This document shows positions 1 to 64,000 of a stretch of DNA of 64,000 bases, piece by piece. Every line of letters begins with the position of its first letter. Positions within the stretch are counted from its first letter, which is position 1. Under the pieces are notes generated by a model. That model was not told the origin of the DNA. It did no database searches and saw only the letters and a list, made by a program, of their open reading frames with translations. The position numbers and the translations under genes are program-made. The DNA is from Terramyces sp. JEL0728. Lineage: Eukaryota > Chytridiomycota > Chytridiomycetes > Rhizophydiales > Terramycetaceae. The DNA lies in contig JADIIU010000033.1 in the NCBI GenBank assembly GCA_027603945.1, positions 1 through 64,000 of the forward strand, in the 5' to 3' direction.

Positions 1-65
1 CCATGCGGACAAACTTTTAAGCACCATTGGTGGCCGAATTATTTGTGTTTGAAAATTTCCCATAA

Positions 66-422
66 ATGACCACTGAAAGAACATTCACACCAGAAGAATT
101 GGCGAAATACAATGGGCTGGACTTGAATGTCCCAGTTTACTTGGCAATCAAAGGAACCGGTACCCATCACTGATTATAGTATTCGATGTTTCTTCAGCTA
201 GAGCAGACCATTACAATGAAGGAAAGGGATATGCTGTATTCGCTGGAAAGGACGCTTCAAACGCATTGGGGAAATCATCAGTAAAGCCAGAAGATTGCTA
301 CGCTGATTACTCCAAATTGACAGAAGAAGAGGTAAGCTGAATTAACAAAGATAAAAGTATTGGATAAATGGCATGCGTTTTACTTGAAGAAATATCCAGT
401 TGTTGGAAAAGTTGTTCAATAA
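66..422 (+). CDS. DAP1: MAPR-family cytochrome b5-like heme/steroid-binding protein
   Basis: The spliced protein (about 105 residues) is one cytochrome b5-like MAPR domain, as in Dap1/PGRMC1: FTPEELAKYNG near the N-terminus, LAIKGTVFDV, then YAVFAGKDAS and a C-terminal DKWHAFYLKKYPVVGK. In the family such proteins bind heme and support P450/sterol enzymes; no N-terminal membrane anchor is seen here. Two introns are needed: 160-179 (20 nt), which removes an in-frame TGA and restores GT-VFDV, and 332-350 (19 nt), which restores EEE-IKVLDKW. The stop TAA at 420-422 lies inside AATAAA (418-423). The next gene ends convergently 40 bp downstream. Family call is firm; the DAP1 symbol is by family resemblance. 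Confidence 0.88.
160..179 (+). other. 20-nt intron in the MAPR gene
   Basis: GT...TATAG, containing CTGAT as a possible branch site. Without removal the frame hits TGA at once; with removal the conserved MAPR motif KGTVFDVSSAR is restored. It is one of the clearest examples of the ultrashort intron class that runs through the window. Confidence 0.9.
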
Positions 423-423
423 A
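418..423 (+). terminator. AATAAA polyadenylation signal containing the stop codon
   Basis: The MAPR gene ends CAA TAA ATA, so the TAA stop is part of AATAAA. A clear example of the recurrent stop/polyA overlap. Confidence 0.75.
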
Positions 424-461
424 TAGAATATTGTGATGATATTTCTTGGCTCAAGACTAAT

Positions 462-3400
462 TTATTTGGAAAAGCTTTCTAAAATCTGCAATTTCTTTTC
501 CCTCCACTCTACTTGAGCCAGGTATTTCTCTTGTAATTCCTTCAAGCTGTACAACTCGATTGACGGCCGAATAATCATTTGATATAGCAAAGTTTTTGGC
601 ACCATTTGAATGAAATCTTGGATTCGCATAGACGCAATGGTAACATCTTCATCTGCCACTACACCGTGTTTGCAGTATAGGTTTGGACTGTGTGGATCGG
701 TTATGTTGAATAAATCATAGTACAAATTCTTTGTAAATTCTTGGCTGGTCAATACCTGTTGATCTGAAAATAATTTAGGAATATGAGGAAAGAATTCACC
801 TTGGAGTTCTTGGGTTTCCACCTTAACATTTGCAAAGTGTCTGTCATGGATATTCGCAAAATCGCACTCTGCATATGTCGTTTTGGAGCCCTGAACAGTT
901 TTCAAGAACGGCAGTAGTCTAGTTACTTTACAGCTCCCTTCTAGGATAAAATGTATTTCCGAATATTGGCTGCCCTGCTCGATAATTACTGTATTTTTAG
1001 TAAAGTTATATATGCGGAAAAAATTTGAATTGACCATTACCTTTAACGGATCTTCGTATCCTTTAAATAAGGATTCCGAGAGTACTTGGTAAATCCAATC
1101 TTTAAATTCTTTATCTTCGCCTCTGCCTCGGTACTTGTTAGCAAAATAATTACATTTACAAAATCGTCTTTATAAGAAATCGCTTACCTTTGTCTACCCT
1201 AAGAAAAATCGAGTTTTCAGTTGTTGCAGCAGTATATAATCTCTTTATGTCTTCAAGAACTAGACATTCGTCACCAAATATGCTTCCTGAATTCATCATA
1301 TCCAGCTATTATTAACCATAAATTGACTCTAGATTTGTATCCATCATTAATTCGGACCACCTCTACTTGCCCAGATATTACAAAATAAAAACAAGTGCCG
1401 ACATCTCCTTCTCTCATCATTATAGTTTTCTAATCAGAACAAACTTACTTTAGGATGTTCTTCCAATTTCACCGCCTGGCAGAGAAATAGCCGTTGGTTA
1501 GGCTGAAACTTTGCAAATCCCTGTATTCTAAAAGACAATAGTTTTTCCAGCACACTAACCGTTTCCGCAGATCGTTCGTATTGAGGCTCTCTCAGGAGCT
1601 GTTTAATTTGGGAAATGTAATTCTGGTTTGGAATCACAACTTGGGATTTCAGTAAATACGTCAACAAATCAGTAGGCTTTAATTGGTTTTCAGACAGTCT
1701 GTCGTAATTCTTGACTGATATTCGTTTGTACCAACTTCCGAGTTTCCGATACATGTTGTGGATATTAAACACGTAAATCCAGTTTCTTTTTGCCGAGTAG
1801 GTCAGTGGTTTGAAACTAGTTGGTTTCGTTGACATTAAAGATGGTTTTCTAGCTCTAAACTTTTCATATTTTGACAGGATCGTGTTATGAGACTCTAGGA
1901 GAGTGTTCACTTCATACTTTAGTGTTGATCTTCGAGAATTTGGTTTACTTTTCTGTTTCTGCGAAATTTCAAAAGTTTCTGAGGGGCGATCACTCTGAGT
2001 TTCAACAATCGAGCTTCTAGCAGAACTGGTTTGATCAAGCGTGCCTTTCCTGGGTCTCACTTCCCTTCTAGTGGTTGAGATTGGTTTTTGGCTCGTAGGA
2101 AACTCGTAAACGTTTTCACCGTTTTCAGTCGATCGGCATTCCGGATCAAAGGTAGTGCTTGTAGCCTCTGTGTCGTTTTGCGAGCTGTACGATTCGTTTC
2201 CATATCCTTTGCGTGTTGGTAGACTGATTGCTACATTTAGTATATATTACTTTCAATGCTCTTGTCCTTTATGCTCTCCAAAGTAGATTTTCTTCTTGGT
2301 TTTCTGATACTCTTTCCTTCACTAGTTTGCAAGTGATCAGCCTCCAACACTGCTTCTACCTTTGCTTTCAAAGAAAGAGGGTTTTCATTATTTGCTGTTG
2401 ATACTTTGGGATTCTGTTCGGCGCCAGGAGGTTCACGCGGGCTTCTATTATCTGTTTTGACACGATTTTGTTCGGTAATGGATCCCTCGCCAATACTTTT
2501 CTCTCTGTCATTCGAAATCAAAGCATTACGACCCCCGGAAATCTTTCTAATGCTCTTATCTGATAAAGATGGCAATTGTACTTTTGAATCGGATGGCAAT
2601 TCCTGGCACTTTTGAAATGGTTTCCAATTTTTACCATTTTCGATGTTGTCAATTGGATAGTTGTATTTTTTTGTAATAGACGGCAGTTCCTGGTCTGTTC
2701 TGCATTGATTATTTTGTAGCAGAGGCTCTTCATGTAGTCGCTGCGGTTGTTTTGGACTATTAGGGTCAGCTGGAATCGCGTTTCTGATACTTTTGTTGCT
2801 GTTTGCTCTACTTCTTGGCGAAAATGGGCAGACAGTGTCTTGGGAAGCTATCTCTCGTTCTTTGAAGACCGCCTTACGATTCGCTGCAACCGTAGGTGAT
2901 TTCTGCTTTGGCTGCTGATTCAAATCCGATGCGTTCTTTTTGGAAAAGACACCCTGATCTAGTTCATTCATAGTCACTTTCGTTGGCTTTCCGGATTGTT
3001 GAGTAATGTTCTAATATAAACAATGATGGAATTAAATTACTAACAAAGAATCCAATTTGGTATAAATATTTATTTCAAAAAGTGAGCTCCTCTACGACAG
3101 GCATCATACCTTATCCATGGATTCATACAGGGATCTATCACTTTTCAGGGTATTGGTGCTGTACAATGGAGATTTCGCGTATCCGTCAATTTCATTGACG
3201 TTTTCCAAGATTACAAAAGAATTATGCGGATTTGATCTAGAAGACTGAGATATAGTCACAATGTCTTTTTCTAATTTGACCGAATGCGATCTTGTCTTGG
3301 GGTTTATTTCCGCTGAACCCGCCTTTAGTATTTCGGAGCGTACTCGACCTCTGCTGACTAATACTTGAGTTTGGTTCAATGCAGGAACACTCGCGTTGGA

Positions 3401-3706
3401 AACAGAGTGGCCGCGAGCTAGGGATTTCGACAGCTCTTTGATACTTGCTTTTCTATGTTTTTGAGGGTTTTCGTTTTCCGAATTGAATTCCCGCTGGATA
3501 TCTTTCTCGTGCTTTCCAATTTCTTCCAACACGCTGGTGCTCTTGAGGGTATCCATGCTGCTATGACTGTCAGGTACGTTTCCCACGCAGCTAGGAATAC
3601 TTGAGAGATACGAAAATTTCCTGTCAGATTTTGGTGGTGACTGGTGAACATTTACTCTTATCCTATCTGTCTTTCGGTCAATGAATGGAGATTTATACCC
3701 TGACAT
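462..3706 (-). CDS. double cyclic-nucleotide-binding-domain protein, CNBD2-like (copy 1)
   Basis: Long protein with a Ser/Lys-rich, low-complexity N-terminal half, a helical segment (KRNWIYVFNIHNMYRKLG), then two CNB folds. CNB1 begins KTIMMREGDVGTCFYFVISG and continues after a 22-nt intron into SGSIFGDE; CNB2 is in the last exon (VIIEQGSQYSEIHFILEG). The layout resembles CNBD2, a cyclic-nucleotide-binding protein linked to sperm/flagella in animals. Several introns are short (20 nt near 2245, 19 nt near 1440, 22 nt near 1305); one of about 61 nt precedes the last exon and one of about 96 nt would join the 3104-3706 exon. That last junction is the weakest: the 5' exon could instead be a separate gene, leaving a start at 2977. 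The stop lies in AAATAAA. Close paralog at 4949-6874. Confidence 0.7.
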
Positions 3707-3856
3707 ATTTTCGGCTCTGCTTTTTGCGAAAAATAGCAAAGCAATTTAACCATATTTGTAAAGGAGATATGACGTCAAAACCCGAAGCATTCCCTTCATT
3801 AGAACTAGTGATTGGATAGAGCAAAACCATCAGCTACGACGAGCTATACTAATAAT

Positions 3857-4045
3857 TTATTGAGCAAATGTAACAGTAAATTTGGATGCATCAAAAAATT
3901 CCAGATTATGTTTTGGGAGTTTGCTGTAGTCAATCAGCCCACCGTCACTAGAGGGAGCATCACAAATCTGCATTTTGGTGTCAATTACTTGTGAGATTAT
4001 CCTGTTTAATTTGCCTTACCATCTTATCGTAGATATCCAGATCAT
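3857..4045 (-). CDS. possible small spliced gene, unknown
   Basis: Two putative short introns (18 and 21 nt) would join a frame from ATG 4045 to CAATAAA at 3857, giving about 49 residues. The end of the frame overlaps AATAAA as in most genes here, but there is no recognisable domain and the splice sites are chosen only to keep the frame open. The stretch could equally be the upstream region of the plus-strand gene at 4086. Confidence 0.22.
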
Positions 4046-4085
4046 TTCTTGCTGGAAAAACTTTTTTTAATTTTTTCCGCTGAGA

Positions 4086-4538
4086 ATGGAAATACAATGG
4101 AGCAATTACCCTAAAGAGAGAAATTACGACTGGTGGAATATTGGCTTATTGGAGAGAAAGACACAGCCAAGATGGAAAGTAGGAAGCCAATCTTGGATAT
4201 CAACAACTCTAGACAAAAAGCACATTCAGAATCAATTCAAATTTCAAATCAATAAGCTTGGATATCCATTTGCACCTCATAATAATCAACTCACCTCATC
4301 GCCAACCTCAACTTTATGGCTGAGCCAGAATACCAGTCGTATACCTCTTACAAAATTGGATTTATACACGAATTACCCTTTTCAACTGGTGCATCAACCG
4401 CAAAAGCTAACCGAGATGCAAGTAGCAGTCGCCAGGCAACAAAAACTAGCCCGGAAACCAAGCGGAAGAATCTCCAAACGTAAAAGCACCTGCAGTTTGC
4501 TCCGTGAATTCAAAGCGCAAAACAGTAAGGAAATGTAA
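4086..4538 (+). CDS. hypothetical basic protein, 150 aa
   Basis: Intact frame with ATG at 4086 and a TAATAAA stop. The protein is rich in Trp and basic residues: NYDWWNIGLLERKTQPRWKV near the N-terminus and a Lys/Arg-rich C-terminus (KLARKPSGRISKRKS). There is no signal peptide or membrane segment and I do not recognise a family. The short Trp-containing repeats spaced along a basic chain recall microtubule inner or axonemal small proteins, but that is only an impression. It lies between the two CNB paralogs. Confidence 0.6.
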   Translation: MEIQWSNYPKERNYDWWNIGLLERKTQPRWKVGSQSWISTTLDKKHIQNQFKFQINKLGYPFAPHNNQLTSSPTSTLWLSQNTSRIPLTKLDLYTNYPFQLVHQPQKLTEMQVAVARQQKLARKPSGRISKRKSTCSLLREFKAQNSKEM

Positions 4539-4546
4539 TAAATTTA

Positions 4547-4764
4547 TCATGTAATTCCTTTTGTTTCGAAAGCAGTGACCAGAATTATTGATGGGGTTGA
4601 CACTGCAATGTTGTGGATAGTAAGGTGCAAGTTTAACCTTGCAGTTTGGAATCAGGTGAAGCACGTACAATCCGGTCAGCAGCACACCAATTTCGAACGG
4701 TATCTGAAAAAGTACACTTTACGTAATTTCAGATAAACATCGGAAAACCCCATTTCTTGCCCAT
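4547..4764 (-). CDS. possible small gene, unknown
   Basis: ATG at 4764 (MGKKWGFP...) follows TATAATAAAG by a few bases, and a frame after one or two possible introns can end in TGATAAA at 4547. An alternative splice gives a hydrophobic segment (IGVLLTGLYVLHLIPNC). The two readings are incompatible and neither matches a family I know, so the structure is unresolved. Confidence 0.25.
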
Positions 4765-4948
4765 CTTTATTATAGCTGGAAATCCGGCTTTTCTAGAATC
4801 TATACTTTAAATCTTTACGGAATCACTTGCTAATTGTCGCTTTGCATGCTAAATGCTCTTTTTGTTTTATTTTCAAAGTCAAGTCCTATGATAGAATAAG
4901 TTGGACAATGGAATATTTACTATTTTTTATTTCTCCGATAACTCTATT

Positions 4949-6874
4949 CTAGTGACTGTTTTCAGCCAAATATTTATCTTGCAGCACAGCCAAATCCTGC
5001 AGAAAAACATTGTTGTTCATGGACATTTTGTATAACAACGGTTCTGGTATCATTTGCAAAAAATCTTGGATACATATAGAAGCAATGCGACACTTTCCTT
5101 TTGCTACTAGCCCTGTGTTGTGATAGTTATGCGAATCTTTAAATTCCATGGAGTTAAATAGGTCGTAATACCGCTCCTTTCTGAAATTTGATTCGTTTGA
5201 ATTTTCTCCAATTTTAGGAATATTTGGAAAAAACGTTCCTGGTTGCAACTCAAGGATATCTACGGTGACTACTATATAGTTTGGATTGCTCTTGTAGTCA
5301 AATCCACACGGCTCTAGTACTTTTAAATGTTCGTTTCGCAGAAAAGGCAACTCGCGAGTGACTGTGCATTCTCCTTTTACAATAAATAACAGCTCGGTAA
5401 TTTCGGCATGTTCAGCTACAATTTTAGTATTCGTAAAGTTGCGCGACTGAAAACTGTTACTATTTACCATCAGCTGTAATGCTTGCTCGTAACCTTTGAA
5501 CACTGTTTCGGATAGTGTTTTATAAATCAACTGTTTCTCTTCCTGTGCTTCCTCTGTTGGCAAATACTGCATTAACTCATGTTACTCTTAAAAAATCCTC
5601 TTTGATTAAATTCCAATTACCTTTTTCAATCTTGATCAGGAGAGACTTTTCAGTCGTTGCTGCACAATATAATCTTTTTGATACGTCGGAAAACAAGCAT
5701 TCGTTTCCAAATATGTCGCAGGAATTCAGCAGGTACAGCTACATTAACTGCAAGTACCCTAAATTTGTGGCTTTCGCTAATGCGAACTATTTCAACCTGT
5801 CCGGAAATGATAATGTAAATACAGGTGCCTACCCCACCTTCTTTCATTAAAATAGTTTTCTGCTTTAATTCAGTTTACCTTTGGAAAGGATTCTAGCGAC
5901 ATTATATTGCATAAATATAATCTTTGGTGCATTGGGTACTTTGCGAACCCGTCTACTTTTTGATACAGCAAATTCTGCAACACAATGAGATTCTCATGTC
6001 TTCGCTTGTATTGAGGCTCCACCAGAAACTGCTTCACTTGGTTACTTAGCATTTGATTTGATATTAGCGTGTGGATGTGGGCAATGGTCACCATTTCGCT
6101 ATCTACAGATGGCAATGCTGAAATTACGTCACTCAGTGATTTGGATATCTTTCTATAGAACTTTGACACTTTGCGCAATAGTTGATAATAATATAGTAAT
6201 TGCATCCACTTTCTTTTGGAAAATCTTGACAGCTCTTTGGCTTCGATGATCCGTGAAAGATTAGGTGTTACTTTAATACCTGCTGATTTTCCATTTTTTT
6301 GTACAATAGTAGGAAATTTAGTATTTACAGACTTTTCAGGCTTATCTAAGGATTGTCTTTTGTATTCCCATCCGCCTTGTGAACTGCTTGAGGGTTTGGA
6401 AATATCTACAGTCGCCGCGGCTATTGGATATTTTAGTAATGAATTTGCGCTCTTGGCTTGCTTCATATTTGGTAAATTTAATTTCGAATCAGAGAGAATC
6501 TCGCGCTCTGTTTTGGTCTGGTTACTCCGCTCGATTGTATCATTTGAAAGGTGTTTTGGTTTTTTGAAGGGTCGTGGTTTCGTTTTTGCAGAAGCAAGGT
6601 ACGATTGAGCAAATTGATCCATTTTATCCAGCTGTGCTTCAATATCAATGTTGCGTCTATTGGTAGGGCTGATTGTCAAAGATCCCATCGTACTCTTACT
6701 GCCCATGGCATCAGCGCTCTTTTTCGGGGATTCAGAATATATTGTATCTTGTGATCCGAAATCACCATCCTCAATCGTAATTTTAATTTTTGAGATATCG
6801 CGCAGCTTTCGTGGGGTTTTGGTTGGTTGAGTTTGGCCAGACTCTGGTAAATTGGATTTGACAAATGCTTTCAT
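4949..6874 (-). CDS. double cyclic-nuc­leotide-binding-domain protein, CNBD2-like (copy 2)
   Basis: Paralog of the gene at 462-3706. The start MKAFVKSNLPESG is an ATG at 6874. The disordered N-terminal region shares SQDT..SP with copy 1; then come a helical block (KRKWMQLLYYYQLLRKV), a linker (KQFLVEPQYKRRHENLIVLQ), CNB1 (KTILMKEGGVGTCIYIIISG, then CDIFGNECLF after a 19-nt intron) and CNB2 in the last exon (ITELLFIVKGECTVTRELPF). Three introns: about 19 nt (after SLESFPK; 16 or 19 nt both keep the frame), 19 nt (after SHKFR), and a longer one of about 60 nt before the last exon. Positions match copy 1. Neither CNB1 nor CNB2 shows a clear canonical phosphate-binding cassette, so ligand binding is uncertain. 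Confidence 0.8.
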
Positions 6875-7121
6875 GGATGTATTAATACTACTATTGGTAG
6901 AGAGTAGAGAAAGTTACCGCAAGAAATAAAAGGTAATATGTGGATTTTATGACAATGAACGAGAGCACAATGGGATATCAGCTTTGTCAGCGCTGGATAT
7001 TCACCAATTTATTAGATTTACCGCAAAGCAGTCCCATCTGCATTTGTACTTTAGAATTTAACGGTAAATCATATTTCAAACATGCTTCCCAATAATGGTT
7101 TATTTTCACAAAACTCACTCG

Positions 7122-8330
7122 CTACTTCCTATCTCGCTTGAGCGATGTGGATCTATTCATTGTCTTTGGTCTATTTTGGATCTTTTTATCAACTAAAAAC
7201 TCCAACTCGTCTGGCAACACTGGTGATAGAAATCGAATGTAATCTCTTTCCGGTATCTTTTGGGCTGCCCGCACTTCATCATGATCAAAAGTTACTGTTT
7301 CTTGCCGTTGGTGATTGGTTGAGAGGTAGTTATGCAAGAAAATCAGCCTGTTGGCTCTATCAGGGTTTTCAAAGTACTGTGTCAACGAAAATTACTTTAT
7401 CCCGGATATTAGTTATTTTCTCTGTAGAGTCGACAAACGCTTTTGGCTGATACAAGTTGTCTGCAATCTTTTCCAGCTTTTCTTTGTACTCTGTTCCGTA
7501 GCTGAGATATACTTTTTGTCTGAATGGAATGAATGGAGGATGCGGAACCTTTTTAGTCTGACCTTACAGCTTGGACTTTCAGCACATTTTCGTTTGGCTC
7601 GCAATCTTCAGGAAACGGATTTAAGCGCGGAAATAGCGAGTATTGGATCAATTCTTCTGCGGTGTAATCTTCATCATACAGCAGTCATTAGTCGAGAAAT
7701 ACTTGAGGAGAAGCTCCATATCCCAAGGCTCCATAATTAAATGTAATTTCCAATCCAATTTGTCCGACAATTGTCTTTTGACCATTAATCGCGTATTCTG
7801 CAGAGGAGGGTGATCCCTAGGTCAACAATAGTTACTCTAATAATGTCATGAATATGAAACAGGGTTCCTCCAATCCAATATTCAGAGTTATTTGGCCCAA
7901 TGCCAATCACATCTACACGCACCAGATTGAACGGATGTGTCCGCAATGCAACTACCTAAATGAGCACAGTAATACATTAAGCGGGAAATGCTTGACTTGG
8001 TTAAAGTGTGCTGATCCATCCACGTTCCTTACAATTGTTGTTCTCGCAGTCCAGTTTCTCACGATTATCGAACAGTATATCGAATGATATTGAATCGTCT
8101 GCGTAGTGAGATTAACTGGATTAAGAAGGAGTACCTTTAGCTAATGATAATTCCTTGATTTTCATTCCTAAAACACCTTGAACTGATTTTTTCTCTAGCA
8201 CTTCCAAATTCCGCTGAATTGTGAGGTTGCGATCAGCAAATATGTGCGAATCTTCTTCTTCCACTAGTTTGACTTGTTCTTTGGCTGCCGGGAGTAAAGA
8301 GTCCCATAGATTACTCTTTCTTCGTCTCAT
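7122..8330 (-). CDS. C2-domain protein with conserved C-terminal extension
   Basis: Starts MRRRKSNLWDSLLP at 8330. A C2 beta-sandwich runs from GVLGMKIKELSLAK through SIYCSIIVRNWTARTT, VVALRTHPFNLVRVDVIG and the closing strand TIVGQIGLEITFNYG. It then has a C-terminal region (YSLFPRLNPFPEDCEPN, VYLSYGTEYKEKL, YFENPDRANRL) and a basic end. Five introns of 19-20 nt are needed, for example after ELSLAK and HFPLN. One junction near 7660-7700, between YGASPQ and DYTAEEL, cannot be joined in frame with a GT-AG intron I can find, so a sequencing error, non-canonical splice or lesion is possible. The canonical Asp calcium ligands are not evident. Multi-C2 proteins with such tails include ciliary/sperm proteins, but the exact family is not clear. 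Confidence 0.65.
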
Positions 8331-8440
8331 TTTACGCGTAAATATTTATTGCGAGTAAAGTACCTTCACTATTCCAAGAATATAAAAATGGTTGGACAGA
8401 TTAGTTCCTTTATTCAAATATAATTTCATCCTCGCCAGAG

Positions 8441-9668
8441 TTAATCAATCTTGACTGGTAGCGGGAAGGGATCCTTGTTTGAGAGCACAATAGTCTTTTT
8501 TTCAAACGAAACATATCCTTTCATCAACCCCATGTCTATCAAGTTCACTATGAAGCAATACACTTCATCGTCTTCTACTGTCCTTTCCAGCGCGACACTA
8601 ATGCCATGACTGAGAGCATCCACAGTAAGTCTATTGGATTTATCCAAAAACAGCCAAATCTTTCTAAACAACTGTCGCACAACCAACAGCCTACACCTCT
8701 CCACAATCAAAAAGACATTCAGATCCACCAGTTTTTTCAATGATTTCTTCAGCAACAAATCAAACTCCTTTAGATTGCCAGACTTGATTGCTTTAATGAT
8801 TGGTATATAAATTTCCAATTGGTCTGGAATGTCAAACTTTGGGAATGAGCCAAGGAGGATCTGAATTGGTATCAGATACTGCAAAATCCTCGTGATATTT
8901 GCATCTTTAAGCTTAGGGCAGGAAAAGGTAAGTTGGAGAGAATACCTAGAGTTAAAGAAGAGTACGTCAAGTCCAACGATGATTGGGAGTATTTTTCATC
9001 ATAAAAAGCCAATATCCCTGTGTAATACTTGAATGTAGCTTGATCACTCTTTGGATATTGTTCCAGCGGCGGTAAATCTGCAGCGCCTATTGATTTTAAT
9101 ATATTCGCGCATAGATTAATTGAAGATATTTTGAAGTAGGTCTTGAACAGCAGATTGACTATATAGTACACCCCCCATTTTCTGGACTCTTGTGGGCTAG
9201 AAAATCTATCTGTTGCACATATGCTGAATGCCTTGTTCATTGTTCTCGTATGCTCTTCCATTACGTTTGCTCCTTTCAATTCGGCCCTCCAACTAGAGTC
9301 GTATAGTTCTCTATTTACTGTAAAAATAACTGGCAAGCACCATCTAGTCATTGAAGTTACGATGGCGTGTAGATTAATTGCAACTGCATTTTGTAGTGTC
9401 GCTATGGTCTTGAAATCTTCATCCAAATTGGAAATTACCTGCAGGTGGTGAAATACCACTTCATTCCAAGGTCCAGGTATCCTGATCCCGACATATCTCT
9501 GCAAATTATCAATCTAGATTAACAACAAACTACTTTTTTGATGGTTGGAGGAAATTTTATGGCTTTAGTTGAATCATTGATTGATAAGAGCGATCCCAGC
9601 ACATCTCCATCTTCGTTTGTAATTGCATCCTTTACTTTCTGGAGAAATAAATCCAATTTGCTTGACAT
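8441..9668 (-). CDS. PCID2: PCI-domain protein PCID2/Thp1 (TREX-2 mRNA export)
   Basis: About 395 residues: MSSKLDLFLQKVKDAI start at 9668, helical repeats (YYIVNLLFKTYFKISSINLC), and a C-terminal PCI winged-helix region (ILQYLIPIQILLGSFP, LKEFDLLLKK, VECFIVNLIDMGLMKGYVS-like end). In the family Thp1/PCID2 is the TREX-2 subunit that couples transcription with mRNA export. Two introns restore it: 20 nt after PTIKK (giving IDNLQRYVG) and 41 nt after YSSLTL (giving DANITRILQYL); without them both junctions frameshift. Strong family match. Confidence 0.88.
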
Positions 9669-9824
9669 TTTTTGGAGATTTCAAAGAAATTTCAAAGTAC
9701 CAATTTCTGCAAAGTTCGATTAGCCTCAGATTGTGCCAATCGTTATATAAACAGATTATCTAAAGATCAGATTCATCTCGCATTTTAGTCTAGGCTTTGT
9801 TGGAACACATTTAGCGAAATCTCT

Positions 9825-10391
9825 TTATTCAAATTCATAATAATATTGGAGAGCATCCACGTATTCGTCGCACCCTTCCAACCTGCCCGCTTTAGGCACT
9901 CGTCCAATGACTTTAAACCCAAAGCTGTCCCATACTTTGACTGAGCCAATATTGTTTTCAAATACCAAATTAAACATGGATGCTTTGTATCCTAAGGCTG
10001 GTGCAATCTTCAGAAATGCTTTACACATCACTTTGGCCACGCCTAATCCCCTAGTGTCTGGCTCCACAATAAATCCTCCGTTGCAGATATGAGAACACCT
10101 TCCAGGAAAGTTTGGCTTCACGTAAAACGCACCCAATACTCTATCGCCATTGATGCAAACAAATCCTGGAGAAAAATATTGTATGAATTGGTCTCTATCC
10201 AGCTCTTCTTCAAATGGATACGTTTTCCCTTCTCTAATTATTGCATTTAAAAGAGCGTGCAGTTGATCAATATGCTGCGGCAGTATCTGGATAATCTCAA
10301 CCTGGTCTTTGGTTTTCAATGTATCCGTAACTGGAAATAAGTGATCTATGGTGCTCAATTGCTGCTTAATTTTTCCATAAGCCGAGGACAT
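9825..10391 (-). CDS. GNAT-family N-acetyltransferase
   Basis: About 188 residues from ATG 10391 (MSSAYGKIKQQL); upstream codons are open but lack an ATG. The GNAT core is visible: VLGAFYVKPNFPGRCSHICN (beta4), GFIVEPDTRGLGVAKVMCK with the acetyl-CoA R/QxxGxG/A-like loop RGLGVA, then NLVFENNIGSVKVWDSFGF (beta5-alpha4). Substrate unknown; the pattern resembles fungal L-amino-acid-analog or small-molecule acetyltransferases. The stop is inside GAATAAA. No intron. Confidence 0.85.
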   Translation of the reverse strand: MSSAYGKIKQQLSTIDHLFPVTDTLKTKDQVEIIQILPQHIDQLHALLNAIIREGKTYPFEEELDRDQFIQYFSPGFVCINGDRVLGAFYVKPNFPGRCSHICNGGFIVEPDTRGLGVAKVMCKAFLKIAPALGYKASMFNLVFENNIGSVKVWDSFGFKVIGRVPKAGRLEGCDEYVDALQYYYEFE

Positions 10392-10623
10392 TGAGTTTTG
10401 GGGAAAGTTGAAAATGGCTCCCAACTCCAAGTAGATGGCCAGGAAAGTACAACCAGCATGTTGGCAACTCTCGCTGTTCGATCCGCGATTGAATTTTAAG
10501 TGGTTAAATAGCTATATATAACTGCAGCGATATGTGGTCCCAGTTTCAGAGCATGTTCAGGTGTGGTAATGTGGCGCTTGTTGAGCTGAAGTTGGAACAA
10601 ATTAATCTCAAACGAAAATCTCG

Positions 10624-10993
10624 ATGCAGGTTGACCCGTCAACACTTTCGGAACAAGACAGACAGTTCTATGAGAAATACGGAAGGTTACCCCCACAAAA
10701 AAAGCCATTAGGACAGCGCATAAAAGTAGCTATTATTAACATAGGTATAATTAATCTAATTGTAGGGTGGAGATCGTAAATACTTTGATTCCGGTGATTA
10801 TGCAATGTCAAAGGCAGGAAAGAGTGACCCAGAAAACGTCGGTAAAGTGAGAATTAATGTAGGTTCACAACATCCAAGTCCTGAGAGGATTCCTCATTCC
10901 ATCCCGCAGACAATGAAAAAAGGCGATATGACACACTCTCCTGTTAAAGAAAGCGGATTAACACATGAACAAGCAGTCAAAGAAGGTGTTTAA
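10624..10993 (+). CDS. IGO1: endosulfine/ARPP-19 family PP2A inhibitor (Igo1-like)
   Basis: Spliced protein of about 109 residues with the invariant endosulfine core: LSEQDRQFYEKYGRLP, then KYFDSGDYAMSKAG. The Ser in FDSGDY is the Greatwall/Rim15 phosphosite that converts the protein into a PP2A-B55 inhibitor controlling mitotic entry and quiescence. The core is only contiguous if 10726-10765 is removed; that 40-nt stretch looks like two abutting introns (see separate entry). The tail (MTHSPVKESGLTHEQA) is variable in the family. A TATATA element at about 10510 lies between this gene and the divergent GNAT gene. Confidence 0.92.
10726..10765 (+). other. two abutting ultrashort introns (19 + 21 nt), zero-length exon
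   Basis: 10726-10744 reads GTAGC...TTAACATAG and 10745-10765 reads GTATAA...CTAATTGTAG. Each half has its own GT, branch-like TAAC/TAAT and AG and is the standard size for this genome. Both must go to restore GQRIK-GGDRKYFDSGDY. It could be spliced as one 40-nt intron or in two steps. Confidence 0.8.
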
Positions 10994-11158
10994 AATATAA
11001 TTAATGGAATTCAGTTCGAACCTTCAATTACAATTCCTTGTACGCGTCGATTGAATGTAAATGAGAGCATGAGTAGATCTGAGTTGCGTTTATTGAGAGC
11101 GGTTAATATAATTGCATTGTGAGGTGATGTCACGAAATTGCTTGCAAATTTTCATATA

Positions 11159-12040
11159 ATGCTTCATAACCGGCTGCAGATAAGTTCTCCATTGGAATAC
11201 ACAGCGGCAATATCAATGTTGATATCGTACGGATACAGTATCTATTCATTAGGGGATATTTTTGTACATGGAAAGTTGAGTTCATTTGCTCACCAACTTT
11301 TGATTTTTCAAACCATCAATATCTGCATGCTGTTTGCAGAGTATTACAATAACTACTATTGTAGTGGATTTATCCCGGGGATTCTAGTTGCATTCCTGCA
11401 ACCAACTTTGATTTTTGGCATAGCAGTCACAAATATAAGGATCCTTAGGCTATACAAAAAAGTGAATACGCACATCACGGACAAACTGTTAAGAATTGGA
11501 TACTGGCTGTTTTCAATTTTATATGCGCTGCCAATAGTGTTCCTGCTAATCGCGTACAGCATAAATTCAAATTCCTCACTAAGAGCAAGCAGCCTCACAA
11601 TTCTAGCATTTTCAGTCCTCGTTGTAATATATAATACAGCTCAGGGAATTTACCTGATTTCATTCGTTTACAACAAGAATTCAACAAAGGAAAAAGCAAA
11701 ACTGCTTGTAGAATTCCGAAAAGCAAATTTTATAATAGTATTTTTAATAGTGTTGGATATAGCCGCAATAATAATCTTTGTTCTGGCACAATTCGCCCAT
11801 CTTGGCAGACCCACAAACTATTTGCTGATAGAGCTGGCTACCAGTCTGATAGGTATACACTACTCTACTCTGCAACTAATGTTTAAACAGATAAACGAAC
11901 TAAGTGCGCAATGCACGCCGAAACCGCCTGGTGCGCTCGCAAACTGGGTTGGCCAGTTGTGGAAAAAGAAAATCAAAGAAGAGGAGCAAGTAGATGACGA
12001 ATACTCACAATTTCAAAGTGTAGCTAATGGAGTTTTTTAA
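11159..12040 (+). CDS. seven-helix membrane protein, array member 1
   Basis: 293 residues from ATG 11159 (MLHNRLQISSPLEY), no intron. Seven hydrophobic segments at about 12-33, 42-62, 74-98, 112-134, 146-168, 190-214 and 222-243, then a cytosolic-type tail. Motifs shared with the next four genes: helix 5 VIYNTAQGIYLI, helix 6 ANFIIVFLIVLDI, helix 7 GIHYSTLQLMFKQIN. The tail carries KKKIKEEEQVDDEYSQFQS, shared with members 2 and 3. I recognise no known GPCR, transporter or Pth11 signature, although the topology is GPCR-like. First of a head-to-tail array. Confidence 0.85.
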   Translation: MLHNRLQISSPLEYTAAISMLISYGYSIYSLGDIFVHGKLSSFAHQLLIFQTINICMLFAEYYNNYYCSGFIPGILVAFLQPTLIFGIAVTNIRILRLYKKVNTHITDKLLRIGYWLFSILYALPIVFLLIAYSINSNSSLRASSLTILAFSVLVVIYNTAQGIYLISFVYNKNSTKEKAKLLVEFRKANFIIVFLIVLDIAAIIIFVLAQFAHLGRPTNYLLIELATSLIGIHYSTLQLMFKQINELSAQCTPKPPGALANWVGQLWKKKIKEEEQVDDEYSQFQSVANGVF

Positions 12041-12105
12041 TTATCACATAATAAAGCCTGATTTTCATTGTATGATACGTCATCCTCACTTTTACTTTTT
12101 TTCTC

Positions 12106-13011
12106 ATGCCAAATATACAATTGCTAACTAGTAGTGCGCTGGGATATATATGTTTGTTTATATTTGTATTCTCGTATTTCTTTAGTGTGTATATGATTAC
12201 AAGGATATGCACTGCAGAAAAAATGACAGCTCTTAGTATACAGCTTTTATTTTTTCAAATAATCAGCATCGCATTATTATTCTTTATCGCGCATAATTAC
12301 ATATACAATTACACCATACAGATGAGCTGCGTGGTGCAGATTTGCGAAGGGACCATGCTGCTGGCCGTTGCAATTGTGAATTTGTGGGTTCTTCGGTTTT
12401 ACGAATCAGGGAATCAACATAAATACGGTATTTACATTAAATTCGGAATAGGCTACTTGCTGGCTCTGTACTTTAGCAACGTAATCATTACAATAATTGT
12501 GACAATTGCTCCCATCGAAATCTTGAACAAGATCAACGTGATTGTGGTATTAGCACTGGCTGTTTCGGTTGTGATTTACAATATTTCTCAGGGAATTTAT
12601 TTGATTGTCAAAACATCGAGGACGAATACGAATGAGAAGATCCAGCAGACTTCGGCATATCTGAAAGCCAAAATATTGATACTGGTAATGATAGTATTGG
12701 ATATATCAGGGACATTATGTTACGCTATCTCGAGTTTTGCAATATTGGACCATGACACTACCGTAATACTGGATATGATACCAACAGGGCTGACCTGTAT
12801 TCATTTTTCAACCATACAAGTAATGTACAGACAAATCAATGATATTCAGGTTGCAAAAATGAATCAAAAAAGCGTAGAAATTGTCACTAGTAATACCTTG
12901 GCCAGATGGGTTGCGAATATCTTGAAAAGGAAAACAATCCAGGAAGAAGAAGAGTTTGACGACAATTATTCGCAGTTTCAAAGCCTCGCACCAGATACAA
13001 ATCTAAAATAA
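12106..13011 (+). CDS. seven-helix membrane protein, array member 2
   Basis: 301 residues, ATG at 12106 (MPNIQLLTSSALGY), no intron. Same seven-helix plan as member 1: helix 3 ends NLWVLRFYESGN, helix 5 VIYNISQGIYLIV, helix 6 AKILILVMIVLDIS, helix 7 CIHFSTIQVMYRQIND. The tail RKTIQEEEEFDDNYSQFQS is nearly the same as in members 1 and 3. The stop is in AAATAAA. Only 65 bp from the end of member 1. Confidence 0.85.
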   Translation: MPNIQLLTSSALGYICLFIFVFSYFFSVYMITRICTAEKMTALSIQLLFFQIISIALLFFIAHNYIYNYTIQMSCVVQICEGTMLLAVAIVNLWVLRFYESGNQHKYGIYIKFGIGYLLALYFSNVIITIIVTIAPIEILNKINVIVVLALAVSVVIYNISQGIYLIVKTSRTNTNEKIQQTSAYLKAKILILVMIVLDISGTLCYAISSFAILDHDTTVILDMIPTGLTCIHFSTIQVMYRQINDIQVAKMNQKSVEIVTSNTLARWVANILKRKTIQEEEEFDDNYSQFQSLAPDTNLK

Positions 13012-13223
13012 ATCCATAATACTTTTTAGCTTGCTATTGGCTCTTATCTTTGGTATCTCGGCTATACTAACGCGGAAAAAACGGGATAGTTCCTTTGCAG
13101 CTCCACAAGTATAAATCAGGATTAAAATAATACTATTGATTCGATTTTGCAGCTCGCTTTCAAGACTCATTGTTTGGCAATGATTTTGACGTCATTGCAC
13201 TTTATAAAACTTTATCGATTGCC

Positions 13224-14105
13224 ATGCTTCATAACAAGATCCAGATACATACCCTATTGGATTACCTTGCCGTAATATCAATCCTAATTTCATTTTTTAT
13301 CAGCGTGCTATCTATTGGGGCAATCAACACGGCAGCCAAACGACCGATATTCACCAATCAATTAATTTTCTTTCAAATCATCAATATCAGTATGCTATTT
13401 TATACATTCTATCATTATTATTTTTTCACTTCAAATGCAGTTGGGAGAACAGTGGATATGCTGGTAAACACGTTAATATTTGGTGTAGCTGTTACGAACC
13501 TGCGAATTTTGAAAATATATCAAAAAGTAAATCAGGATATTACAGATAAGAAGGTGCAAGCGATTGGAATATTTTTTACTATACTTTATGTGATTGCCAT
13601 GATTCCGTCGGTTATCCAGCTTGTTTTGAACGGCACGCTGATATCTAATATCCAAATTTTCGCAGTGATTGTATTCTCTCTATTTGTAATTATATATAAC
13701 ACCGCACAAGGTATCTATCTTATCTGGCTGGTTTATAGTTCAGTTGGCACAATTAATGATAGCCGCACAGCTTTCAGAAGAGCCAATTTCTTGATAGTAT
13801 CAATGATAGTAATGGATATTATTGCCTTGATCTTGTATATCATTCAAAATTTCGTGACTGTTAGCCTAACAGATTTCAGCGTCCTCGGTATTCTCGCAAC
13901 GTCAATAATCGGAATACACTATTCCACTATACAGTTGATGTTCAAAGTTCTTAATCAGGTTGGGAGCAAGTCGAGTGATTTACAAAGAAAGTCTACGAGA
14001 GCATCAGAACTAATTGGGCAGCTCTGGCAGAAAAAGATTACAGAAGAAGAAGAATTTGACGACGGGTATTCGCAATTCCAAAGCATTGGCGGTGGTGTTT
14101 TGTGA
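13224..14105 (+). CDS. seven-helix membrane protein, array member 3
   Basis: 293 residues from ATG 13224 (MLHNKIQIHTLLDY), chosen because TATAAA lies 21 bp upstream and because members 1 and 3 then begin alike (MLHN). Helix 5 IIYNTAQGIYLIWL, helix 6 ANFLIVSMIVMDII, helix 7 GIHYSTIQLMFKVLNQ, tail KKITEEEEFDDGYSQFQS. It is the closest relative of member 1. Confidence 0.85.
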   Translation: MLHNKIQIHTLLDYLAVISILISFFISVLSIGAINTAAKRPIFTNQLIFFQIINISMLFYTFYHYYFFTSNAVGRTVDMLVNTLIFGVAVTNLRILKIYQKVNQDITDKKVQAIGIFFTILYVIAMIPSVIQLVLNGTLISNIQIFAVIVFSLFVIIYNTAQGIYLIWLVYSSVGTINDSRTAFRRANFLIVSMIVMDIIALILYIIQNFVTVSLTDFSVLGILATSIIGIHYSTIQLMFKVLNQVGSKSSDLQRKSTRASELIGQLWQKKITEEEEFDDGYSQFQSIGGGVL

Positions 14106-14162
14106 CCATTGTTTAATAATAAACACGTAATTGAAACCGCTGGTTAGTAACTAATTTTCACA

Positions 14163-14990
14163 ATGACCACATCAGTAATGAATTTAAATCAGCCGCTATA
14201 TATTCTATCAGCATCCCTATTGGCTTTATCATTTGTTATCAGCATTGTAATGCTAGTTCTATTGTATTCAGCCGATTCAAAAAAGACATTCACCATTCCA
14301 TTCACTATCTTTCAGATACTAAATTTAATTCAATGCATAAATGTTACATATAGCCATTATTACAGGTACAGCATAATCATGGAAAGGCTGCAGGATTTCT
14401 TTGTGTGTTTAATGGTGCTTGGGATCTTTACGATTACTTTGATGATATTGCAGATATACGAAAATCTAAATTCTGCAAGGGCACAATTTATCCTCAAAGT
14501 ATTTAAACGCATCGGCCAAACTTATTGTCTGATAGCATCAATTTTTTCACTCCTATATGCCATTAGCCCACATCTATTTCCGCAGCTGCGGATTCTGAAA
14601 CTTGCTCTGGTTACGGTTTGGTTTATTAGCGTAGTTCTATACGACAATTGCCAATCAGTCTATCTAATTTTCAAGGTATTTGCCAGAAATTTTATGCATA
14701 AAAGAAGGGAGGTGGTGAACGAGTTTAGAAGGGCATCTTCCTTTCTCTTTATTATAATCATTATTGACTGGATAGGGATAATCCTGGGAATTTTACAGTC
14801 CAGCCAAACTCTGCAAAACACGATGCTGTTTTCAGAAATTGGAATTGCGTGCACCGGACTTCATTTATCTCTCATGCAAATAATGATAAAGGAACTCTAT
14901 CTGCTTTTGTTGGTTGGAAATATGCAGGTTTCATGCGGCTTTGTAGTGTCTTGCACTTCGCTCGATGACATATCTGGAACCGCTACATAA
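14163..14990 (+). CDS. seven-helix membrane protein, array member 4
   Basis: 275 residues from ATG 14163. Same fold and motifs but diverged: helix 5 VLYDNCQSVYLIF, helix 6 ASSFLFIIIIIDWIG, helix 7 GLHLSLMQIMIKELY. It lacks the acidic SQFQS tail, ending instead with a short Cys/Ser-containing segment. With member 5 it forms the YDN-Q-S / IDWIG branch. The stop is in TAATAAA. Confidence 0.82.
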   Translation: MTTSVMNLNQPLYILSASLLALSFVISIVMLVLLYSADSKKTFTIPFTIFQILNLIQCINVTYSHYYRYSIIMERLQDFFVCLMVLGIFTITLMILQIYENLNSARAQFILKVFKRIGQTYCLIASIFSLLYAISPHLFPQLRILKLALVTVWFISVVLYDNCQSVYLIFKVFARNFMHKRREVVNEFRRASSFLFIIIIIDWIGIILGILQSSQTLQNTMLFSEIGIACTGLHLSLMQIMIKELYLLLLVGNMQVSCGFVVSCTSLDDISGTAT

Positions 14991-15136
14991 TAAATACCAG
15001 TTGGATTTCCCTATTTCTCAATGTTGCACGCGATATAGCCAGATGGAGCAGCAGGAGAGATGCCTTTTTATTAAATATTTATTATCCATTGATAAGGCAT
15101 TGTGAAATCACCATTGTTACCTTTTATCTAGCCAAC

Positions 15137-15955
15137 ATGCCAAATACACAGTTGGGATGGAGCTCTCCCTTGGAAATGTTGGCTTTTCTGGTAATAGCAG
15201 GTTCATTTGCACTGAGCGTTGGAATGATTGCAAATATATTCGTAAATCCAAAGAAACAGATCTTTACATGGCAGCTAACAGTGTTTCAAATGTTGAATCT
15301 TATACAATGCCTCAATATGTTTTATTGTAATTACTATAGGTTCAGTGTTACCCTGAATAAGATTGTGGATGCGCTGGCTGTAACTATGCTGCTGGGGATC
15401 CTGGTAACTGGATTGCGTATATTGAAAATTTACAAGTACATCAATCCAAATATATCAGACCACTGGACCAGAGCCGCGAACACTGCCACGCTAATACTCT
15501 ACGTTATAGTGATTGTGCCGTGTTTAGCCAATGTTGCCATGACTCCATATTTACCCCAGCCTTACAAAATGATTAAAGCGTATATAATGATGGTGTGGAC
15601 AGTCATAGTAGTGGTGTACGATAATGTCCAATCAATGTATCTATTGAATTTGGCATATGGGAGGAACCGATTCAATGCAAAGGAGCGCGTAATTTTGGAA
15701 TTTCGGAAAGCTACAGCAGTAATACTATTTATAATGGCAATCGACTGGATCGGTGTAGTCTTTGAAGGAATTCTAATTATGGAGTCGGACGGTTTCAAAC
15801 AAATGGTTTATGCGCAAATTGCGGTAGGTCTTTCAGGCATCCACTACTGCGGAATGCAAATGATGATGAAGCAGTTGTGTGTGCTGACATTCTCTGGCCT
15901 CACTCCGCCCAAAGTTCAAGAATCCACCTTCAAAGCAACAGAACTCAGTTTATAG
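15137..15955 (+). CDS. seven-helix membrane protein, array member 5
   Basis: 272 residues from ATG 15137 (MPNTQLGWSSPLEM); the MPN start is shared with member 2. Helix 5 VVYDNVQSMYLLN, helix 6 ATAVILFIMAIDWIG, helix 7 GIHYCGMQMMMKQL. Short tail without the acidic motif. TAG is followed at once by AATAAA. Confidence 0.82.
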   Translation: MPNTQLGWSSPLEMLAFLVIAGSFALSVGMIANIFVNPKKQIFTWQLTVFQMLNLIQCLNMFYCNYYRFSVTLNKIVDALAVTMLLGILVTGLRILKIYKYINPNISDHWTRAANTATLILYVIVIVPCLANVAMTPYLPQPYKMIKAYIMMVWTVIVVVYDNVQSMYLLNLAYGRNRFNAKERVILEFRKATAVILFIMAIDWIGVVFEGILIMESDGFKQMVYAQIAVGLSGIHYCGMQMMMKQLCVLTFSGLTPPKVQESTFKATELSL

Positions 15956-16003
15956 AATAAAAAAGACTGACGTCAGCATTTTAAACTTTGCTATCTTTCA
16001 ATA

Positions 16004-17274
16004 ATGGATACAGGCCCGGATATCTTGCTGTATGTAGAATATATTGCAATCGGAATTTCAATATTATTGTGTTTGGTCGTTGGATCAAAGCAGTTTTTTG
16101 GAGGCGACGGCATAAAAGCCCAATCAAAGGATATCGCTTATCTTTTCGTATCGCTACTGCTTTTAGTATTGAAGATCTGTATCATATCGATATCTTTAAA
16201 AAGTCCGATACTGCAAATTTTGATGTTTATTTTGCACTGGACTGTATTGCTGGGAATCTTTGTTTTGAATTCGGTTATATTAGAAATATTCAACAAGTTT
16301 GATAAAACCATCAGTATCGAGAAAATCAGGGCATCCCGATTGGTATTATACATCTTTTACGTGCTGGGGATGCTTCCTGCCATAGTAGACGTGTATTTCA
16401 TAGTAGCCTCACTGTCGCGGACTTGGATACATAATGTGATATTTGCTTATATTAGTACTTGTTTTACTCTCGCTTAATTTGGGAATTGGGAATTAATATC
16501 TTGGAAACTATTCAGTATGTTGCTGTTTACTATCGAAGCACTAAAACCTCGGCAATGGAATACACTGTATTGCAAAAGGAATTGCCAGGGCGGATCTGGA
16601 TTTTTATATTGGCATTTGTGCTCTCTTGGTGTAGCTTTATTCTGCTTGTTTTTTCAAATCAGCAACTATCCGATTGCGCAATGGCTTTCAATTGTTTGCG
16701 AGTATCGTTGCTTGTTGTTATCAAGAAATTAATCCAAAGAATATCTCGAAAGCTACTTAAGCCAAAAAAGATGTCTGGAATATATTCCCACCAGTCATAC
16801 CTGCCAAAGTCAGCGAGTTCCGGATACGAACCGTCAAGATCATTTAATGATGGCACTCAATCTTATAAATCGTATCAGGAAAGTTCAAAGTCATACAAGG
16901 AACCAGGGTGTTTATCTAGGGAAGATCAAGTGAGGAGATCAAATACCAAGGAAGAAAATAGATCAAATAAATCCGTACTTGCTAAATTAGAAGAGCTGAT
17001 TCAAGAAGAAGAACGAAAAGCCAATATTAATCAAGGTGAAACCCGAAGGCACTCAAATATTAAACAGCGTGACCAATCTTTCCCAAGATTAGAGGAAATA
17101 AAACGAGCGCATACATATACCGATAGACGGAAAAGTTTAAAGGAAGATGCAGTCGGAAAGCAGTTTTCTCCAGAGGAATATAGAATGACACCATCAAAGA
17201 GCTCCAAGATGCTGACTGAAATCGACGCAAGGAGGAAATCAGCACAGTATTCCAAGCCGGATTTTCAGTTGTGA
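16004..17274 (+). CDS. seven-helix membrane protein, array member 6 (second subfamily, long tail)
   Basis: About 416 residues. Seven hydrophobic segments, then a long Ser/Lys-rich tail. A 20-nt intron at 16436-16455 removes a frame change and joins SRTWIHN to YLFYSRLIWELG. After it comes ETIQYVAVYYR, the counterpart of the Q-containing helix 5 motif in members 1-5, with VLNSVILEIFNKFD in helix 3. The tail starts MSGIYSHQSYLPKSA, shared with member 7, and is likely cytosolic and phosphorylated (many Ser/Thr-Lys contexts). Clearly related to member 7, more distantly to members 1-5. Confidence 0.82.
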
Positions 17275-17424
17275 TATGCTACAGCAATGCTATGACTTTT
17301 ATACCCAATCAAGTCTTCTAGATCACTTTTCGGATGTATTAAAGTAATAAACCAACACTTGATAATCCTTTCGATACCGTAAGTTTTTGCCTGACGTCAA
17401 CCCAGCTGTAAAAATCCTTTACAA

Positions 17425-18506
17425 ATGGACATGCTAAATGTTGCTCTGATCTACTTGCAAGCGGTATTGTTGGGAATCAATGTTATTGTTTGTGGGTATG
17501 GCATGTATAGGTATCGCAACGACAAACTCCACTATATCCTGCTTTTGTTTTCCGCGTTTCTACTGGCCCTATTCAAAATGATACTAGTGATTCTCAATGT
17601 CACTCTGCCGGTATATGCAATTACAGCAATGATTTTGCATTGCACGGTTGGTTTAGGGATTTTCGTGATCAACTCGGTTATACTGCAAGATTTTACAATT
17701 TTTGATCAACGGATAAGCGTCACTAAAATCAATACTGCTAGGCTGTTTATGTACGTTTTGTTTGGGATTAGCATCATTCCGCTGCTAATCGGGATTATCA
17801 ATTCTGCCGCGTCAATCTACAAAGCCTGGGTGGAAAAGGTAAAACGTTTTCAATGTAGTATATCCTGTACTATCAAATGTGCTGGTTCCTCTTTGTTGAT
17901 TTTCTTGAAACCTTGCAGTATATCTATCGGCACGTTACCCTAAGTCGGCAAGTGGATAATGAATTGAAATCGTTGAAAAGGGGAATCGCGGCCAAAGGCA
18001 GAATTCGAGTGGTGTCGTTGCTTTTCGCATGGCTATCACTATTATGTCTGTGTTTTGGTCAAGAAGGGTTTTCAATGACTTTGAATTGCACGCGTTTGGC
18101 AATTCTCGTTCACCTTAAAAGGGTATTGACTGATACGATCAAAAAACACTTGTCAAGGAGAATGGGAGGGATGCACTCCCAAAAATCGTATTTACCCCAG
18201 TCGTTTGCGTCGCAGCGTTCGTCAGTGAAACCTCGTTCACATGTGCGGTCATTACGCGAAAATAGCGGCAGGGAACATAGTGGAAATTCTAAAAGAGAAA
18301 CAAACATCCAAATGGAAACCAGCACTCCTAAAAAAGAGGTTAATTCCGCAAGATCTCCCTCTGCAGATGGCAAATCGAGAGAAGGTTCGATCCAAGACGC
18401 CAGTGCATCACTTTCAAAAGCCGAGGCGAAAAAAGAGATAAGCTTGCTCATTAAGCAAACGGAATCTGAAAACACTTGTGCTACACAAACACAGAATGCC
18501 GACTAG
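17425..18506 (+). CDS. seven-helix membrane protein, array member 7 (second subfamily, long tail)
   Basis: About 353 residues. A 20-nt intron at 17839-17858 sits at the same place as in member 6 and joins AWVEK to YILYYQMCWF. Helix 3 has FVINSVILQDFTIFDQ, helix 5 region DFLETLQYIYRHV, helix 6/7 region LSLLCLCFGQEGFSMTLNC. The tail starts MGGMHSQKSYLPQSF, like member 6, and is Ser/Glu/Lys-rich. Last gene of the array; the following glycosyltransferase is convergent. Confidence 0.82.
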
Positions 18507-18567
18507 CCCATATTGGTTAAGCTTCCATGTAATAAATGATACCAGTAATAAAAAATGAATTTCTACT

Positions 18568-19828
18568 TTATTCTTCTTGGCACCCTCCAACGATCCAGTA
18601 ATAAGTATCTAATAAATCATTAACAGAAGATTCAATGCTGAATTGCATTCCGACACGTCTGGATAACTGCCTATTACTATTATTCTTGTAGATATCACGT
18701 ATGATTTGGCAGAATTGCTCGGTATTCCCCGTGTCAAACATCCAATTATCAATCATTTTGTATACTGTAGTGAATGCGCCAGAACGTACTATGCATGACG
18801 GTGTACCACAAGCCATCGCTTCAGCAACTGTGAATCCAAATGTTTCGGATCCTGAAGCACTTACGAAAATATCAGATTGTGCGTAATAGCTAGCAACAAT
18901 CTTTTCATTGCGGATCATTCCAGTAAAAATGACTCTATACCTTCCATTTATCTACATTAGTAACTTTTTACAGCTTCGTGTCCAGTATAGACATTTTCCT
19001 TTCCGACTATTCTCCCTGCCAACTGTTCCAGTTCTTTTCTAACTGGCCCGTCGCCAACAAGGACAAGAGTAGCTGTATCCAATACTTCAAGTGCTTCAAC
19101 AAGGAAATCAATGGATTTTTCAACAGCCAATCTTCCACAGTAAATCATCACAGGTCCATCAGTCGACATTGATTTCAAATCTAAAACATCCCCTTGGTAA
19201 TTCTTTGCATCCGGATGGAATATTTTTGTGTCTAATCCAGATTTCAAAATATGTACTCTGTGAGAATAATCAAAGATATAAGAATCAGCGGTTTTGGATG
19301 GGATTCCAACACAGTCGGCAAAGAAGCTGAGCGGCAAGTAGTAAGCCAATGGAAATAGAATGTCTGTAATCCAGTTGAACAATTTTCTAAACAGAATCTT
19401 TCCGAAATATAAATCACGGTAATATTCAAGGTAAACATGGTAGGAAACATAGATTTTGACACCTCTGAGCCACATTAGAGGTAGGAGTGGCAGGAATGAA
19501 AGACACAGCGGTGCAACAATATGAGCAATGTCGTATTCTACAGGTTTCATGAAATTCAGTAAATCGTAAACAAGTGAAAATGGAGGTAAAATAAAAGTTC
19601 TCGAGTTAATAAAAAGAACCTTTGATGATTATAGAATGGGTTTGACAATGATGGTACGACTACATCGCAATCTGTTCCTTTGCAAGAGAAAACCGTAACT
19701 TGGTGTCCTTGGTCCTTGTATCCTTGAATCCAGTTTTTGCAGCGATTAGCAATTCCGGAAACGTATGGTGGTAGATATTCAGTTGCGAAAAGGATCCGTA
19801 AAGGCTTTTTTTCTTGCATAAAGGACAT
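18568..19828 (-). CDS. GT4-family glycosyltransferase (SQD2/MgtA-like)
   Basis: About 405 residues with the GT-B fold of SQD2-like sulfoquinovosyl- or mannosyl-diacylglycerol transferases. Visible: N-terminal PLRILFATEYLPPYVSGIANR, VKIYVSYHVYLEYY, HILKSGLDTKIFHP, GPVMIYCGRLAVEKSIDFL, LVLVGDGPVRKELEQL, and the C-terminal nucleotide-sugar motif SGSETFGFTVAEAMACGTP (the E-x7-E element). Two 20-nt introns are required: after YNHQR (giving TFILPPFSLVYD) and after TGHEA (giving INGRYRVIFTG). Start ATG 19828 follows a TATAAAT by about 20 bp. Sugar and acceptor cannot be told; a glycolipid is the likely product. Confidence 0.85.
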
Positions 19829-20243
19829 TTTTTTCAAACTTTTTGAATTTATACTTGTTTTAAACGTGGGATCTGATTGGTCGAAACCCAGGTCACATAG
19901 AATCATAAAACGGAAACGTGCTATGAACAGACAGTATATCTGAGGTGGTAATAATAATCGCATGCGTTAAAGAATATCTAGTTGTCCAGATATTTATCAT
20001 TTCAGCTGTAGACAATTTTACACTGCTCGAATTTAGTACTGTTGAATATTAATACTGTTCAAATTTCTAGATAACAATAGATTATCCGTCATTTCTGCAA
20101 CCACGCATATGAAATACCATCCGCAGCCGTGCAATCTGTCGGGAAAATAGACACTCGAGTAAGACTTAAACCGAAATATTGTGTTTTGTTTGGATCTCAA
20201 TAAAAGTCTATAATATTTGCACCTGAGGAAATAAGTTGTCCAG
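19829..20243. other. divergent intergenic region
   Basis: 415 bp between the GT4 gene (minus) and the unknown Cys-motif gene (plus). It holds a TATA-like element for each side (19847 and about 20209) and two near copies of an AATACTGTT/ATACTGTTC-type sequence around 20037-20060. I see no convincing coding exon. Confidence 0.6.
19847..19853 (-). promoter_or_regulatory. TATA element of the GT4 gene
   Basis: TATAAAT on the minus strand, ending 18 bases before the ATG at 19828, which implies a very short 5' leader. A CCAAT sequence lies about 30 bp further upstream. Confidence 0.55.
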
Positions 20244-21226
20244 ATGAAGTGCAAACCATCTCCAAAAATAACCCCGACATTGAAATGCAGCAATTGCGAA
20301 AAGGAATTGGTTTTCTGTGATCTATGCGAGAGTGTATCTCATCAACAAGACACTTATTGCCAGGTGTGCGACTTGAAGGTGCTTTTTTAATTTACAAGAT
20401 TGATGATATCCAGAGATATCTCAGCCCAATGGCCTTGCTCTTGATCTACAAAAAGTATCACAAAGATTATAAACAACGCTTGCTTGAAGAGTTTATGGAT
20501 TTGAAAATGTACTTGGCAAATACACCAATTAAATCAGCTCTATTGACGGAATTGGCTACAATTGGATTGAAATCAGTCAAGCATAAAAAGAAACAACCGG
20601 TGATTGATTTCGATTCTTGGAAGACTTACATTCTATTGATTGATATTTTACATTTGGTTTACGAACGAAAAGAATTTTATTATAATGTAAAGAGTTACAG
20701 TAATAGAGTATTTGGAGAGTTTAACCCGCAATCATCGCAACAGATTAGTAATTTCAAAAAGATTTTTGATAAATGTCCATTGCTACTGTATTACAAACCT
20801 CTCTTGGAAACTGAATTTATCGTTAAATCAAACGGTCAGTTATTTGACAGCGTGAACAGTCCTGGGCCATCCAATTCTGACACTTCACGAGCAATTGAAG
20901 AAAACGGGACAGATTCAGAGCATTACGAGTTTAAAATCCTTGATGTAAACACGCACTACAAACCAAGCCAAAGACAATACCCGAAAACTCAATCGTTTTT
21001 ATATTCAATCAACAAAAGGCGGACTCAAAAATACAATCAAAAGCGGGAGTTGATAAAGTCTAATCTATCTTCAATTAAGGATGTTGATTTTATATTGTAA
21101 GGTGTTTCTGATTGTAGTAAAAGCGATTGCATTAGGAACGATGAAGAGTACAAAAAGTATATCGAGACGAATGAGCTGAAAGATTTGTATCGCCAAGGAT
21201 TCGAGCTAATAAAAGATTCTTTCTGA
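20244..21226 (+). CDS. unknown protein with N-terminal paired-Cys (zinc-type) motif
   Basis: About 310 residues after removing introns 20379-20398 (20 nt) and 21097-21117 (21 nt). The N-terminus has three CxxC pairs, KCSNCEKELVFCDLCES then TYCQVC, spaced like a small zinc ribbon or B-box-type fold with a His between (SHQQD). The rest is charged and helical (YKKYHKDYKQRLLEEFMDLK) with a basic region (INKRRTQKYNQKRELIK) and an acidic end (DEEYKKYIETNELKDLY). No membrane segment. I do not recognise the family; a nuclear or signalling role is possible but not shown. Confidence 0.72.
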
Positions 21227-21350
21227 TCCAGCAAGTTCAAAGTCCAACTAGCGCGTTCTAGCAGAACCAAAGCAGCAGGTATGGTTAAATTAAACAAAGA
21301 CTCACCATGATTCAAATCCTAATCAAAATTATACCAAATCACGTGACTAG

Positions 21351-21356
21351 TATAAA
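21351..21356 (+). promoter_or_regulatory. TATA element of the desaturase-like gene
   Basis: TATAAA 32 bp upstream of the ATG at 21383. This is the typical spacing in the window. Confidence 0.6.
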
Positions 21357-21382
21357 TTCTCTTTCAAAAGTCAAAAAATTCA

Positions 21383-22571
21383 ATGACAGTAAGAGAACCG
21401 CTTCGAGACTCTACCATTCTTAGCTATGCTAACCGCAAGCTAGACAACAACCTAGATCCCAAATACAAGCTGCCGGTAGACTCTGAATTCAACAGAGCCT
21501 TCTCTTGGTTTGCAAACAAACAAGTACCAGCCGCACTCCAACCGTTACTTCAATCGTACGTACGCTGGACACAAGGGTTCTTGAACGATCCTAGAGACAC
21601 TATATTCATCTCTCACATTATTTTCACTTTTGCAGTAGTAATCCCGTCAACTTTACTGCTACTCTACAGATTCAATTGGTTACATGCTATTTTGCATACT
21701 GTAATGATGGTAGTTACTATTCCGCCTTTTATTCTAATGCTACACTGTGTATCGCACAAGAAAACTTCAAAGAACGGTATTCCGGATTTCATTATTCACT
21801 ACATCCTCTGTCCTTTCTACGGACAAACCTGGAGCACTTTTTATTACCATCATGTCAAGCATCATCATATTGAAGATAACGGGCCTGATGATTTGTCATC
21901 AACTATTTGGTATGACAGGGATAATTGGGTTCACTTTGCTATTTATTTCTTTCGGTTCTACTTTTTGATTGGAATGGAGTTGCCAGTTTATTTCTACAAG
22001 AAGGGTAAATTGAACTGGGGGATTAATGTATTTGTTGGGGAATACTTGACCATCATGTTTATCTTTTCCTTCTTTTTTGTTTGCGATCCGCGGTCTGTTA
22101 TTTTTGCATGGTTTGTTCCTTTGAACTTTTCCAGGTAACTATTTCTAATGTAGAATTGGTATGATGACTGGAAACTGGACTCAGCATTCCTTTTTAGCCC
22201 AAGATGATGCTACGAATGACCATAAAACCGCTTTGACTGTCATAGAATCCGTGTACAACGCTACTGCCTTCAATGACGGGTACCATACTTCTCACCATCT
22301 TAATTCAATCAGACACTGGCAAGATCATCCAGAGCATTTCTTTCAAAATGTAGAAAAATACAAGTCCGAAAGAGTTGTTATTTTCAGGGACTGTGATTAC
22401 TGGTTGATTTGGTGTCATTTGATGGTCAAGGACTATAACTGGCTTGCTGACCACTTTGTTGACTTGACTGGAAAGATGTCTGTTGATGACAAAATTACTT
22501 TTCTTAGAAACAGAGTTAGAAGATTGTCTAGAGAAGAAATTGTAAAGAACTATCCAACTTACTATTCTTAA
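21383..22571 (+). CDS. membrane fatty-acid desaturase/hydroxylase-like enzyme
   Basis: About 389 residues, split by one 19-nt intron at 22135-22153 (SR-junction before IGMMTGNWTQ). The three histidine boxes of the membrane di-iron desaturase superfamily are present: HCVSHK, YYHHVKHHHIEDN and, after the intron, GYHTSHHLN. There are hydrophobic helices at about 78-125, 190-215 and 225-255. No fused cytochrome b5 domain, so an external donor is expected. Substrate and regiochemistry cannot be read. The stop is in TAATAAA. Confidence 0.85.
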
Positions 22572-23003
22572 TAAACAATGAATTTCAATGTTTGATGCAG
22601 GTCCGCAAGATCTCACCAAGAAAAATCGTCGTGCAAGACAACCTTGAATGCACGCGACAGCCCCCAATGAACATATCAAAAAATGTACTTTTTATGGTTT
22701 CTCTCAACTGTCAATACGCAAGCGGTAATTCCAGAGAGATATAGAATATAAAAAGCTTCAAAATAGATTGAGACTCGACCCGAGGGGAATCAAAACCTAG
22801 ACTGATTATTACTCTGTGATGCGTTGGCCAGGAATATACACAACAGGGTAAAGGGAAATCCAGTACCTATGCTCCGTTGCCAAACTTGCAAAGTAAATCT
22901 ATGCACCAACAAGAATTAAAAAAGAAAAAACGGTTTTTATATCTCAAAAGCCACCCAAGCCACGCGGAAAGTGAGTCGAAAAATCGTTGAAAAGTTTATC
23001 AAA
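22572..23003. other. intergenic region without recognised gene
   Basis: 432 bp upstream of the CWC25 gene. It contains TATAAAAAG at about 22748 and a TATATCTC closer to the start. No open frame with a recognisable product and no tRNA-like A/B box pair was found. Confidence 0.5.
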
Positions 23004-23809
23004 ATGGGAGGAGGCGATTTGAACTTGAAGAAATCATGGCATCCAAATACATACAAGAACCAGGAAATTGTTTGGAAGCGAGAACAAGAGGTTGAAAAGG
23101 AAAAGAGAAAGCTTGAGCAGCTACGAAAGGAAATTCAAGAAGAACGAGACAGAGATGAGCTCTTGGGGCTGCATGATACCAGTAAAGGAAGGCAAAAGAA
23201 TATTCGGTTAGAATGGATGTATGCCTCTGGTCCATCTCAGCAAAACGATTTTGTTGAACAAGAAAAAGAGGCATTCTTGCTGGGAAAGAAACGCATTGAT
23301 AAAGTCGATCAGCCAAGCGTAAATCAAGTAATTCATATTAATATTAGGTTGATAAACCAGCTGGTAATTCTGTTTACGGTATGCTGGCAAACTCTCAGAG
23401 AGATTTTCAAAATAAGGTCAGAGATGATCCATTGTTGGAGTTTAGGAGACAGGAACAGCTGACTTTGGAGGCCATGTTAAAGAATCCGTTGCGGTTAAAG
23501 GAGTTGCAGAAACGAAAGGAAAAGGAGGAGAGAAAACGTCAAAGGAAGGAAAAAAAGAAGGAGGATCGCAAGAGGGATCGATCATACTCGCCAGAAACAA
23601 GAGACCGATCGCTTGAAAGAAGAGATAGATCATCTGAAAGAAGAGACAGATCGCCTGAAAGAAGAGACAGATCGCCTGAAACAAGGGACCGATCGCCTGA
23701 AAGAAGAGATCGATCATCTGAAAAAAGTTACGAAAGAAGAGACAGATCAGTTTCGCCAAAAAGAAAAAGAAACTACTCTCACTATGATCGTGAATTAACT
23801 GTAAAATAA
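23004..23809 (+). CDS. CWC25: pre-mRNA splicing factor CWC25
   Basis: About 261 residues. The N-terminal Cwf/CIR domain reads MGGGDLNLKKSWHPNT, EIVWKREQEVEKEKRKLEQL, then RLEWMYASGP and FLLGKKRIDKV. One 20-nt intron at 23328-23347 joins PSVNQ to VDKPAGNSVYGM. The C-terminal third is an RS-type repeat (RRDRSSE/RRDRSPE) encoded by a 21-bp DNA repeat at about 23595-23745. CWC25 acts at the first catalytic step of splicing, close to the branch site, so its form here matters given the tiny introns. The stop is in AAATAAA, 7 bp from the end of the next, convergent gene. Confidence 0.92.
23595..23745 (+). repeat. 21-bp in-frame repeat encoding RS-type ERRDRSP units
   Basis: About seven imperfect copies of a GAAAGAAGAGACAGATCGCC-like unit, each encoding seven residues (ERRDRSP or ETRDRSP) in the tail of CWC25. 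Variants alternate AGAGAC/AGGGAC and CGATCG/AGATCG. Confidence 0.85.
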
Positions 23810-23816
23810 ACCTCTT

Positions 23817-26122
23817 TTAAAAAAGGATTTTATAAACCAACGTAACAAATATAGCTAATAACGTCGGAATGAGGTTATTAGTAGCTGCAAAATTCCTCAA
23901 CCACCATAAACCAGCATTAGGCAGCCAAGCCAATTCATTCTGCGCCTTAAATTCACCATACTACATTAGCCAAACTTACTTTTTCATCAAACAGCTGAGC
24001 AAGGTAATTAAACAAATATACAAGGCTAGCAAATTCGTTTGATTTTACCAGCTCAAGAGATTTCTTTGACTTTAGCAATTGTATCTGTTTTGAATCCGAT
24101 TTACGCACACCATGTTTAATCTTTTTAAATGAATTTTACCTGTTCTCTGCCTCTATAAGTCAGGACAGTTTGGAATCTTTGTGGTTCGTAGACACCAGGT
24201 TCGATTTCGTTGAGTTCAGTTTCTTCCAGATGAATCAAATCGCTTGTTGTTTTCTTCAAGATTGGCTGCTCGTATTCTGGCAGCTGCCATGTCCTCGTTA
24301 GGATAGCCTTTGTTTGTTCCAACCGCAAAATGGTCTTGTCAATCAAAACCAGCTGATCTGCAGATATTTCTTTTGTTTCGCTAAAGAACTGGGATATCTT
24401 TTCAAATAAATTGTCAGGAGAAGGCGGTTTCGATTGATGTTGGGATTTCTTGTGTTTTAATCTCTCCAAAGTTTCAAACAATCTTGTTCTTAGTATCGCT
24501 GGCAGGATCAAGTCGTCGGATTGTGGTATTTCTTCAAACAATGGAGTATACTCGTACTTGGTATGTAATGAAATGATATGCACACGAGTCTTTGGCCCGC
24601 TGTTTCTATATTGATAAGCAACATCGCCAGAATGTTCCTTAATTGACCCCATTCTTGGAGTACCAAAAGTACGGGACGGAGTTGCACTCATTGCTGTTTT
24701 AGGAACAATTCCGGTCGAGTAATTGTCCAGAGATAGCAGCGCTGTTTCCATTGCTTTCAACAATGCAACGAGACTATCGTCCGCGTAACAATCAATGACT
24801 TTTTCGGTAATCGACAAGAAATCATCCTTCTTTGCACCTGCTGGAAGAGCTTTCAAAGTGTGGGAAACTGGTTTTTGAGGTCTGGCAGACGAATAGAAAT
24901 CAAACTTTTGGGAGCGAGCCAAAAACAATTGGAATATCTTTGTATAAAACAAAAAGTTGTCAGTGACAAAGAGAGACCTTTGATTAAATCTAGTTACCAA
25001 TCGTCTGTGAACCTACTTTTAGTAGCCCTCCATGGAAATGCCCAAGATATCCAACAATCTACAATCTACAATAAATTAGAAATCACCCCTCCAATAGAAA
25101 CATCGTTTGGCCAGTGCAAGAATGCCATGTACAAGAATCTGTAGAATTTGACAGAGAATGCTTTGTAACTATATACTTTGATGTGTTCATTTAAATTATC
25201 CTGCTCTAAAGACATTCTTTGGTCGTTGATGTACTTTAGATCCAACGACACCAAGTATTTGGAAATGATATTGATGCATTCGATTTGATACGAATTTGGT
25301 TTTGCATAATTCGTAATTTTGGTCGAATTCAACCCTACAGTTTCAAAGTCATTTTGGCACAGCAGTTCTTCAATCAAGGCTTCAATAAAGAACTGACTTG
25401 TTTTAAGTGCGGATGACAGAGAATCGATCGCCGTGCACTTGAAGATGCAGGAATTATCCAATTGAACGGGTACTTGCTTTGGCTGATTCTTGACTGGAGT
25501 CTGCATGAAATCCACTTGCTTTTTAGGAATAAAGAAACCGAGGTACTGCTTTAGCAATTCTGAATAATTCGGGTTCAAAATTGATTGGAATTGCGGTTTG
25601 ATATTTGAATCCAATATAGTAGATTCAAGAAAAGTTGGACATTGACTAAAACAAAACAAGTAGTATTCAATCATATTAAACATGATGCGGTTCTCCTTGT
25701 CCCTTGTTAATAGATTGCCCTTGTACATTGGGGAGAGGTTTGCGAGATCCGCAGAAGCCAGTATCTTTCTCGTTGCTTCCTACATTAACAATACGTACTG
25801 GCAGTATTTCAGGCGAGATGTAAAATGAAAGCGAATTATCATACTGGAAATAAATTAATTTCAAAATAAAGATATTCTGAGGTTTGAAAATGTTTACTGG
25901 TAAATCTTTTATCTGTGAGTGGAATAGCCCTTTTTTAGTGTTTAGCGATCCAAATAGAGCTGCGCAAAGCTCGGGGATGTTTTGGAATAGTGGACGTGAG
26001 ATTGCGGAATCGTGTGTTGTTGACAACCATTGATTGACGAGATTGATTGCGTCCTTGAGCTTCTTTATATCTCCATGCTTTGAAATATCGATCCAATCTT
26101 TTAGTAATCTATTTGGGTCCAT
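23817..26122 (-). CDS. SMPD4: SMPD4-family protein (neutral sphingomyelinase 3-like)
   Basis: About 720 residues after removing six introns of 19-21 nt. Landmarks in the same order as animal SMPD4: IPELCAALFGSL, LSPMYKGN...MIEYYLFCFSQC, LLKQYLGFFIP, RFLYMAFLHWPNDVS, CWISWAFPWR, TDNFLFYTKIFQLFLAR, HTKYEYTPLFEE, and SNEFASLVYLFNYLAQLF. It ends with a hydrophobic C-terminal anchor (LIPTLLAIFVTLVYKILF), as in the family. SMPD4 is an ER/nuclear-envelope membrane protein associated with sphingomyelin hydrolysis and nuclear pores; the catalytic mechanism in the family is not settled. The last two exons (about 23817-24125) become visible only after 19-nt introns are removed. Confidence 0.85.
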
Positions 26123-26209
26123 GATTGCAACTTGTGATTGGAAAAAAGAAAAATAAGATATAACATGGCAGCCAGGAGGCAGGTTGTAAGTATTAGAAGT
26201 GGATTATTT

Positions 26210-26603
26210 TTATTCTTTAACGATACCTTTCTTGATCAATAAATCTTCCAATTCGCCAGATTGATGCATATTAATCATAATATCACAGCCGCCAACGAAT
26301 TCGCCATCAATAAATACTTGTGGAATTGTCGGCCAGCTGGTAAATTCTTTGATTCCACCTCTTAATTCTTGATCTTGCAAAATATCAAATGTCTTGTAAG
26401 TTTCTACTTTTTGTAATTCAAGGATTTGGACTACGGCTCTGCTGAAACCGCACATTGGTTGTTCCTTGTTTCCTTTCATGTAAACTACTACCGGGTTGCT
26501 CCTGACGGACTACATTAAAATTAATTACTGATTCAATGTCCTTTTTCAGTGCATCCGAAAGGTTGCGTCTTAAGATAAAGTTGAACCTGGCTAGTCTGTT
26601 CAT
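26210..26603 (-). CDS. GRX5: mitochondrial monothiol glutaredoxin Grx5
   Basis: About 124 residues. The N-terminal [19 protein letters not shown] is a typical mitochondrial presequence. The monothiol active site is CGFS ([12 protein letters not shown]), followed by [18 protein letters not shown], the glutathione-binding TVP-equivalent and GG. Grx5 transfers Fe-S clusters in mitochondria. A 19-nt intron (26510-26528) joins KKDIES to [13 protein letters not shown]. The stop is in GAATAAA. Confidence 0.94.
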
Positions 26604-26701
26604 GATGTGAAAAAATATTCTAGAAAAAATTCACCTATAATGCATCAGTTGAATCGGCCCAGGAGTCTCAATAATACACATATTTGAGTTACTAGCTGGT
26701 T

Positions 26702-26707
26702 TATAAA
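26702..26707 (+). promoter_or_regulatory. TATA element
   Basis: TATAAA 41 bp upstream of the ATG at 26743; it supports that start. Confidence 0.55.
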
Positions 26708-26742
26708 GTCTTATTTGTATCTGGCTTGGCGGACCGCCTGGA

Positions 26743-27273
26743 ATGACTTTAACGAACGCAATGTGCACTCCAAAGTAAATCTCCCTCACATTATCATTAC
26801 TGCAAGTCCAGAAAACTGTCTATTTTGTTGGAATGTCCATCACATTGCTGCCCGACCGTCTTTGGTCACAATTAACGAGCTTGGCCGAAAAGGTACAAAG
26901 CTGCCAGAGCCGCACAAAGTAAGGAATATTAAAGCAGTTCACTTTTCTTTCGCCTTGTCAATGCAACTTGAACTGGTTGAATTCGCCTCGTTTCTCTCAT
27001 TTGATGCCGTTTACGTTTGGGCTCACACGGTTGGGGACCCGACCTTTTGTGTCCTTCCTGAACGAAGCAATCAAAGGATTTGGAAAAACACAAGGCGACA
27101 ACTGCAAACTAGAAGATGAGCTACGAAATCACCCTCGCCTTTATTTGCATTCAGCACTCATCGGATATCTAATTGGGCATTCTCATTTGATTTTAATTTC
27201 GTTGTTTCAAAAGTCCCGCGTCGTTCTCAATATGGAAATCGACCACCACAATCAGGGCCTCGTTCATATTTAA
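26743..27273 (+). CDS. unknown protein with N-terminal Cys-rich segment
   Basis: About 159 residues after removing introns 26775-26806 (32 nt) and 26919-26937 (19 nt). It starts MTLTNAMCTPNPENCLFCWN (three or four Cys in a C-x6-C-x2-C pattern), continues HHIAARPSLVTINELGRKG, then a second Cys pair (PCQCNLNWLNSP), and GLTRLGTRPFVSFLNEAIKG. A C-terminal hydrophobic stretch (LHSALIGYLIGHSHLILISLF) could be a membrane segment. I do not recognise the family. The two introns and the TATA position support a real gene. Confidence 0.62.
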
Positions 27274-27315
27274 AGACTCCAAGCACTTTTTCGAGTTCAT
27301 CCATTATAGACAGAA

Positions 27316-28266
27316 ATGCAATTCACTCAATTAGCTTTCCTTGCTTCAGCCGCTCTTGCTGCAAAGAGAATTAACGTTCGCCAATATGACGTTACAGTAG
27401 AAACTACTACTCAAGACCTTCCAAAGCCAGCTCCAACCACTACTCCTCCACCTCCTCCACCAGCTCCAACCACTACTCCATGCGAAACCACCACCAAGGA
27501 TGTTCCAAAGGCTGTTCCAACCACTACTCCGTGCGAAACCACCACCAAGGATGTCCCAAAGGTTGTTCCAACCACTACTCCGTGCGAAACCACCACCAAG
27601 GATGTTCCAAAGACTGTTCCAACTACTACTCCATGTGCTGAAACCACCACCAAGGATGTTCCAAAGACTGTTCCAACCACCACTCCATGTGCTGAAACTA
27701 CCACTCAAGATATTCCAGTTGTTCAAACTACTACTGAAGGTGGTTACCCAACTGTTCCAACCACCCCAGCTTCTCCTGGCTACCCATCCAGCGACGACAG
27801 CTCCAAAATCCCATCACCACCAGACAACTACCACAACTGGGTCTACGATGCTAACTGCCAAGAAGTTCCAGCTACTCCAAACTACCCAACTACTCCAAAG
27901 ACCCCAACTTATCCACCAAAAGATATTCCAAAGGTCCCAGCTCAACCAAACTACCCAGGTAACATTCCAAAGGTCCCAACTACTCCAGCTGGTTATGGAA
28001 GCAGTGGTGACATTCCAAAGGTCCCAGTCCCAACTCCTACTGATGAAGATGAAGACTGCGAAGAAGACCTTCCAGAAGTCACTACTACTCCATGTGACCA
28101 AGACATTCCGGTTGTTGCTACCACCACCCCATGCGACCAAGACATTCCAGTAGTTGCTACTACCCAAGGAGCTGCTTATGGCGGTCAAGGCCCATTAGTC
28201 GCTTCTGGATTAGCTTCCGGATTCTCTGTTGCCGCAATCATGGCTGCAGTTGTTCTTGCCCTTTAA
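27316..28266 (+). CDS. GPI-type mucin-like surface protein with Thr/Pro repeats
   Basis: 316 residues. Signal peptide MQFTQLAFLASAALAAK, then five tandem units of 17-18 residues (TTTPCETTTKDVPK-type), then Pro-rich TTPKTPTYPPKDIPKVP-type segments, an acidic patch (DEDEDCEEDLPE), two more TTPCDQDIPVV units and a C-terminal hydrophobic GPI-signal-like tail (SGFSVAAIMAAVVLAL). One Cys per repeat suggests regular disulfides. It is expected to be heavily O-glycosylated and located in the cell wall, cyst or spore surface. Synonymous codon use is strongly restricted (CCA, ACC, GTC, AAG), which fits a highly expressed gene. No intron. Confidence 0.85.
   Translation: MQFTQLAFLASAALAAKRINVRQYDVTVETTTQDLPKPAPTTTPPPPPPAPTTTPCETTTKDVPKAVPTTTPCETTTKDVPKVVPTTTPCETTTKDVPKTVPTTTPCAETTTKDVPKTVPTTTPCAETTTQDIPVVQTTTEGGYPTVPTTPASPGYPSSDDSSKIPSPPDNYHNWVYDANCQEVPATPNYPTTPKTPTYPPKDIPKVPAQPNYPGNIPKVPTTPAGYGSSGDIPKVPVPTPTDEDEDCEEDLPEVTTTPCDQDIPVVATTTPCDQDIPVVATTQGAAYGGQGPLVASGLASGFSVAAIMAAVVLAL
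27466..27726 (+). repeat. 51/54-bp tandem repeat in the mucin gene
   Basis: Five units of 51 bp (the last two have one extra codon, GCT) encoding PTTTPCETTTKDVPK-like blocks. Neighbouring units are nearly identical at the DNA level, implying recent expansion or homogenisation. Confidence 0.9.
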
Positions 28267-28318
28267 GCATATGTAAACTAGAATAAAAAAAGTAGTTTTT
28301 AATAAAGACTGGTTCTTT

Positions 28319-29285
28319 TTATTCCGGATTTAGAGATTTCAAGAATTCTTGCTCTGTGAACTGTAGAATCTTTGCAGCTTCGGTGTGCATCTATCTAAGA
28401 ACAAATTACCTTTTGTCTTTTCAGAACCTCAATGAGCTGATTCTGTTTTTTTAAGCCAAGGATCAAATCACTCTTTTGCTTTTGTAACCGCTTATTGTCA
28501 CAAAATAGTTCCTCAGCAGTCTGTTTCCCAACCTGCAACTTTTCCTTAAAATCAGCTTCCATCAGATTCATGGAATTCCTCAACCGCTCAACTTCATCTG
28601 CCAATCGATTCAACTTGATATCCTTTGCATGCACATCCTGCTCAGAGCTCTTTGTTTGCCTCGAACTCTGCGAAGCCTGTCTGTTCAAATTACTAATCTC
28701 TGTTTTACAGGCAATTAGTTCTTCCTGTAGCCCAGTATTCTGTTTCTGCAATCTTTCGCTTGACGTTTCTAACGCGGCAATCTTTTTCAAATCTTTTTGC
28801 CTATCCATTTCATTAAGCTTCAGCTTTTCCTGCAGTGATGTTATGGTTGTTGTCTATGTTAATGTTGGTTACTCGCTGCTGTTTTTCGACTGTTAATCTG
28901 TCCAACTCTTGTTGGACTACAATTAATTTGGCTTTGAGGAATCTTGTAGTTGCTTCAGTGCCGAGAGACTCTTCGGATACATTTGGTAACTCTGAGCCAA
29001 AGTCAACCAGTGTTCGCTGTTTACTTATCGAGGCGGTACTTGGACGCTTCTTTAATTCAAAACTAGTTTAGTCGCCATCTACTCTATTTCGATTTTAGGT
29101 GCTGTTTTAGGTCTCTCCAAGTTTTGCTTTCCTTCTTTCTTGAATCAGGAAATACTTACCACTACGCTTTCCACATTCTGCAAAGCCTGTGTGACTTTGG
29201 ATGTAATCTGCTTATTTTTCAATCTAAAACTCTTTTCTCTTTCTAATAAATCTCTGCTGAAATCGTCCAACTCATCTCTGATCAT
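28319..29285 (-). CDS. TEX9: TEX9-like coiled-coil protein (centriolar-satellite/cilium associated)
   Basis: About 293 residues. A long coiled coil (DVHAKDIKLNRLADEVERLR) ends in the diagnostic C-terminus VLKRQKMHTEAAKILQFTEQ, EFLKSL, which matches the TEX9 family end. Four introns of 19-21 nt are needed; the last (19 nt) joins VLKRQK to MHTEAAK. The start at 29285 is MIRDELDDFSRDLL. TEX9 is found in organisms with cilia and in animals associates with centriolar satellites and sperm. The stop is in GAATAAA. Its presence supports a flagellate life stage. Confidence 0.85.
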
Positions 29286-29420
29286 TTGTTGACGCGTGAG
29301 AAAGAACAAGTGATTTTAACTGAATTCGCACTGTGGATTACATTTAATCAATTGTGCGTTTGGTAGCGAAAGAATAGCTATTTGGCAACTCTGATTTGCT
29401 GGCAGCAGTATACAAATTGT

Positions 29421-29654
29421 TTATTTCTCGAAACTAATATACTTTATATCCGACATTCGCAGCTGCGCTTCGCTGTACATGCCCATTGGAGTAGTTAGGT
29501 CGGATACGTTCAGCAGGGTCTGATCAGAGTTGATTTCCCGCAAGACGCCATCAATTTTGTTGCCATCAAGCATACAAAACTCTACCTTTTCATTGCTATT
29601 TATTCTCGACAGCCAAAATCGTAATGTTGTGTGGTGAAGCTGTTGCAAATCCAT
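29421..29654 (-). CDS. GEMIN7: Gemin7-like Sm-fold protein
   Basis: 77 residues, intronless. Sm-like fold: RFWLSRINSNEKVEFCMLDG (Sm1) and TTPMGMYSEAQLRMSDIKYI (Sm2), which matches the Gemin7 pattern TPxGxxxEAxLRxSDI better than canonical LSm proteins. Gemin7 pairs with Gemin6 in the SMN complex for snRNP assembly. The stop is in AAATAAA. Confidence 0.75.
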   Translation of the reverse strand: MDLQQLHHTTLRFWLSRINSNEKVEFCMLDGNKIDGVLREINSDQTLLNVSDLTTPMGMYSEAQLRMSDIKYISFEK

Positions 29655-29814
29655 TTTTTTTCTTGAAATGAAATTGCAAGATTAATCGATATTGGCGATT
29701 TCATATTGCTTTATTGCTGGCCGCAAGACGTAGCGGTTTAGTAGGCGGAATATTGAACTTAATCAGAGTCGGATTTTTTCGACCGAACTTTTGAAACACT
29801 GTCGGCCAAGTAGA

Positions 29815-29820
29815 TATAAA
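29815..29820 (+). promoter_or_regulatory. TATA element
   Basis: TATAAA 37 bp before the ATG at 29852. Confidence 0.6.
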
Positions 29821-29851
29821 ACCATATGGTGACGGTTAATTTGGAAATAGT

Positions 29852-31234
29852 ATGTCGGAAACAGAAACAAAGATTTCCTCCACAGAAAAAACAACAGTGT
29901 CAACTTCTGTAGGGACTGAAACACCAAAATCTTTCAAATACGTCACACCAAATATTTTACAGCTTAGTTTGACTGTCGCGATTGCTGTCCTGGTATCCGT
30001 AGTGTGTTTCCTGTACGCATTCCTGTACTTGAGCACTCTGTGGGATCCAGCATCGCGAATGTCAAACGTCCCAGTAGCAGTGCTGAATGCAGATGCAGGC
30101 TTTGATTTCACAAATTACGCTGATAAAAAAGACAAGATATTGGCTCTAACAAAAAACCACACCTTGGGTGAAGCTGTTTCTTACATTTTGTTTTCACCAG
30201 ATTCATCAGCATCTAGTCTATTGAATTGGCAGCCAATTAGTCCGTTTATTACTTTAGATGACTTGAACACTAGATTGGAACACGGTGATTATTGGGGGTA
30301 CATTTACATTCCACAGAATTTCAGCCAGACACTGCTGCTAAATACCGTTAATACTACTTCACATCTGGACTCGAATGCCAGCGGATCAATGTCGATCATG
30401 TTTGGCTTTGATCAGGCAAGACAGCAAACTGTAACTTCTCTGCTATCAAAGCTGGTAGTTGGTACATTCACAGCCATTTCTCAAGGCTTGGCAAATGAGT
30501 TTGTCGCTTTTGCTGAAAAGTCTCCTAATGGATACAATGACCTACTCGTATCTCCAAAGATCCTGGACTCGTTCATTACAGTGTATATTCACAATATTCA
30601 TCCAATTAACGTCTACGGTCAAAATTTCAGTACGTATATTGTCGGGGTAGTCCTCTGGATCGCATGTTTGACCATTACATCAATTACATTCAAGTACTTT
30701 GAAATGGGCTTCAACAACATAAAGGAATCGTACAGCGATACAAGATTCATACTCCGATACCAATTCTATTGCAACATATTTCCATTCTTTCTTACATTTG
30801 TCGCCTCGGGTAGTATATTCCTTATGCTTACAATCTTGAACCGTGGAACTGATTTCCCTGGCGGTAAAGAGCCAATCGCAATTTTCTTATTCATATGGCT
30901 AAGTACAGTAGCGTACTTGCAAATTAACTGTCTGACTGCAACTCTTGTTGGGTACAATAATTTTGGAATGATCATGTCGTTGTTTCTCATTTTGCAGTTG
31001 GCCACATCTGCAGCTATCCTTGATCCGATCGTGATGAACAGTGTAACTGATATTACTTTTGTGTTACCTATGCATTACTCTGTCAAAGGATTACGGTGTT
31101 TATTATTAGGTTCTCAGTGTAATTATATGGGCAGAGATGTAGGGATCTTGTTTGCCTGGGCGATTGGATTGTGGTTGGTTATTAATATCCTGTTGTACCG
31201 GCAGATACTCGGTAGATTAGAAAAATCTAAATAA
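29852..31234 (+). CDS. SNG1/DUF3533-family membrane protein
   Basis: 460 residues, intronless. An N-terminal Ser/Thr-rich tail is followed by a helix (LSLTVAIAVLVSVVCFLYAFL), then a large extracytoplasmic domain starting YLSTLWDPASRM with VPVAVLNADAGFDF, and five C-terminal helices (for example LWIACLTITSITFKYF and FAWAIGLWLVINILL). This is the layout of the fungal SNG1/DUF3533 family, related to ABC-2/phage-infection-protein type exporters and linked in yeast to nitrosoguanidine resistance. The stop TAA is inside AATAAA (31230-31235), five bases from the polyA signal of the opposing gene. Confidence 0.85.
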   Translation: MSETETKISSTEKTTVSTSVGTETPKSFKYVTPNILQLSLTVAIAVLVSVVCFLYAFLYLSTLWDPASRMSNVPVAVLNADAGFDFTNYADKKDKILALTKNHTLGEAVSYILFSPDSSASSLLNWQPISPFITLDDLNTRLEHGDYWGYIYIPQNFSQTLLLNTVNTTSHLDSNASGSMSIMFGFDQARQQTVTSLLSKLVVGTFTAISQGLANEFVAFAEKSPNGYNDLLVSPKILDSFITVYIHNIHPINVYGQNFSTYIVGVVLWIACLTITSITFKYFEMGFNNIKESYSDTRFILRYQFYCNIFPFFLTFVASGSIFLMLTILNRGTDFPGGKEPIAIFLFIWLSTVAYLQINCLTATLVGYNNFGMIMSLFLILQLATSAAILDPIVMNSVTDITFVLPMHYSVKGLRCLLLGSQCNYMGRDVGILFAWAIGLWLVINILLYRQILGRLEKSK

Positions 31235-31246
31235 AGCAGATTTATT
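31230..31246. terminator. facing polyA signals of two convergent genes
   Basis: AATAAA (31230-31235, plus strand, SNG1-like gene) and AATAAA on the minus strand (TTTATT, 31241-31246, ataxin-3) each contain their gene's stop codon and are separated by five bases. The mature 3' UTR of each transcript must overlap the other gene's coding DNA. Confidence 0.75.
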
Positions 31247-32069
31247 GGCCAAATCTCTCCAGTCTTTTTCTTCGCATTTCGTCCATTGGAAGCTCAGGCA
31301 GACTTTCAGTAGGCTGTTTTGATACGATAGTACTAGCTGGTGTAGCTGGAATATGGTTTTGGTCTTTTAAGCTTGCAGACATGGCAAGGGCAAGAGATTC
31401 TTCATCGTTGCCTGCATCCATCATGCTCTCCTTTATCGCCCTTTGCAAATCATCATCATCCTGCCCCATACTCATCTGTATCGCCCTCTCCAAGTCATTT
31501 TCACTATCGTACTGCTGGACTTTGGCTGGAATAGGATTCATCATTGCGAATTGATCAGCTTCGCTGGTTGGTAGATCACCGTTGACAATGAAAATAGAGT
31601 ACCCTTCAGTCTTGATTTGTAATAAAAACATTCCCAAGTAAGTCTCGGTTATATGCTTTGGTTCAGGGAACACGCTGTTCAAATTATAGAACCTCGTGTT
31701 TGCATTTCCAAATTTTCTTATTGCAAACCAGTGTTGATCCAGGTTACATATATACGCCGACTGTGTTTCTGGGTTTGTATTCGCTTGCTTGGCTATTGGG
31801 TCTGAACTGGCGAACGGGAGTAGCTCGAGGTTGAATACCTGGAGTGCTCTTGCTACAACTTGAACTGAAAAGAATCCGCTGTCGTCATAGTTATTTGATT
31901 GGAAATTTGCTTGAGGGTCGAGTGTTTGCAGTTCTTCCTGGTCTAGTTGTTGTGCTATTGAAGATAAATCGACAGCTGTAAAGTAACTTCCTTGGAGCAG
32001 GTTATTTATTGCATGCTGCGCACACAGCTGTCCCTCTTGTTTTTCATGAAATATTGTAATATCGAGCAT
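31242..32069 (-). CDS. ATXN3: ataxin-3-type deubiquitinase (Josephin domain + UIMs)
   Basis: About 275 residues from ATG 32069 (MLDITIFHEKQEG). The Josephin domain shows the catalytic Cys (EGQLCAQHAINNLLQGSY), His (DQHWFAIRKFG) and Asn (RFYNLNSVFP), so it should be active. Then come ubiquitin-interacting motifs (DLERAIQMSM, DLQRAIKESM, ESLALAMSAS). It trims ubiquitin chains and works with Cdc48/VCP in the family; no polyQ tract. Intronless. The stop is in CAATAAA. The gene end is 7 bp from the end of the SNG1-like gene. Confidence 0.94.
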   Translation of the reverse strand: MLDITIFHEKQEGQLCAQHAINNLLQGSYFTAVDLSSIAQQLDQEELQTLDPQANFQSNNYDDSGFFSVQVVARALQVFNLELLPFASSDPIAKQANTNPETQSAYICNLDQHWFAIRKFGNANTRFYNLNSVFPEPKHITETYLGMFLLQIKTEGYSIFIVNGDLPTSEADQFAMMNPIPAKVQQYDSENDLERAIQMSMGQDDDDLQRAIKESMMDAGNDEESLALAMSASLKDQNHIPATPASTIVSKQPTESLPELPMDEMRRKRLERFGQ

Positions 32070-32187
32070 TAGGATAAAAATTCTCACCCTTGTCAAAAAG
32101 TCAAATATTTGCACGTGATTAAATGTGGTTAGTAGTTAAATGCCAAACCACGACCACAATCTTGAGAGTATATTTGTTTATATTACA

Positions 32188-33185
32188 TCACTGTGGAGCT
32201 GGGCCATCAAATTCCTTCCAATTGCGGTGATCCATGGTCTTGAAGTCATCAACCATGGTCAACTGAAGCAGATACTTGCACAGTTTCCACAACTCTGTAT
32301 CACCAGTATTAGCAAGCGCGTTCTTGAATGGAGTGATTTTTAATCCCTGAATTAAAAATACGTACTGATTGCGGGTTGAATGCAAAGTTTCTGGATAGAT
32401 CGTCAACATGGATTGTATTATGTACACTGAATTGTGGTAGCTTGTTCCATATAATCTCTAGTGCTTTAACCTGCCATTAATCCCAAATACTTGGTGTCTC
32501 TTTTTCTTTCCGGTAATTGTAAACATTGTTGAAATGTCCATTACAAAACTAATTTGATATTCTGGATGGGTCAGCATCCCTAATTCTGTAATTTTAGCTT
32601 CCAGCCATCTCCAGTTAGTCTGAGACCAAATACAATATTCGTAGTAAGGATTGAGGACAGCTAGCATTTGGTGCAACCCTGGTCTAGCTAATTGCATAAT
32701 ATGATTAGCTTGGCTCTTGCAATCAAATAAAGTGTAATCCAAATCAAGCACAAGTAATCGCTTCCCTGGTTTTGGTTGGTTGATTAGATGAATTTTGGTC
32801 TACATTATCTAAAGAGTACTTGCGAAATTGTTTTTTGTAGAGCGAGTTGATTTGCAGGCTCTTTGATTGGATTGTTAGTATTGGATGATCTGTAGTCGAT
32901 ATCCAAATCGTTCAGGACATCCATATCGCTGAGGTCTTTAATTATATCTTCATCTACTGTTCCCATTAGGATGAAGTGATGATTTGGCTTTAATTTCAAG
33001 TCTTTGATCAATGTATTGTCGGGTGGAAGTTTCCCTTTTACCAATCCAATGAGCTTTTGTTTAGTGGGAGAGACTTGGGTTATTTCGTACAGGTATTCCT
33101 TTAATTCTTTAATTGATTGATCTTGCTGGAAATCCAGTTTGTATTCCTTGCCATTCCACTTTGCAGTTAGATTTGCCTCTGTCAT
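32188..33185 (-). CDS. UBLCP1: UBLCP1-like ubiquitin-like/HAD phosphatase
   Basis: About 312 residues. N-terminal ubiquitin-like domain (LTAKWNGKEYKLDFQQDQSI, PTKQKLIGLVKGK), then a FCP1/HAD phosphatase with the catalytic DLDYTLFD motif, YYEYCIWSQTNWRWLE, and HVDDLSRNFAFNPQ. Three introns of 20, 20 and 19 nt (after KTISQ, KKRHQ, and FNPQS) restore the reading frame exactly. In animals UBLCP1 dephosphorylates and restrains the nuclear 26S proteasome. Stop TGA. Confidence 0.92.
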
Positions 33186-33281
33186 GAAAAAAGTTTAATC
33201 ACAAGCGATAATTAGCGGTAAATAAATAGGGTTTATTGGTAATAAATAATAAATAGATTTTTACGGATTGGATAAACCCTA

Positions 33282-33389
33282 TTAGCAGATGATTCCATCA
33301 TTCAACTGTTCAAAGTCAAATTGTTCAGGAGTAGTTGTAGTAGTCATGACAGCATCGTTTGATAAATATTCTTTTTGTACAGGAGCCAT
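33282..33389 (-). CDS. candidate 35-residue microprotein ending in Cys
   Basis: MAPVQKEYLSNDAVM, a run of five Thr, PEQFDFEQLNDGIIC, stop TAA TAG. TATAAAAG lies 42 bp before the ATG on the same strand, the normal promoter spacing here, and AATAAA-like signals follow the stop. The C-terminal Cys is not a CaaX box. No family recognised; support is from the flanking signals rather than homology. Confidence 0.4.
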   Translation of the reverse strand: MAPVQKEYLSNDAVMTTTTTPEQFDFEQLNDGIIC

Positions 33390-34250
33390 TTTATAAATAA
33401 TTACCTCTGCAATTTTGGTCTTCCTTTTATATTTTTTTTCTTCAATGATATGGCTGTGACTGGACGGTGAATCATTCCGTTTACCACCATGTGGGTGTCA
33501 AAACCAAGGATTTCTTGGCTAATTCAAGTGTAAAAAAATTAAAAATTATATGGCTGTGATCGCAATAAAATACCGCATTGTTTAGATTCGAAACGGACCT
33601 GTTTATTATTAAACTAGAGACGCTCCAATTTCCGTTGTGTTTTCTTTCAAAACGTGGCTGAAAGGGATAAATTTCGGGACTGGAATCTAAATTCTAACGA
33701 AGATGAGTCTGTAGATACTGACCAGAGTCCAATCCAAGGTGACATTCACTGTCCTAGTAATTGGTGAATGACAAGATTTCAAACAAACTGGTTGCCGCTC
33801 ACATTAAATACTGTACTTTTGATTTCTCTTCAAAATGTTCATTGCAAAGGTATATCGAACTCGCATTCGAGTGAAGGACTCCAGTCTCCAAAGAGAAACG
33901 GGGATAATACTCAAGAAATGTATCCGGTTCATGAAACGGTCATTAGTCAGTAATGTACTATGCCGCGATTATACCTGAATTGATCTCCCATTGTTAGAAG
34001 GAAGGAGGACGCTATGAAAGGTCAACCACGGCAAAAACAACAATGGTAATTAAAACATGAAAAAGAATTCTGTTTTTTTTGTTCTTATATCAGCGTGGCG
34101 CAGTATGTTAACAAATAGCGCAGCTTTATGCATTAAGTGGTTGGGTTTGAAACAGTACGGTCTATTTGCATTTATAAAACCGGGTATTTTGAATACCCGA
34201 CCAGGTGGCTAATATTTATAGCGCATGAAAAGTGCAGACTAAATTTTCCC
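33390..34250. other. 861-bp region of unclear content
   Basis: Apart from the small secreted-protein candidate at 33768-33953, no stable gene is apparent. Several short frames open and close on both strands. A minus-strand TAATAATAAAC near 33600-33611 looks like a gene end but I could not build a convincing gene into it. There are two copies of TATATGGCTGTGA-like sequence (about 33449 and 33549). Confidence 0.45.
33768..33953 (+). CDS. candidate small secreted protein with dibasic site
   Basis: 61 residues. MTRFQTNWLPLTLNTVLLISL followed by QNVHC looks like a signal peptide. The mature part is Ser/Asn-rich and has a Lys-Arg pair (QSPKRNGDNTQEMYPVH) that could be a kexin-type site releasing a peptide of 18 residues. 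There is no clear TATA close by and no known homolog; weak support. Confidence 0.3.
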   Translation: MTRFQTNWLPLTLNTVLLISLQNVHCKGISNSHSSEGLQSPKRNGDNTQEMYPVHETVISQ

Positions 34251-35168
34251 ATGAACTTCTTATTTGGCCCTCAACCTGAAAAGATCACCAAACTCCCTTC
34301 AAATCAGCTAGACTCTCTATTCAAAAACAAAAACATTTTGATTGTAGGCGGTACAGCAGGAATTGGAAAAGCCCTTGCAATCTCCAGTTTAAAACGCGGA
34401 TCTGCTGTTACTGTTGTTGGCAGAAGAAAGCCAGATCAAGACTTGGAAAAGGCGAAATTCATTCAAAAGGATTTGACTCTTATGCGCGATGCTGCAAAAT
34501 TACCAAGCGATATCGATCTCAGCAAATACGATATCGCAGTGTTCACAAACGGGATCATGCCATCTGGCAAACGTGTAGAAACAAAAGAAGGTATTGAAAT
34601 CGATATGGCTGTTTCCTGTTTATCCAGGTTTTCTATTCTGAAATACTTTGCAACAAAAAAGTTTGGTGCAAGCCGATCGGATAGAAATGCCAAGCCAAGA
34701 TTGTTCTTGATGGGCTACCCAGGTAAAGAAATTTCCCTTGAAAACGTTGACGATTTGAATTCAGAAAAGAACTACAATTTGATGAACGCTCATATGAATA
34801 CCGTCGTTGCCAATGATTCCTTTGTCACCCACTTTGCCAAATCACTACCAAACGCCAACGTATATGGCCTCAATCCTGGTTTGATCAAGACTGAAATCAG
34901 AGACAACGCCTTGGGTAAAGGCTCCTGGCTGTCTTACTTTGCCGAGTCAATTATTAGCGCTTTCAATCCAACCACTACTAGTTACTCTGAAAACACTCTG
35001 GTACATTTGCTGGTCTCGCCTGAATTGGAAACCAAATCTGATATTGCTTTCGGCCCTGATTTATCAATCTTGAAGAAAAATTCATTCTTGGAAAAGGACA
35101 ACAACTATGAACGGATCATCAAGAACATTGAAGGACTACTGGATAAGGCGTTGCATGCTACCTTTTAA
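34251..35168 (+). CDS. fungal-type atypical short-chain dehydrogenase
   Basis: 305 residues from ATG 34251 (MNFLFGPQPEKITK); upstream codons are open, but an ATTTATAGC element at 34213 fits this start. Rossmann motif NILIVGGTAGIGKALA, VFTNGIMP, RLFLMGYPGKE, then AHMNTVVANDSF and VYGLNPGLIKTEIRDN. The AHMNTV motif replaces the classical YxxxK; this is typical of a fungal oxidoreductase group, so it is family-normal but the catalytic mechanism is uncertain. The stop TAA overlaps AATAAA at 35167-35172. Intronless. Confidence 0.85.
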   Translation: MNFLFGPQPEKITKLPSNQLDSLFKNKNILIVGGTAGIGKALAISSLKRGSAVTVVGRRKPDQDLEKAKFIQKDLTLMRDAAKLPSDIDLSKYDIAVFTNGIMPSGKRVETKEGIEIDMAVSCLSRFSILKYFATKKFGASRSDRNAKPRLFLMGYPGKEISLENVDDLNSEKNYNLMNAHMNTVVANDSFVTHFAKSLPNANVYGLNPGLIKTEIRDNALGKGSWLSYFAESIISAFNPTTTSYSENTLVHLLVSPELETKSDIAFGPDLSILKKNSFLEKDNNYERIIKNIEGLLDKALHATF

Positions 35169-35172
35169 TAAA
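35167..35172 (+). terminator. AATAAA polyadenylation signal overlapping the stop codon
   Basis: The SDR stop codon (35166-35168) shares two bases with AATAAA. The same arrangement occurs at more than a dozen other genes in the window. Confidence 0.75.
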
Positions 35173-35249
35173 GAGTTGGTCTCAATTGATAACACGAGCT
35201 TCCATCTGAGAAACGCTGCACCAACTAAATTCATTTAAATTTATTAATA

Positions 35250-36703
35250 TCATGCAAAAACACCTTGGACGGCACCAGAAGCCATCGAAGTAACAAGATT
35301 AATTCCATTCTTCCACATATAGTAATTACTCATCAAAATAAGTGTAGCTGAAAATCTGGCGAATCTGATAAACTGTCTGATGGCTGTCATCACTTGAATT
35401 ACAATTTCGCGCACCCACCTGTTTACTCTATCTGTCCATTGAGAATACTTTGCCAATTCGTCAGCCTTTCTTTGATATGCCGCGCGAAGATCAGCTTGGA
35501 AGTTGTGATAATTTCTTTCCCAGATCTGTCTTCCAATCACTGCAGCCTCAGCTGGTTCCAGTCTTGCAATAAATCCCTCCAATTCGTTTTGCGATGCGGT
35601 TGCAATACCTTCCACTTCTCTCATGATTGTACGAAGGTGCTTTCTTCCAGTAACTTGCACAGGGTGGTTTCCTGCTTTGCGAACCTTGGCTACAAATTCA
35701 ACCCACACAGTGTTTGATGCCTCAGACGCCATATTGCTTACCAATGCTTCTGTTGCAGTAATCATGTTGAATCTAAATTAGCTTTTAAATCACCTGTTAC
35801 CACCTCCACGGATTTGTGAAATCAACTCGTTAACCATTTGTACAACCAATGGTCCGTCACCATCAAGACCGCCAACTTCAAATGGAATCAAATTTTCCAG
35901 GAGGATGCCCGACATTTCTTTGCAGATTTCTGCATGGATAACTTGGTTTTCGCCCATATCAAAAGGTAACTTGTTGAACTCCAAAGAGAATTTTTGTTTA
36001 ATGAGGCTCCTGACTCTGTTTGTGGTTTCGTCTCCATCGACTTCATTCAAAAGATCGTTGAGAAGATCTTCATTTGGGATTTCTCCATTGATGGTCATGT
36101 TTTCAACTAAAACCACAGATTGTGTAATGTTGGTTGGCTTTCCAGTGGTAGTTGCATGACCCATGTTGATTACTTGCATAACTGTATCCAAACCAGCAGT
36201 TGTGAAACATCCTCTCTCAAACACATAAATTCGAGCGGCTAATCTAGCAGCCAGTCCAATAACAAATGGTAAAGCGGTTTGGTTGTGATTAGCCCCGCCT
36301 TCGCAATCCAAAAACACCACATGTCCTGGTCCATTTGGATTCTCAAATACCATCATATCAATACCGTGGGTGATCGGTACGTTTCCGGGTGCCGAAACAA
36401 ACTACTGTGAGTATAAATTACCTTGTAATCTTTGTTTCCGGTTATGTGATATCGCATCAACGAGGCTGTATAACTCTTTCCACTTCTTCCGAAACCTGCA
36501 AAAGCGCAAATATAAAGCGGTGCTGGGAGTTGTGATAGCAGCGCTTCTGCTTCTTGTGTGATTCCTGTTGAAACATATCTAATAGAGGAGGAACCCGGCG
36601 TAATTGGTTGAGCTACAACGTTCAGTAGCGGGACTGGCTGAGGGATTGATTGCCACGGTTCTGCTGGTGCAGTCTGGCGAACTCGGGATAATAGTGAATT
36701 CAT
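35250..36703 (-). CDS. GBP/atlastin-type large GTPase
   Basis: About 471 residues. The G domain has a P-loop FAGFGRSGKSYTASLM, a switch region (PITHGIDMMVFENP) and the DxxG-like FLDCEGGANHNQTALP, as in the guanylate-binding-protein/RHD3 family. The C-terminal part is helical (RQIWERNYHNFQADLRAAY) with an amphipathic or hydrophobic end (FARFSATLILMSNYYM) that could attach to membrane. Two introns: 20 nt (after NKDYK) and 21 nt (after RGGGN, phase 2). No clear T/NRD guanine-specificity motif was found, as in many GBPs. Likely role: membrane remodelling; specific assignment is not possible. Confidence 0.78.
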
Positions 36704-36963
36704 TCGCAAAGTAAAAAGCTGACAACGTCACAGTATAAAAATTTGCCGTTTTATCATGTGAAAAACACAGACAAGGAGAGAAAGTGTCAATCAAAAAGAG
36801 CTCTGGCTTTGCAACTGGAAAAAAGTAGTTTGCATAATCAAAAAGAAAAGAATGTAAATTTTTTGGATTGGCGGGAGCAAGGTTCTGCAAAGCAATCGTG
36901 TTTCGACTTTTTCCCGCATCGAAAGCTGGTCTTGTGCGAAAAAAGTTTAATGCAAGGATTATA

Positions 36964-39534
36964 TTATTGTTTAATACCCATCCAGAAACTAGCATACATA
37001 TTGACTCTGTCAATGAACATAGTTTCTCCTTCACGCACTTGGCAAACCTTGACTTTAAATCCTTGTTGTTCAAACAAGACGTTATACCAAGGCGCCTTAC
37101 CTGCAGATCTCCAAAATACATAACCTCCAGCAGCCATCTTTTGGTGGACTGCTGCAATTTCAGCTTTAGCATCTTCTTCAGAGAACCAATCAAGGTGGTC
37201 CATAAGAATAACTTTGGTGAGTTCGCCATCCTTAATAGTCTTCAAAACATTGATAATGTAATCAGTGTGGATCTTGATAGCATCGATACGGTGGGGTTCA
37301 GCAAGTAAAAGGTTGTACCCTTCTTCGGTAAGATAAGCTGGGTTTCCAGTGGCTGCCTTGTTGTATTTGAGCATGAGCGGCATGTAGAAAAAGTAGTTGT
37401 CATCTCTCAAGTGGGACTTTGCAATGACAGGGTCAAAGGTGTTTACACAGTACTCATGAGCAGAGCCTACAGTTAATTTAAAGCGTACCTTCTTCCAATA
37501 GCATTTGCATTTGTGCTGGCGGTACACCCAAAGCTCCCCACAAGAATCTGTCGTTGTTCAATATGCGAATTAACCATTTGTTCAACAAATGAGGACGTAG
37601 TTCTTCTGTCCAAATTCTGTTTTGTTCTTCAATAGTTTCAGCGGTACACATGCGCTCGACAATCGGTTGCAATCTGCGCAGTTTAATCACAAAGTTGAAT
37701 ACACGAACAGCGAGACCAGAACACCCGGTTTTAAACAAGTTTTTAAAGTTGCCAGTTTTCTTCCAGAAATCATAAGCATACGGAGAAAGGTTTGGAGACA
37801 AGTGAGTATCGAGTAAAATTTGGAAATCCTTGACGAAACCTTCGCCCAAAAGTTTCCAGTAATCTTCATAGCAGAGAGAGGTAAGGGCTGCGAGTTTCAA
37901 TTCGAGCATGTGGTTTTGGCAAGGGTTCAAATCAACAGAGTGGATTCTTTGTGGGCCAGCTTTGATGGCATACTCTAAAACGTTACATCCACCGGATGTA
38001 ATTACAAACATATGATCTTCAGGTTTCAAGTCCAAGAACTGCAAATCAACCCTAGGATCTTCCCAAGCGAAAGCGTAAATATAAGTGCTGAATCGGTCAA
38101 TGAGTTTAGGGTCGAACGACTGTCTCCATCTTAAGCCTTGTCCGTGAACGTGGTTGCTAGATACGTGCAATTCTTCTTTCTTTTCAACAGCAGTGGTTTC
38201 AACATCCATATCATCGGATACCACAGATACATCATCAGGAATTTCAGGAACACCTTCTGGGTTACCAGTACCGTCAAGAGAGAAATTAGCAAGCGATGGA
38301 AGAGCAGCTATAATTAACAAGCAGAACACCTTTTTGAGCACCAATCCAAACATAGTATGGGATTTTTACAAATGGCTTGATAAAGTTATTAAGGGAATTA
38401 AGTGTTTTGACAGTTTTGAATTTGTGTTCAAGATATTCACGACGGCCAGGAGAAAGGTAAACATTATCAGAATCGAACCAGATGGCCCAGAACCATCTCA
38501 TGAACCATCCAAGCTGACGAGTTGGGTCAGCAGAGCGTTTAGGAGATACATAGAAATCAGCTACGCCAAAGATACCAGTAGGAGCCAAAACTTGAGCAAT
38601 TCTATCAACAATAGGATAGTAGGTTTCAATCATAGTCAGCGAGTAGGACATGGTAATCAACGCAATATCGAGATCATCGCCATCTTCAGCAGGGACTTCG
38701 AATTTGGAAGCATCCATGCACAAAACTTTAACATTGGTCCATCCAAGTCTTTCGAATCTCTTGCGAGCAATTTCGCACAAAGAAGGAGTAATATCAACGA
38801 GGTACACTCTGTCAAAGTTGGAGATTGGGAAGAACTGGTTCATCCTTTCAATGTTTTCACCAGTACCACCACCGATATCGATCCAGGCAAATCTCTTTCC
38901 AGCGCAAGACAAGAAAGCAGGAGATAACGGAGGAGACATTGGCTCGCCCTTTTCGTTGGTATATAAACCATTTCTATCACCTTTAAAGACCGAAGTGAAA
39001 TCACAAGGATAAAGTTGGCGCAGTTGAGCAGCACACAGTTTCAACATGGTGCTTCTTCCACGAAGCAATCTAGCAATTAACCAATGATCACCTTCTGCGA
39101 GTAACATCGTAAACATCAGCCTGTCCTTCATAAAATTCTTCAAGACGACTTTGGTGTTCGTCAGAATCAATTCCAGTACTCTTCTTTTTTAAAAATGGTT
39201 TAATGAAACAGTTGTAAGCAAATCTGAGGTATGGACGACCAATGGTTGACAAAGTGTAACCAATGAATGCGACCAAAAGCAGTGAAACGAATTGCAAACC
39301 TGATGGGAGGTAAGCTAATGCAGCGAATGAATTGACAATGCGTTGTTTGAAAATGCCGATGCTCGAGGTAGATGGGATCCAGTCGGAAGCAAGGAATGGA
39401 ATGCAGAATGCAATGAAAAAGTAGAATCTCTTGTATAAAAAGATTGATTTTGAACTTGATAGTTTGGCGCCAGCCTTGACATACACACCTTGTTGGTGAG
39501 CACCGTCAATCTTTGTTCTGGGAGTGACGTTCAT
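36964..39534 (-). CDS. BTA1: betaine-lipid (DGTS) synthase BTA1, methyltransferase-BtaA order
   Basis: About 835 residues. N-terminal hydrophobic helices (FYFFIAFCIPFLASDW, LQFVSLLLVAFIGYTL), then a BtaB-type SAM methyltransferase (FAWIDIGGGTGENIERM, VYLVDITPSLCEIA, ALITMSYSLTMI), then a BtaA-type aminocarboxypropyl transferase (WEDPRVDLQFLDL, HMFVITSGGCNVLEYA, IHSVDLNPCQN, LMDHLDWF). Together these turn diacylglycerol into the betaine lipid DGTS. Three 22-nt introns (after YDVTR, GAQK and LLEEG). The BtaB-first order agrees with fungal BTA1 and is opposite to the algal one. Codon use is biased, suggesting high expression. Stop in CAATAA. Confidence 0.93.
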
Positions 39535-39834
39535 CAATTCAGCAAGAATTTTCTAGGTCATTTTTAAACCCAGATCTCAGGTGAAAAATGGACGCTTTTC
39601 AGCCAATCATTTTCCTCGTGCAACCCTTTCAGTATTTTACAGACGACAGCGGAGAAACCGCATACTGAATGGAAGCTGAGCGTTTGCCAGTTCTAGTGCT
39701 AACGTTTGGGCAATTGCTATCCGCATCTAATTGGGCCAGTTGGGAATCATGGCAGGTCGGCATAATAGTGGTTGTTAAATGACGGCCAACATATTCACAT
39801 CAGTGCACTGAGGGGTGCACGAGATAGAAGTTGA
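39535..39834. other. intergenic region, possible 5' exon of the next gene
   Basis: 300 bp between BTA1 (minus) and the unknown plus-strand gene. It contains a GTGCAC..GTGCAC palindrome at about 39803-39820 and an ATG frame (MEAERLPVLVLTFGQ) that I could not splice in frame to the downstream exon. Confidence 0.4.
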
Positions 39835-40151
39835 GTGCGATTTAGGCGGATTAGCAACTCTAACCGCTCTAATCAATTATCGCGTATCAGCCAATTCGAG
39901 CCACAACTAAGCGAATACCAAGAGGCAAGTTCAAGGGGCGATGAATTCCAAATGAACAAGGCAAGATTGGTATCAAAACATTACTTCAAGTACAATCCAC
40001 TGCATCTCTACCTGAATGCATCCAAAAATAAAACGTTTTTCTCTGATATTTGCAGAACGTGTTCATAATTGGCAGTAAATATCGCAATCACAAGGTATCG
40101 GAACTGACTACTCGGAATACCATCAGCGCAATAAATGAAATTCAGAAATAA
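39835..40151 (+). CDS. unknown basic protein, 5' end unresolved
   Basis: An open frame (RISNSNRSNQLSRISQFEPQ, EYQEASSRGDEFQMNKAR, YNPLHLYLNASKNKTFFSD) lacks an ATG, so the first exon is missing from this call. A possible 17-nt intron near 40061 would join ICRT to KYRNHKVSELTTRN and end at TAA 40149-40151. No family recognised. The 17-nt size would be the smallest in the window, so the junction needs transcript evidence. Confidence 0.42.
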
Positions 40152-40187
40152 CAACGTGAACAGTTTAATTCCAATATTATCCGAGGT

Positions 40188-41005
40188 TTATTTGAATTTC
40201 TTTTGTGTTTTCCCAAACTTTTCCAATATCAAATCTTCAATCCCTTCATATCTGAACTGGTGTTTGTGCAACTCGAGGAATTCAGCCTCGCTTTTAAATG
40301 TCTTTATAGCCTCAGATGGTTGTGCCATTGGATTGCTACCACTCATTTGTTGCATCTGCATCATATCCATTGAACCAGAAGCAGCTACTATTAATAAAAT
40401 ATACTTGATGAATCTCCAAGTAGGAGCGTGTAAACAGAGTTGAGGCCAAACAAGTTCAAGAAATACCAAGATAACGAGGATACCCAGGTTACATCCATAT
40501 CCTGTGTTTCGATACCGCTTTGTAACATGGCTTTGAATCTAAGTGTCAACGGGAATGGCAGTTTAGCTTATTAATCAATAATTACTAAGAATGAATCCAG
40601 AAAAGAAGAATGAAATCCAAGACATAATCAATGTTTGTGGTACAATCATCATCATATTCTTCTTCATCCTGATATTAATTAAAATTACATTTCCATTGTA
40701 CCTTCCATCTGTCCTGGATCCCCCATTGGATTTGGAGCGTCAGCATTGGGATTTTTTAAATACGAGTGCATATTTTTTACAAAATATTGTTTACGTCCTT
40801 CATAGGCTTGTGTTGGTAAGCTTGCAGCTAGCGATCTAAATGTTCGTACCCGTAATAGACAAGCGGATTCTCGTAGTTGCTTGATATCTGGTTTTGGAGG
40901 AGATTGTAAAAGCTGCATCCCGTTGTGTCTTAATATCCCTACTAGTATCATCACTAGCATGATTGGTATAAACACCCAGTTCCTGATTTGTGGGTCCAGA
41001 TACAT
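40188..41005 (-). CDS. EMC3: ER membrane protein complex subunit 3 (EMC3)
   Basis: About 252 residues after removal of three introns (20, 19, 20 nt). N-terminus [35 protein letters not shown], then [60 protein letters not shown], and [15 protein letters not shown] end. This is the YidC/Oxa1-superfamily insertase subunit of EMC that inserts tail-anchored and multipass proteins into the ER. An intron (19 nt) between FILT and KLPF and another ahead of [12 protein letters not shown] are essential. The plus-strand frame at 40591-40839 is only the shadow of this gene. Confidence 0.93.
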
Positions 41006-41026
41006 TTCCCTTTACTTAGTTTGATT

Positions 41027-41265
41027 TTACTGTGCCATTTCAAGTTTTAGATTTGGAAAAAGCAAACTTTTGCAAGTTTGGAGCTCTTCTAGACTGAGAC
41101 CTGGCTTGATACGGGAATATTCTTTTCAGAATAATCGCATTTAATATGGTGCTAATTGACTTGAATTTGCAAGAGATGATTGTCTGTTGGCTTTGCGCTT
41201 GGAATATCAGGTTTCCGAGTGGATACTTGAATGCCAACGTTGGAAGGATCAGTGTCAAACGACAT
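41027..41265 (-). CDS. small hypothetical protein
   Basis: MSFDTDPSNVGIQVSTRKPD, then a probable 58-nt intron beginning GTCAATTAG, then PGLSLEELQTCKSLLFPNLK to a TAA at 41027. About 60 residues. The second exon looks amphipathic. The stop is only 21 bp upstream of the EMC3 start, on the same strand. No family recognised. Confidence 0.4.
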
Positions 41266-41490
41266 TTTCAATGTAGTTTACAAGATTTATTGGATCTTGC
41301 TAGTCACTTGTCAAATTGAGCTCACATCGGCAAATAAACCCGTAATCACATGTCTGCTTGGCAAAGAGCAATTGTAAATTATAGCTAGGGATATACTATC
41401 TATCCGTTATTCATTTGCGGACAAACTATAGGTGATGCGAATAGTTTCAATTGCTTGGCCACTGAAATTTGATTGGGTCGCAAGAGTTTT

Positions 41491-41952
41491 ATGAAACCTT
41501 CAACACCAAAAAACTATCCAAAAAAATCTACAATGGAGCAATTACAACCTTATCTCAACCAAGCCAATCACCATTTATCCCGCATCCCTCTACTAGTTAC
41601 ACTGGAACATGTTACAAGAATCAACAAGGTGTATATTTGCCTGGTAACTTACTTTTTGTTTTCAATTTCCATATTTTTTGAAATATTCGCTCCAGTTTCA
41701 ACAGGAATATTAGCGTTTTACTATCCAGTGTTCGCATTTTTGTCTGCTTATGGTACTGATGATTTGGAAGAACTTAAAGAATGGGGATTGTATCTCGGGT
41801 TGCTTGGGTTGTGGACCGTTACTGAAAACAGAGGAATTTTAAGTGTAATTCCTTTTTATTATGTAATCAAAACTGGTATTGTTGGGTGGTTGGTTTTTGG
41901 CAAGGTAATTAGTTTTGATTATAGGGAATGGACCAAGTATCTGCATTTTTAA
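41491..41952 (+). CDS. YOP1: Yop1/REEP-family reticulon-like ER-shaping protein
   Basis: About 153 residues; ATG 41491 or the in-frame ATG 41533. TB2/DP1/HVA22 domain: TRINKVYICLVTYFLFSISI, SAYGTDDLEELKEWGLYLGL, WTVTENRGILSVIPFYYVIK and GWLVFG. The paired hairpin membrane segments bend ER tubules. Family motif normally reads Y.....A....E...KWL.YWV.Y; here it is shortened and diverged. Intronless. Confidence 0.8.
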   Translation: MKPSTPKNYPKKSTMEQLQPYLNQANHHLSRIPLLVTLEHVTRINKVYICLVTYFLFSISIFFEIFAPVSTGILAFYYPVFAFLSAYGTDDLEELKEWGLYLGLLGLWTVTENRGILSVIPFYYVIKTGIVGWLVFGKVISFDYREWTKYLHF

Positions 41953-42359
41953 AGCCTCATATTTATTTATTGTTTAGAGAACAGAAAAAGAAGCAATAAA
42001 TAGTATTTTCGATTTGAATCGCGTTTTGGTATTGAATCATTTATTTGGATTTCATAAATGGATATTTCAACTTGATAAAAGAAAAAGTTTATCCAGATTG
42101 ATTGATATTATTAAAAGACACGAATGGGGCACTGATATACCATAGTCGCTAAAAAGAATCTACTCGATGGGTTAATCTGAGGTAATTGTAGCAATCCACA
42201 CAGGAATGGAACGCAAGCCGATGATAAACTCCACCCCTACCTTTTAATTTATCCTTCCAGGACTCTCTCTTTGCGCGGAGTATGGAAACCAACAGTCCGA
42301 TATACAAGCCACAAATATAAAGAAATAAGAGCAACTGGGAAAATAAATTTGATAAAATC
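41953..42359. other. intergenic/promoter region
   Basis: 407 bp. TATAAA at 42316-42321 serves the KRE9-like gene. A minus-strand frame (42149-42361) with one hydrophobic segment exists, but its ATG overlaps the plus-strand ATG in the palindrome TCATGA, so I do not call it. Confidence 0.5.
42316..42321 (+). promoter_or_regulatory. TATA element
   Basis: TATAAA 44 bp upstream of the ATG at 42360. Confidence 0.55.
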
Positions 42360-43291
42360 ATGAGAATCTGTTATTTGTTATCGCTAGTTCAAGCTCTAAA
42401 CGATCCCAGCCATCCAACATACAATTTCTACGTCAGTGCTATCGGATACCAACCATATGCGAGTAGATTACGATTAATATAGCTATTGACGTATTGCATA
42501 CAAGCCAAATACAATTTACGTGGTCTTGGGATACTTGTGCGGGACAAGTACTAAATGGTAACCGTGTTAATGGGGCTACAGTTGGAACAGACGGCAAATG
42601 CCAATACAATGGCGTTGATACAGCTCCCCCAACTGCAAATAACGCCATATTTTCTAGTGGATTTACTACACTTTCATTGACTGCTGGATTCGCGAGTGGG
42701 ACACAGATCAATCTATTGCCATCAGTTCCAAACAACAACGGGAACTTTATCGCTATCACACACTCTCTAACTCTAACAAACCCTAAGCAATATCCATCTG
42801 GCTATTATACTCTTCAGTTAGCTGCCCAGGACACAGATGGAAATGTAGTTAAGGGACAATCGCCCATCTATGCTTTTAAAAACACTGATCCACTGCCGCC
42901 AGCTCAAAAAATCAATTTGTATTCGCCTTTAACTGGGTCTTACTGGTTAGCCAACTCGCAGTACAGGATAAGATTTGAAATTGCACCGGGTGGGTACCAG
43001 CCTGACCATTTCCATGTCGATTTACTATCACCTACAGGAACACTCGTCCAGCGTGTTCTTGAAAACGTATTGCCGTTAGCAAACGATGATTTATTAGGCT
43101 CCAATCATATGTTGAACTATACTTTGTGGAATGTCACTAGTGATATGGCGAATAGACAGTTTAAGCTTAGAATTACTGGTGTGCAGGATATTGGAGGCAA
43201 AGTGGTTGCTTTACCGTCCCCACCTACCACTACTTCTGGGATATTTTTTATCGGCAAGTTGATTCTAACCCTAGGTCCTGTAAAGCCATAA
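42360..43291 (+). CDS. secreted KRE9/KNH-like protein, copy 1
   Basis: About 303 residues. Signal peptide MRICYLLSLVQALN, short N-terminal region, a 20-nt intron at 42463-42482 (joins GYQPYA to TIDVLHTSQI), then WSWDTCAGQVLNG and two beta-sandwich-like modules. The second, NLYSPLTGSYWLANSQYRIR, followed by PDHFHVDLLS and LRITGVQDIGG, resembles the Kre9/KNH (Ser-Thr-rich GPI-anchored) domain of fungal wall proteins. No GPI signal is visible. Adjacent paralog at 43395. Confidence 0.7.
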
Positions 43292-43394
43292 TACGTGTAT
43301 TTCTTAAATATAATGATTTCCAAAACTTTGTGGGCTCGTTTAAGCCACATTTCTTTGAGAAACGAAAGGCGCTTTGAAACTTGCAGTAAATTAA

Positions 43395-44300
43395 ATGAAA
43401 TTCCTGGCATTGGTTGCTAATGCTTTCGCTGCTACTGGTGCAGTCTCAGATTTCTTTATCACAGCAGATACATACATTGCCTTTTCAGAAATCGATGTAA
43501 CTACAGCCCAGTCAATAGTAAATACAAACTAAACATAGACTTTCCGATGGGAATGGGATACTTGTGCCTTGCAAACTGATGGCGGTGGTACACTAGTACC
43601 GAATGCAGTCAATTTGGGGGGACATTGTCAATATAACGGACAAAACACCTTTCCCCCAAAAGACAAGAGTAAAGTATTTCCAAATGGGTTGCAAACATTG
43701 ATGATGACTTATGGATTTGCTACTGGACAGTCTGTTGATTTATTGCCGTCAGTATCAAAGAATGACGGGCATTTTGTAGCTGAAACTCATTCAATTACAA
43801 TAGACAATCTATCCAACTTTCAGTCAGGATATTACTCTCTCTCAATGAGTGCCATCGATGCCAACGGGGATTTAGTGAAGGGCTCTTCACCTATACTGGT
43901 TTTCAAGAACACGCAGCCATTACCAGCTATTCAACAAATTACATTGTATTCACCGCTACAAGGATCATACTGGCTGCCAAATAAGAACTATAGGATTAGA
44001 TTTGAGGTACTTCCGACTGGATTCCAGCCTACCAATTTCCATGTTGATATCTACAATTCGCAAGGAGTGAAAATTACCAGAGTTTTGACAGCCGCGACTC
44101 CGTTTGCTAATGACACATTACTTGGCCCTAACCACCCGCTAAATTATACTGAATGGACCATTGATCCGTCGTTAGCGAATCAGAAAATCAAGATTAAGCT
44201 TACAGGCGTGCAGGTGATTGGGAATAATGTTGTTGAATTGCCAACTGCACCAACTGCCATGTCTGGGGCATTCTTGGTTGGCCCTGTATTATCGGATTAA
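43395..44300 (+). CDS. secreted KRE9/KNH-like protein, copy 2
   Basis: About 294 residues. Signal peptide MKFLALVANAFAATGAVS, a 21-nt intron at 43518-43538 at the same position as in copy 1 (joins TTAQSI to TFRWEWDTCA), then CQYNGQNTFPPKDKS, SLSMSAIDANGDLVKGSSP, and TLYSPLQGSYWLPNKNYRIR with FHVDIYNSQG. Two Cys (WDTCA and GGHCQYN) are conserved between copies and probably pair. Stop in TAATAAA. The function is likely wall assembly or adhesion, by family resemblance only. Confidence 0.72.
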
Positions 44301-44392
44301 TAAAGCTGCAGTAGATCATTCTTTAACATTGCTCGTCTTTAAATAAAATACAAAAGTGGTATTTATTATATACAAATATACAAGATATATAA

Positions 44393-44536
44393 TCAAAATG
44401 ATTGTACGGATATCAGAAATCTCCCGACTCTAGCAGTCTTGATTTCCTCTCCCACCGATTCTCCATTGTGGAATTCTCTGATAACTTTTCTAATATTTTC
44501 ATTAGACTTTTTAGAAATTGTGATATTGAATGGCAT
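44393..44536 (-). CDS. candidate 47-residue microprotein
   Basis: MPFNITISKKSNENIRKVIR followed by EFHNGESVGEEIKTARVGRF and LISVQSF, stop TGA. TATAAAAA lies about 37 bp before the ATG on the same strand, the usual promoter spacing here. The frame is open upstream but lacks an ATG. No family recognised. Confidence 0.38.
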   Translation of the reverse strand: MPFNITISKKSNENIRKVIREFHNGESVGEEIKTARVGRFLISVQSF

Positions 44537-45390
44537 GCTGATGATCAGTATTTTGTTTACCTTTTTATATTTCAATTGTTTCGAATGACTAGTTTTCCAC
44601 GTCAACGCCTCGGGTCCCCCCAACTCGAAATTAATAATGGCTTGGATTGAAACTACTCAAAGAATTGGAATGGCTGGTCCTTGGTTTTGTCTTTAGGTTG
44701 TTGCGGATGTCTTCTTGGTACTTTTAATCGCAGTTTGAATTATTGTCGTCAGTTACCGCGCTATTCAAAAGTGTCGGGAACTGACACATCACATCATCAA
44801 AAATAGTGGTGAAAAGCAATTGGCTTTACCGTCAAGCACTCTGAAAGCAAATAGATATAACAAGGCTCTATATGCGCATTAATAATCAATACGCACTTGG
44901 CAGACTAGACTGGTTTTGATAGTTGTCGTCTGTGCGTAACAGCAATCATAGTCATGGGCAAATGATTCATTAGATCAAGTTATTCCAACGACAATTTGCT
45001 TGATGCTGTAGTTTATTACATCCTGAATTTGCAAGCGTCTGCTAATTCCATAGAATGATTCTTCAAGTGATTGGCACTATTTCGCCATATACGCTATATG
45101 GTCAAGAATATGATTTGCAATGAATATCTGGTGTATTCTATGATGGCACTTTTCGGAAGCAAACAGCACCGCACTCTATTCTTTTCCAGTAGATCCAACT
45201 TGTTCAAATAAAACCATTTATCCAGAATAAACGCACTTGGTGTTTAGCATATCCACAAGAGATTCAGCTCTTATCATATGCTAATTCGAACGAATGACTA
45301 ATGGTTTTGCAGGAGCTGGTGCTGGGAACTCGGTACTTTCAACCAAAGAACAACGGGTATAAAAACCCAGAAAGAACCAGGATTACCAAA
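44537..45390. other. long intergenic region upstream of aquaporins
   Basis: 854 bp, the longest non-coding stretch here besides 33.4-34.2 kb. It has two ACGCACTTGG copies (about 44892 and 45229) and a TATAAA at 45358. Short frames on both strands do not give recognisable products. It may be a regulated promoter for the aquaporin pair. Confidence 0.5.
45358..45363 (+). promoter_or_regulatory. TATA element of aquaporin copy 1
   Basis: TATAAA 33 bp upstream of the ATG at 45391; supports the MASEKTIDIN start rather than an upstream in-frame codon. Confidence 0.65.
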
Positions 45391-46116
45391 ATGGCCAGTG
45401 AAAAAACAATTGATATCAACGTTGAACCAGTCAGCACTGCAGCGAAAAAAGAAAATACATCCACTCTAGTGGGGGCTATATTTGGAGAATTTGTTGGCAT
45501 GACATTCTTTATTTTCCTTGCCTTAACTGCAGCCCAAGGTGCTACAGGGATGGACGCTTCCGCTAAAATCTTGATGATTGCCGCTGGCTTTGGATTATCA
45601 TTGATGGTTTCTATCATGATGGTTGCAAGAGTGTCTGGGGGACATTTGAACCCTGCTGTAACAGTTGCATTAGCCTCTGCTGGATTAATCTCGTTGACCA
45701 AGGCAATCTTTTATATCGTTGCTCAGTGTCTTGGGGCTACTGCTGGTGCTCTGTTGGCCCACTTGGTTACTCAAGGATCTTTAGTAGCATATAACGAAGT
45801 AGCACCTGGAACTGCTGTGGGTTCTGCATTTCTGGCTGAAATCTTGTTGACATTCGTGTTGGTATTGACTGTGTTCACAACTGCAGTTGATGGAAAAGTA
45901 GACCCCGGATTTGCACCAACTTTGATTGGGTTCTCTGTTTTCGCCATCCATTTATCTGGAATTCCTATTGACGGCACATCTGTTAATCCAGCTCGTACCT
46001 TTGGGGCTTCCGTTGTAACTTCACATTGGGATAATCACTGGGTATTCTGGGCTGGACCTATTATTGGTGGATTGCTTGCTTCAGGCACACACAAGATTTT
46101 CAAGTTGGCTGTTTAA
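45391..46116 (+). CDS. aquaporin (MIP family), copy 1
   Basis: 241 residues, intronless, starting MASEKTIDINVEPVST. Six membrane helices and both half-helix motifs: GGHLNPAVTVALASAG (NPA 1) and GTSVNPARTFGASVV (NPA 2). EFVGMTFFIFLALTAA is the first helix. The Arg after NPA 2 is present. The spacer after NPA 2 and the lack of a glyceroporin Asp (NPARD) suggest a water-type channel. Stop in TAATAAA. Confidence 0.93.
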   Translation: MASEKTIDINVEPVSTAAKKENTSTLVGAIFGEFVGMTFFIFLALTAAQGATGMDASAKILMIAAGFGLSLMVSIMMVARVSGGHLNPAVTVALASAGLISLTKAIFYIVAQCLGATAGALLAHLVTQGSLVAYNEVAPGTAVGSAFLAEILLTFVLVLTVFTTAVDGKVDPGFAPTLIGFSVFAIHLSGIPIDGTSVNPARTFGASVVTSHWDNHWVFWAGPIIGGLLASGTHKIFKLAV

Positions 46117-46314
46117 TAAAATAATTCATATTTACGGGTCAAGTAATCTCTTTCCAAGTTTAATGGCTGTAATGTGACAAATATGGATGTGCTTGCTTGT
46201 TGTGGGTTTGCATAAATGTTTGTCGTCGCGAAACGATTGGTCAGGCTGCGATCATGTTACCACAACATGGTATTAACCATACTAATCAAATTCGCCAAAA
46301 TTGAATACTGGAAA

Positions 46315-47139
46315 ATGTCTCAATCCAAAGCAAATGATAAAAATATTAGATATAAAGGTATGACTAGCGAACAAACAATCGACATCAATTCAGAACCATC
46401 GATTACCAAAAGCCCTGTCGAAGAACAAGAATATCCCGAGCAAGAATATCCTGTTTCAACTAAAGGAACTATGAAAGCCATGGTTGTCGCAACGTTTGGA
46501 GAATTTGTAGGAATGACAGTGTTTATCTTTCTCGCATTAACTTCAGCTCAAGCAGCATCAAAGTCATCAGATCCTGCGTCGAAAATATTGATGATTGCAA
46601 CTGGGTTTGGGCTATCATTGATGATATCTATGATGATGGTTGCAAGGGTTTCTGGGGGACATTTGAACCCATCAGTCACCATCGCGTTAGCAGCTGCAGG
46701 AAAGTTTCCTAGAGTGCAAGCAATTGCATATATCGTTGCTCAATGTATTGGATCGTGTCTTGGCTCAATTCTTACTCGATTAGTAGTTCAGACACCGCTG
46801 ACTAGTTTCAATGCAGTATCGCAAAATAATTCTGTGTTATCAGCTTTACTTGCCGAAATACTAATGACGTTTGCTTTTGTACTTACAGCAGTTACTACTG
46901 TAATCGATGGTAGGATCGACCCAGGATTTATACCTACTTTGATTGGGTTTGCGCTATTCGCCGTTCATCTAGCTGGAGCCGCTATCGACGGCACTTCTGT
47001 AAATCCGGCAAGGTCATTTGGAGCATCGTTGGTAGCGTTTCATTGGGATAACCATTGGATATTTTGGGTAGGGCCGATCGTAGGAAGTTTACTTGCATCC
47101 GGTACACATAGGATATTCAAACTAGCTGCCCAGTACTGA
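46315..47139 (+). CDS. aquaporin (MIP family), copy 2, with NPS first motif
   Basis: About 274 residues from ATG 46315 (MSQSKANDKNIRYKG); an internal ATG at 46360 (MTSEQTIDIN) aligns with the start of copy 1, and an upstream in-frame ATG exists at 46216. The N-terminal tail is longer and acidic (PVEEQEYPEQEYPVS). The first motif is GGHLNPSVTIAL (NPS instead of NPA); the second is GTSVNPARSFGASLV. Six helices otherwise as in copy 1. NPS is tolerated in some MIPs and may alter proton exclusion or selectivity. Confidence 0.9.
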   Translation: MSQSKANDKNIRYKGMTSEQTIDINSEPSITKSPVEEQEYPEQEYPVSTKGTMKAMVVATFGEFVGMTVFIFLALTSAQAASKSSDPASKILMIATGFGLSLMISMMMVARVSGGHLNPSVTIALAAAGKFPRVQAIAYIVAQCIGSCLGSILTRLVVQTPLTSFNAVSQNNSVLSALLAEILMTFAFVLTAVTTVIDGRIDPGFIPTLIGFALFAVHLAGAAIDGTSVNPARSFGASLVAFHWDNHWIFWVGPIVGSLLASGTHRIFKLAAQY

Positions 47140-47195
47140 TTAGACAAACTAATAAACTATATCTGCCAAATAACACACTCTAAAATTTGCAAAAA

Positions 47196-47564
47196 ATGCC
47201 TGGAATCTCTCACTTGGCTTTTGCATTCTCTGGAATATGTATTAATGAGATAATATAGGTGCTCTTGGAGGAGTCGCTGGATTCGCTAGAACCAAATCCC
47301 GGCCATCTTTAATTGCTGGGCTTGCATTTGGAACACTATACGCAACTTCAGGGTAATTCGCCATTCATAGTTAGATATTTGCTTGACAAGAACAAGGAGC
47401 ATGGTGTGGAGCTAGCAACGGGGACTTCTGCGCTTTTATTTGGTGCAATGGTCCCAAGAGCTATCAGAACCAGGAAAATCCCGCCAATCACCCTTGCAAT
47501 CGTCGGTTTGGTTGGAACCGCTTATTACGGCAAGAAACTGCAAGAGCAAATCCAAGGTGTTTAA
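47196..47564 (+). CDS. TMEM14-family membrane protein, copy 1
   Basis: About 108 residues after introns 47239-47258 (20 nt) and 47353-47374 (22 nt). Reads MPGISHLAFAFSGICALGGV, AGFARTKSRPSLIAGLAFG, TLYATSGYLL, LFGAMVPRAIRTRKIPP. Four short helices with GG/SGYLL motifs typical of TMEM14 (fatty-acid export/heme-biosynthesis-linked mitochondrial or chloroplast proteins). Convergent with copy 2, 20 bp apart. Confidence 0.85.
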
Positions 47565-47584
47565 TATATTACATTAATCGTGCT

Positions 47585-47893
47585 TTATTTTGAAGCCCAA
47601 GTGTTTCCGTAGTATGCTAATCCGATAATAGCCAATACTGATAATACAACCGATACTGGCTTGGCAGTCTTCAAAGCCTTTGGCCCCATTGCGCCTAGTA
47701 ATAGAACTGAAGTGATAGTTGCAAGTTTGTATCCAAAGGTGCTGTTTGTGGACAAGAGATATCCCGAAATGGTGTACAGCAAACCAAATGAAACTCCAGC
47801 AATTAATGATGCGATTGATTGACTCTTTGCATACCCGATTGATCCCCCAACTGCGCAAATTGTACCAATGAAATATGCTGGGAAAGATGACAT
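47585..47893 (-). CDS. TMEM14-family membrane protein, copy 2
   Basis: 102 residues, intronless: MSSFPAYFIGTICAVGGSIG, YAKSQSIASLIAGVSFGLLY, TISGYLLSTN, LLLGAMGPKALKTAKP. Four short helices as in copy 1. The stop is in AAATAAA. Copy 1 has two introns that this one lacks. Confidence 0.87.
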   Translation of the reverse strand: MSSFPAYFIGTICAVGGSIGYAKSQSIASLIAGVSFGLLYTISGYLLSTNSTFGYKLATITSVLLLGAMGPKALKTAKPVSVVLSVLAIIGLAYYGNTWASK

Positions 47894-47956
47894 GATTGGA
47901 AAGTGAAAAATGCAGCAGGATGATTCAAAATGGAGATTTCAGTTTATTAACGGTTA

Positions 47957-50367
47957 TTAAATACCACCACCACTGCGATCTGCTGGGAACTGGGTTCTGT
48001 CCTGGTATTCAGCAACAATCCTGGCAAATTTAGACCTTGAGCGGATATCCTTGACGGCTGCCAGAACTTCCAAAAATTCGTTAAATTCTACAGATCCAGA
48101 CTTGTTGAGATCCACTTCAGAAATCATATTATATAAATCGTTAGAGTTCATTTTGACTCCTAGTGTAGATAAGGCTCTTCCAAAATCTTTTTGCGAAATT
48201 GATCCATCCTTGTCGTAATCCAAAGAATTGAAAATTTCCCTATATTTCGCTATTTCATGAGGCATAAAGTGTGTTCTTGCAAAGAATCTAGCGTGGTCCT
48301 CGGTGATTTGAATTGCCGGCTTCTTTCCATCGGCAGGAAACTCAGTAGTGTCCTTGATTGACAGACCCATTGATAACAAAAACTTTTGGGCATCTGCCAA
48401 CTCCTTCTTTTTTCTCGCACCATCCCAATGAAGTTCAGACGCCATAATTTCGATGATACGGGGAATCGCTTCCTGCGCAGCCTTTGCATTCAAGAAACTT
48501 AATCTAGTTCTCCTTGCGATAACGTCTTCCACCGTACAAGCATATTCACGCTGACAGGCATATCGAACCTCAGCTTCAATGTATGGATATCCCATTGCTA
48601 GCCTGGTACCATATATTGGCCATCTGGACCCAGTTTGTGACGCTAAAGCGGCAACTGCCCACGCTCTATCTCCATAGTTTTCTGCCAGATGTTGAGCAAC
48701 CTAAATTAATATACAGCCACCTCTGTTTCCAATCCAAAGTGTTGAATCAGCTTAATAAACATATTTGGAGACCAGTGATGGCTTCCAATCAATTTGGTGT
48801 CGGTAGTAACGCAAGGTCCAGTGGGGGTTAAATCTAAATCAAGACCCGATTACCAAAAACTTCGATTGCCTTATCAATAGTTTCTTCAGCCATTGCACGA
48901 TAAGTTGTCCACTTTCCACCAGCCATTGTTACCAGGCCGGAAGGTGATACGTTGAGCATATGATTTCTGACCAAAGACTCTGTATTTTTAGCAGCTGGAT
49001 CGCGAACAAGAGGTCGGATTCCGGACCATGCAGCTTGAACATCTCCACGACGCAGCTTGATATCTTGTTAATTAATCAATTACCAGGTGATAAATAATTT
49101 CCGACCTCCTTCAAAATCCAGTTGACATCTGCGTCTCCTGGTACAGGGTTTTGTTCAACGGTGGTGGGAGAATCAGTAGTTCCTGCGATTACCGAGCCTT
49201 GCCAAGGTAAAAAGAAGATAACACGGCCGTCGCTGGTGTTTGGATCAATCAATCCCATGTTCCTTGGCGAAAAATATGAAGGCAAGACAACATGAACCCC
49301 AGCAGATGGCGCAACAATCTCCTTTGTTTCAATTCCAGTATCCAATTTTCTGATTCCATCGCAAAATGGGCCGGTTGCATTAATCACACCCTTTGTTTTG
49401 ACTGTCCATGTTTCTCCAGTAAGGGTGTCACGGACTGTAGCTGCACAAATCTCTTCATCGCCAAATCCTTTTTGACCTTTGAGAGTTACTCGAGGTTTTT
49501 TGTGCAACTGAACCACTTCAACATGATTGGCGATCGTTGCACCGTGTTGCGCAGCTGTTAACGCAATAGCGACATTCATTCTAGAATCATTATGAGCTCC
49601 TTTACATTAAATCTATTGTACCATCGTAATAAATAATTGCCCCCTTGATTTTATCCTTTTGTAACATTGGAAACGCTTCCAATGCCCTTGTTTTCGTCAA
49701 GAAATAAGAATGGGTAAGCCCTTTGCTTCCAGCAAGTAAATCATATACCTTTGCCCCAACCCAATAGTATGGAATTTTCCACCAGATCGTCAAAGGCAGC
49801 ATAATTGGCAATTCGTGAGCAAGGTATGGCGCGATATGCATAAAAGAGCCTGCGTTAATTGGGAAATACCTCTTTCATGTAGAGCTTCTCTTACAAGCTT
49901 GTATTGTTCATAATCCAGCTCCAAAAATGCCTTTTCAAGGTATCTGACACCACCATGAATCAATTTTGTGCTTCGTGAAGAAGTTCCTGAATAAATAAAA
50001 ATCTACCTGATGCAAAATCGTCTCTTTCCACCAAAGCGGTTTTCAATCCTCTAGTTGCTGCATCCAAAGCGCAGCCAGCACCTGTAGCTCCCCCACCAAT
50101 AATCAAAAGATCAAACTCTTGTTCTTCATCGTTTAATTTTTTCCCGTCTGCTGAAATCCCTTTAAGCTTTTGAAGCATCTCTAGACGGCTTGGAGGCAGC
50201 CAAGTTGTACTTTCAACCGTTTTAGCCAACGCTTCTGCAGAAAGTCGTGATGTTGCAAGTGCAGACGTAATTTCCTTGCTGTTATTATCTTTGAAATATA
50301 AATATGAGGTTACACCGACCAATCCCGTCGCTGCTGCAATTTTTTTCGACGCTAGAGCACGCAGCAT
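47957..50367 (-). CDS. GUT2: mitochondrial FAD glycerol-3-phosphate dehydrogenase with EF-hands
   Basis: About 755 residues. Mitochondrial N-terminus MLRALASKKIAAATGLVGVT, FAD motif FDLLIIGGGATGAGCALDAA, GTSSRSTKLIHGGVRYLEK, INATGPFCDGIRKLD, MAGGKWTTYRAMAEETIDKA, and a C-terminal domain ending in two EF-hand loops (DYDKDGSISQKD and DLNKSGSVEFNE). Six introns of 20-22 nt are needed and restore the family sequence throughout. It oxidises G3P at the outer face of the inner membrane, passing electrons to ubiquinone. The EF-hands give Ca2+ control as in animal GPD2 and are absent from yeast Gut2. Start ATG 50367. Confidence 0.93.
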
Positions 50368-50498
50368 TACAACTTTTTTTCTTACTTTGTCTCTAGCCAC
50401 TATGGCAGGGGCTTGGATTTATTTGATCAATTTCACATGCTGAAGAAAAGACTTGAATCAGCAATTAGGCGATCAACAATCACCTTTGATAGTGTCCT

Positions 50499-50545
50499 TA
50501 GTGTAGTCCAGCAGAAAAGATTAACCATTCTGCTGGACTACATTA
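50499..50545. repeat. inverted repeat/hairpin, about 18-bp stem, 11-nt loop
   Basis: GTAGTCCAGCAGAA (50503-50516) is perfectly complementary to TTCTGCTGGACTAC (50528-50541), and the stem extends by four more pairs (one G-U). The loop is AAGATTAACCA. It is not a tRNA and does not sit directly behind a stop codon. It may be a small structured RNA, a regulatory cruciform or a footprint of a mobile element. Confidence 0.8.
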
Positions 50546-50869
50546 CACTCTTGCGTGCATTTGTAGCATTGTAGGTATGGTGCGCTTACTTTCCATTTAA
50601 CTGATAATTGCTAGCATTGTTAGTGTTTCTGGGTTTTGCCTTTCATGCTTAGTAGTTTGTACGTTTCCATGCTGCAGGCAAGTCTAATCGGTACACTGTT
50701 ACATACTCTTCCTATGTTGATTTTGATGCTAGGGGTTGGCCATAAACCGAGATATATGCCAACGTGCTTTGTACAATGCGGAAATCCTATCACGCAAAAT
50801 ACCAATAATGATTGATCGGTCTGTGAAATGATTGGTTCAAATACAACTATACAACCAATCATATTACAG

Positions 50870-50875
50870 TATAAA
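50870..50875 (+). promoter_or_regulatory. TATA element
   Basis: TATAAA 42 bp upstream of the ATG at 50912. Confidence 0.55.
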
Positions 50876-50911
50876 CAAGATGAATTGCGCGTTTTAACCT
50901 TCAACTTTCAA

Positions 50912-51326
50912 ATGAATACTAATCAAGTCAAAGTACAACCTCAAATGAATACCGATGAACTCAACTTTACCGCAGAAGACAAATTTCTTGGTTGCTTCTG
51001 TGTAACTGCTCGTTATACCACCAAAGTACGAAACGAATCTATTGGTATCGACAGCGAATCTGGCTGCTTTGGCGTTGGTTGCTGTACCAAAACTCAACAA
51101 AGAATTATTCCATTCACTTCTATTCAATCTATTGGGACTGGATACGGCGGTTGTCATGAAACGTACTTTATATTAACGTAGAATCTGTTGTATTGACAAG
51201 CACGCTGTTTGGATTGCTACAGTTGCATCTGGCTTGCGTTTCCCTCATTATACATTTGTTAGAGGAGCGCAAATGGCTGAAGATATCATGACCCATATCC
51301 AAAAATCGCTTTCAGCTAGAAAATAG
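50912..51326 (+). CDS. small PH/GRAM-like fold protein, unknown role
   Basis: About 131 residues. After a 19-nt intron at 51163-51181 the product reads MNTNQVKVQPQMNTDELNFT, GCFCVTARYTTKVRNESIGI, Cys-rich GCFGVGCCTKTQQRIIPFTS, IQSIGTGYGGCHE, then TICCIDKHAVWIATVASGLR and an amphipathic C-terminal helix (AEDIMTHIQKSLSAR). The beta-strand pattern with a final helix resembles a PH/GRAM-like fold. Eight Cys are unusual for its size. The stop is followed by AATAAAC. Confidence 0.65.
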
Positions 51327-51638
51327 ATAATAAACTCTTTTGCCTTTAGTGCTCAAGTTATTAAAAGGTTTTTGCGTATCTATTTCGTATCTTGATAAGC
51401 ACGTTGATCAATTTCAAATAACAGTAAGCATTATTAGTTATTAATATAAGACAAATATGAAAGGTGAATTCTAGTGAATGCTCTGCAGCACTATGTGGAG
51501 AGTTATGTGATAATTACAGTAGATATTATGGGTATACCAAGAGCCAGTGGATATAGATAAAAAAAGGATAAAATAGTAGAGTTCCCTACATTAATCCCAA
51601 TAGTGAATTTAAATAGTAGTGTGTTTATTATAGAGAGG
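51327..51638. other. intergenic region
   Basis: 312 bp between two convergent genes. A minus-strand sequence ending GATTAATGTAG near 51590 looks exactly like a 3' splice site here, so the golgin could have a 57-nt terminal intron and a hydrophobic extension; the simple stop at 51639 followed by AATAAAC is preferred. Confidence 0.5.
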
Positions 51639-54600
51639 TTACCACAGCCATCCTTTCTTTGCTTCATTGGTCGAGGTATCGGTCTGCTCCTTGGCAGCTG
51701 GAGTTTGGGGGCTCGGAAGGGCACCAGGGCTATTCAGCATTGGAGCGTCCTTATTTGTTTCCGACACCAGGAATGTAATCCACATATCCATGAAATTTTC
51801 AGCCTGGCCAGTCTGGGATTGTCTTGGACTAGGTACCCCTGCTTGTCTGATTAGACCAACTTTTGCTTTTTCCTCATCGTTAAGTTTGAGAATCAAAGAC
51901 ATTAAAGACAAGATTTCATATCTCTTGCGATCGCCGTGAGGAGCAGTCATGAATCCAATAATGAGATTTGACACTAGTTTTCTAATATGAACAATAAACT
52001 ACCTGTCGACAGAATCTTCATCGGAGCCATTTTTCATTCTTCTCATTGCCTCTGATAGATGCGACTGTAGTTGTACAACGTCATGTCGGAGTTGTCCCAC
52101 CAGTAGAGTTTTTTGTTCCAGCTCTTGCTTTAGTTTTTGAGTCTCCTGAATACTTGTTTGCAAGTGTTCCAATTCATTCTATGTCAAAAGCCCTATTACC
52201 TCTGCAAAGACTGCTCGTTCCTCAAATTGTTTGGACGTAACTTCAAGTACAGTCAAAGAATTCTTTAAAGAGCGTAGTGCTTCATCTATTTCAGATTCCT
52301 TTGCTTTCATTAATTGATTTTACTTGTTTCAAATTGTTGCAAAACTAATTGCAGGTTTTCAATAGATTTGGCATCATGCTCTGCTTTGTTTTGCAGATTT
52401 GTAATCTGCGCCATTGCTTCTACGAGTTGGCGTTTGGTATCAATCAAAAGATCGTTCTCTGATTCCCTAATTTCCTGATCTTGTGCAGCTACTGATTCCC
52501 ATTGTTCTCGTTCGCGCTCCAAGCTTTCAATTTGATGGCGATATTCATCGATCGTGGCTTGCATCTGTAGAGCTTCTCTAGTTGAGTTGTCCTCAATTTC
52601 AATCAAAAATTCACGCAATCTGGCAACTTCATTTGCGTCTTTTTGTCCTTTTTCTGTCAATGAACCAATATATTGATTCAAACGCTCAATTTCAAGCAGT
52701 TCATCACTTGTAGCTTGGTGAGATGATAGATTTTCAGCAAGTTGCATTTCAAGGGTATCTTTTTCTTGGCTAACATGATTCAAGAGATTTCGCAATCGTT
52801 CAGATTCTTCTATTTCTGCCTTCATCTTTGCACCAACTACAAGTTTGAATTGAGACAGTTTGTCTGCAAGGGATGTTCTTTCCAGATCCAAGGCAGAATT
52901 TTCTTGCGACAAATTTTCAACCAACGAGTTGAGTTCCGCCAGCGAACTATTTAATTGAACGCATTGCAATTTATATTCGTTCAACTCTGATTGCAAATTG
53001 ACTATTTCTTGTGGCTGTTCTGTTTCTTTGCTAGCAAGCTGTGTATTTAGTTGGTGAATTTGTTGCTTATACTGCTCAATTGCTGACTGTAGTGTGTTGA
53101 ATTCATCGGCATTTACAGTATGCGAGTTTAGTTTGGAGGATAGTTCACTACATTGGATTTTGTAGTCCTCAACCTGAGATTGCAAGCTGATTACTTGCTG
53201 TTCCAGGTCTTGCATTAAAAATGGATACCTTTACTGCCGATTAATTCCTTTTGGAGCTGTTCACACTTTACCATGTAGTTTTCTATCTCCACTTTCGATG
53301 ATTTCAAATGTTCTATATTAAATGTAACCACACCTTCATTTTGGCTCAACAAATGAATTTGATTTTCCTGTTCAAACCTTGTACTATCAAGAATTGCATT
53401 TTCTTTGGATAATTTGGTAATTTCATTGGCATAATGGCCAGATGTTTCTTCCAAGGCATGAATCTGCTGCTGGAGTTTGCTTGCTATCGATTCAACTCCA
53501 GCCAGCCGAGCAACCTCGCTTTCTAGGTATGCACATTTTTCATTGAGACTGGAAACTTCCAAAGCTTGATTAGAGCCCAGTTGTTGAATTTGCTTGTCTG
53601 CTGATGATCTTGCGAGATCCAACTCTTGCTGGACTTGATCAAGCATTTGCGTAATCGCAAGTACTTCTTCTCTTGAGGCTTCCTGTACTTGATCCATTTC
53701 CAAAAGTACTTTTTGCAATTTAGTTCCACTGTCTGCAGCCTGCGATTCTGCTGTTAACTTTCCTTCGTTCAGCTTATCATTGATTAGTTGCAATCTAGAT
53801 ATCTGTTTAGTCAAATCCGATATTTGTTCAGGATCTTGCTGGGAATATTCAATGTTGTTTTTTAAAGATTGCATCTCGTCTTGGGCTTGAATCAACCCGG
53901 ATTTAAGAGAATCTATTTCAGTCTGTGATTCTTGATTCTTTAGCTGCAGTGCTTTATTCAGATTTTCCAATTCTTTGTATTGTGCAATCCTTTGCTCCGC
54001 ATTCTGATATCTGGCGTTCATTTCGCTTAATTCGGCACTTAATTTTTCCGTCGCATCTTGACTGACAGCAGTTGTGGGTTCTAATTTCATTCCCTTCAAT
54101 TCTGTATTAAGCTTTGCCACTAATTGGTTGGATTTTTCAAGTTCATCTTGCAAGTTGTCTGTCTCTGCTTCATATCTATCCAACACGCCTTTAGTATCCT
54201 GAAGTTCCTGCTGCAGCTGGCTGATTTCAGAAAGCGCCTTCTGACTTGATTCTTTTTGTTGGTATATTTCGTTATCCTTGTTCTTCAACTCATTATTCAG
54301 TTGTTCCAATTGCTGCTTTAAAGACAGTATCTCTGTATTGTCTCCATTCACTTCCATACCTTGGATTTCAGCCTCCAAAGTAATTATAGTTTCGTTGAGA
54401 CTGAATATGTTTTCACTTAATTTTTCAATCTCACTCCTGTAAGATTCAGCTTCTTTGGACTTTGCAATTCTTGCTTTTTCCAAGTCTGCCTCAAGATTTT
54501 TCAACATGTCGTTTAGAGCAATTTTTTCTTGATTAGCTGCATCTAGCAATACATCGTTGTTCGTTTGAGAAGACGTGTGAATTTCCGCTTCCAGTGTAGC

Positions 54601-55464
54601 GATTCTTTCGTTCAGCTCTGCATTTTCGTGTTGCAAATGCAAAGAATCTCCACCAGTGATATTAACGTCCTGTAATTCCAACTCCAGTAAAGTTATTCTT
54701 TCATTCAAATCCAGATTTTCTTGCTCTAGTTTTTGAAGGTTACCAGATTTTGCTGATTCCAATTCCGAAATCTTTGATTTCAGTTCTGCAACCGATTTAT
54801 CTTCTTTGAACTGCTCGACATACTCTTTACGTTCCAATTCAAACTGTTCGACATACTCTTTACGTTCCAATTCAAACTGTTCGATCAATTCTTGGTTTTC
54901 TTGATTCAAACTCTGTACTCGATTTGTCAAGTAGTCAACTCTATCCAGCAATTCCGAATTATCCACCGCTTTATCTGATTCATTAGCATTGTCCGCAAGT
55001 AGCTGTTGCAACCTAATCGACTCGGTTTCTAACTCCTGGTTTTCCCACTCTAATTTTTGTACCCTAATCTTCAGCTGCTCAGTTTCAGATGAACCGCTTT
55101 CCATTCCAGCTAGCTTATCCTGGAATAGCTGATTTTGTTCTTTCAAAAGAGTGTTTTCATGTATTATTTCCCCCAAACTGGTATCCGGGTTGACTTGCGC
55201 ACTAAGCTCTTCGTTGGCCAGCACCAACTTTTTAATCTTTTGGGCTGCGTGTGTTTTTAATTTTGCAAGTAAATTATTTAATTCCTCTTCTCTTGCTTTA
55301 TAGTGTTGCAATTCCTTTTGCGTTTCTTCCAATTCTTGCTGTTTTGTGTGCAAATCGTCAGACAGCTGCTTCAGCTCTTTATCAGGATCGTCTATAATAT
55401 TCCCCAAATTCTGAGCTATGCTGCCGATGCTGGATTTGATTTGATTTGGGTCAAACCAAGACAT
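51639..55464 (-). CDS. RUD3: GMAP-210/Rud3-like golgin with GRAB domain
   Basis: About 1,220 residues, almost all coiled coil. The N-terminus MSWFDPNQIKSSIGSIAQNL is an amphipathic, Ser/Gly-rich segment like the ALPS lipid-packing sensor of GMAP-210. Near the C-terminus KLVSNLIIGFMTAPHGDRKR, YEILSLMSLILKLNDEEKAK is a GRAB (GRIP-related Arf-binding) domain. It should tether vesicles at the cis-Golgi in an Arf1-dependent way. Four introns of 20-21 nt lie in the C-terminal third (after IGSK, FET, RAVFAE and EDSVD). A 27-bp direct repeat near 54810-54870 encodes a duplicated FELERKEYVEQ. Start is ATG 55464. Confidence 0.88.
54807..54869 (-). repeat. short direct repeat in the golgin coiled coil
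   Basis: The same DNA segment, encoding EQFELERKEYV, occurs twice in a row, identical over more than 30 bp. This is a recent in-frame duplication; 11 residues preserves coiled-coil packing (three heptads per 21/22). Confidence 0.8.
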
Positions 55465-55763
55465 TGGAATTTTTTGTAAAAGCAATCACAAAACTCTGCA
55501 ATATATCCTCTCATTTGATATTGAATTTACAATATACGCAAGTGCGACGAGAGTAATTACAGACGGCAATTTGATAATCGAAGCTTTTTGGAGCAAGCCA
55601 ACAAGAATGCCGTAAACGATTTATTAAGCATGGAGACTACTGCACAATTAGACAAGGCTGCCAATTCCTTTAAGTTTCATTCCTTGGCTGTAGTCGACCC
55701 TTGAATTACAACAAACCACGACGATGAATGTATAAAACTCTATTTATTTCAACAGAAAAGCAA

Positions 55764-58700
55764 TTACAGCATACCGGCTTTTTGAAGCATCTCAATCTTT
55801 GCTTCTAGTTCACGATTAACCTCTTCAGGACCTCCACTTCCAGCACTGGCTCTTTCATCTCTAGGCTCAAGACGAAGCGAGAGCTCATATAAATCTTGGA
55901 CATCTCTTGTTCCTCTATCCTGAATAGATTGCTGTAGGTAATCTTGAATTTCAGGAACTTCGGTGATTGGGTAGGGAACTTGGTATCTCGTTAAATCTGA
56001 TATAATTTTAGATATACGAGAATATTTGTCGAAATTGATCAGTTTGCCATTATTGCGCATGTCAGGGTTACCATCTTCTGTGAAAGTCAAATCGGTCAAG
56101 AACAGCCCAAGGAATGGAAGAGTGGGTAGCGCAGACCGTTTCAAGGCTTGCCTATAATCTGCATAGTTCCTCGAGTGATCCGTAGCTTTCTTCAATACTT
56201 CAAATGCCCCGCGAGTCTTGGAAGACAATAGCTATCGTTAAGAAGGGCTTACTTCCCAAGTTTTCTTTAGTCTACTGATAGTAGAGGAATTGAATGCCGA
56301 CTGTATGGCTAACAAGGTATTAAAGTTGTTCATTATCAAACAGCGCTAAGTTAAAAAGGACATACCTCGGCTACTTTAATAAAGAATTTCAGGATGAAAG
56401 CTCTTCTTTTCAAATCAGCTTCCTGAAGAATAGTGCAAATTACCCATCCGGTAATTTTGGTTGCCATGGCAGTCATACCACGAACATTAATGGCCAAAGA
56501 GGGTCCGTTTTTTCTCGACCATTCTTGCTTCATCAGTTCCACAGGTTGAATCTTCATGAAAATATTTGCTTCGAGTATAGTTAACTGTCTTGCAACTTCG
56601 AGCGGATCTAAATCAGTGAGGGTGAATCGCTTCAAATTCTTTGGGAGAATTGGAGCTTGGTAATCTTGTGGATTTGCTCTTTTTAATTTTGGAGTGACAG
56701 CAGCAGTCCCATATACATCGGTAGTAACCTTTTTAGAAACCAATTCTAAAATTTTTGTAGCTGCTTGCGGTTGATATTCCATCATTGCTCCAGAGGCAAA
56801 AGCATGAATGTCGTCCAAACAGCTGTCATCGCTACTTTCCAACCAGTATTGCTCAATCCACATTTTCAGCGCATTACACACACCTCTCTGAACAGGTGTC
56901 AGCTTCTTTTCAACCCAAATATTTAGCTCTTCTGGAGTCAAGCCTTGTGGAGGGTCGAGGAGAAATCTGCTCTGCAAGCAGCGGAACAGCGTTTCTGAAT
57001 TGCCAAACAAATGGAAAGTCATCAAAAATGCCTGAGCAAAGCCAGGGTCTAAATTAACTATCAAATCACCAACTGGCTGATCGTGAACTGTTAAACGTTC
57101 TACTAATGCTGGGAATGTACCACCATTAACTGCTCCTTCCATATTGTAAGATAAGTCATAGGTAGTTTCTTTTCGCAAGAACCACGGTCTCATATTCTAC
57201 ATTAAAAATAATTACTTCAGATACACGAGCAGATTGGCTGACAGGCTCTTCACCAAAGAACTGCGACAATTTGGAAGCACTCCCCATATCTTGAGGAGAA
57301 TTCATTGCTTCTTGTGAGACCCTTCTGCCGCTTTGTATGCCTGTGATGGATCCTTTTCTATAGGATGCATATTGCTCTTGCGTAGGAGCACCGCTATTCA
57401 ATCGAGACTCTGCGGATAGCGTCCTGCCATCTCTGCTCCAATTTCCACCGGGCGATACTGAGCTTGGAGGATATTGGCCCGATGTAATCGAGTGAGCACT
57501 GCTTTGGCTATTTCTGTTATCCAAAAAGTTCAAAGCTTGAGCACGCTTCTGCAGAACCAGTAAATCAGAATCTTCGGCCTTTTCGTTTTCACTTTGAAGC
57601 GATTTTTGGAGGATCAATTCTTTGTGATCGATTAGCAACTTTGCTGCAACCACAATGTCTTCAACAGATTCGAGAACTGAAGTTGCACTTTCCAACATCA
57701 ACCCCAAGGCATTTGCAGGTGCAAACCCATCCTCTCCGGTGCTTGATGCACTTACCAAGTCGTTCAATACGGTGTACAGATTGCCCTTCTTTTGCATAAA
57801 ATCAGCAACCAAATTGTCAACGTCCAACGAAGTATCAAACCGTATATCTTCAATAATTGAAAGCAGTTGTCCAATTTCGGTTACCGTCTTTCTAACCATG
57901 TCGATTAATCCAGTAGACAGTGCCCTGTCCCTAGTGATTTTTGTAACTAGAGTTGCTATTGAATTCATAATGATTTCGCAATTTTGATCTAGCCGCGTTA
58001 CCATTTCGGTGTCTGAAAGCTCATTCCCTTTAACGTCAAACTCATCAGCTGCGTCTTCGGGTAATGTGCCAAGAGTGATACCCAAATCCTGAGCAACAGC
58101 TACAAAATGTCTGACAGCCAATAATACTTGTCCGGCTTGATATCTCATACTGTGCACTGCATCTGGAGGAGGCCATAAACCAGCCGCAACTTTTGCCGCC
58201 AAAATAATCTTTGACAATGAAGCCATGATGTTCTGATGATATTGCGCCAACGCCCTATTTGATTGAATAATAACCGACTCGGACGAAATGGTTCCTGAGC
58301 AGCCAAGCATATCTCTTATTGCCCTTACGATTTGTCCTGATTGCTGTACATAATTCGATTTAATATCATTCTTTGCTGAATAATTCAAATCAGAAATGGA
58401 TTTTAAAATATTGTTGATTAAAATTTCCCAGTTGATTTCTGCTACATCAGTAAGTAAAGATTTTGGTCCAGGTACCCAGGAAGCTGATTGCGGTGCGGAA
58501 GGTAGTGGTTTTCCTTCGTGATTAGCAACTACACCATTCTGCTTCCAAATTAAACTGACTCTCTTTTTTACAGATGTCTACGATTAAATCTGTCCGCAAA
58601 TTTTAATGCTGAAACTACTTACCGCCATTACTTGCTCCAGATTGTACGTGGTTTGATTAGTTTGCGTGTTGTAGTAATATACTTGTCCTGACGGCGTCTC

Positions 58701-59109
58701 TTTCTTTCGCCAGAATTGAGGTAGCTGTTCTGGTGCTTTGTTGTCCCTGTCAAGAGTGGTATTCGCTGGGGATACTGGCGGTGTTTCTTCCAATTCTTTA
58801 GTTACATCCTCTATATTTGCACTGGGTGATTCGGTCTAGGTAAGATATATTAATACTGTCTCAATAGCCGCAATCCAATTCGATGGAAACCATCCTGTAT
58901 GTAAATTAATCATTCATACCTAATAATTAATTTTAATTACCTCTTTCATTCCCAACTGTTCCGCTCCACCATCCAGAGGAATCTTTTGAATGCACGTAAA
59001 TTATATCACCGGCTTTTAGATTTAAAACACTGGCTTCTGTCGCTGTATAGTCGTGTAAACTGCGTACGACTTCAATGTACTCCAAGTCTGTTCGTCGTGG
59101 AGGCTGCAT
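55764..59109 (-). CDS. Cdc25-like Ras guanine-nucleotide exchange factor (SH3-WW-RasGEFN-RasGEF), copy A
   Basis: About 985 residues. SH3: LHDYTATEASVLNLKAGDII, SSGWWSGTVGNERGW. WW-like: LPQFWRKKETPSGQVYYYN, QTTYNLEQV, with Tyr in place of the second Trp. A central helical region follows, then RasGEFN (GGTFPALVERLTVHDQP, QAFLMTFHLFG) and the catalytic RasGEF/Cdc25 domain (LDPLEVARQLTILEANIFMK, IQPVELMKQEW, LPFLGLFLTDLTFTEDGNPD, LINFDKYSRISKII). It activates Ras. Introns: a 46-nt double unit in the SH3 region, then 21, 45, 19, 20 and 21 nt. Start is ATG 59109. Tandem with copy B. Confidence 0.9.
58895..58940 (-). other. two abutting ultrashort introns (21 + 25 nt) in RasGEF copy A
   Basis: On the minus strand 58940-58920 reads GTAATT...TTATTAG and 58919-58895 reads GTATGAATG...CATACAG. 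Both are removed to join VGNERG to WFPSNW. The paralog has one 22-nt intron (62375-62396) at the same codon and phase, so one unit was gained or lost after duplication. Confidence 0.8.
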
Positions 59110-59371
59110 TAATTGTTTGAAAGCACCTTGACAACAGAAAAAGGAGGATGAAAAGCCACAAAAAGAGCGCCACGATTTGTTGGCAGAAAGGCACTCATTA
59201 ATTAATTTGGGAGGTCATCCGCCAGTTGTTAATCGTCAATCGGCATAGCGGCTATTTTACCCCCACCGCTCTGTTGAAAAAACACGTCATTCGCTATTGA
59301 TGAGTTCAAGAATGCTGCCTGTAAGTACAGCATCGAAAGAAATGATTGATTCAAAAATGGACAACTTTATT

Positions 59372-62300
59372 CTATAACATACCTGCTTGGAGAAGCATTT
59401 CGATTTTGTGTTCCAGGATAAGTTCTGGATTATCAGTGTTGGTTGGAGTGCGAGGCTCCAAACGAAGAGAGATGTCATATAATTCCTGAGGGTCTCTGTT
59501 CCCATGCTCGTACATTACCTGTCGCAAAAAGTCTTGTATTTCTGCAACTTCGGTGATAGCATACGGAACCTGGTAGTTTGTCAACTCTTTGATAATTCTG
59601 GCGGTTTTCGCATACTTGTCGAAATTAATCAATCTTCCATTGTTTCTGGTATTAGCGTTGCCATCATCAGTGAATGTCAGGTCAGTGAGGAAAAGACCCA
59701 AGAATGGGATGGCGGGTAAAGTTGCACGTTTCAACAATTGCCTGTATTCAGCATAGTTTCTGTTTATGTCGGTCGCTTGATTGATAGAGTGGAACAGGAC
59801 CATCGTTTTTTCAGATAAAATGGACCAGGTTCTATTCAATCTGCTGACAGTTGATGACGAAAACGCACTCTGGACCGCAAAGAGGGCATGGAAGTTGTTC
59901 AAAGCTAGTAATTTCTATACTTAATAATAAACTTACACAAGCAACTTTGACGAAAAACTTTAGAATAGCTGCACGATTCTTGACATTTTCTTCTTGCACA
60001 ATGCAGCTGATTATCCAGCCAGTGATTTTGTTGGACACGTCCGACATTGCTCTTACATTTACAGCGATGTTCGAGTACTTTTTTGCAAATTCTTGATTCA
60101 TCAGCTCTACAGGTTGAATCTTGATGAAAATACTGGAATAGAGGATGGTCAGTTGTCTGGCAACTTCTAACGGATCCAAATCTAATACTGAAAATCTCTT
60201 TAGATTCTTTGGCAATATTGGCGGTTGATATTCTTCAGGTTTGATAATCTTTTTGGTTTTAGAAGACATAAATGGTGTTCCATAAACATCGCTATTAATC
60301 TAACAATTAAAATGTATTACCATGGTGGTGACTAAGCCGAGGATTTGAGTAGCGAGCACCGGCTGGCTTTCCATTATCTTTCCAGCAGCAAAATCATGAA
60401 CATCGTCCAAGCAAGCTTCGTCAAACCGATTAATCCAATAGCTCTCAATCCAAGTTTTCAGCGTGTTACAAACTCTTTGTTGGATGGGATTCAGCTTCTT
60501 GTCGGTCCATATTTTGAATTCTTCAGAAGTGATGCCTTGAGGCGGTTCGAGATTAAATCTATCTTTAAGGCATTGAAGCAGTTGTTGGCCTGTTCCAAAA
60601 CAGTGGAACGTCATCAAAAAGGAATTCAAAAAGATTGGATCTACAATTAGGTTAATTCTACCAATTGGCTGATCATGGACGGTAAGTCTTTCAACCAAAG
60701 CAAGGAATGTCCCTCCATTCACAGCACCTTCTTTGTTAAAGGACAAGTCGTAATTTACTTCATTCTTCAAAATCCAAGGACGAATGCTCTAATTGTTAAT
60801 TAGGGTTACATTGGTGTCATAAGAAGAGTTATTGTCCGTTGAGTTGCGACTGGTATTGAAGGAGCCGCCAGAGTATCTGACACTGCCTTTTCTTTCAGTT
60901 TCACCAGAAGTAGTTCTTTCTCTACTCCATGGAGATGGCGAGCTTGGCTTCGACGACTGAGAGGTTGCGCTAGCTGCACCTTGTCCGTATTCCAAAAAGC
61001 TTAGTTCCTGTGCACGCTTTTGCAACAGCAGCAAATCAGAGTTTTCATTTTCTTCGTGTAATTTCTTTTCAAAGTGGTGGCTGGATTGATCAATCAATAC
61101 TTTGGACAAAGTGACAAACTCTTCTACTGCCTTTAGTAATGCAGTAGAATTATCCAATATTGAGTTTACGGCATTTGCTGGGGCAAACCCGTCTTCACCG
61201 GTATGGGCTGCGGAAACAAGTGCATTGAGTGTAGTGTAAAGCACTTGCTTCTTTTGGCTATATTCTTCGCTCGAGCTGCCTTCATTGGCATCTTCAAAAT
61301 CAATCTCTTCCATGAATGACAGCAATTGTCCAACTTCTGCAACAGTCTTTTTTACCAAATCAATCATGTGTGTGGATAGTGCCTTATCTCTCGTAATTTT
61401 AGTAATCAGGTTGGCAACAGAATTCATCACCACCTCGTTGGTTTGCTCTACATTGGATAGCAATTCAGCTTGCGATAAATCATTCCCTTTAATATCAAAT
61501 TCTTCGACTGGAACATTAGGGGCAGATTCTAAGAGCAAGTTCAAATCTTGAGCAGTAGATACAAAGTTTCTGACTGACAATAAAACTTGTCCAGCATGGT
61601 GCCTTAAAGCTCTAACTGCGTCTGGTGGCGGCCAAATCCCAGATGCAACTTTGGCAGCCAAAATCATCCGTGACATTGAAGCCATGATGCTCTTGTGGTA
61701 AGTAGCAAGCGCTCTATTTTGCTTGATGGTTGGAGAATCTACAGATACAGTCCCAGAGCAGGACAACATGTCACGTACAGCTGTGATGATTTGCGCGGAC
61801 TGTGAAGTATAATTTTGCTTGATCCCGTTTTTAGCAGAAAAGTTTAAATCGGAAATTGATTGCAAGATGTTGTTGATCAAAACTTCCCAGCTAACACTTG
61901 CCCCCTTCTCTAATAGGGTTTGCGGTCCGGCAATCCACTGAGTGCTCTTTGGTGTTGGCAAAGCCTTGATATCTTGATTTGCCACAACCTCATTATCTTT
62001 CCATATTAAGCTTGCACGCTTCTTTAATGGCTAAAAAATAAGCACTGCCAAATAAAATGTAAAATAAATAAAAGGAGATTCAAAGACTGCAAATCACTTA
62101 CCGCATTGACTTCATTGAGGTTGTATGTAGTCTGGTTGGTGTTGGTATTGTAGTAATAAGTTTGTCCAGAAGCTGTTCTCTTCTTTCTCCAGAATTCAGG
62201 AAGCTAATTTAGGCCAATATTTACTTCTTTGACAGTATCCTTGTCTTCGTCTGCTTCCTTGTCATCATCCGCAATTAATTCTTCCAGTTGTTTGCTGACC

Positions 62301-62565
62301 TCTTCCATTTCCGGCTAAATATTAACAAATTATCACCATTTCAACGCCTTTAATCCATGTGGAAGGGAACCAGCCTACAGTTATATATCTGCTTACCAGA
62401 CGTATTATCTACTGTCCCATTCCACCATCCTGAATTATCTTTGGAATGGACATAAATCAAGTCTCCTTGTTTCAGGGCCAACATCCCATCTTCGGTTGGG
62501 ACATAGTCGTACAGCACCTCCACTATTTCAATGTATTCGATATCTGTTCGATGTTTTGCAGGCAT
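59372..62565 (-). CDS. Cdc25-like Ras guanine-nucleotide exchange factor (SH3-WW-RasGEFN-RasGEF), copy B
   Basis: About 960 residues from ATG 62565 (MPAKHRTDIEYIEIVEVLYD). SH3 (GDLIYVHSKDNSGWWNGTV, GWFPSTWI), acidic linker, WW-like LPEFWRKKRTASGQTYYYN with TTYNLNEV (second Trp again Tyr), RasGEFN (GGTFLALVERLTVHDQP) and RasGEF (LDPLEVARQLTILYSSIFIK, PFLGLFLTDLTFTDDGN, LINFDKYAKTARII). Introns 22, 22, 21, 72, 21, 21 and 22 nt. It ends AGML like copy A. Catalytic domain complete. Tandem with copy A, about 260 bp between them. Confidence 0.9.
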
Positions 62566-62884
62566 CGCTCGTAAAAAGCAAGAATGTTGTACGGGTCTTC
62601 TGAAAAGGGAAGGCGCCACGTACGACTGATGATTGATGTTCGAATACAGACGAGATGATTGAACTTTGTTTCATGTACTTGATCAATTCAGCGGGGAGGC
62701 TGTTTTTACTCGATGACTTTCCTTGCATTTCCATCTCAAATTTTTGCTGAATGCCATTGTCAAACACCAGGAGTTTCAACCCCCATCCATTCGGCAAAAC
62801 AAATAGACGAAAATCGGGATTCCAAGAGCACGAAAAATGGAAAAGAAATTACAAGTGAGAGCAAAAATTGTTTAATATCCAACA
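62566..62884. other. intergenic/promoter region of RasGEF copy B
   Basis: 319 bp on the upstream side of copy B and downstream of the PP2C gene. A long minus-strand frame here has no upstream ATG and runs into the SH3 exon out of frame, so I treat it as chance. Confidence 0.5.
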
Positions 62885-63947
62885 TTAATTGACACCTTCG
62901 ACAGGAATATTAGTTACCGGAGCAGTTTCGCGATAACGGTTTACTACCTTTGCTGCCCATTCTTCTTCAGTTTGTCCAGCCAATATAGCGCAAATAATAA
63001 CCGTCATATTATCGCATCCTATACCAGCCATTGGATCTGTTGCCAAGCAATTATCTGACATGGCTTCGCAGATTTCTCCCAGACCCATTCCAAGCGAGAG
63101 TTTTTGCCCAACAAAATCAATCACTTGCTGAGAAGTCATACAATCCCAAATACCTAAATAAAGCTGAACGTACCATCACATGCAATAACAAAGAATTCGT
63201 CGCCTTCGTGGTGCACTCTTTCCAATATATCTGGGTTGCAGGTTACTGCTTGCTCCTCTGGAGATTTATCTGGATTTGCTTTAAACTCAAAATCTCCGAT
63301 CGCTCTGGAAAGAGCAAGATTGCCTTGATCAAAAACCAAATACCGTTAACTCTCCCGAATTCGACAAATCCACCAGCTGCAACTATACGACTGTATTCGC
63401 CTTCATTAAACAAAAGTACCTTGATTGGACGGTTTGTGATCAAATGAAAGCGGAACTGCAATTCCTGAATTTGATAGTACAGCTCTGGAATCTCCAGCAT
63501 TTGCGCAATAAATGGTATGGTCATCTGTTATAAGTGTAGCGACAGCTGTACAACCGGAAGGCTCACGCTCATGAGTTGGGTCTGCGGGTAAATAATAACG
63601 TACCAGCTCTTAGTTCTACATCAGTATCTAGAAATCCTTGTTTCAACGCTTCTTGATATTTTCCTTCCTTGAACTGTAGTGTTTTTACAATATTTAAATG
63701 CAAATTCTTTCCGCTGAACTTGGCGGCATGTGAACCACCATGACCATCGAAAACAGCAAAGAAAGATATATGTTTGTTGTCTTGTTCAAGATCTGTGAGG
63801 GTGGTATGGGCGTCTTCCATGGCTATTTGTTAAAATAAGAGTACTGATTCTCCAGCCCTGCATTTCGCTGGCGGCCCAGCTAATCCTTTTATCCTTCCCG
63901 CTTGTCGTGTGCTTTTCTACAACTGGTTCTGATAATGTTTGACCCAT
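62885..63947 (-). CDS. PTC2: PP2C-family Ser/Thr phosphatase (Ptc2/3-like)
   Basis: About 320 residues after five introns of 22, 22, 19, 20 and 20 nt. Starts [14 protein letters not shown] (Gly2 is a likely myristoylation site), then [33 protein letters not shown], the metal-binding [44 protein letters not shown] and [14 protein letters not shown] (final metal Asp DN). All key metal ligands are present, so it should be an active Mg/Mn phosphatase. The Ptc2/3 group counters stress MAPK and checkpoint signalling. The window ends 53 bp upstream. Confidence 0.94.
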
Positions 63948-64000
63948 ATTTGCCGATAGTTTGATTGCAGACTTTTTCTTTAAAGAAAATTGGTGGCTAG

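Follow-up and report, generated by a model that had tools for sequence, protein, structure and literature searches.

Predicted spliceosomal introns of 19–22 nt in the nuclear genome of the chytrid Terramyces sp. JEL0728

The nuclear genome of the chytrid Terramyces sp. JEL0728 almost certainly carries U2-type spliceosomal introns near the physical minimum size, as judged from DNA features, and we infer that these introns, mostly of 19–22 nt, are removed from the transcript. The initial annotation of a 64,000-nt stretch (the window) had proposed that ordinary conserved genes of a "fungus-like opisthokont" contain ultrashort spliceosomal introns. The proposal is the best reading of the region, with agreement among orthologues, Pfam domains, paralogues and haplotypes; the label is replaced by that of a true fungus (Rhizophydiales, Chytridiomycota), as the protein matches also indicate, and an aphelid origin was rejected on those matches. 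The window lies on contig C33, which is 126,636 bases long, in an assembly of 15.0 Mb. Together with 10 kb from each of 20 other contigs it made up a sample of 264 kb from 21 contigs, which was searched using a gene finder without a motif model and with a flat length prior of 15–100 nt (first pass), and then with a trained model whose length component had learned mostly from 19–22 nt introns (second pass).

In the first pass, 176 GT-AG introns of 19–22 nt were called in the 264 kb, compared with 13–26 for each of ten decoy boundary pairs. The trained model called 476 introns (∼1.8 per kb), 434 of them 19–22 nt long and only 20 longer than 25 nt; ten single introns of 34–59 nt were called, including 58578–58622, and two long introns called in gene W06 look doubtful. 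The narrow length class (up to about 25 nt) holds genome-wide in this sample of 21 contigs, with 19–22 nt introns forming the majority of calls in every one of the 20 further contigs (10 kb apiece). Of 171 sampled genes whose coding length is 300 bases or more, 128 have at least one such intron (29 of 42 in the window alone). A homology-free motif count, made in the window only, peaked at 19–20 nt, with 19 counted against 3.6 expected at 19 nt and 17 against 3.5 at 20 nt. Two intron-free simulations (253 kb) yielded 22 and 24 calls by the trained model and re-decoded spliced sequence yielded two, so that false calls are expected to make up about 5% of the 476.

The six example introns of the initial annotation (20, 19, 19, 19, 20, and 22 nt) are all GT-AG on the sense strand and were also called by the independent gene finder. 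The annotation's estimate of about 80 introns, roughly 90% of them 19–22 nt, compares well with the 101 called in the window, 90 of which fall in this range (22 of 19 nt, 35 of 20 nt, 22 of 21 nt, and 11 of 22 nt). The annotation had also warned that stop-free introns divisible by three would be missed; this limit is real, but its effect here is weak, as 21-nt introns are not depleted. Twenty-nine of 89 introns of 21 nt lack an in-frame stop, a count to be read with the caveat that false calls also peak at 21 nt (10/22 and 7/24 in the two simulations). Selection for in-frame stops left no sign among the 19–22 nt introns, 230 of 381 containing one against 243.3 expected (mean over three frames).

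The introns share the consensus AAG|GTAATT...YTAAY...TAG|, with GT-AG boundaries lying within conserved reading frames. In 413 of the 453 introns between 17 and 25 nt long, branch A lies 14–16 nt from the donor, a near-fixed branch position; from the branch to the intron end the distance is 4–7 nt. The YTAAY consensus is complementary to the intact GUAGUA of the genome's own U2 RNA. In 395 of 413 introns (≤30 nt, branch scored) the first AG past branch A is used, and 15 of the 18 skipped AGs lie only 2–3 nt from it. These features suggest a mechanism in which U2 would pair with the branch site, branch A would attack the donor 14–16 nt upstream to form a lariat loop of equal size, and the 3′ site would be the nearest AG beyond a minimum of about 3 nt from branch A. 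Such short introns leave no space for a polypyrimidine tract, and so distance from the branch probably defines the 3′ site; a U2AF-like protein is nonetheless encoded. The Prp18 gene has a probable GC-AG intron, an exception to GT-AG. When other donors were allowed in the 264 kb, GC gave four such calls and GA and GG gave two and three, and GC is thus no commoner than the controls by this test.

Once the introns are spliced out, the frame that remains is the conserved one (Table 1). In a Pfam scan of 18 proteins with 64 introns, 34 introns fell within one continuous domain match and 30 outside any match (three of the 18 proteins had no family match). The glycerol-3-phosphate dehydrogenase gene has six junctions, each of which aligned without gaps to 9 or 10 of 10 orthologues. 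Paralogue pairs share intron positions, while the intron letters, and often the lengths, differ. The assembly includes one or more pairs of haplotype contigs. In a MAFFT alignment, nine indels separated the haplotypes: none in 7,380 exon bases, two in 308 intron bases, and seven elsewhere (by BLAST, 17 gaps: 0 exon, 2 intron, and 15 elsewhere). Both intron indels are 21/20-nt length differences, and of 69 coding-base changes, 54 fall at third positions.

Table 1. Introns called in the window, with supporting observations.
Position	Strand	Length (nt)	Gene	Observation
160..179	+	20	cytochrome b5-like	within single Pfam Cyt-b5 match
332..350	+	19	cytochrome b5-like	within Cyt-b5 match
1134..1153	-	20	cNMP-binding-like W02	position and phase of 19-nt 5567-5585 in paralogue W05
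1168..1187	-	20	W02	common with 21-nt 5600-5620 of W05
1306..1327	-	22	W02	common with 19-nt 5739-5757 of W05
1430..1448	-	19	W02	common with 19-nt 5860-5878 of W05
5567..5585	-	19	cNMP-binding W05	within cNMP_binding match
5600..5620	-	21	W05	within cNMP_binding match
5739..5757	-	19	W05	within cNMP_binding match
5860..5878	-	19	W05	within cNMP_binding match
10726..10744	+	19	endosulfine	first half of double; within Endosulfine match; zero-length exon before 10745
10745..10765	+	21	endosulfine	second half of double; adjoins 10726..10744
10842..10862	+	21	endosulfine	within Endosulfine match
18952..18971	-	20	glycosyltransferase	within Glyco_trans_1_4 match
19600..19619	-	20	glycosyltransferase	within Glyco_transf_4 match
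22135..22153	+	19	fatty acid desaturase	junction gap-free vs. 8 other proteins
23328..23347	+	20	CWC25 splicing factor	within CWC25 match
24978..24997	-	20		within mit_SMPDase match, 45.6 bits
25066..25086	-	21		within mit_SMPDase match, 45.6 bits
26510..26528	-	19	glutaredoxin	gene finder; junction outside Pfam match
32347..32365	-	19	NIF-type phosphatase	within NIF match
32471..32490	-	20	NIF-type phosphatase	within NIF match
37467..37488	-	22	DUF3419/methyltransferase protein	within DUF3419 match
40567..40585	-	19	EMC3-like	within EMC3_TMCO1 match
40669..40688	-	20	EMC3-like	within EMC3_TMCO1 match
47239..47258	+	20	TMEM14-like	within Tmemb_14 match
47353..47374	+	22	TMEM14-like	within Tmemb_14 match
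48701..48720	-	20	mitochondrial glycerol-3-phosphate dehydrogenase (G3PDH)	gap-free vs. 10 orthologues; JEL0728 GenBank model splices too
48834..48853	-	20	G3PDH	gap-free vs. 9/10 orthologues; partial Kappamyces protein differs
49064..49083	-	20	G3PDH	gap-free vs. 9/10 orthologues; insertion in Kappamyces
49600..49621	-	22	G3PDH	gap-free vs. 10 orthologues; JEL0728 GenBank protein differs
49850..49869	-	20	G3PDH	gap-free vs. 10 orthologues
49987..50006	-	20	G3PDH	gap-free vs. 9/10 orthologues; Kappamyces protein begins here
56232..56252	-	21	RasGEF W61	within RasGEF match; gap-free vs. P0243, P0242, P0244, not P0245
56346..56365	-	20	W61	within RasGEF match; common with 59915-59936 of W63
57049..57069	-	21	W61	common with 60641-60661 of W63; Boothiomyces extra residues here
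57197..57215	-	19	W61	common with 60789-60809 of W63
58578..58622	-	45	W61	long class; one alignment column from 71-nt intron of W63, next to gap
58836..58856	-	21	W61	common with 62315-62336 of W63
58895..58919	-	25	W61	second half of double; zero-length exon; low score
58920..58940	-	21	W61	first half of double; junction gap-free vs. 4 chytrid proteins
59915..59936	-	22	RasGEF W63	within RasGEF match; gap-free vs. 4 chytrid proteins
60300..60320	-	21	W63	gap-free vs. 4 chytrid proteins
60641..60661	-	21	W63	within RasGEF_N match; gap-free vs. 4 chytrid proteins
60789..60809	-	21	W63	common with W61; variable sequence upstream
62031..62101	-	71	W63	long class; gap-free vs. Boothiomyces P0241; small gaps nearby in other three chytrid proteins
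62204..62224	-	21	W63	junction without gap; upstream sequence variable
62315..62336	-	22	W63	common with W61; orthologues variable in region
62375..62396	-	22	W63	within SH3_1 match; gap-free vs. 4 chytrid proteins
63154..63173	-	20	PP2C	within single PP2C match, 268.7 bits
63324..63343	-	20	PP2C	Pfam scan, PP2C
63401..63419	-	19	PP2C	Pfam scan, PP2C
63582..63603	-	22	PP2C	Pfam scan, PP2C
63823..63844	-	22	PP2C	Pfam scan, PP2C

Two Boothiomyces GenBank proteins have seven extra residues at the site of the 21-nt W61 intron 57049..57069, whereas Globomyces and Gorgonomyces proteins lack them; the Boothiomyces proteins each seem to translate a stop-free 21-nt intron. The JEL0728 GenBank model of the fatty acid desaturase lacks 26 aa at 22135..22153. 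Given this loss, the difference in the JEL0728 glycerol-3-phosphate dehydrogenase and the Boothiomyces residues, some tiny introns are evidently mis-modelled in the public annotations for this family. Our own gene finder also made errors, giving Prp18 and BUD31-like models wrong ends.

The genome encodes components of a U2-type spliceosome, namely a U2 RNA (140.2 bits) together with U2AF-like, U2A′, Prp18, Slu7, Cwc25, and LUC7 proteins. Loss of U2AF was considered and rejected given the U2AF-like gene, which has four predicted introns of 19–20 nt; read without splicing, its match scores 251.7 bits, under the curated cut-off of 310.3, and the spliced protein contains two RRM stretches. Loss of the second-step factors Prp18 and Slu7, suggested by the short branch-to-end distance, was likewise rejected, as both are encoded. 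Searches for U6 RNA with a covariance model (best match 27 bits), two patterns, and a DNA query did not find it. The 27-bit match was rejected: on both haplotypes it coincides with part of a predicted coding gene, covering an intron as well as exons, and it lacks the AGC triad of U6. Because U6 must exist if splicing does, the searches or the assembly evidently miss things. Searches for U1 RNA and for the N-terminal domain of U1-70K likewise found neither, which is insufficient to argue for loss of U1, given that LUC7 is present and the same type of search misses U6.

The case is built from DNA, and the failure to find U1 and U6 RNA gives some room to ribosome bypass or to excision by a non-spliceosomal ribozyme or endonuclease. 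We consider such routes very improbable, since the stretches bear the signals of a spliceosome (GT, AG and, at a nearly constant spacing, a branch site complementary to U2), and the genome encodes U2 RNA and several splicing factors; stretches of ∼20 nt also could not accommodate a group I or II ribozyme. That the frames were broken by assembly or sequencing errors is hardly credible. The assembly does hold a haplotype contig pair, and such pairs can confuse assemblers, but errors would not cluster at 19–22 nt with GT, branch and AG, exon structure is the same in the two haplotypes with zero exon indels, and the two Boothiomyces proteins, which come from other genomes, each bear the mark of an intron at the corresponding site.

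Ultrashort introns are of a known kind, those described here being among the shortest known, and among the papers listed by our literature search, none describes them in a chytrid. A chlorarachniophyte nucleomorph is the relict nucleus of an endosymbiont; its introns cover nearly the same length range, whereas the tiny introns here lie in a fungus's main genome. The initial annotation held that introns this small are known only in a few lineages (Stentor and Bigelowiella); the lineages number more than these two, with Mikrocytos mackini, Paramecium and Nyctotherus to be added. Reported intron lengths are 15–16 nt in Stentor coeruleus (PMC9505925), 16–17 nt in M. mackini and 18–21 nt in what are probably chlorarachniophyte nucleomorphs (PMC10245619), 18 nt in Bigelowiella natans (PMC12316389), and about 25 nt in Paramecium and Nyctotherus (PMC5014332). 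The introns of S. coeruleus resemble ours in being ultrashort, GT-AG and A+T-rich, with the branch at an almost constant position and a tail of 5 nt, and differ in a lariat of 10–11 nt (14–16 predicted here), in the 18% of genes with introns (128 of 171 sampled genes here have a 19–22 nt intron), and in that all major snRNAs were found there while U1 and U6 were not found here (PMC9505925); S. coeruleus is a ciliate, Terramyces a fungus. M. mackini likewise has a narrow class at the short extreme with conserved signals, though it is a reduced intracellular symbiont with 224 introns in 179 genes, against ∼1.8 per kb here (PMC10245619). Extrapolated from 476 per 264 kb to 15.0 Mb, the genome would hold on the order of 27,000 introns, mostly of about 20 nt. 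It would offer a fungal system, in a gene-rich nuclear genome, for asking how small an intron a spliceosome can remove, why U2AF, Prp18 and Slu7 persist with a branch-to-end distance of 4–7 nt, and how intron length drops so low outside ciliates and reduced parasites.

At seven of 469 intron sites (about 1.5%; 476 introns, 264 kb) two introns are separated by a zero-length exon, and no pairs separated by 1–8 nt occurred among the 476. Two of the seven doubles are in the U2A′ gene on contig C12, where the spliced protein is gap-free against solved U2A′. Chances are about even that minimal introns can abut in this way with each half spliced separately, perhaps one after the other in a stepwise order. 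Somewhat short of an even chance, the pairs may instead be single 38–46 nt introns of the minor long class with a coincidental inner AG|GT: the single introns of 34–59 nt provide such a class, and homology shows removal of the whole pair only, not of separate halves. Read in one piece, all seven pairs score below 0, partly because the length model was trained on mostly 19–22 nt introns, whereas both halves score above 0.7 (the 10th percentile of ordinary 19–22 nt introns) in six of the seven; the first half also includes a branch site and an AG of its own, and this is the AG that the first-AG rule would select. Among the halves, 58895–58919 is an exception, scoring −4.1. Stwintrons of filamentous fungi are two spliceosomal introns at one site that are removed stepwise, nested so that one splits the donor of the other (PMC7385547). 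The doubles here adjoin, each intron with complete boundaries, and we do not class them as stwintrons. If the halves are indeed spliced separately, new introns would have a landing site in the AG|GT junction of a tiny intron already present. The W61 double (58895–58940), where paralogue W63 has one 22-nt intron, would then be intron gain caught in the act, in units of ∼20 nt spliced stepwise.

With only codon usage, GT and AG as inputs and intron lengths of 15 to 100 nt treated as equally likely, the first pass of a purpose-written semi-Markov gene finder called 313 introns, 176 of which were 19–22 nt long; each of ten decoy boundary pairs treated identically yielded 13–26 introns in that length range. 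The sample totalled 264 kb: the window and a 10-kb piece of each of 20 other contigs of the assembly (231 contigs, 15,016,339 bases; the window is positions 1–64000 of a 126,636-base contig). Once trained on its own output, the gene finder placed 434 of 476 introns at 19–22 nt (103, 186, 104, and 41 at 19, 20, 21, and 22 nt, respectively), the remainder being shorter than 19 nt (7), 23–25 nt (15), or longer than 25 nt (20). Because training strengthened the length peak, we consider the first pass the fair test. Two intron-free simulations (253 kb) produced 22 and 24 false calls, most frequently of 21 nt in both (10 and 7), and spliced sequence decoded again produced two. Introns of 19–22 nt accounted for 90 of the 101 calls in the window and for the majority in every one of the other 20 pieces. 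They were found in 128 of the 130 intron-containing genes among 171 with ≥300 coding bases, and in 29 of the 42 such genes in the window. On checking the sequence, the six example introns of the initial annotation were confirmed as described.

Given that Terramyces is placed in Chytridiomycota (Rhizophydiales, Terramycetaceae), kingdom Fungi, the host is a true fungus, and the qualifier in its initial description as a "fungus-like opisthokont" is dropped. Similar intron lengths have been reported for Stentor, Mikrocytos, and a nucleomorph. Among the matches listed in a literature search, in which subscription journals were thinly covered, there was no report of such lengths in a chytrid or other fungus, and they are therefore probably new within fungi. 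In human cells, a 56-nt model intron reportedly depends on SPF45 instead of U2AF (PMC8363638).

The introns had a donor consensus of AAG/GTAATT, position +5 being T in 45% but G in just 21%, a branch consensus of YTAAY, and T directly before the AG in 61%. The branch A was 14–16 nt from the donor in 413 of 453 introns of 17–25 nt, and 4–7 nt from the intron end in 436 of 475. Of 413 introns of ≤30 nt whose branch was scored, 395 ended at the first AG past the branch A; the 18 skipped AGs lay 2–3 nt (15) or 4–6 nt (three) from that A. A+T content was 0.70 in introns vs. 0.60 in flanking exons. No stop enrichment was seen in the true frame of introns, and 29 of 89 introns of 21 nt contained no in-frame stop.

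We compared two haplotypes, contigs C199 and C111 (one pair, 98.5% identical over 10.8 kb aligned). Counting genes with ≥300 coding bases, exon sequence (7,380 bases) contained none of the nine MAFFT indels, intron sequence (308 bases) two, and the remaining 3,068 bases seven; the 17 gaps into which BLAST divided them were distributed as zero, two, and 15. Both intron indels were of one base (21 vs. 20 nt) and preserved donor, branch, and acceptor; retention of these two introns would leave the haplotypes in different downstream frames. Fifty-four of 69 coding-base changes fell at third positions, 52 changed codons were synonymous and 17 non-synonymous, and 10 of 15 introns were identical, the other five being different. 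Since the two versions are kept as separate contigs, the strain could be diploid or heterozygous. Two adjacent predicted genes on C199, with intron lengths of 19, 20, 55, and 44 nt in each, are probably a tandem duplication.

The predicted spliced product of the glycerol-3-phosphate dehydrogenase gene, which has six introns (20, 20, 22, 20, 20, and 20 nt), was gap-free at the junctions relative to 10 orthologues from chytrids, an aphelid, and other fungi, except at three junctions with a partial Kappamyces protein. Pfam families were matched by 15 of 18 window proteins selected as likely conserved; 34 of the 64 introns of the scanned proteins fell within one continuous domain match (30 outside), and all five introns of a PP2C gene did so. 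The RasGEF paralogues W61 and W63 (58% identical) have five intron positions and phases in common, introns of 45 and 71 nt that form a sixth pair offset by one column, and two further introns each that are not in common. The cNMP-binding(-like) paralogues W02 and W05 (36% identical) have four in common; W02 has two more that are unshared, and W05 has one.

At some tiny introns, the public Terramyces and Boothiomyces models P0002, P0121, P0243, and P0245 do not follow the conserved protein. The JEL0728 fatty acid desaturase protein agrees with the window gene apart from 26 absent residues and one differing residue at the edge of that gap; the absent residues directly precede the acceptor of a 19-nt intron, and by hand reading against the window sequence the gap fits a 98-nt intron sharing that acceptor. 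For the dehydrogenase, the JEL0728 model follows five of the six introns found here and deviates at the 22-nt one. Among nine desaturase relatives chosen because they are short (P0012–P0020), seven stop 0–6 residues past the exon 1 boundary (exceptions P0013 and P0016), as expected where intron-less gene calling runs into an intron. The case anticipated as a limit of frame-based detection, an in-frame intron without a stop, appears to occur in the sister genus Boothiomyces: P0243 (sp. JEL0866) and P0245 (B. macroporosus) carry seven-residue inserts (GKHPLTI and GKSSFII) whose position coincides exactly with a 21-nt intron of W61. Each insert, back-translated by hand, fits a stop-free 21-nt intron with a GTAAR start and ATAG end, and Globomyces and Gorgonomyces proteins lack these residues. 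The Boothiomyces models also lack further stretches (e.g., P0243 beyond W61 residue 163).

Seven pairs among the 476 introns were back to back, with a zero-length exon between them; the next shortest internal exons were ≥9 nt. Two pairs lie in a single gene on piece L021, and a 159-residue piece of its spliced protein aligned gap-free with U2A' of PDB 1a9n (164.8 bits) across both sites. Both halves exceeded the 10th percentile of ordinary-intron scores in six pairs, and all seven scored below zero when read as one intron, partly owing to the length model. The 25-nt half of the W61 pair scored −4.1, and W63 has one 22-nt intron at the corresponding site. A 17-nt half on piece L027 may instead be a 21-nt GC-AG intron.

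Among splicing components, U2 RNA was intact (140.2 bits, containing GUAGUA), Prp18, Slu7, and LUC7 passed curated cut-offs, and CWC25 is encoded in the window. The U2AF large-subunit match, read through introns, was strong yet below cut-off (251.7 vs. 310.3 bits). The U2AF-like, Prp18, and Slu7 genes themselves contain predicted 19–21 nt introns, Slu7 reaching 289.2 bits after splicing, and two Prp18 Pfam pieces (positions 3–99 and 98–142) join across a 20-nt stretch that is probably a GC-AG intron. Genome searches did not find U1 RNA or the U1-70K N-terminal domain, nor did a covariance model, two patterns, and a DNA search find U6 RNA in the whole genome; because U6 must exist, we take the U1 and U6 misses as limits of search or assembly. 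The U6 gene is possibly split, divergent, or missing. Neither the window nor the 14 pieces searched of the 20 sampled had a match in Rfam at gathering cut-offs.

Elsewhere in the window, a cluster of tandem genes that, judged by eye, encode multi-pass membrane proteins has few introns, and two tandem genes are intronless; we take the latter to be aquaporin-like from their NPA motifs. Another protein combines methyltransferase and DUF3419 and resembles betaine lipid synthase.

Coordinates of features in the window (contig C33) and in other sampled sequence
Sequence	Position	Feature	Remark
C33	11216–18506	Multi-pass membrane protein cluster (presumed)	
C33	21383–22571	Desaturase gene	Compared with JEL0728 protein
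C33	36964–39534	Methyltransferase + DUF3419 protein	
C33	45301–47139	Aquaporin-like genes (presumed)	
C33	47957–50367	Glycerol-3-phosphate dehydrogenase gene	Also matches a JEL0728 protein
C33	57049–57069	W61 21-nt intron	Site of Boothiomyces inserts
C199	1–10756	Stretch present in two versions	Pieces L040–L043; other version C111
C199	11199–13286	Predicted gene, probable duplicate	Piece L041
C199	14058–16517	Predicted gene, probable duplicate	Piece L041
L032	near 1790	Candidate Prp18 GC-AG intron
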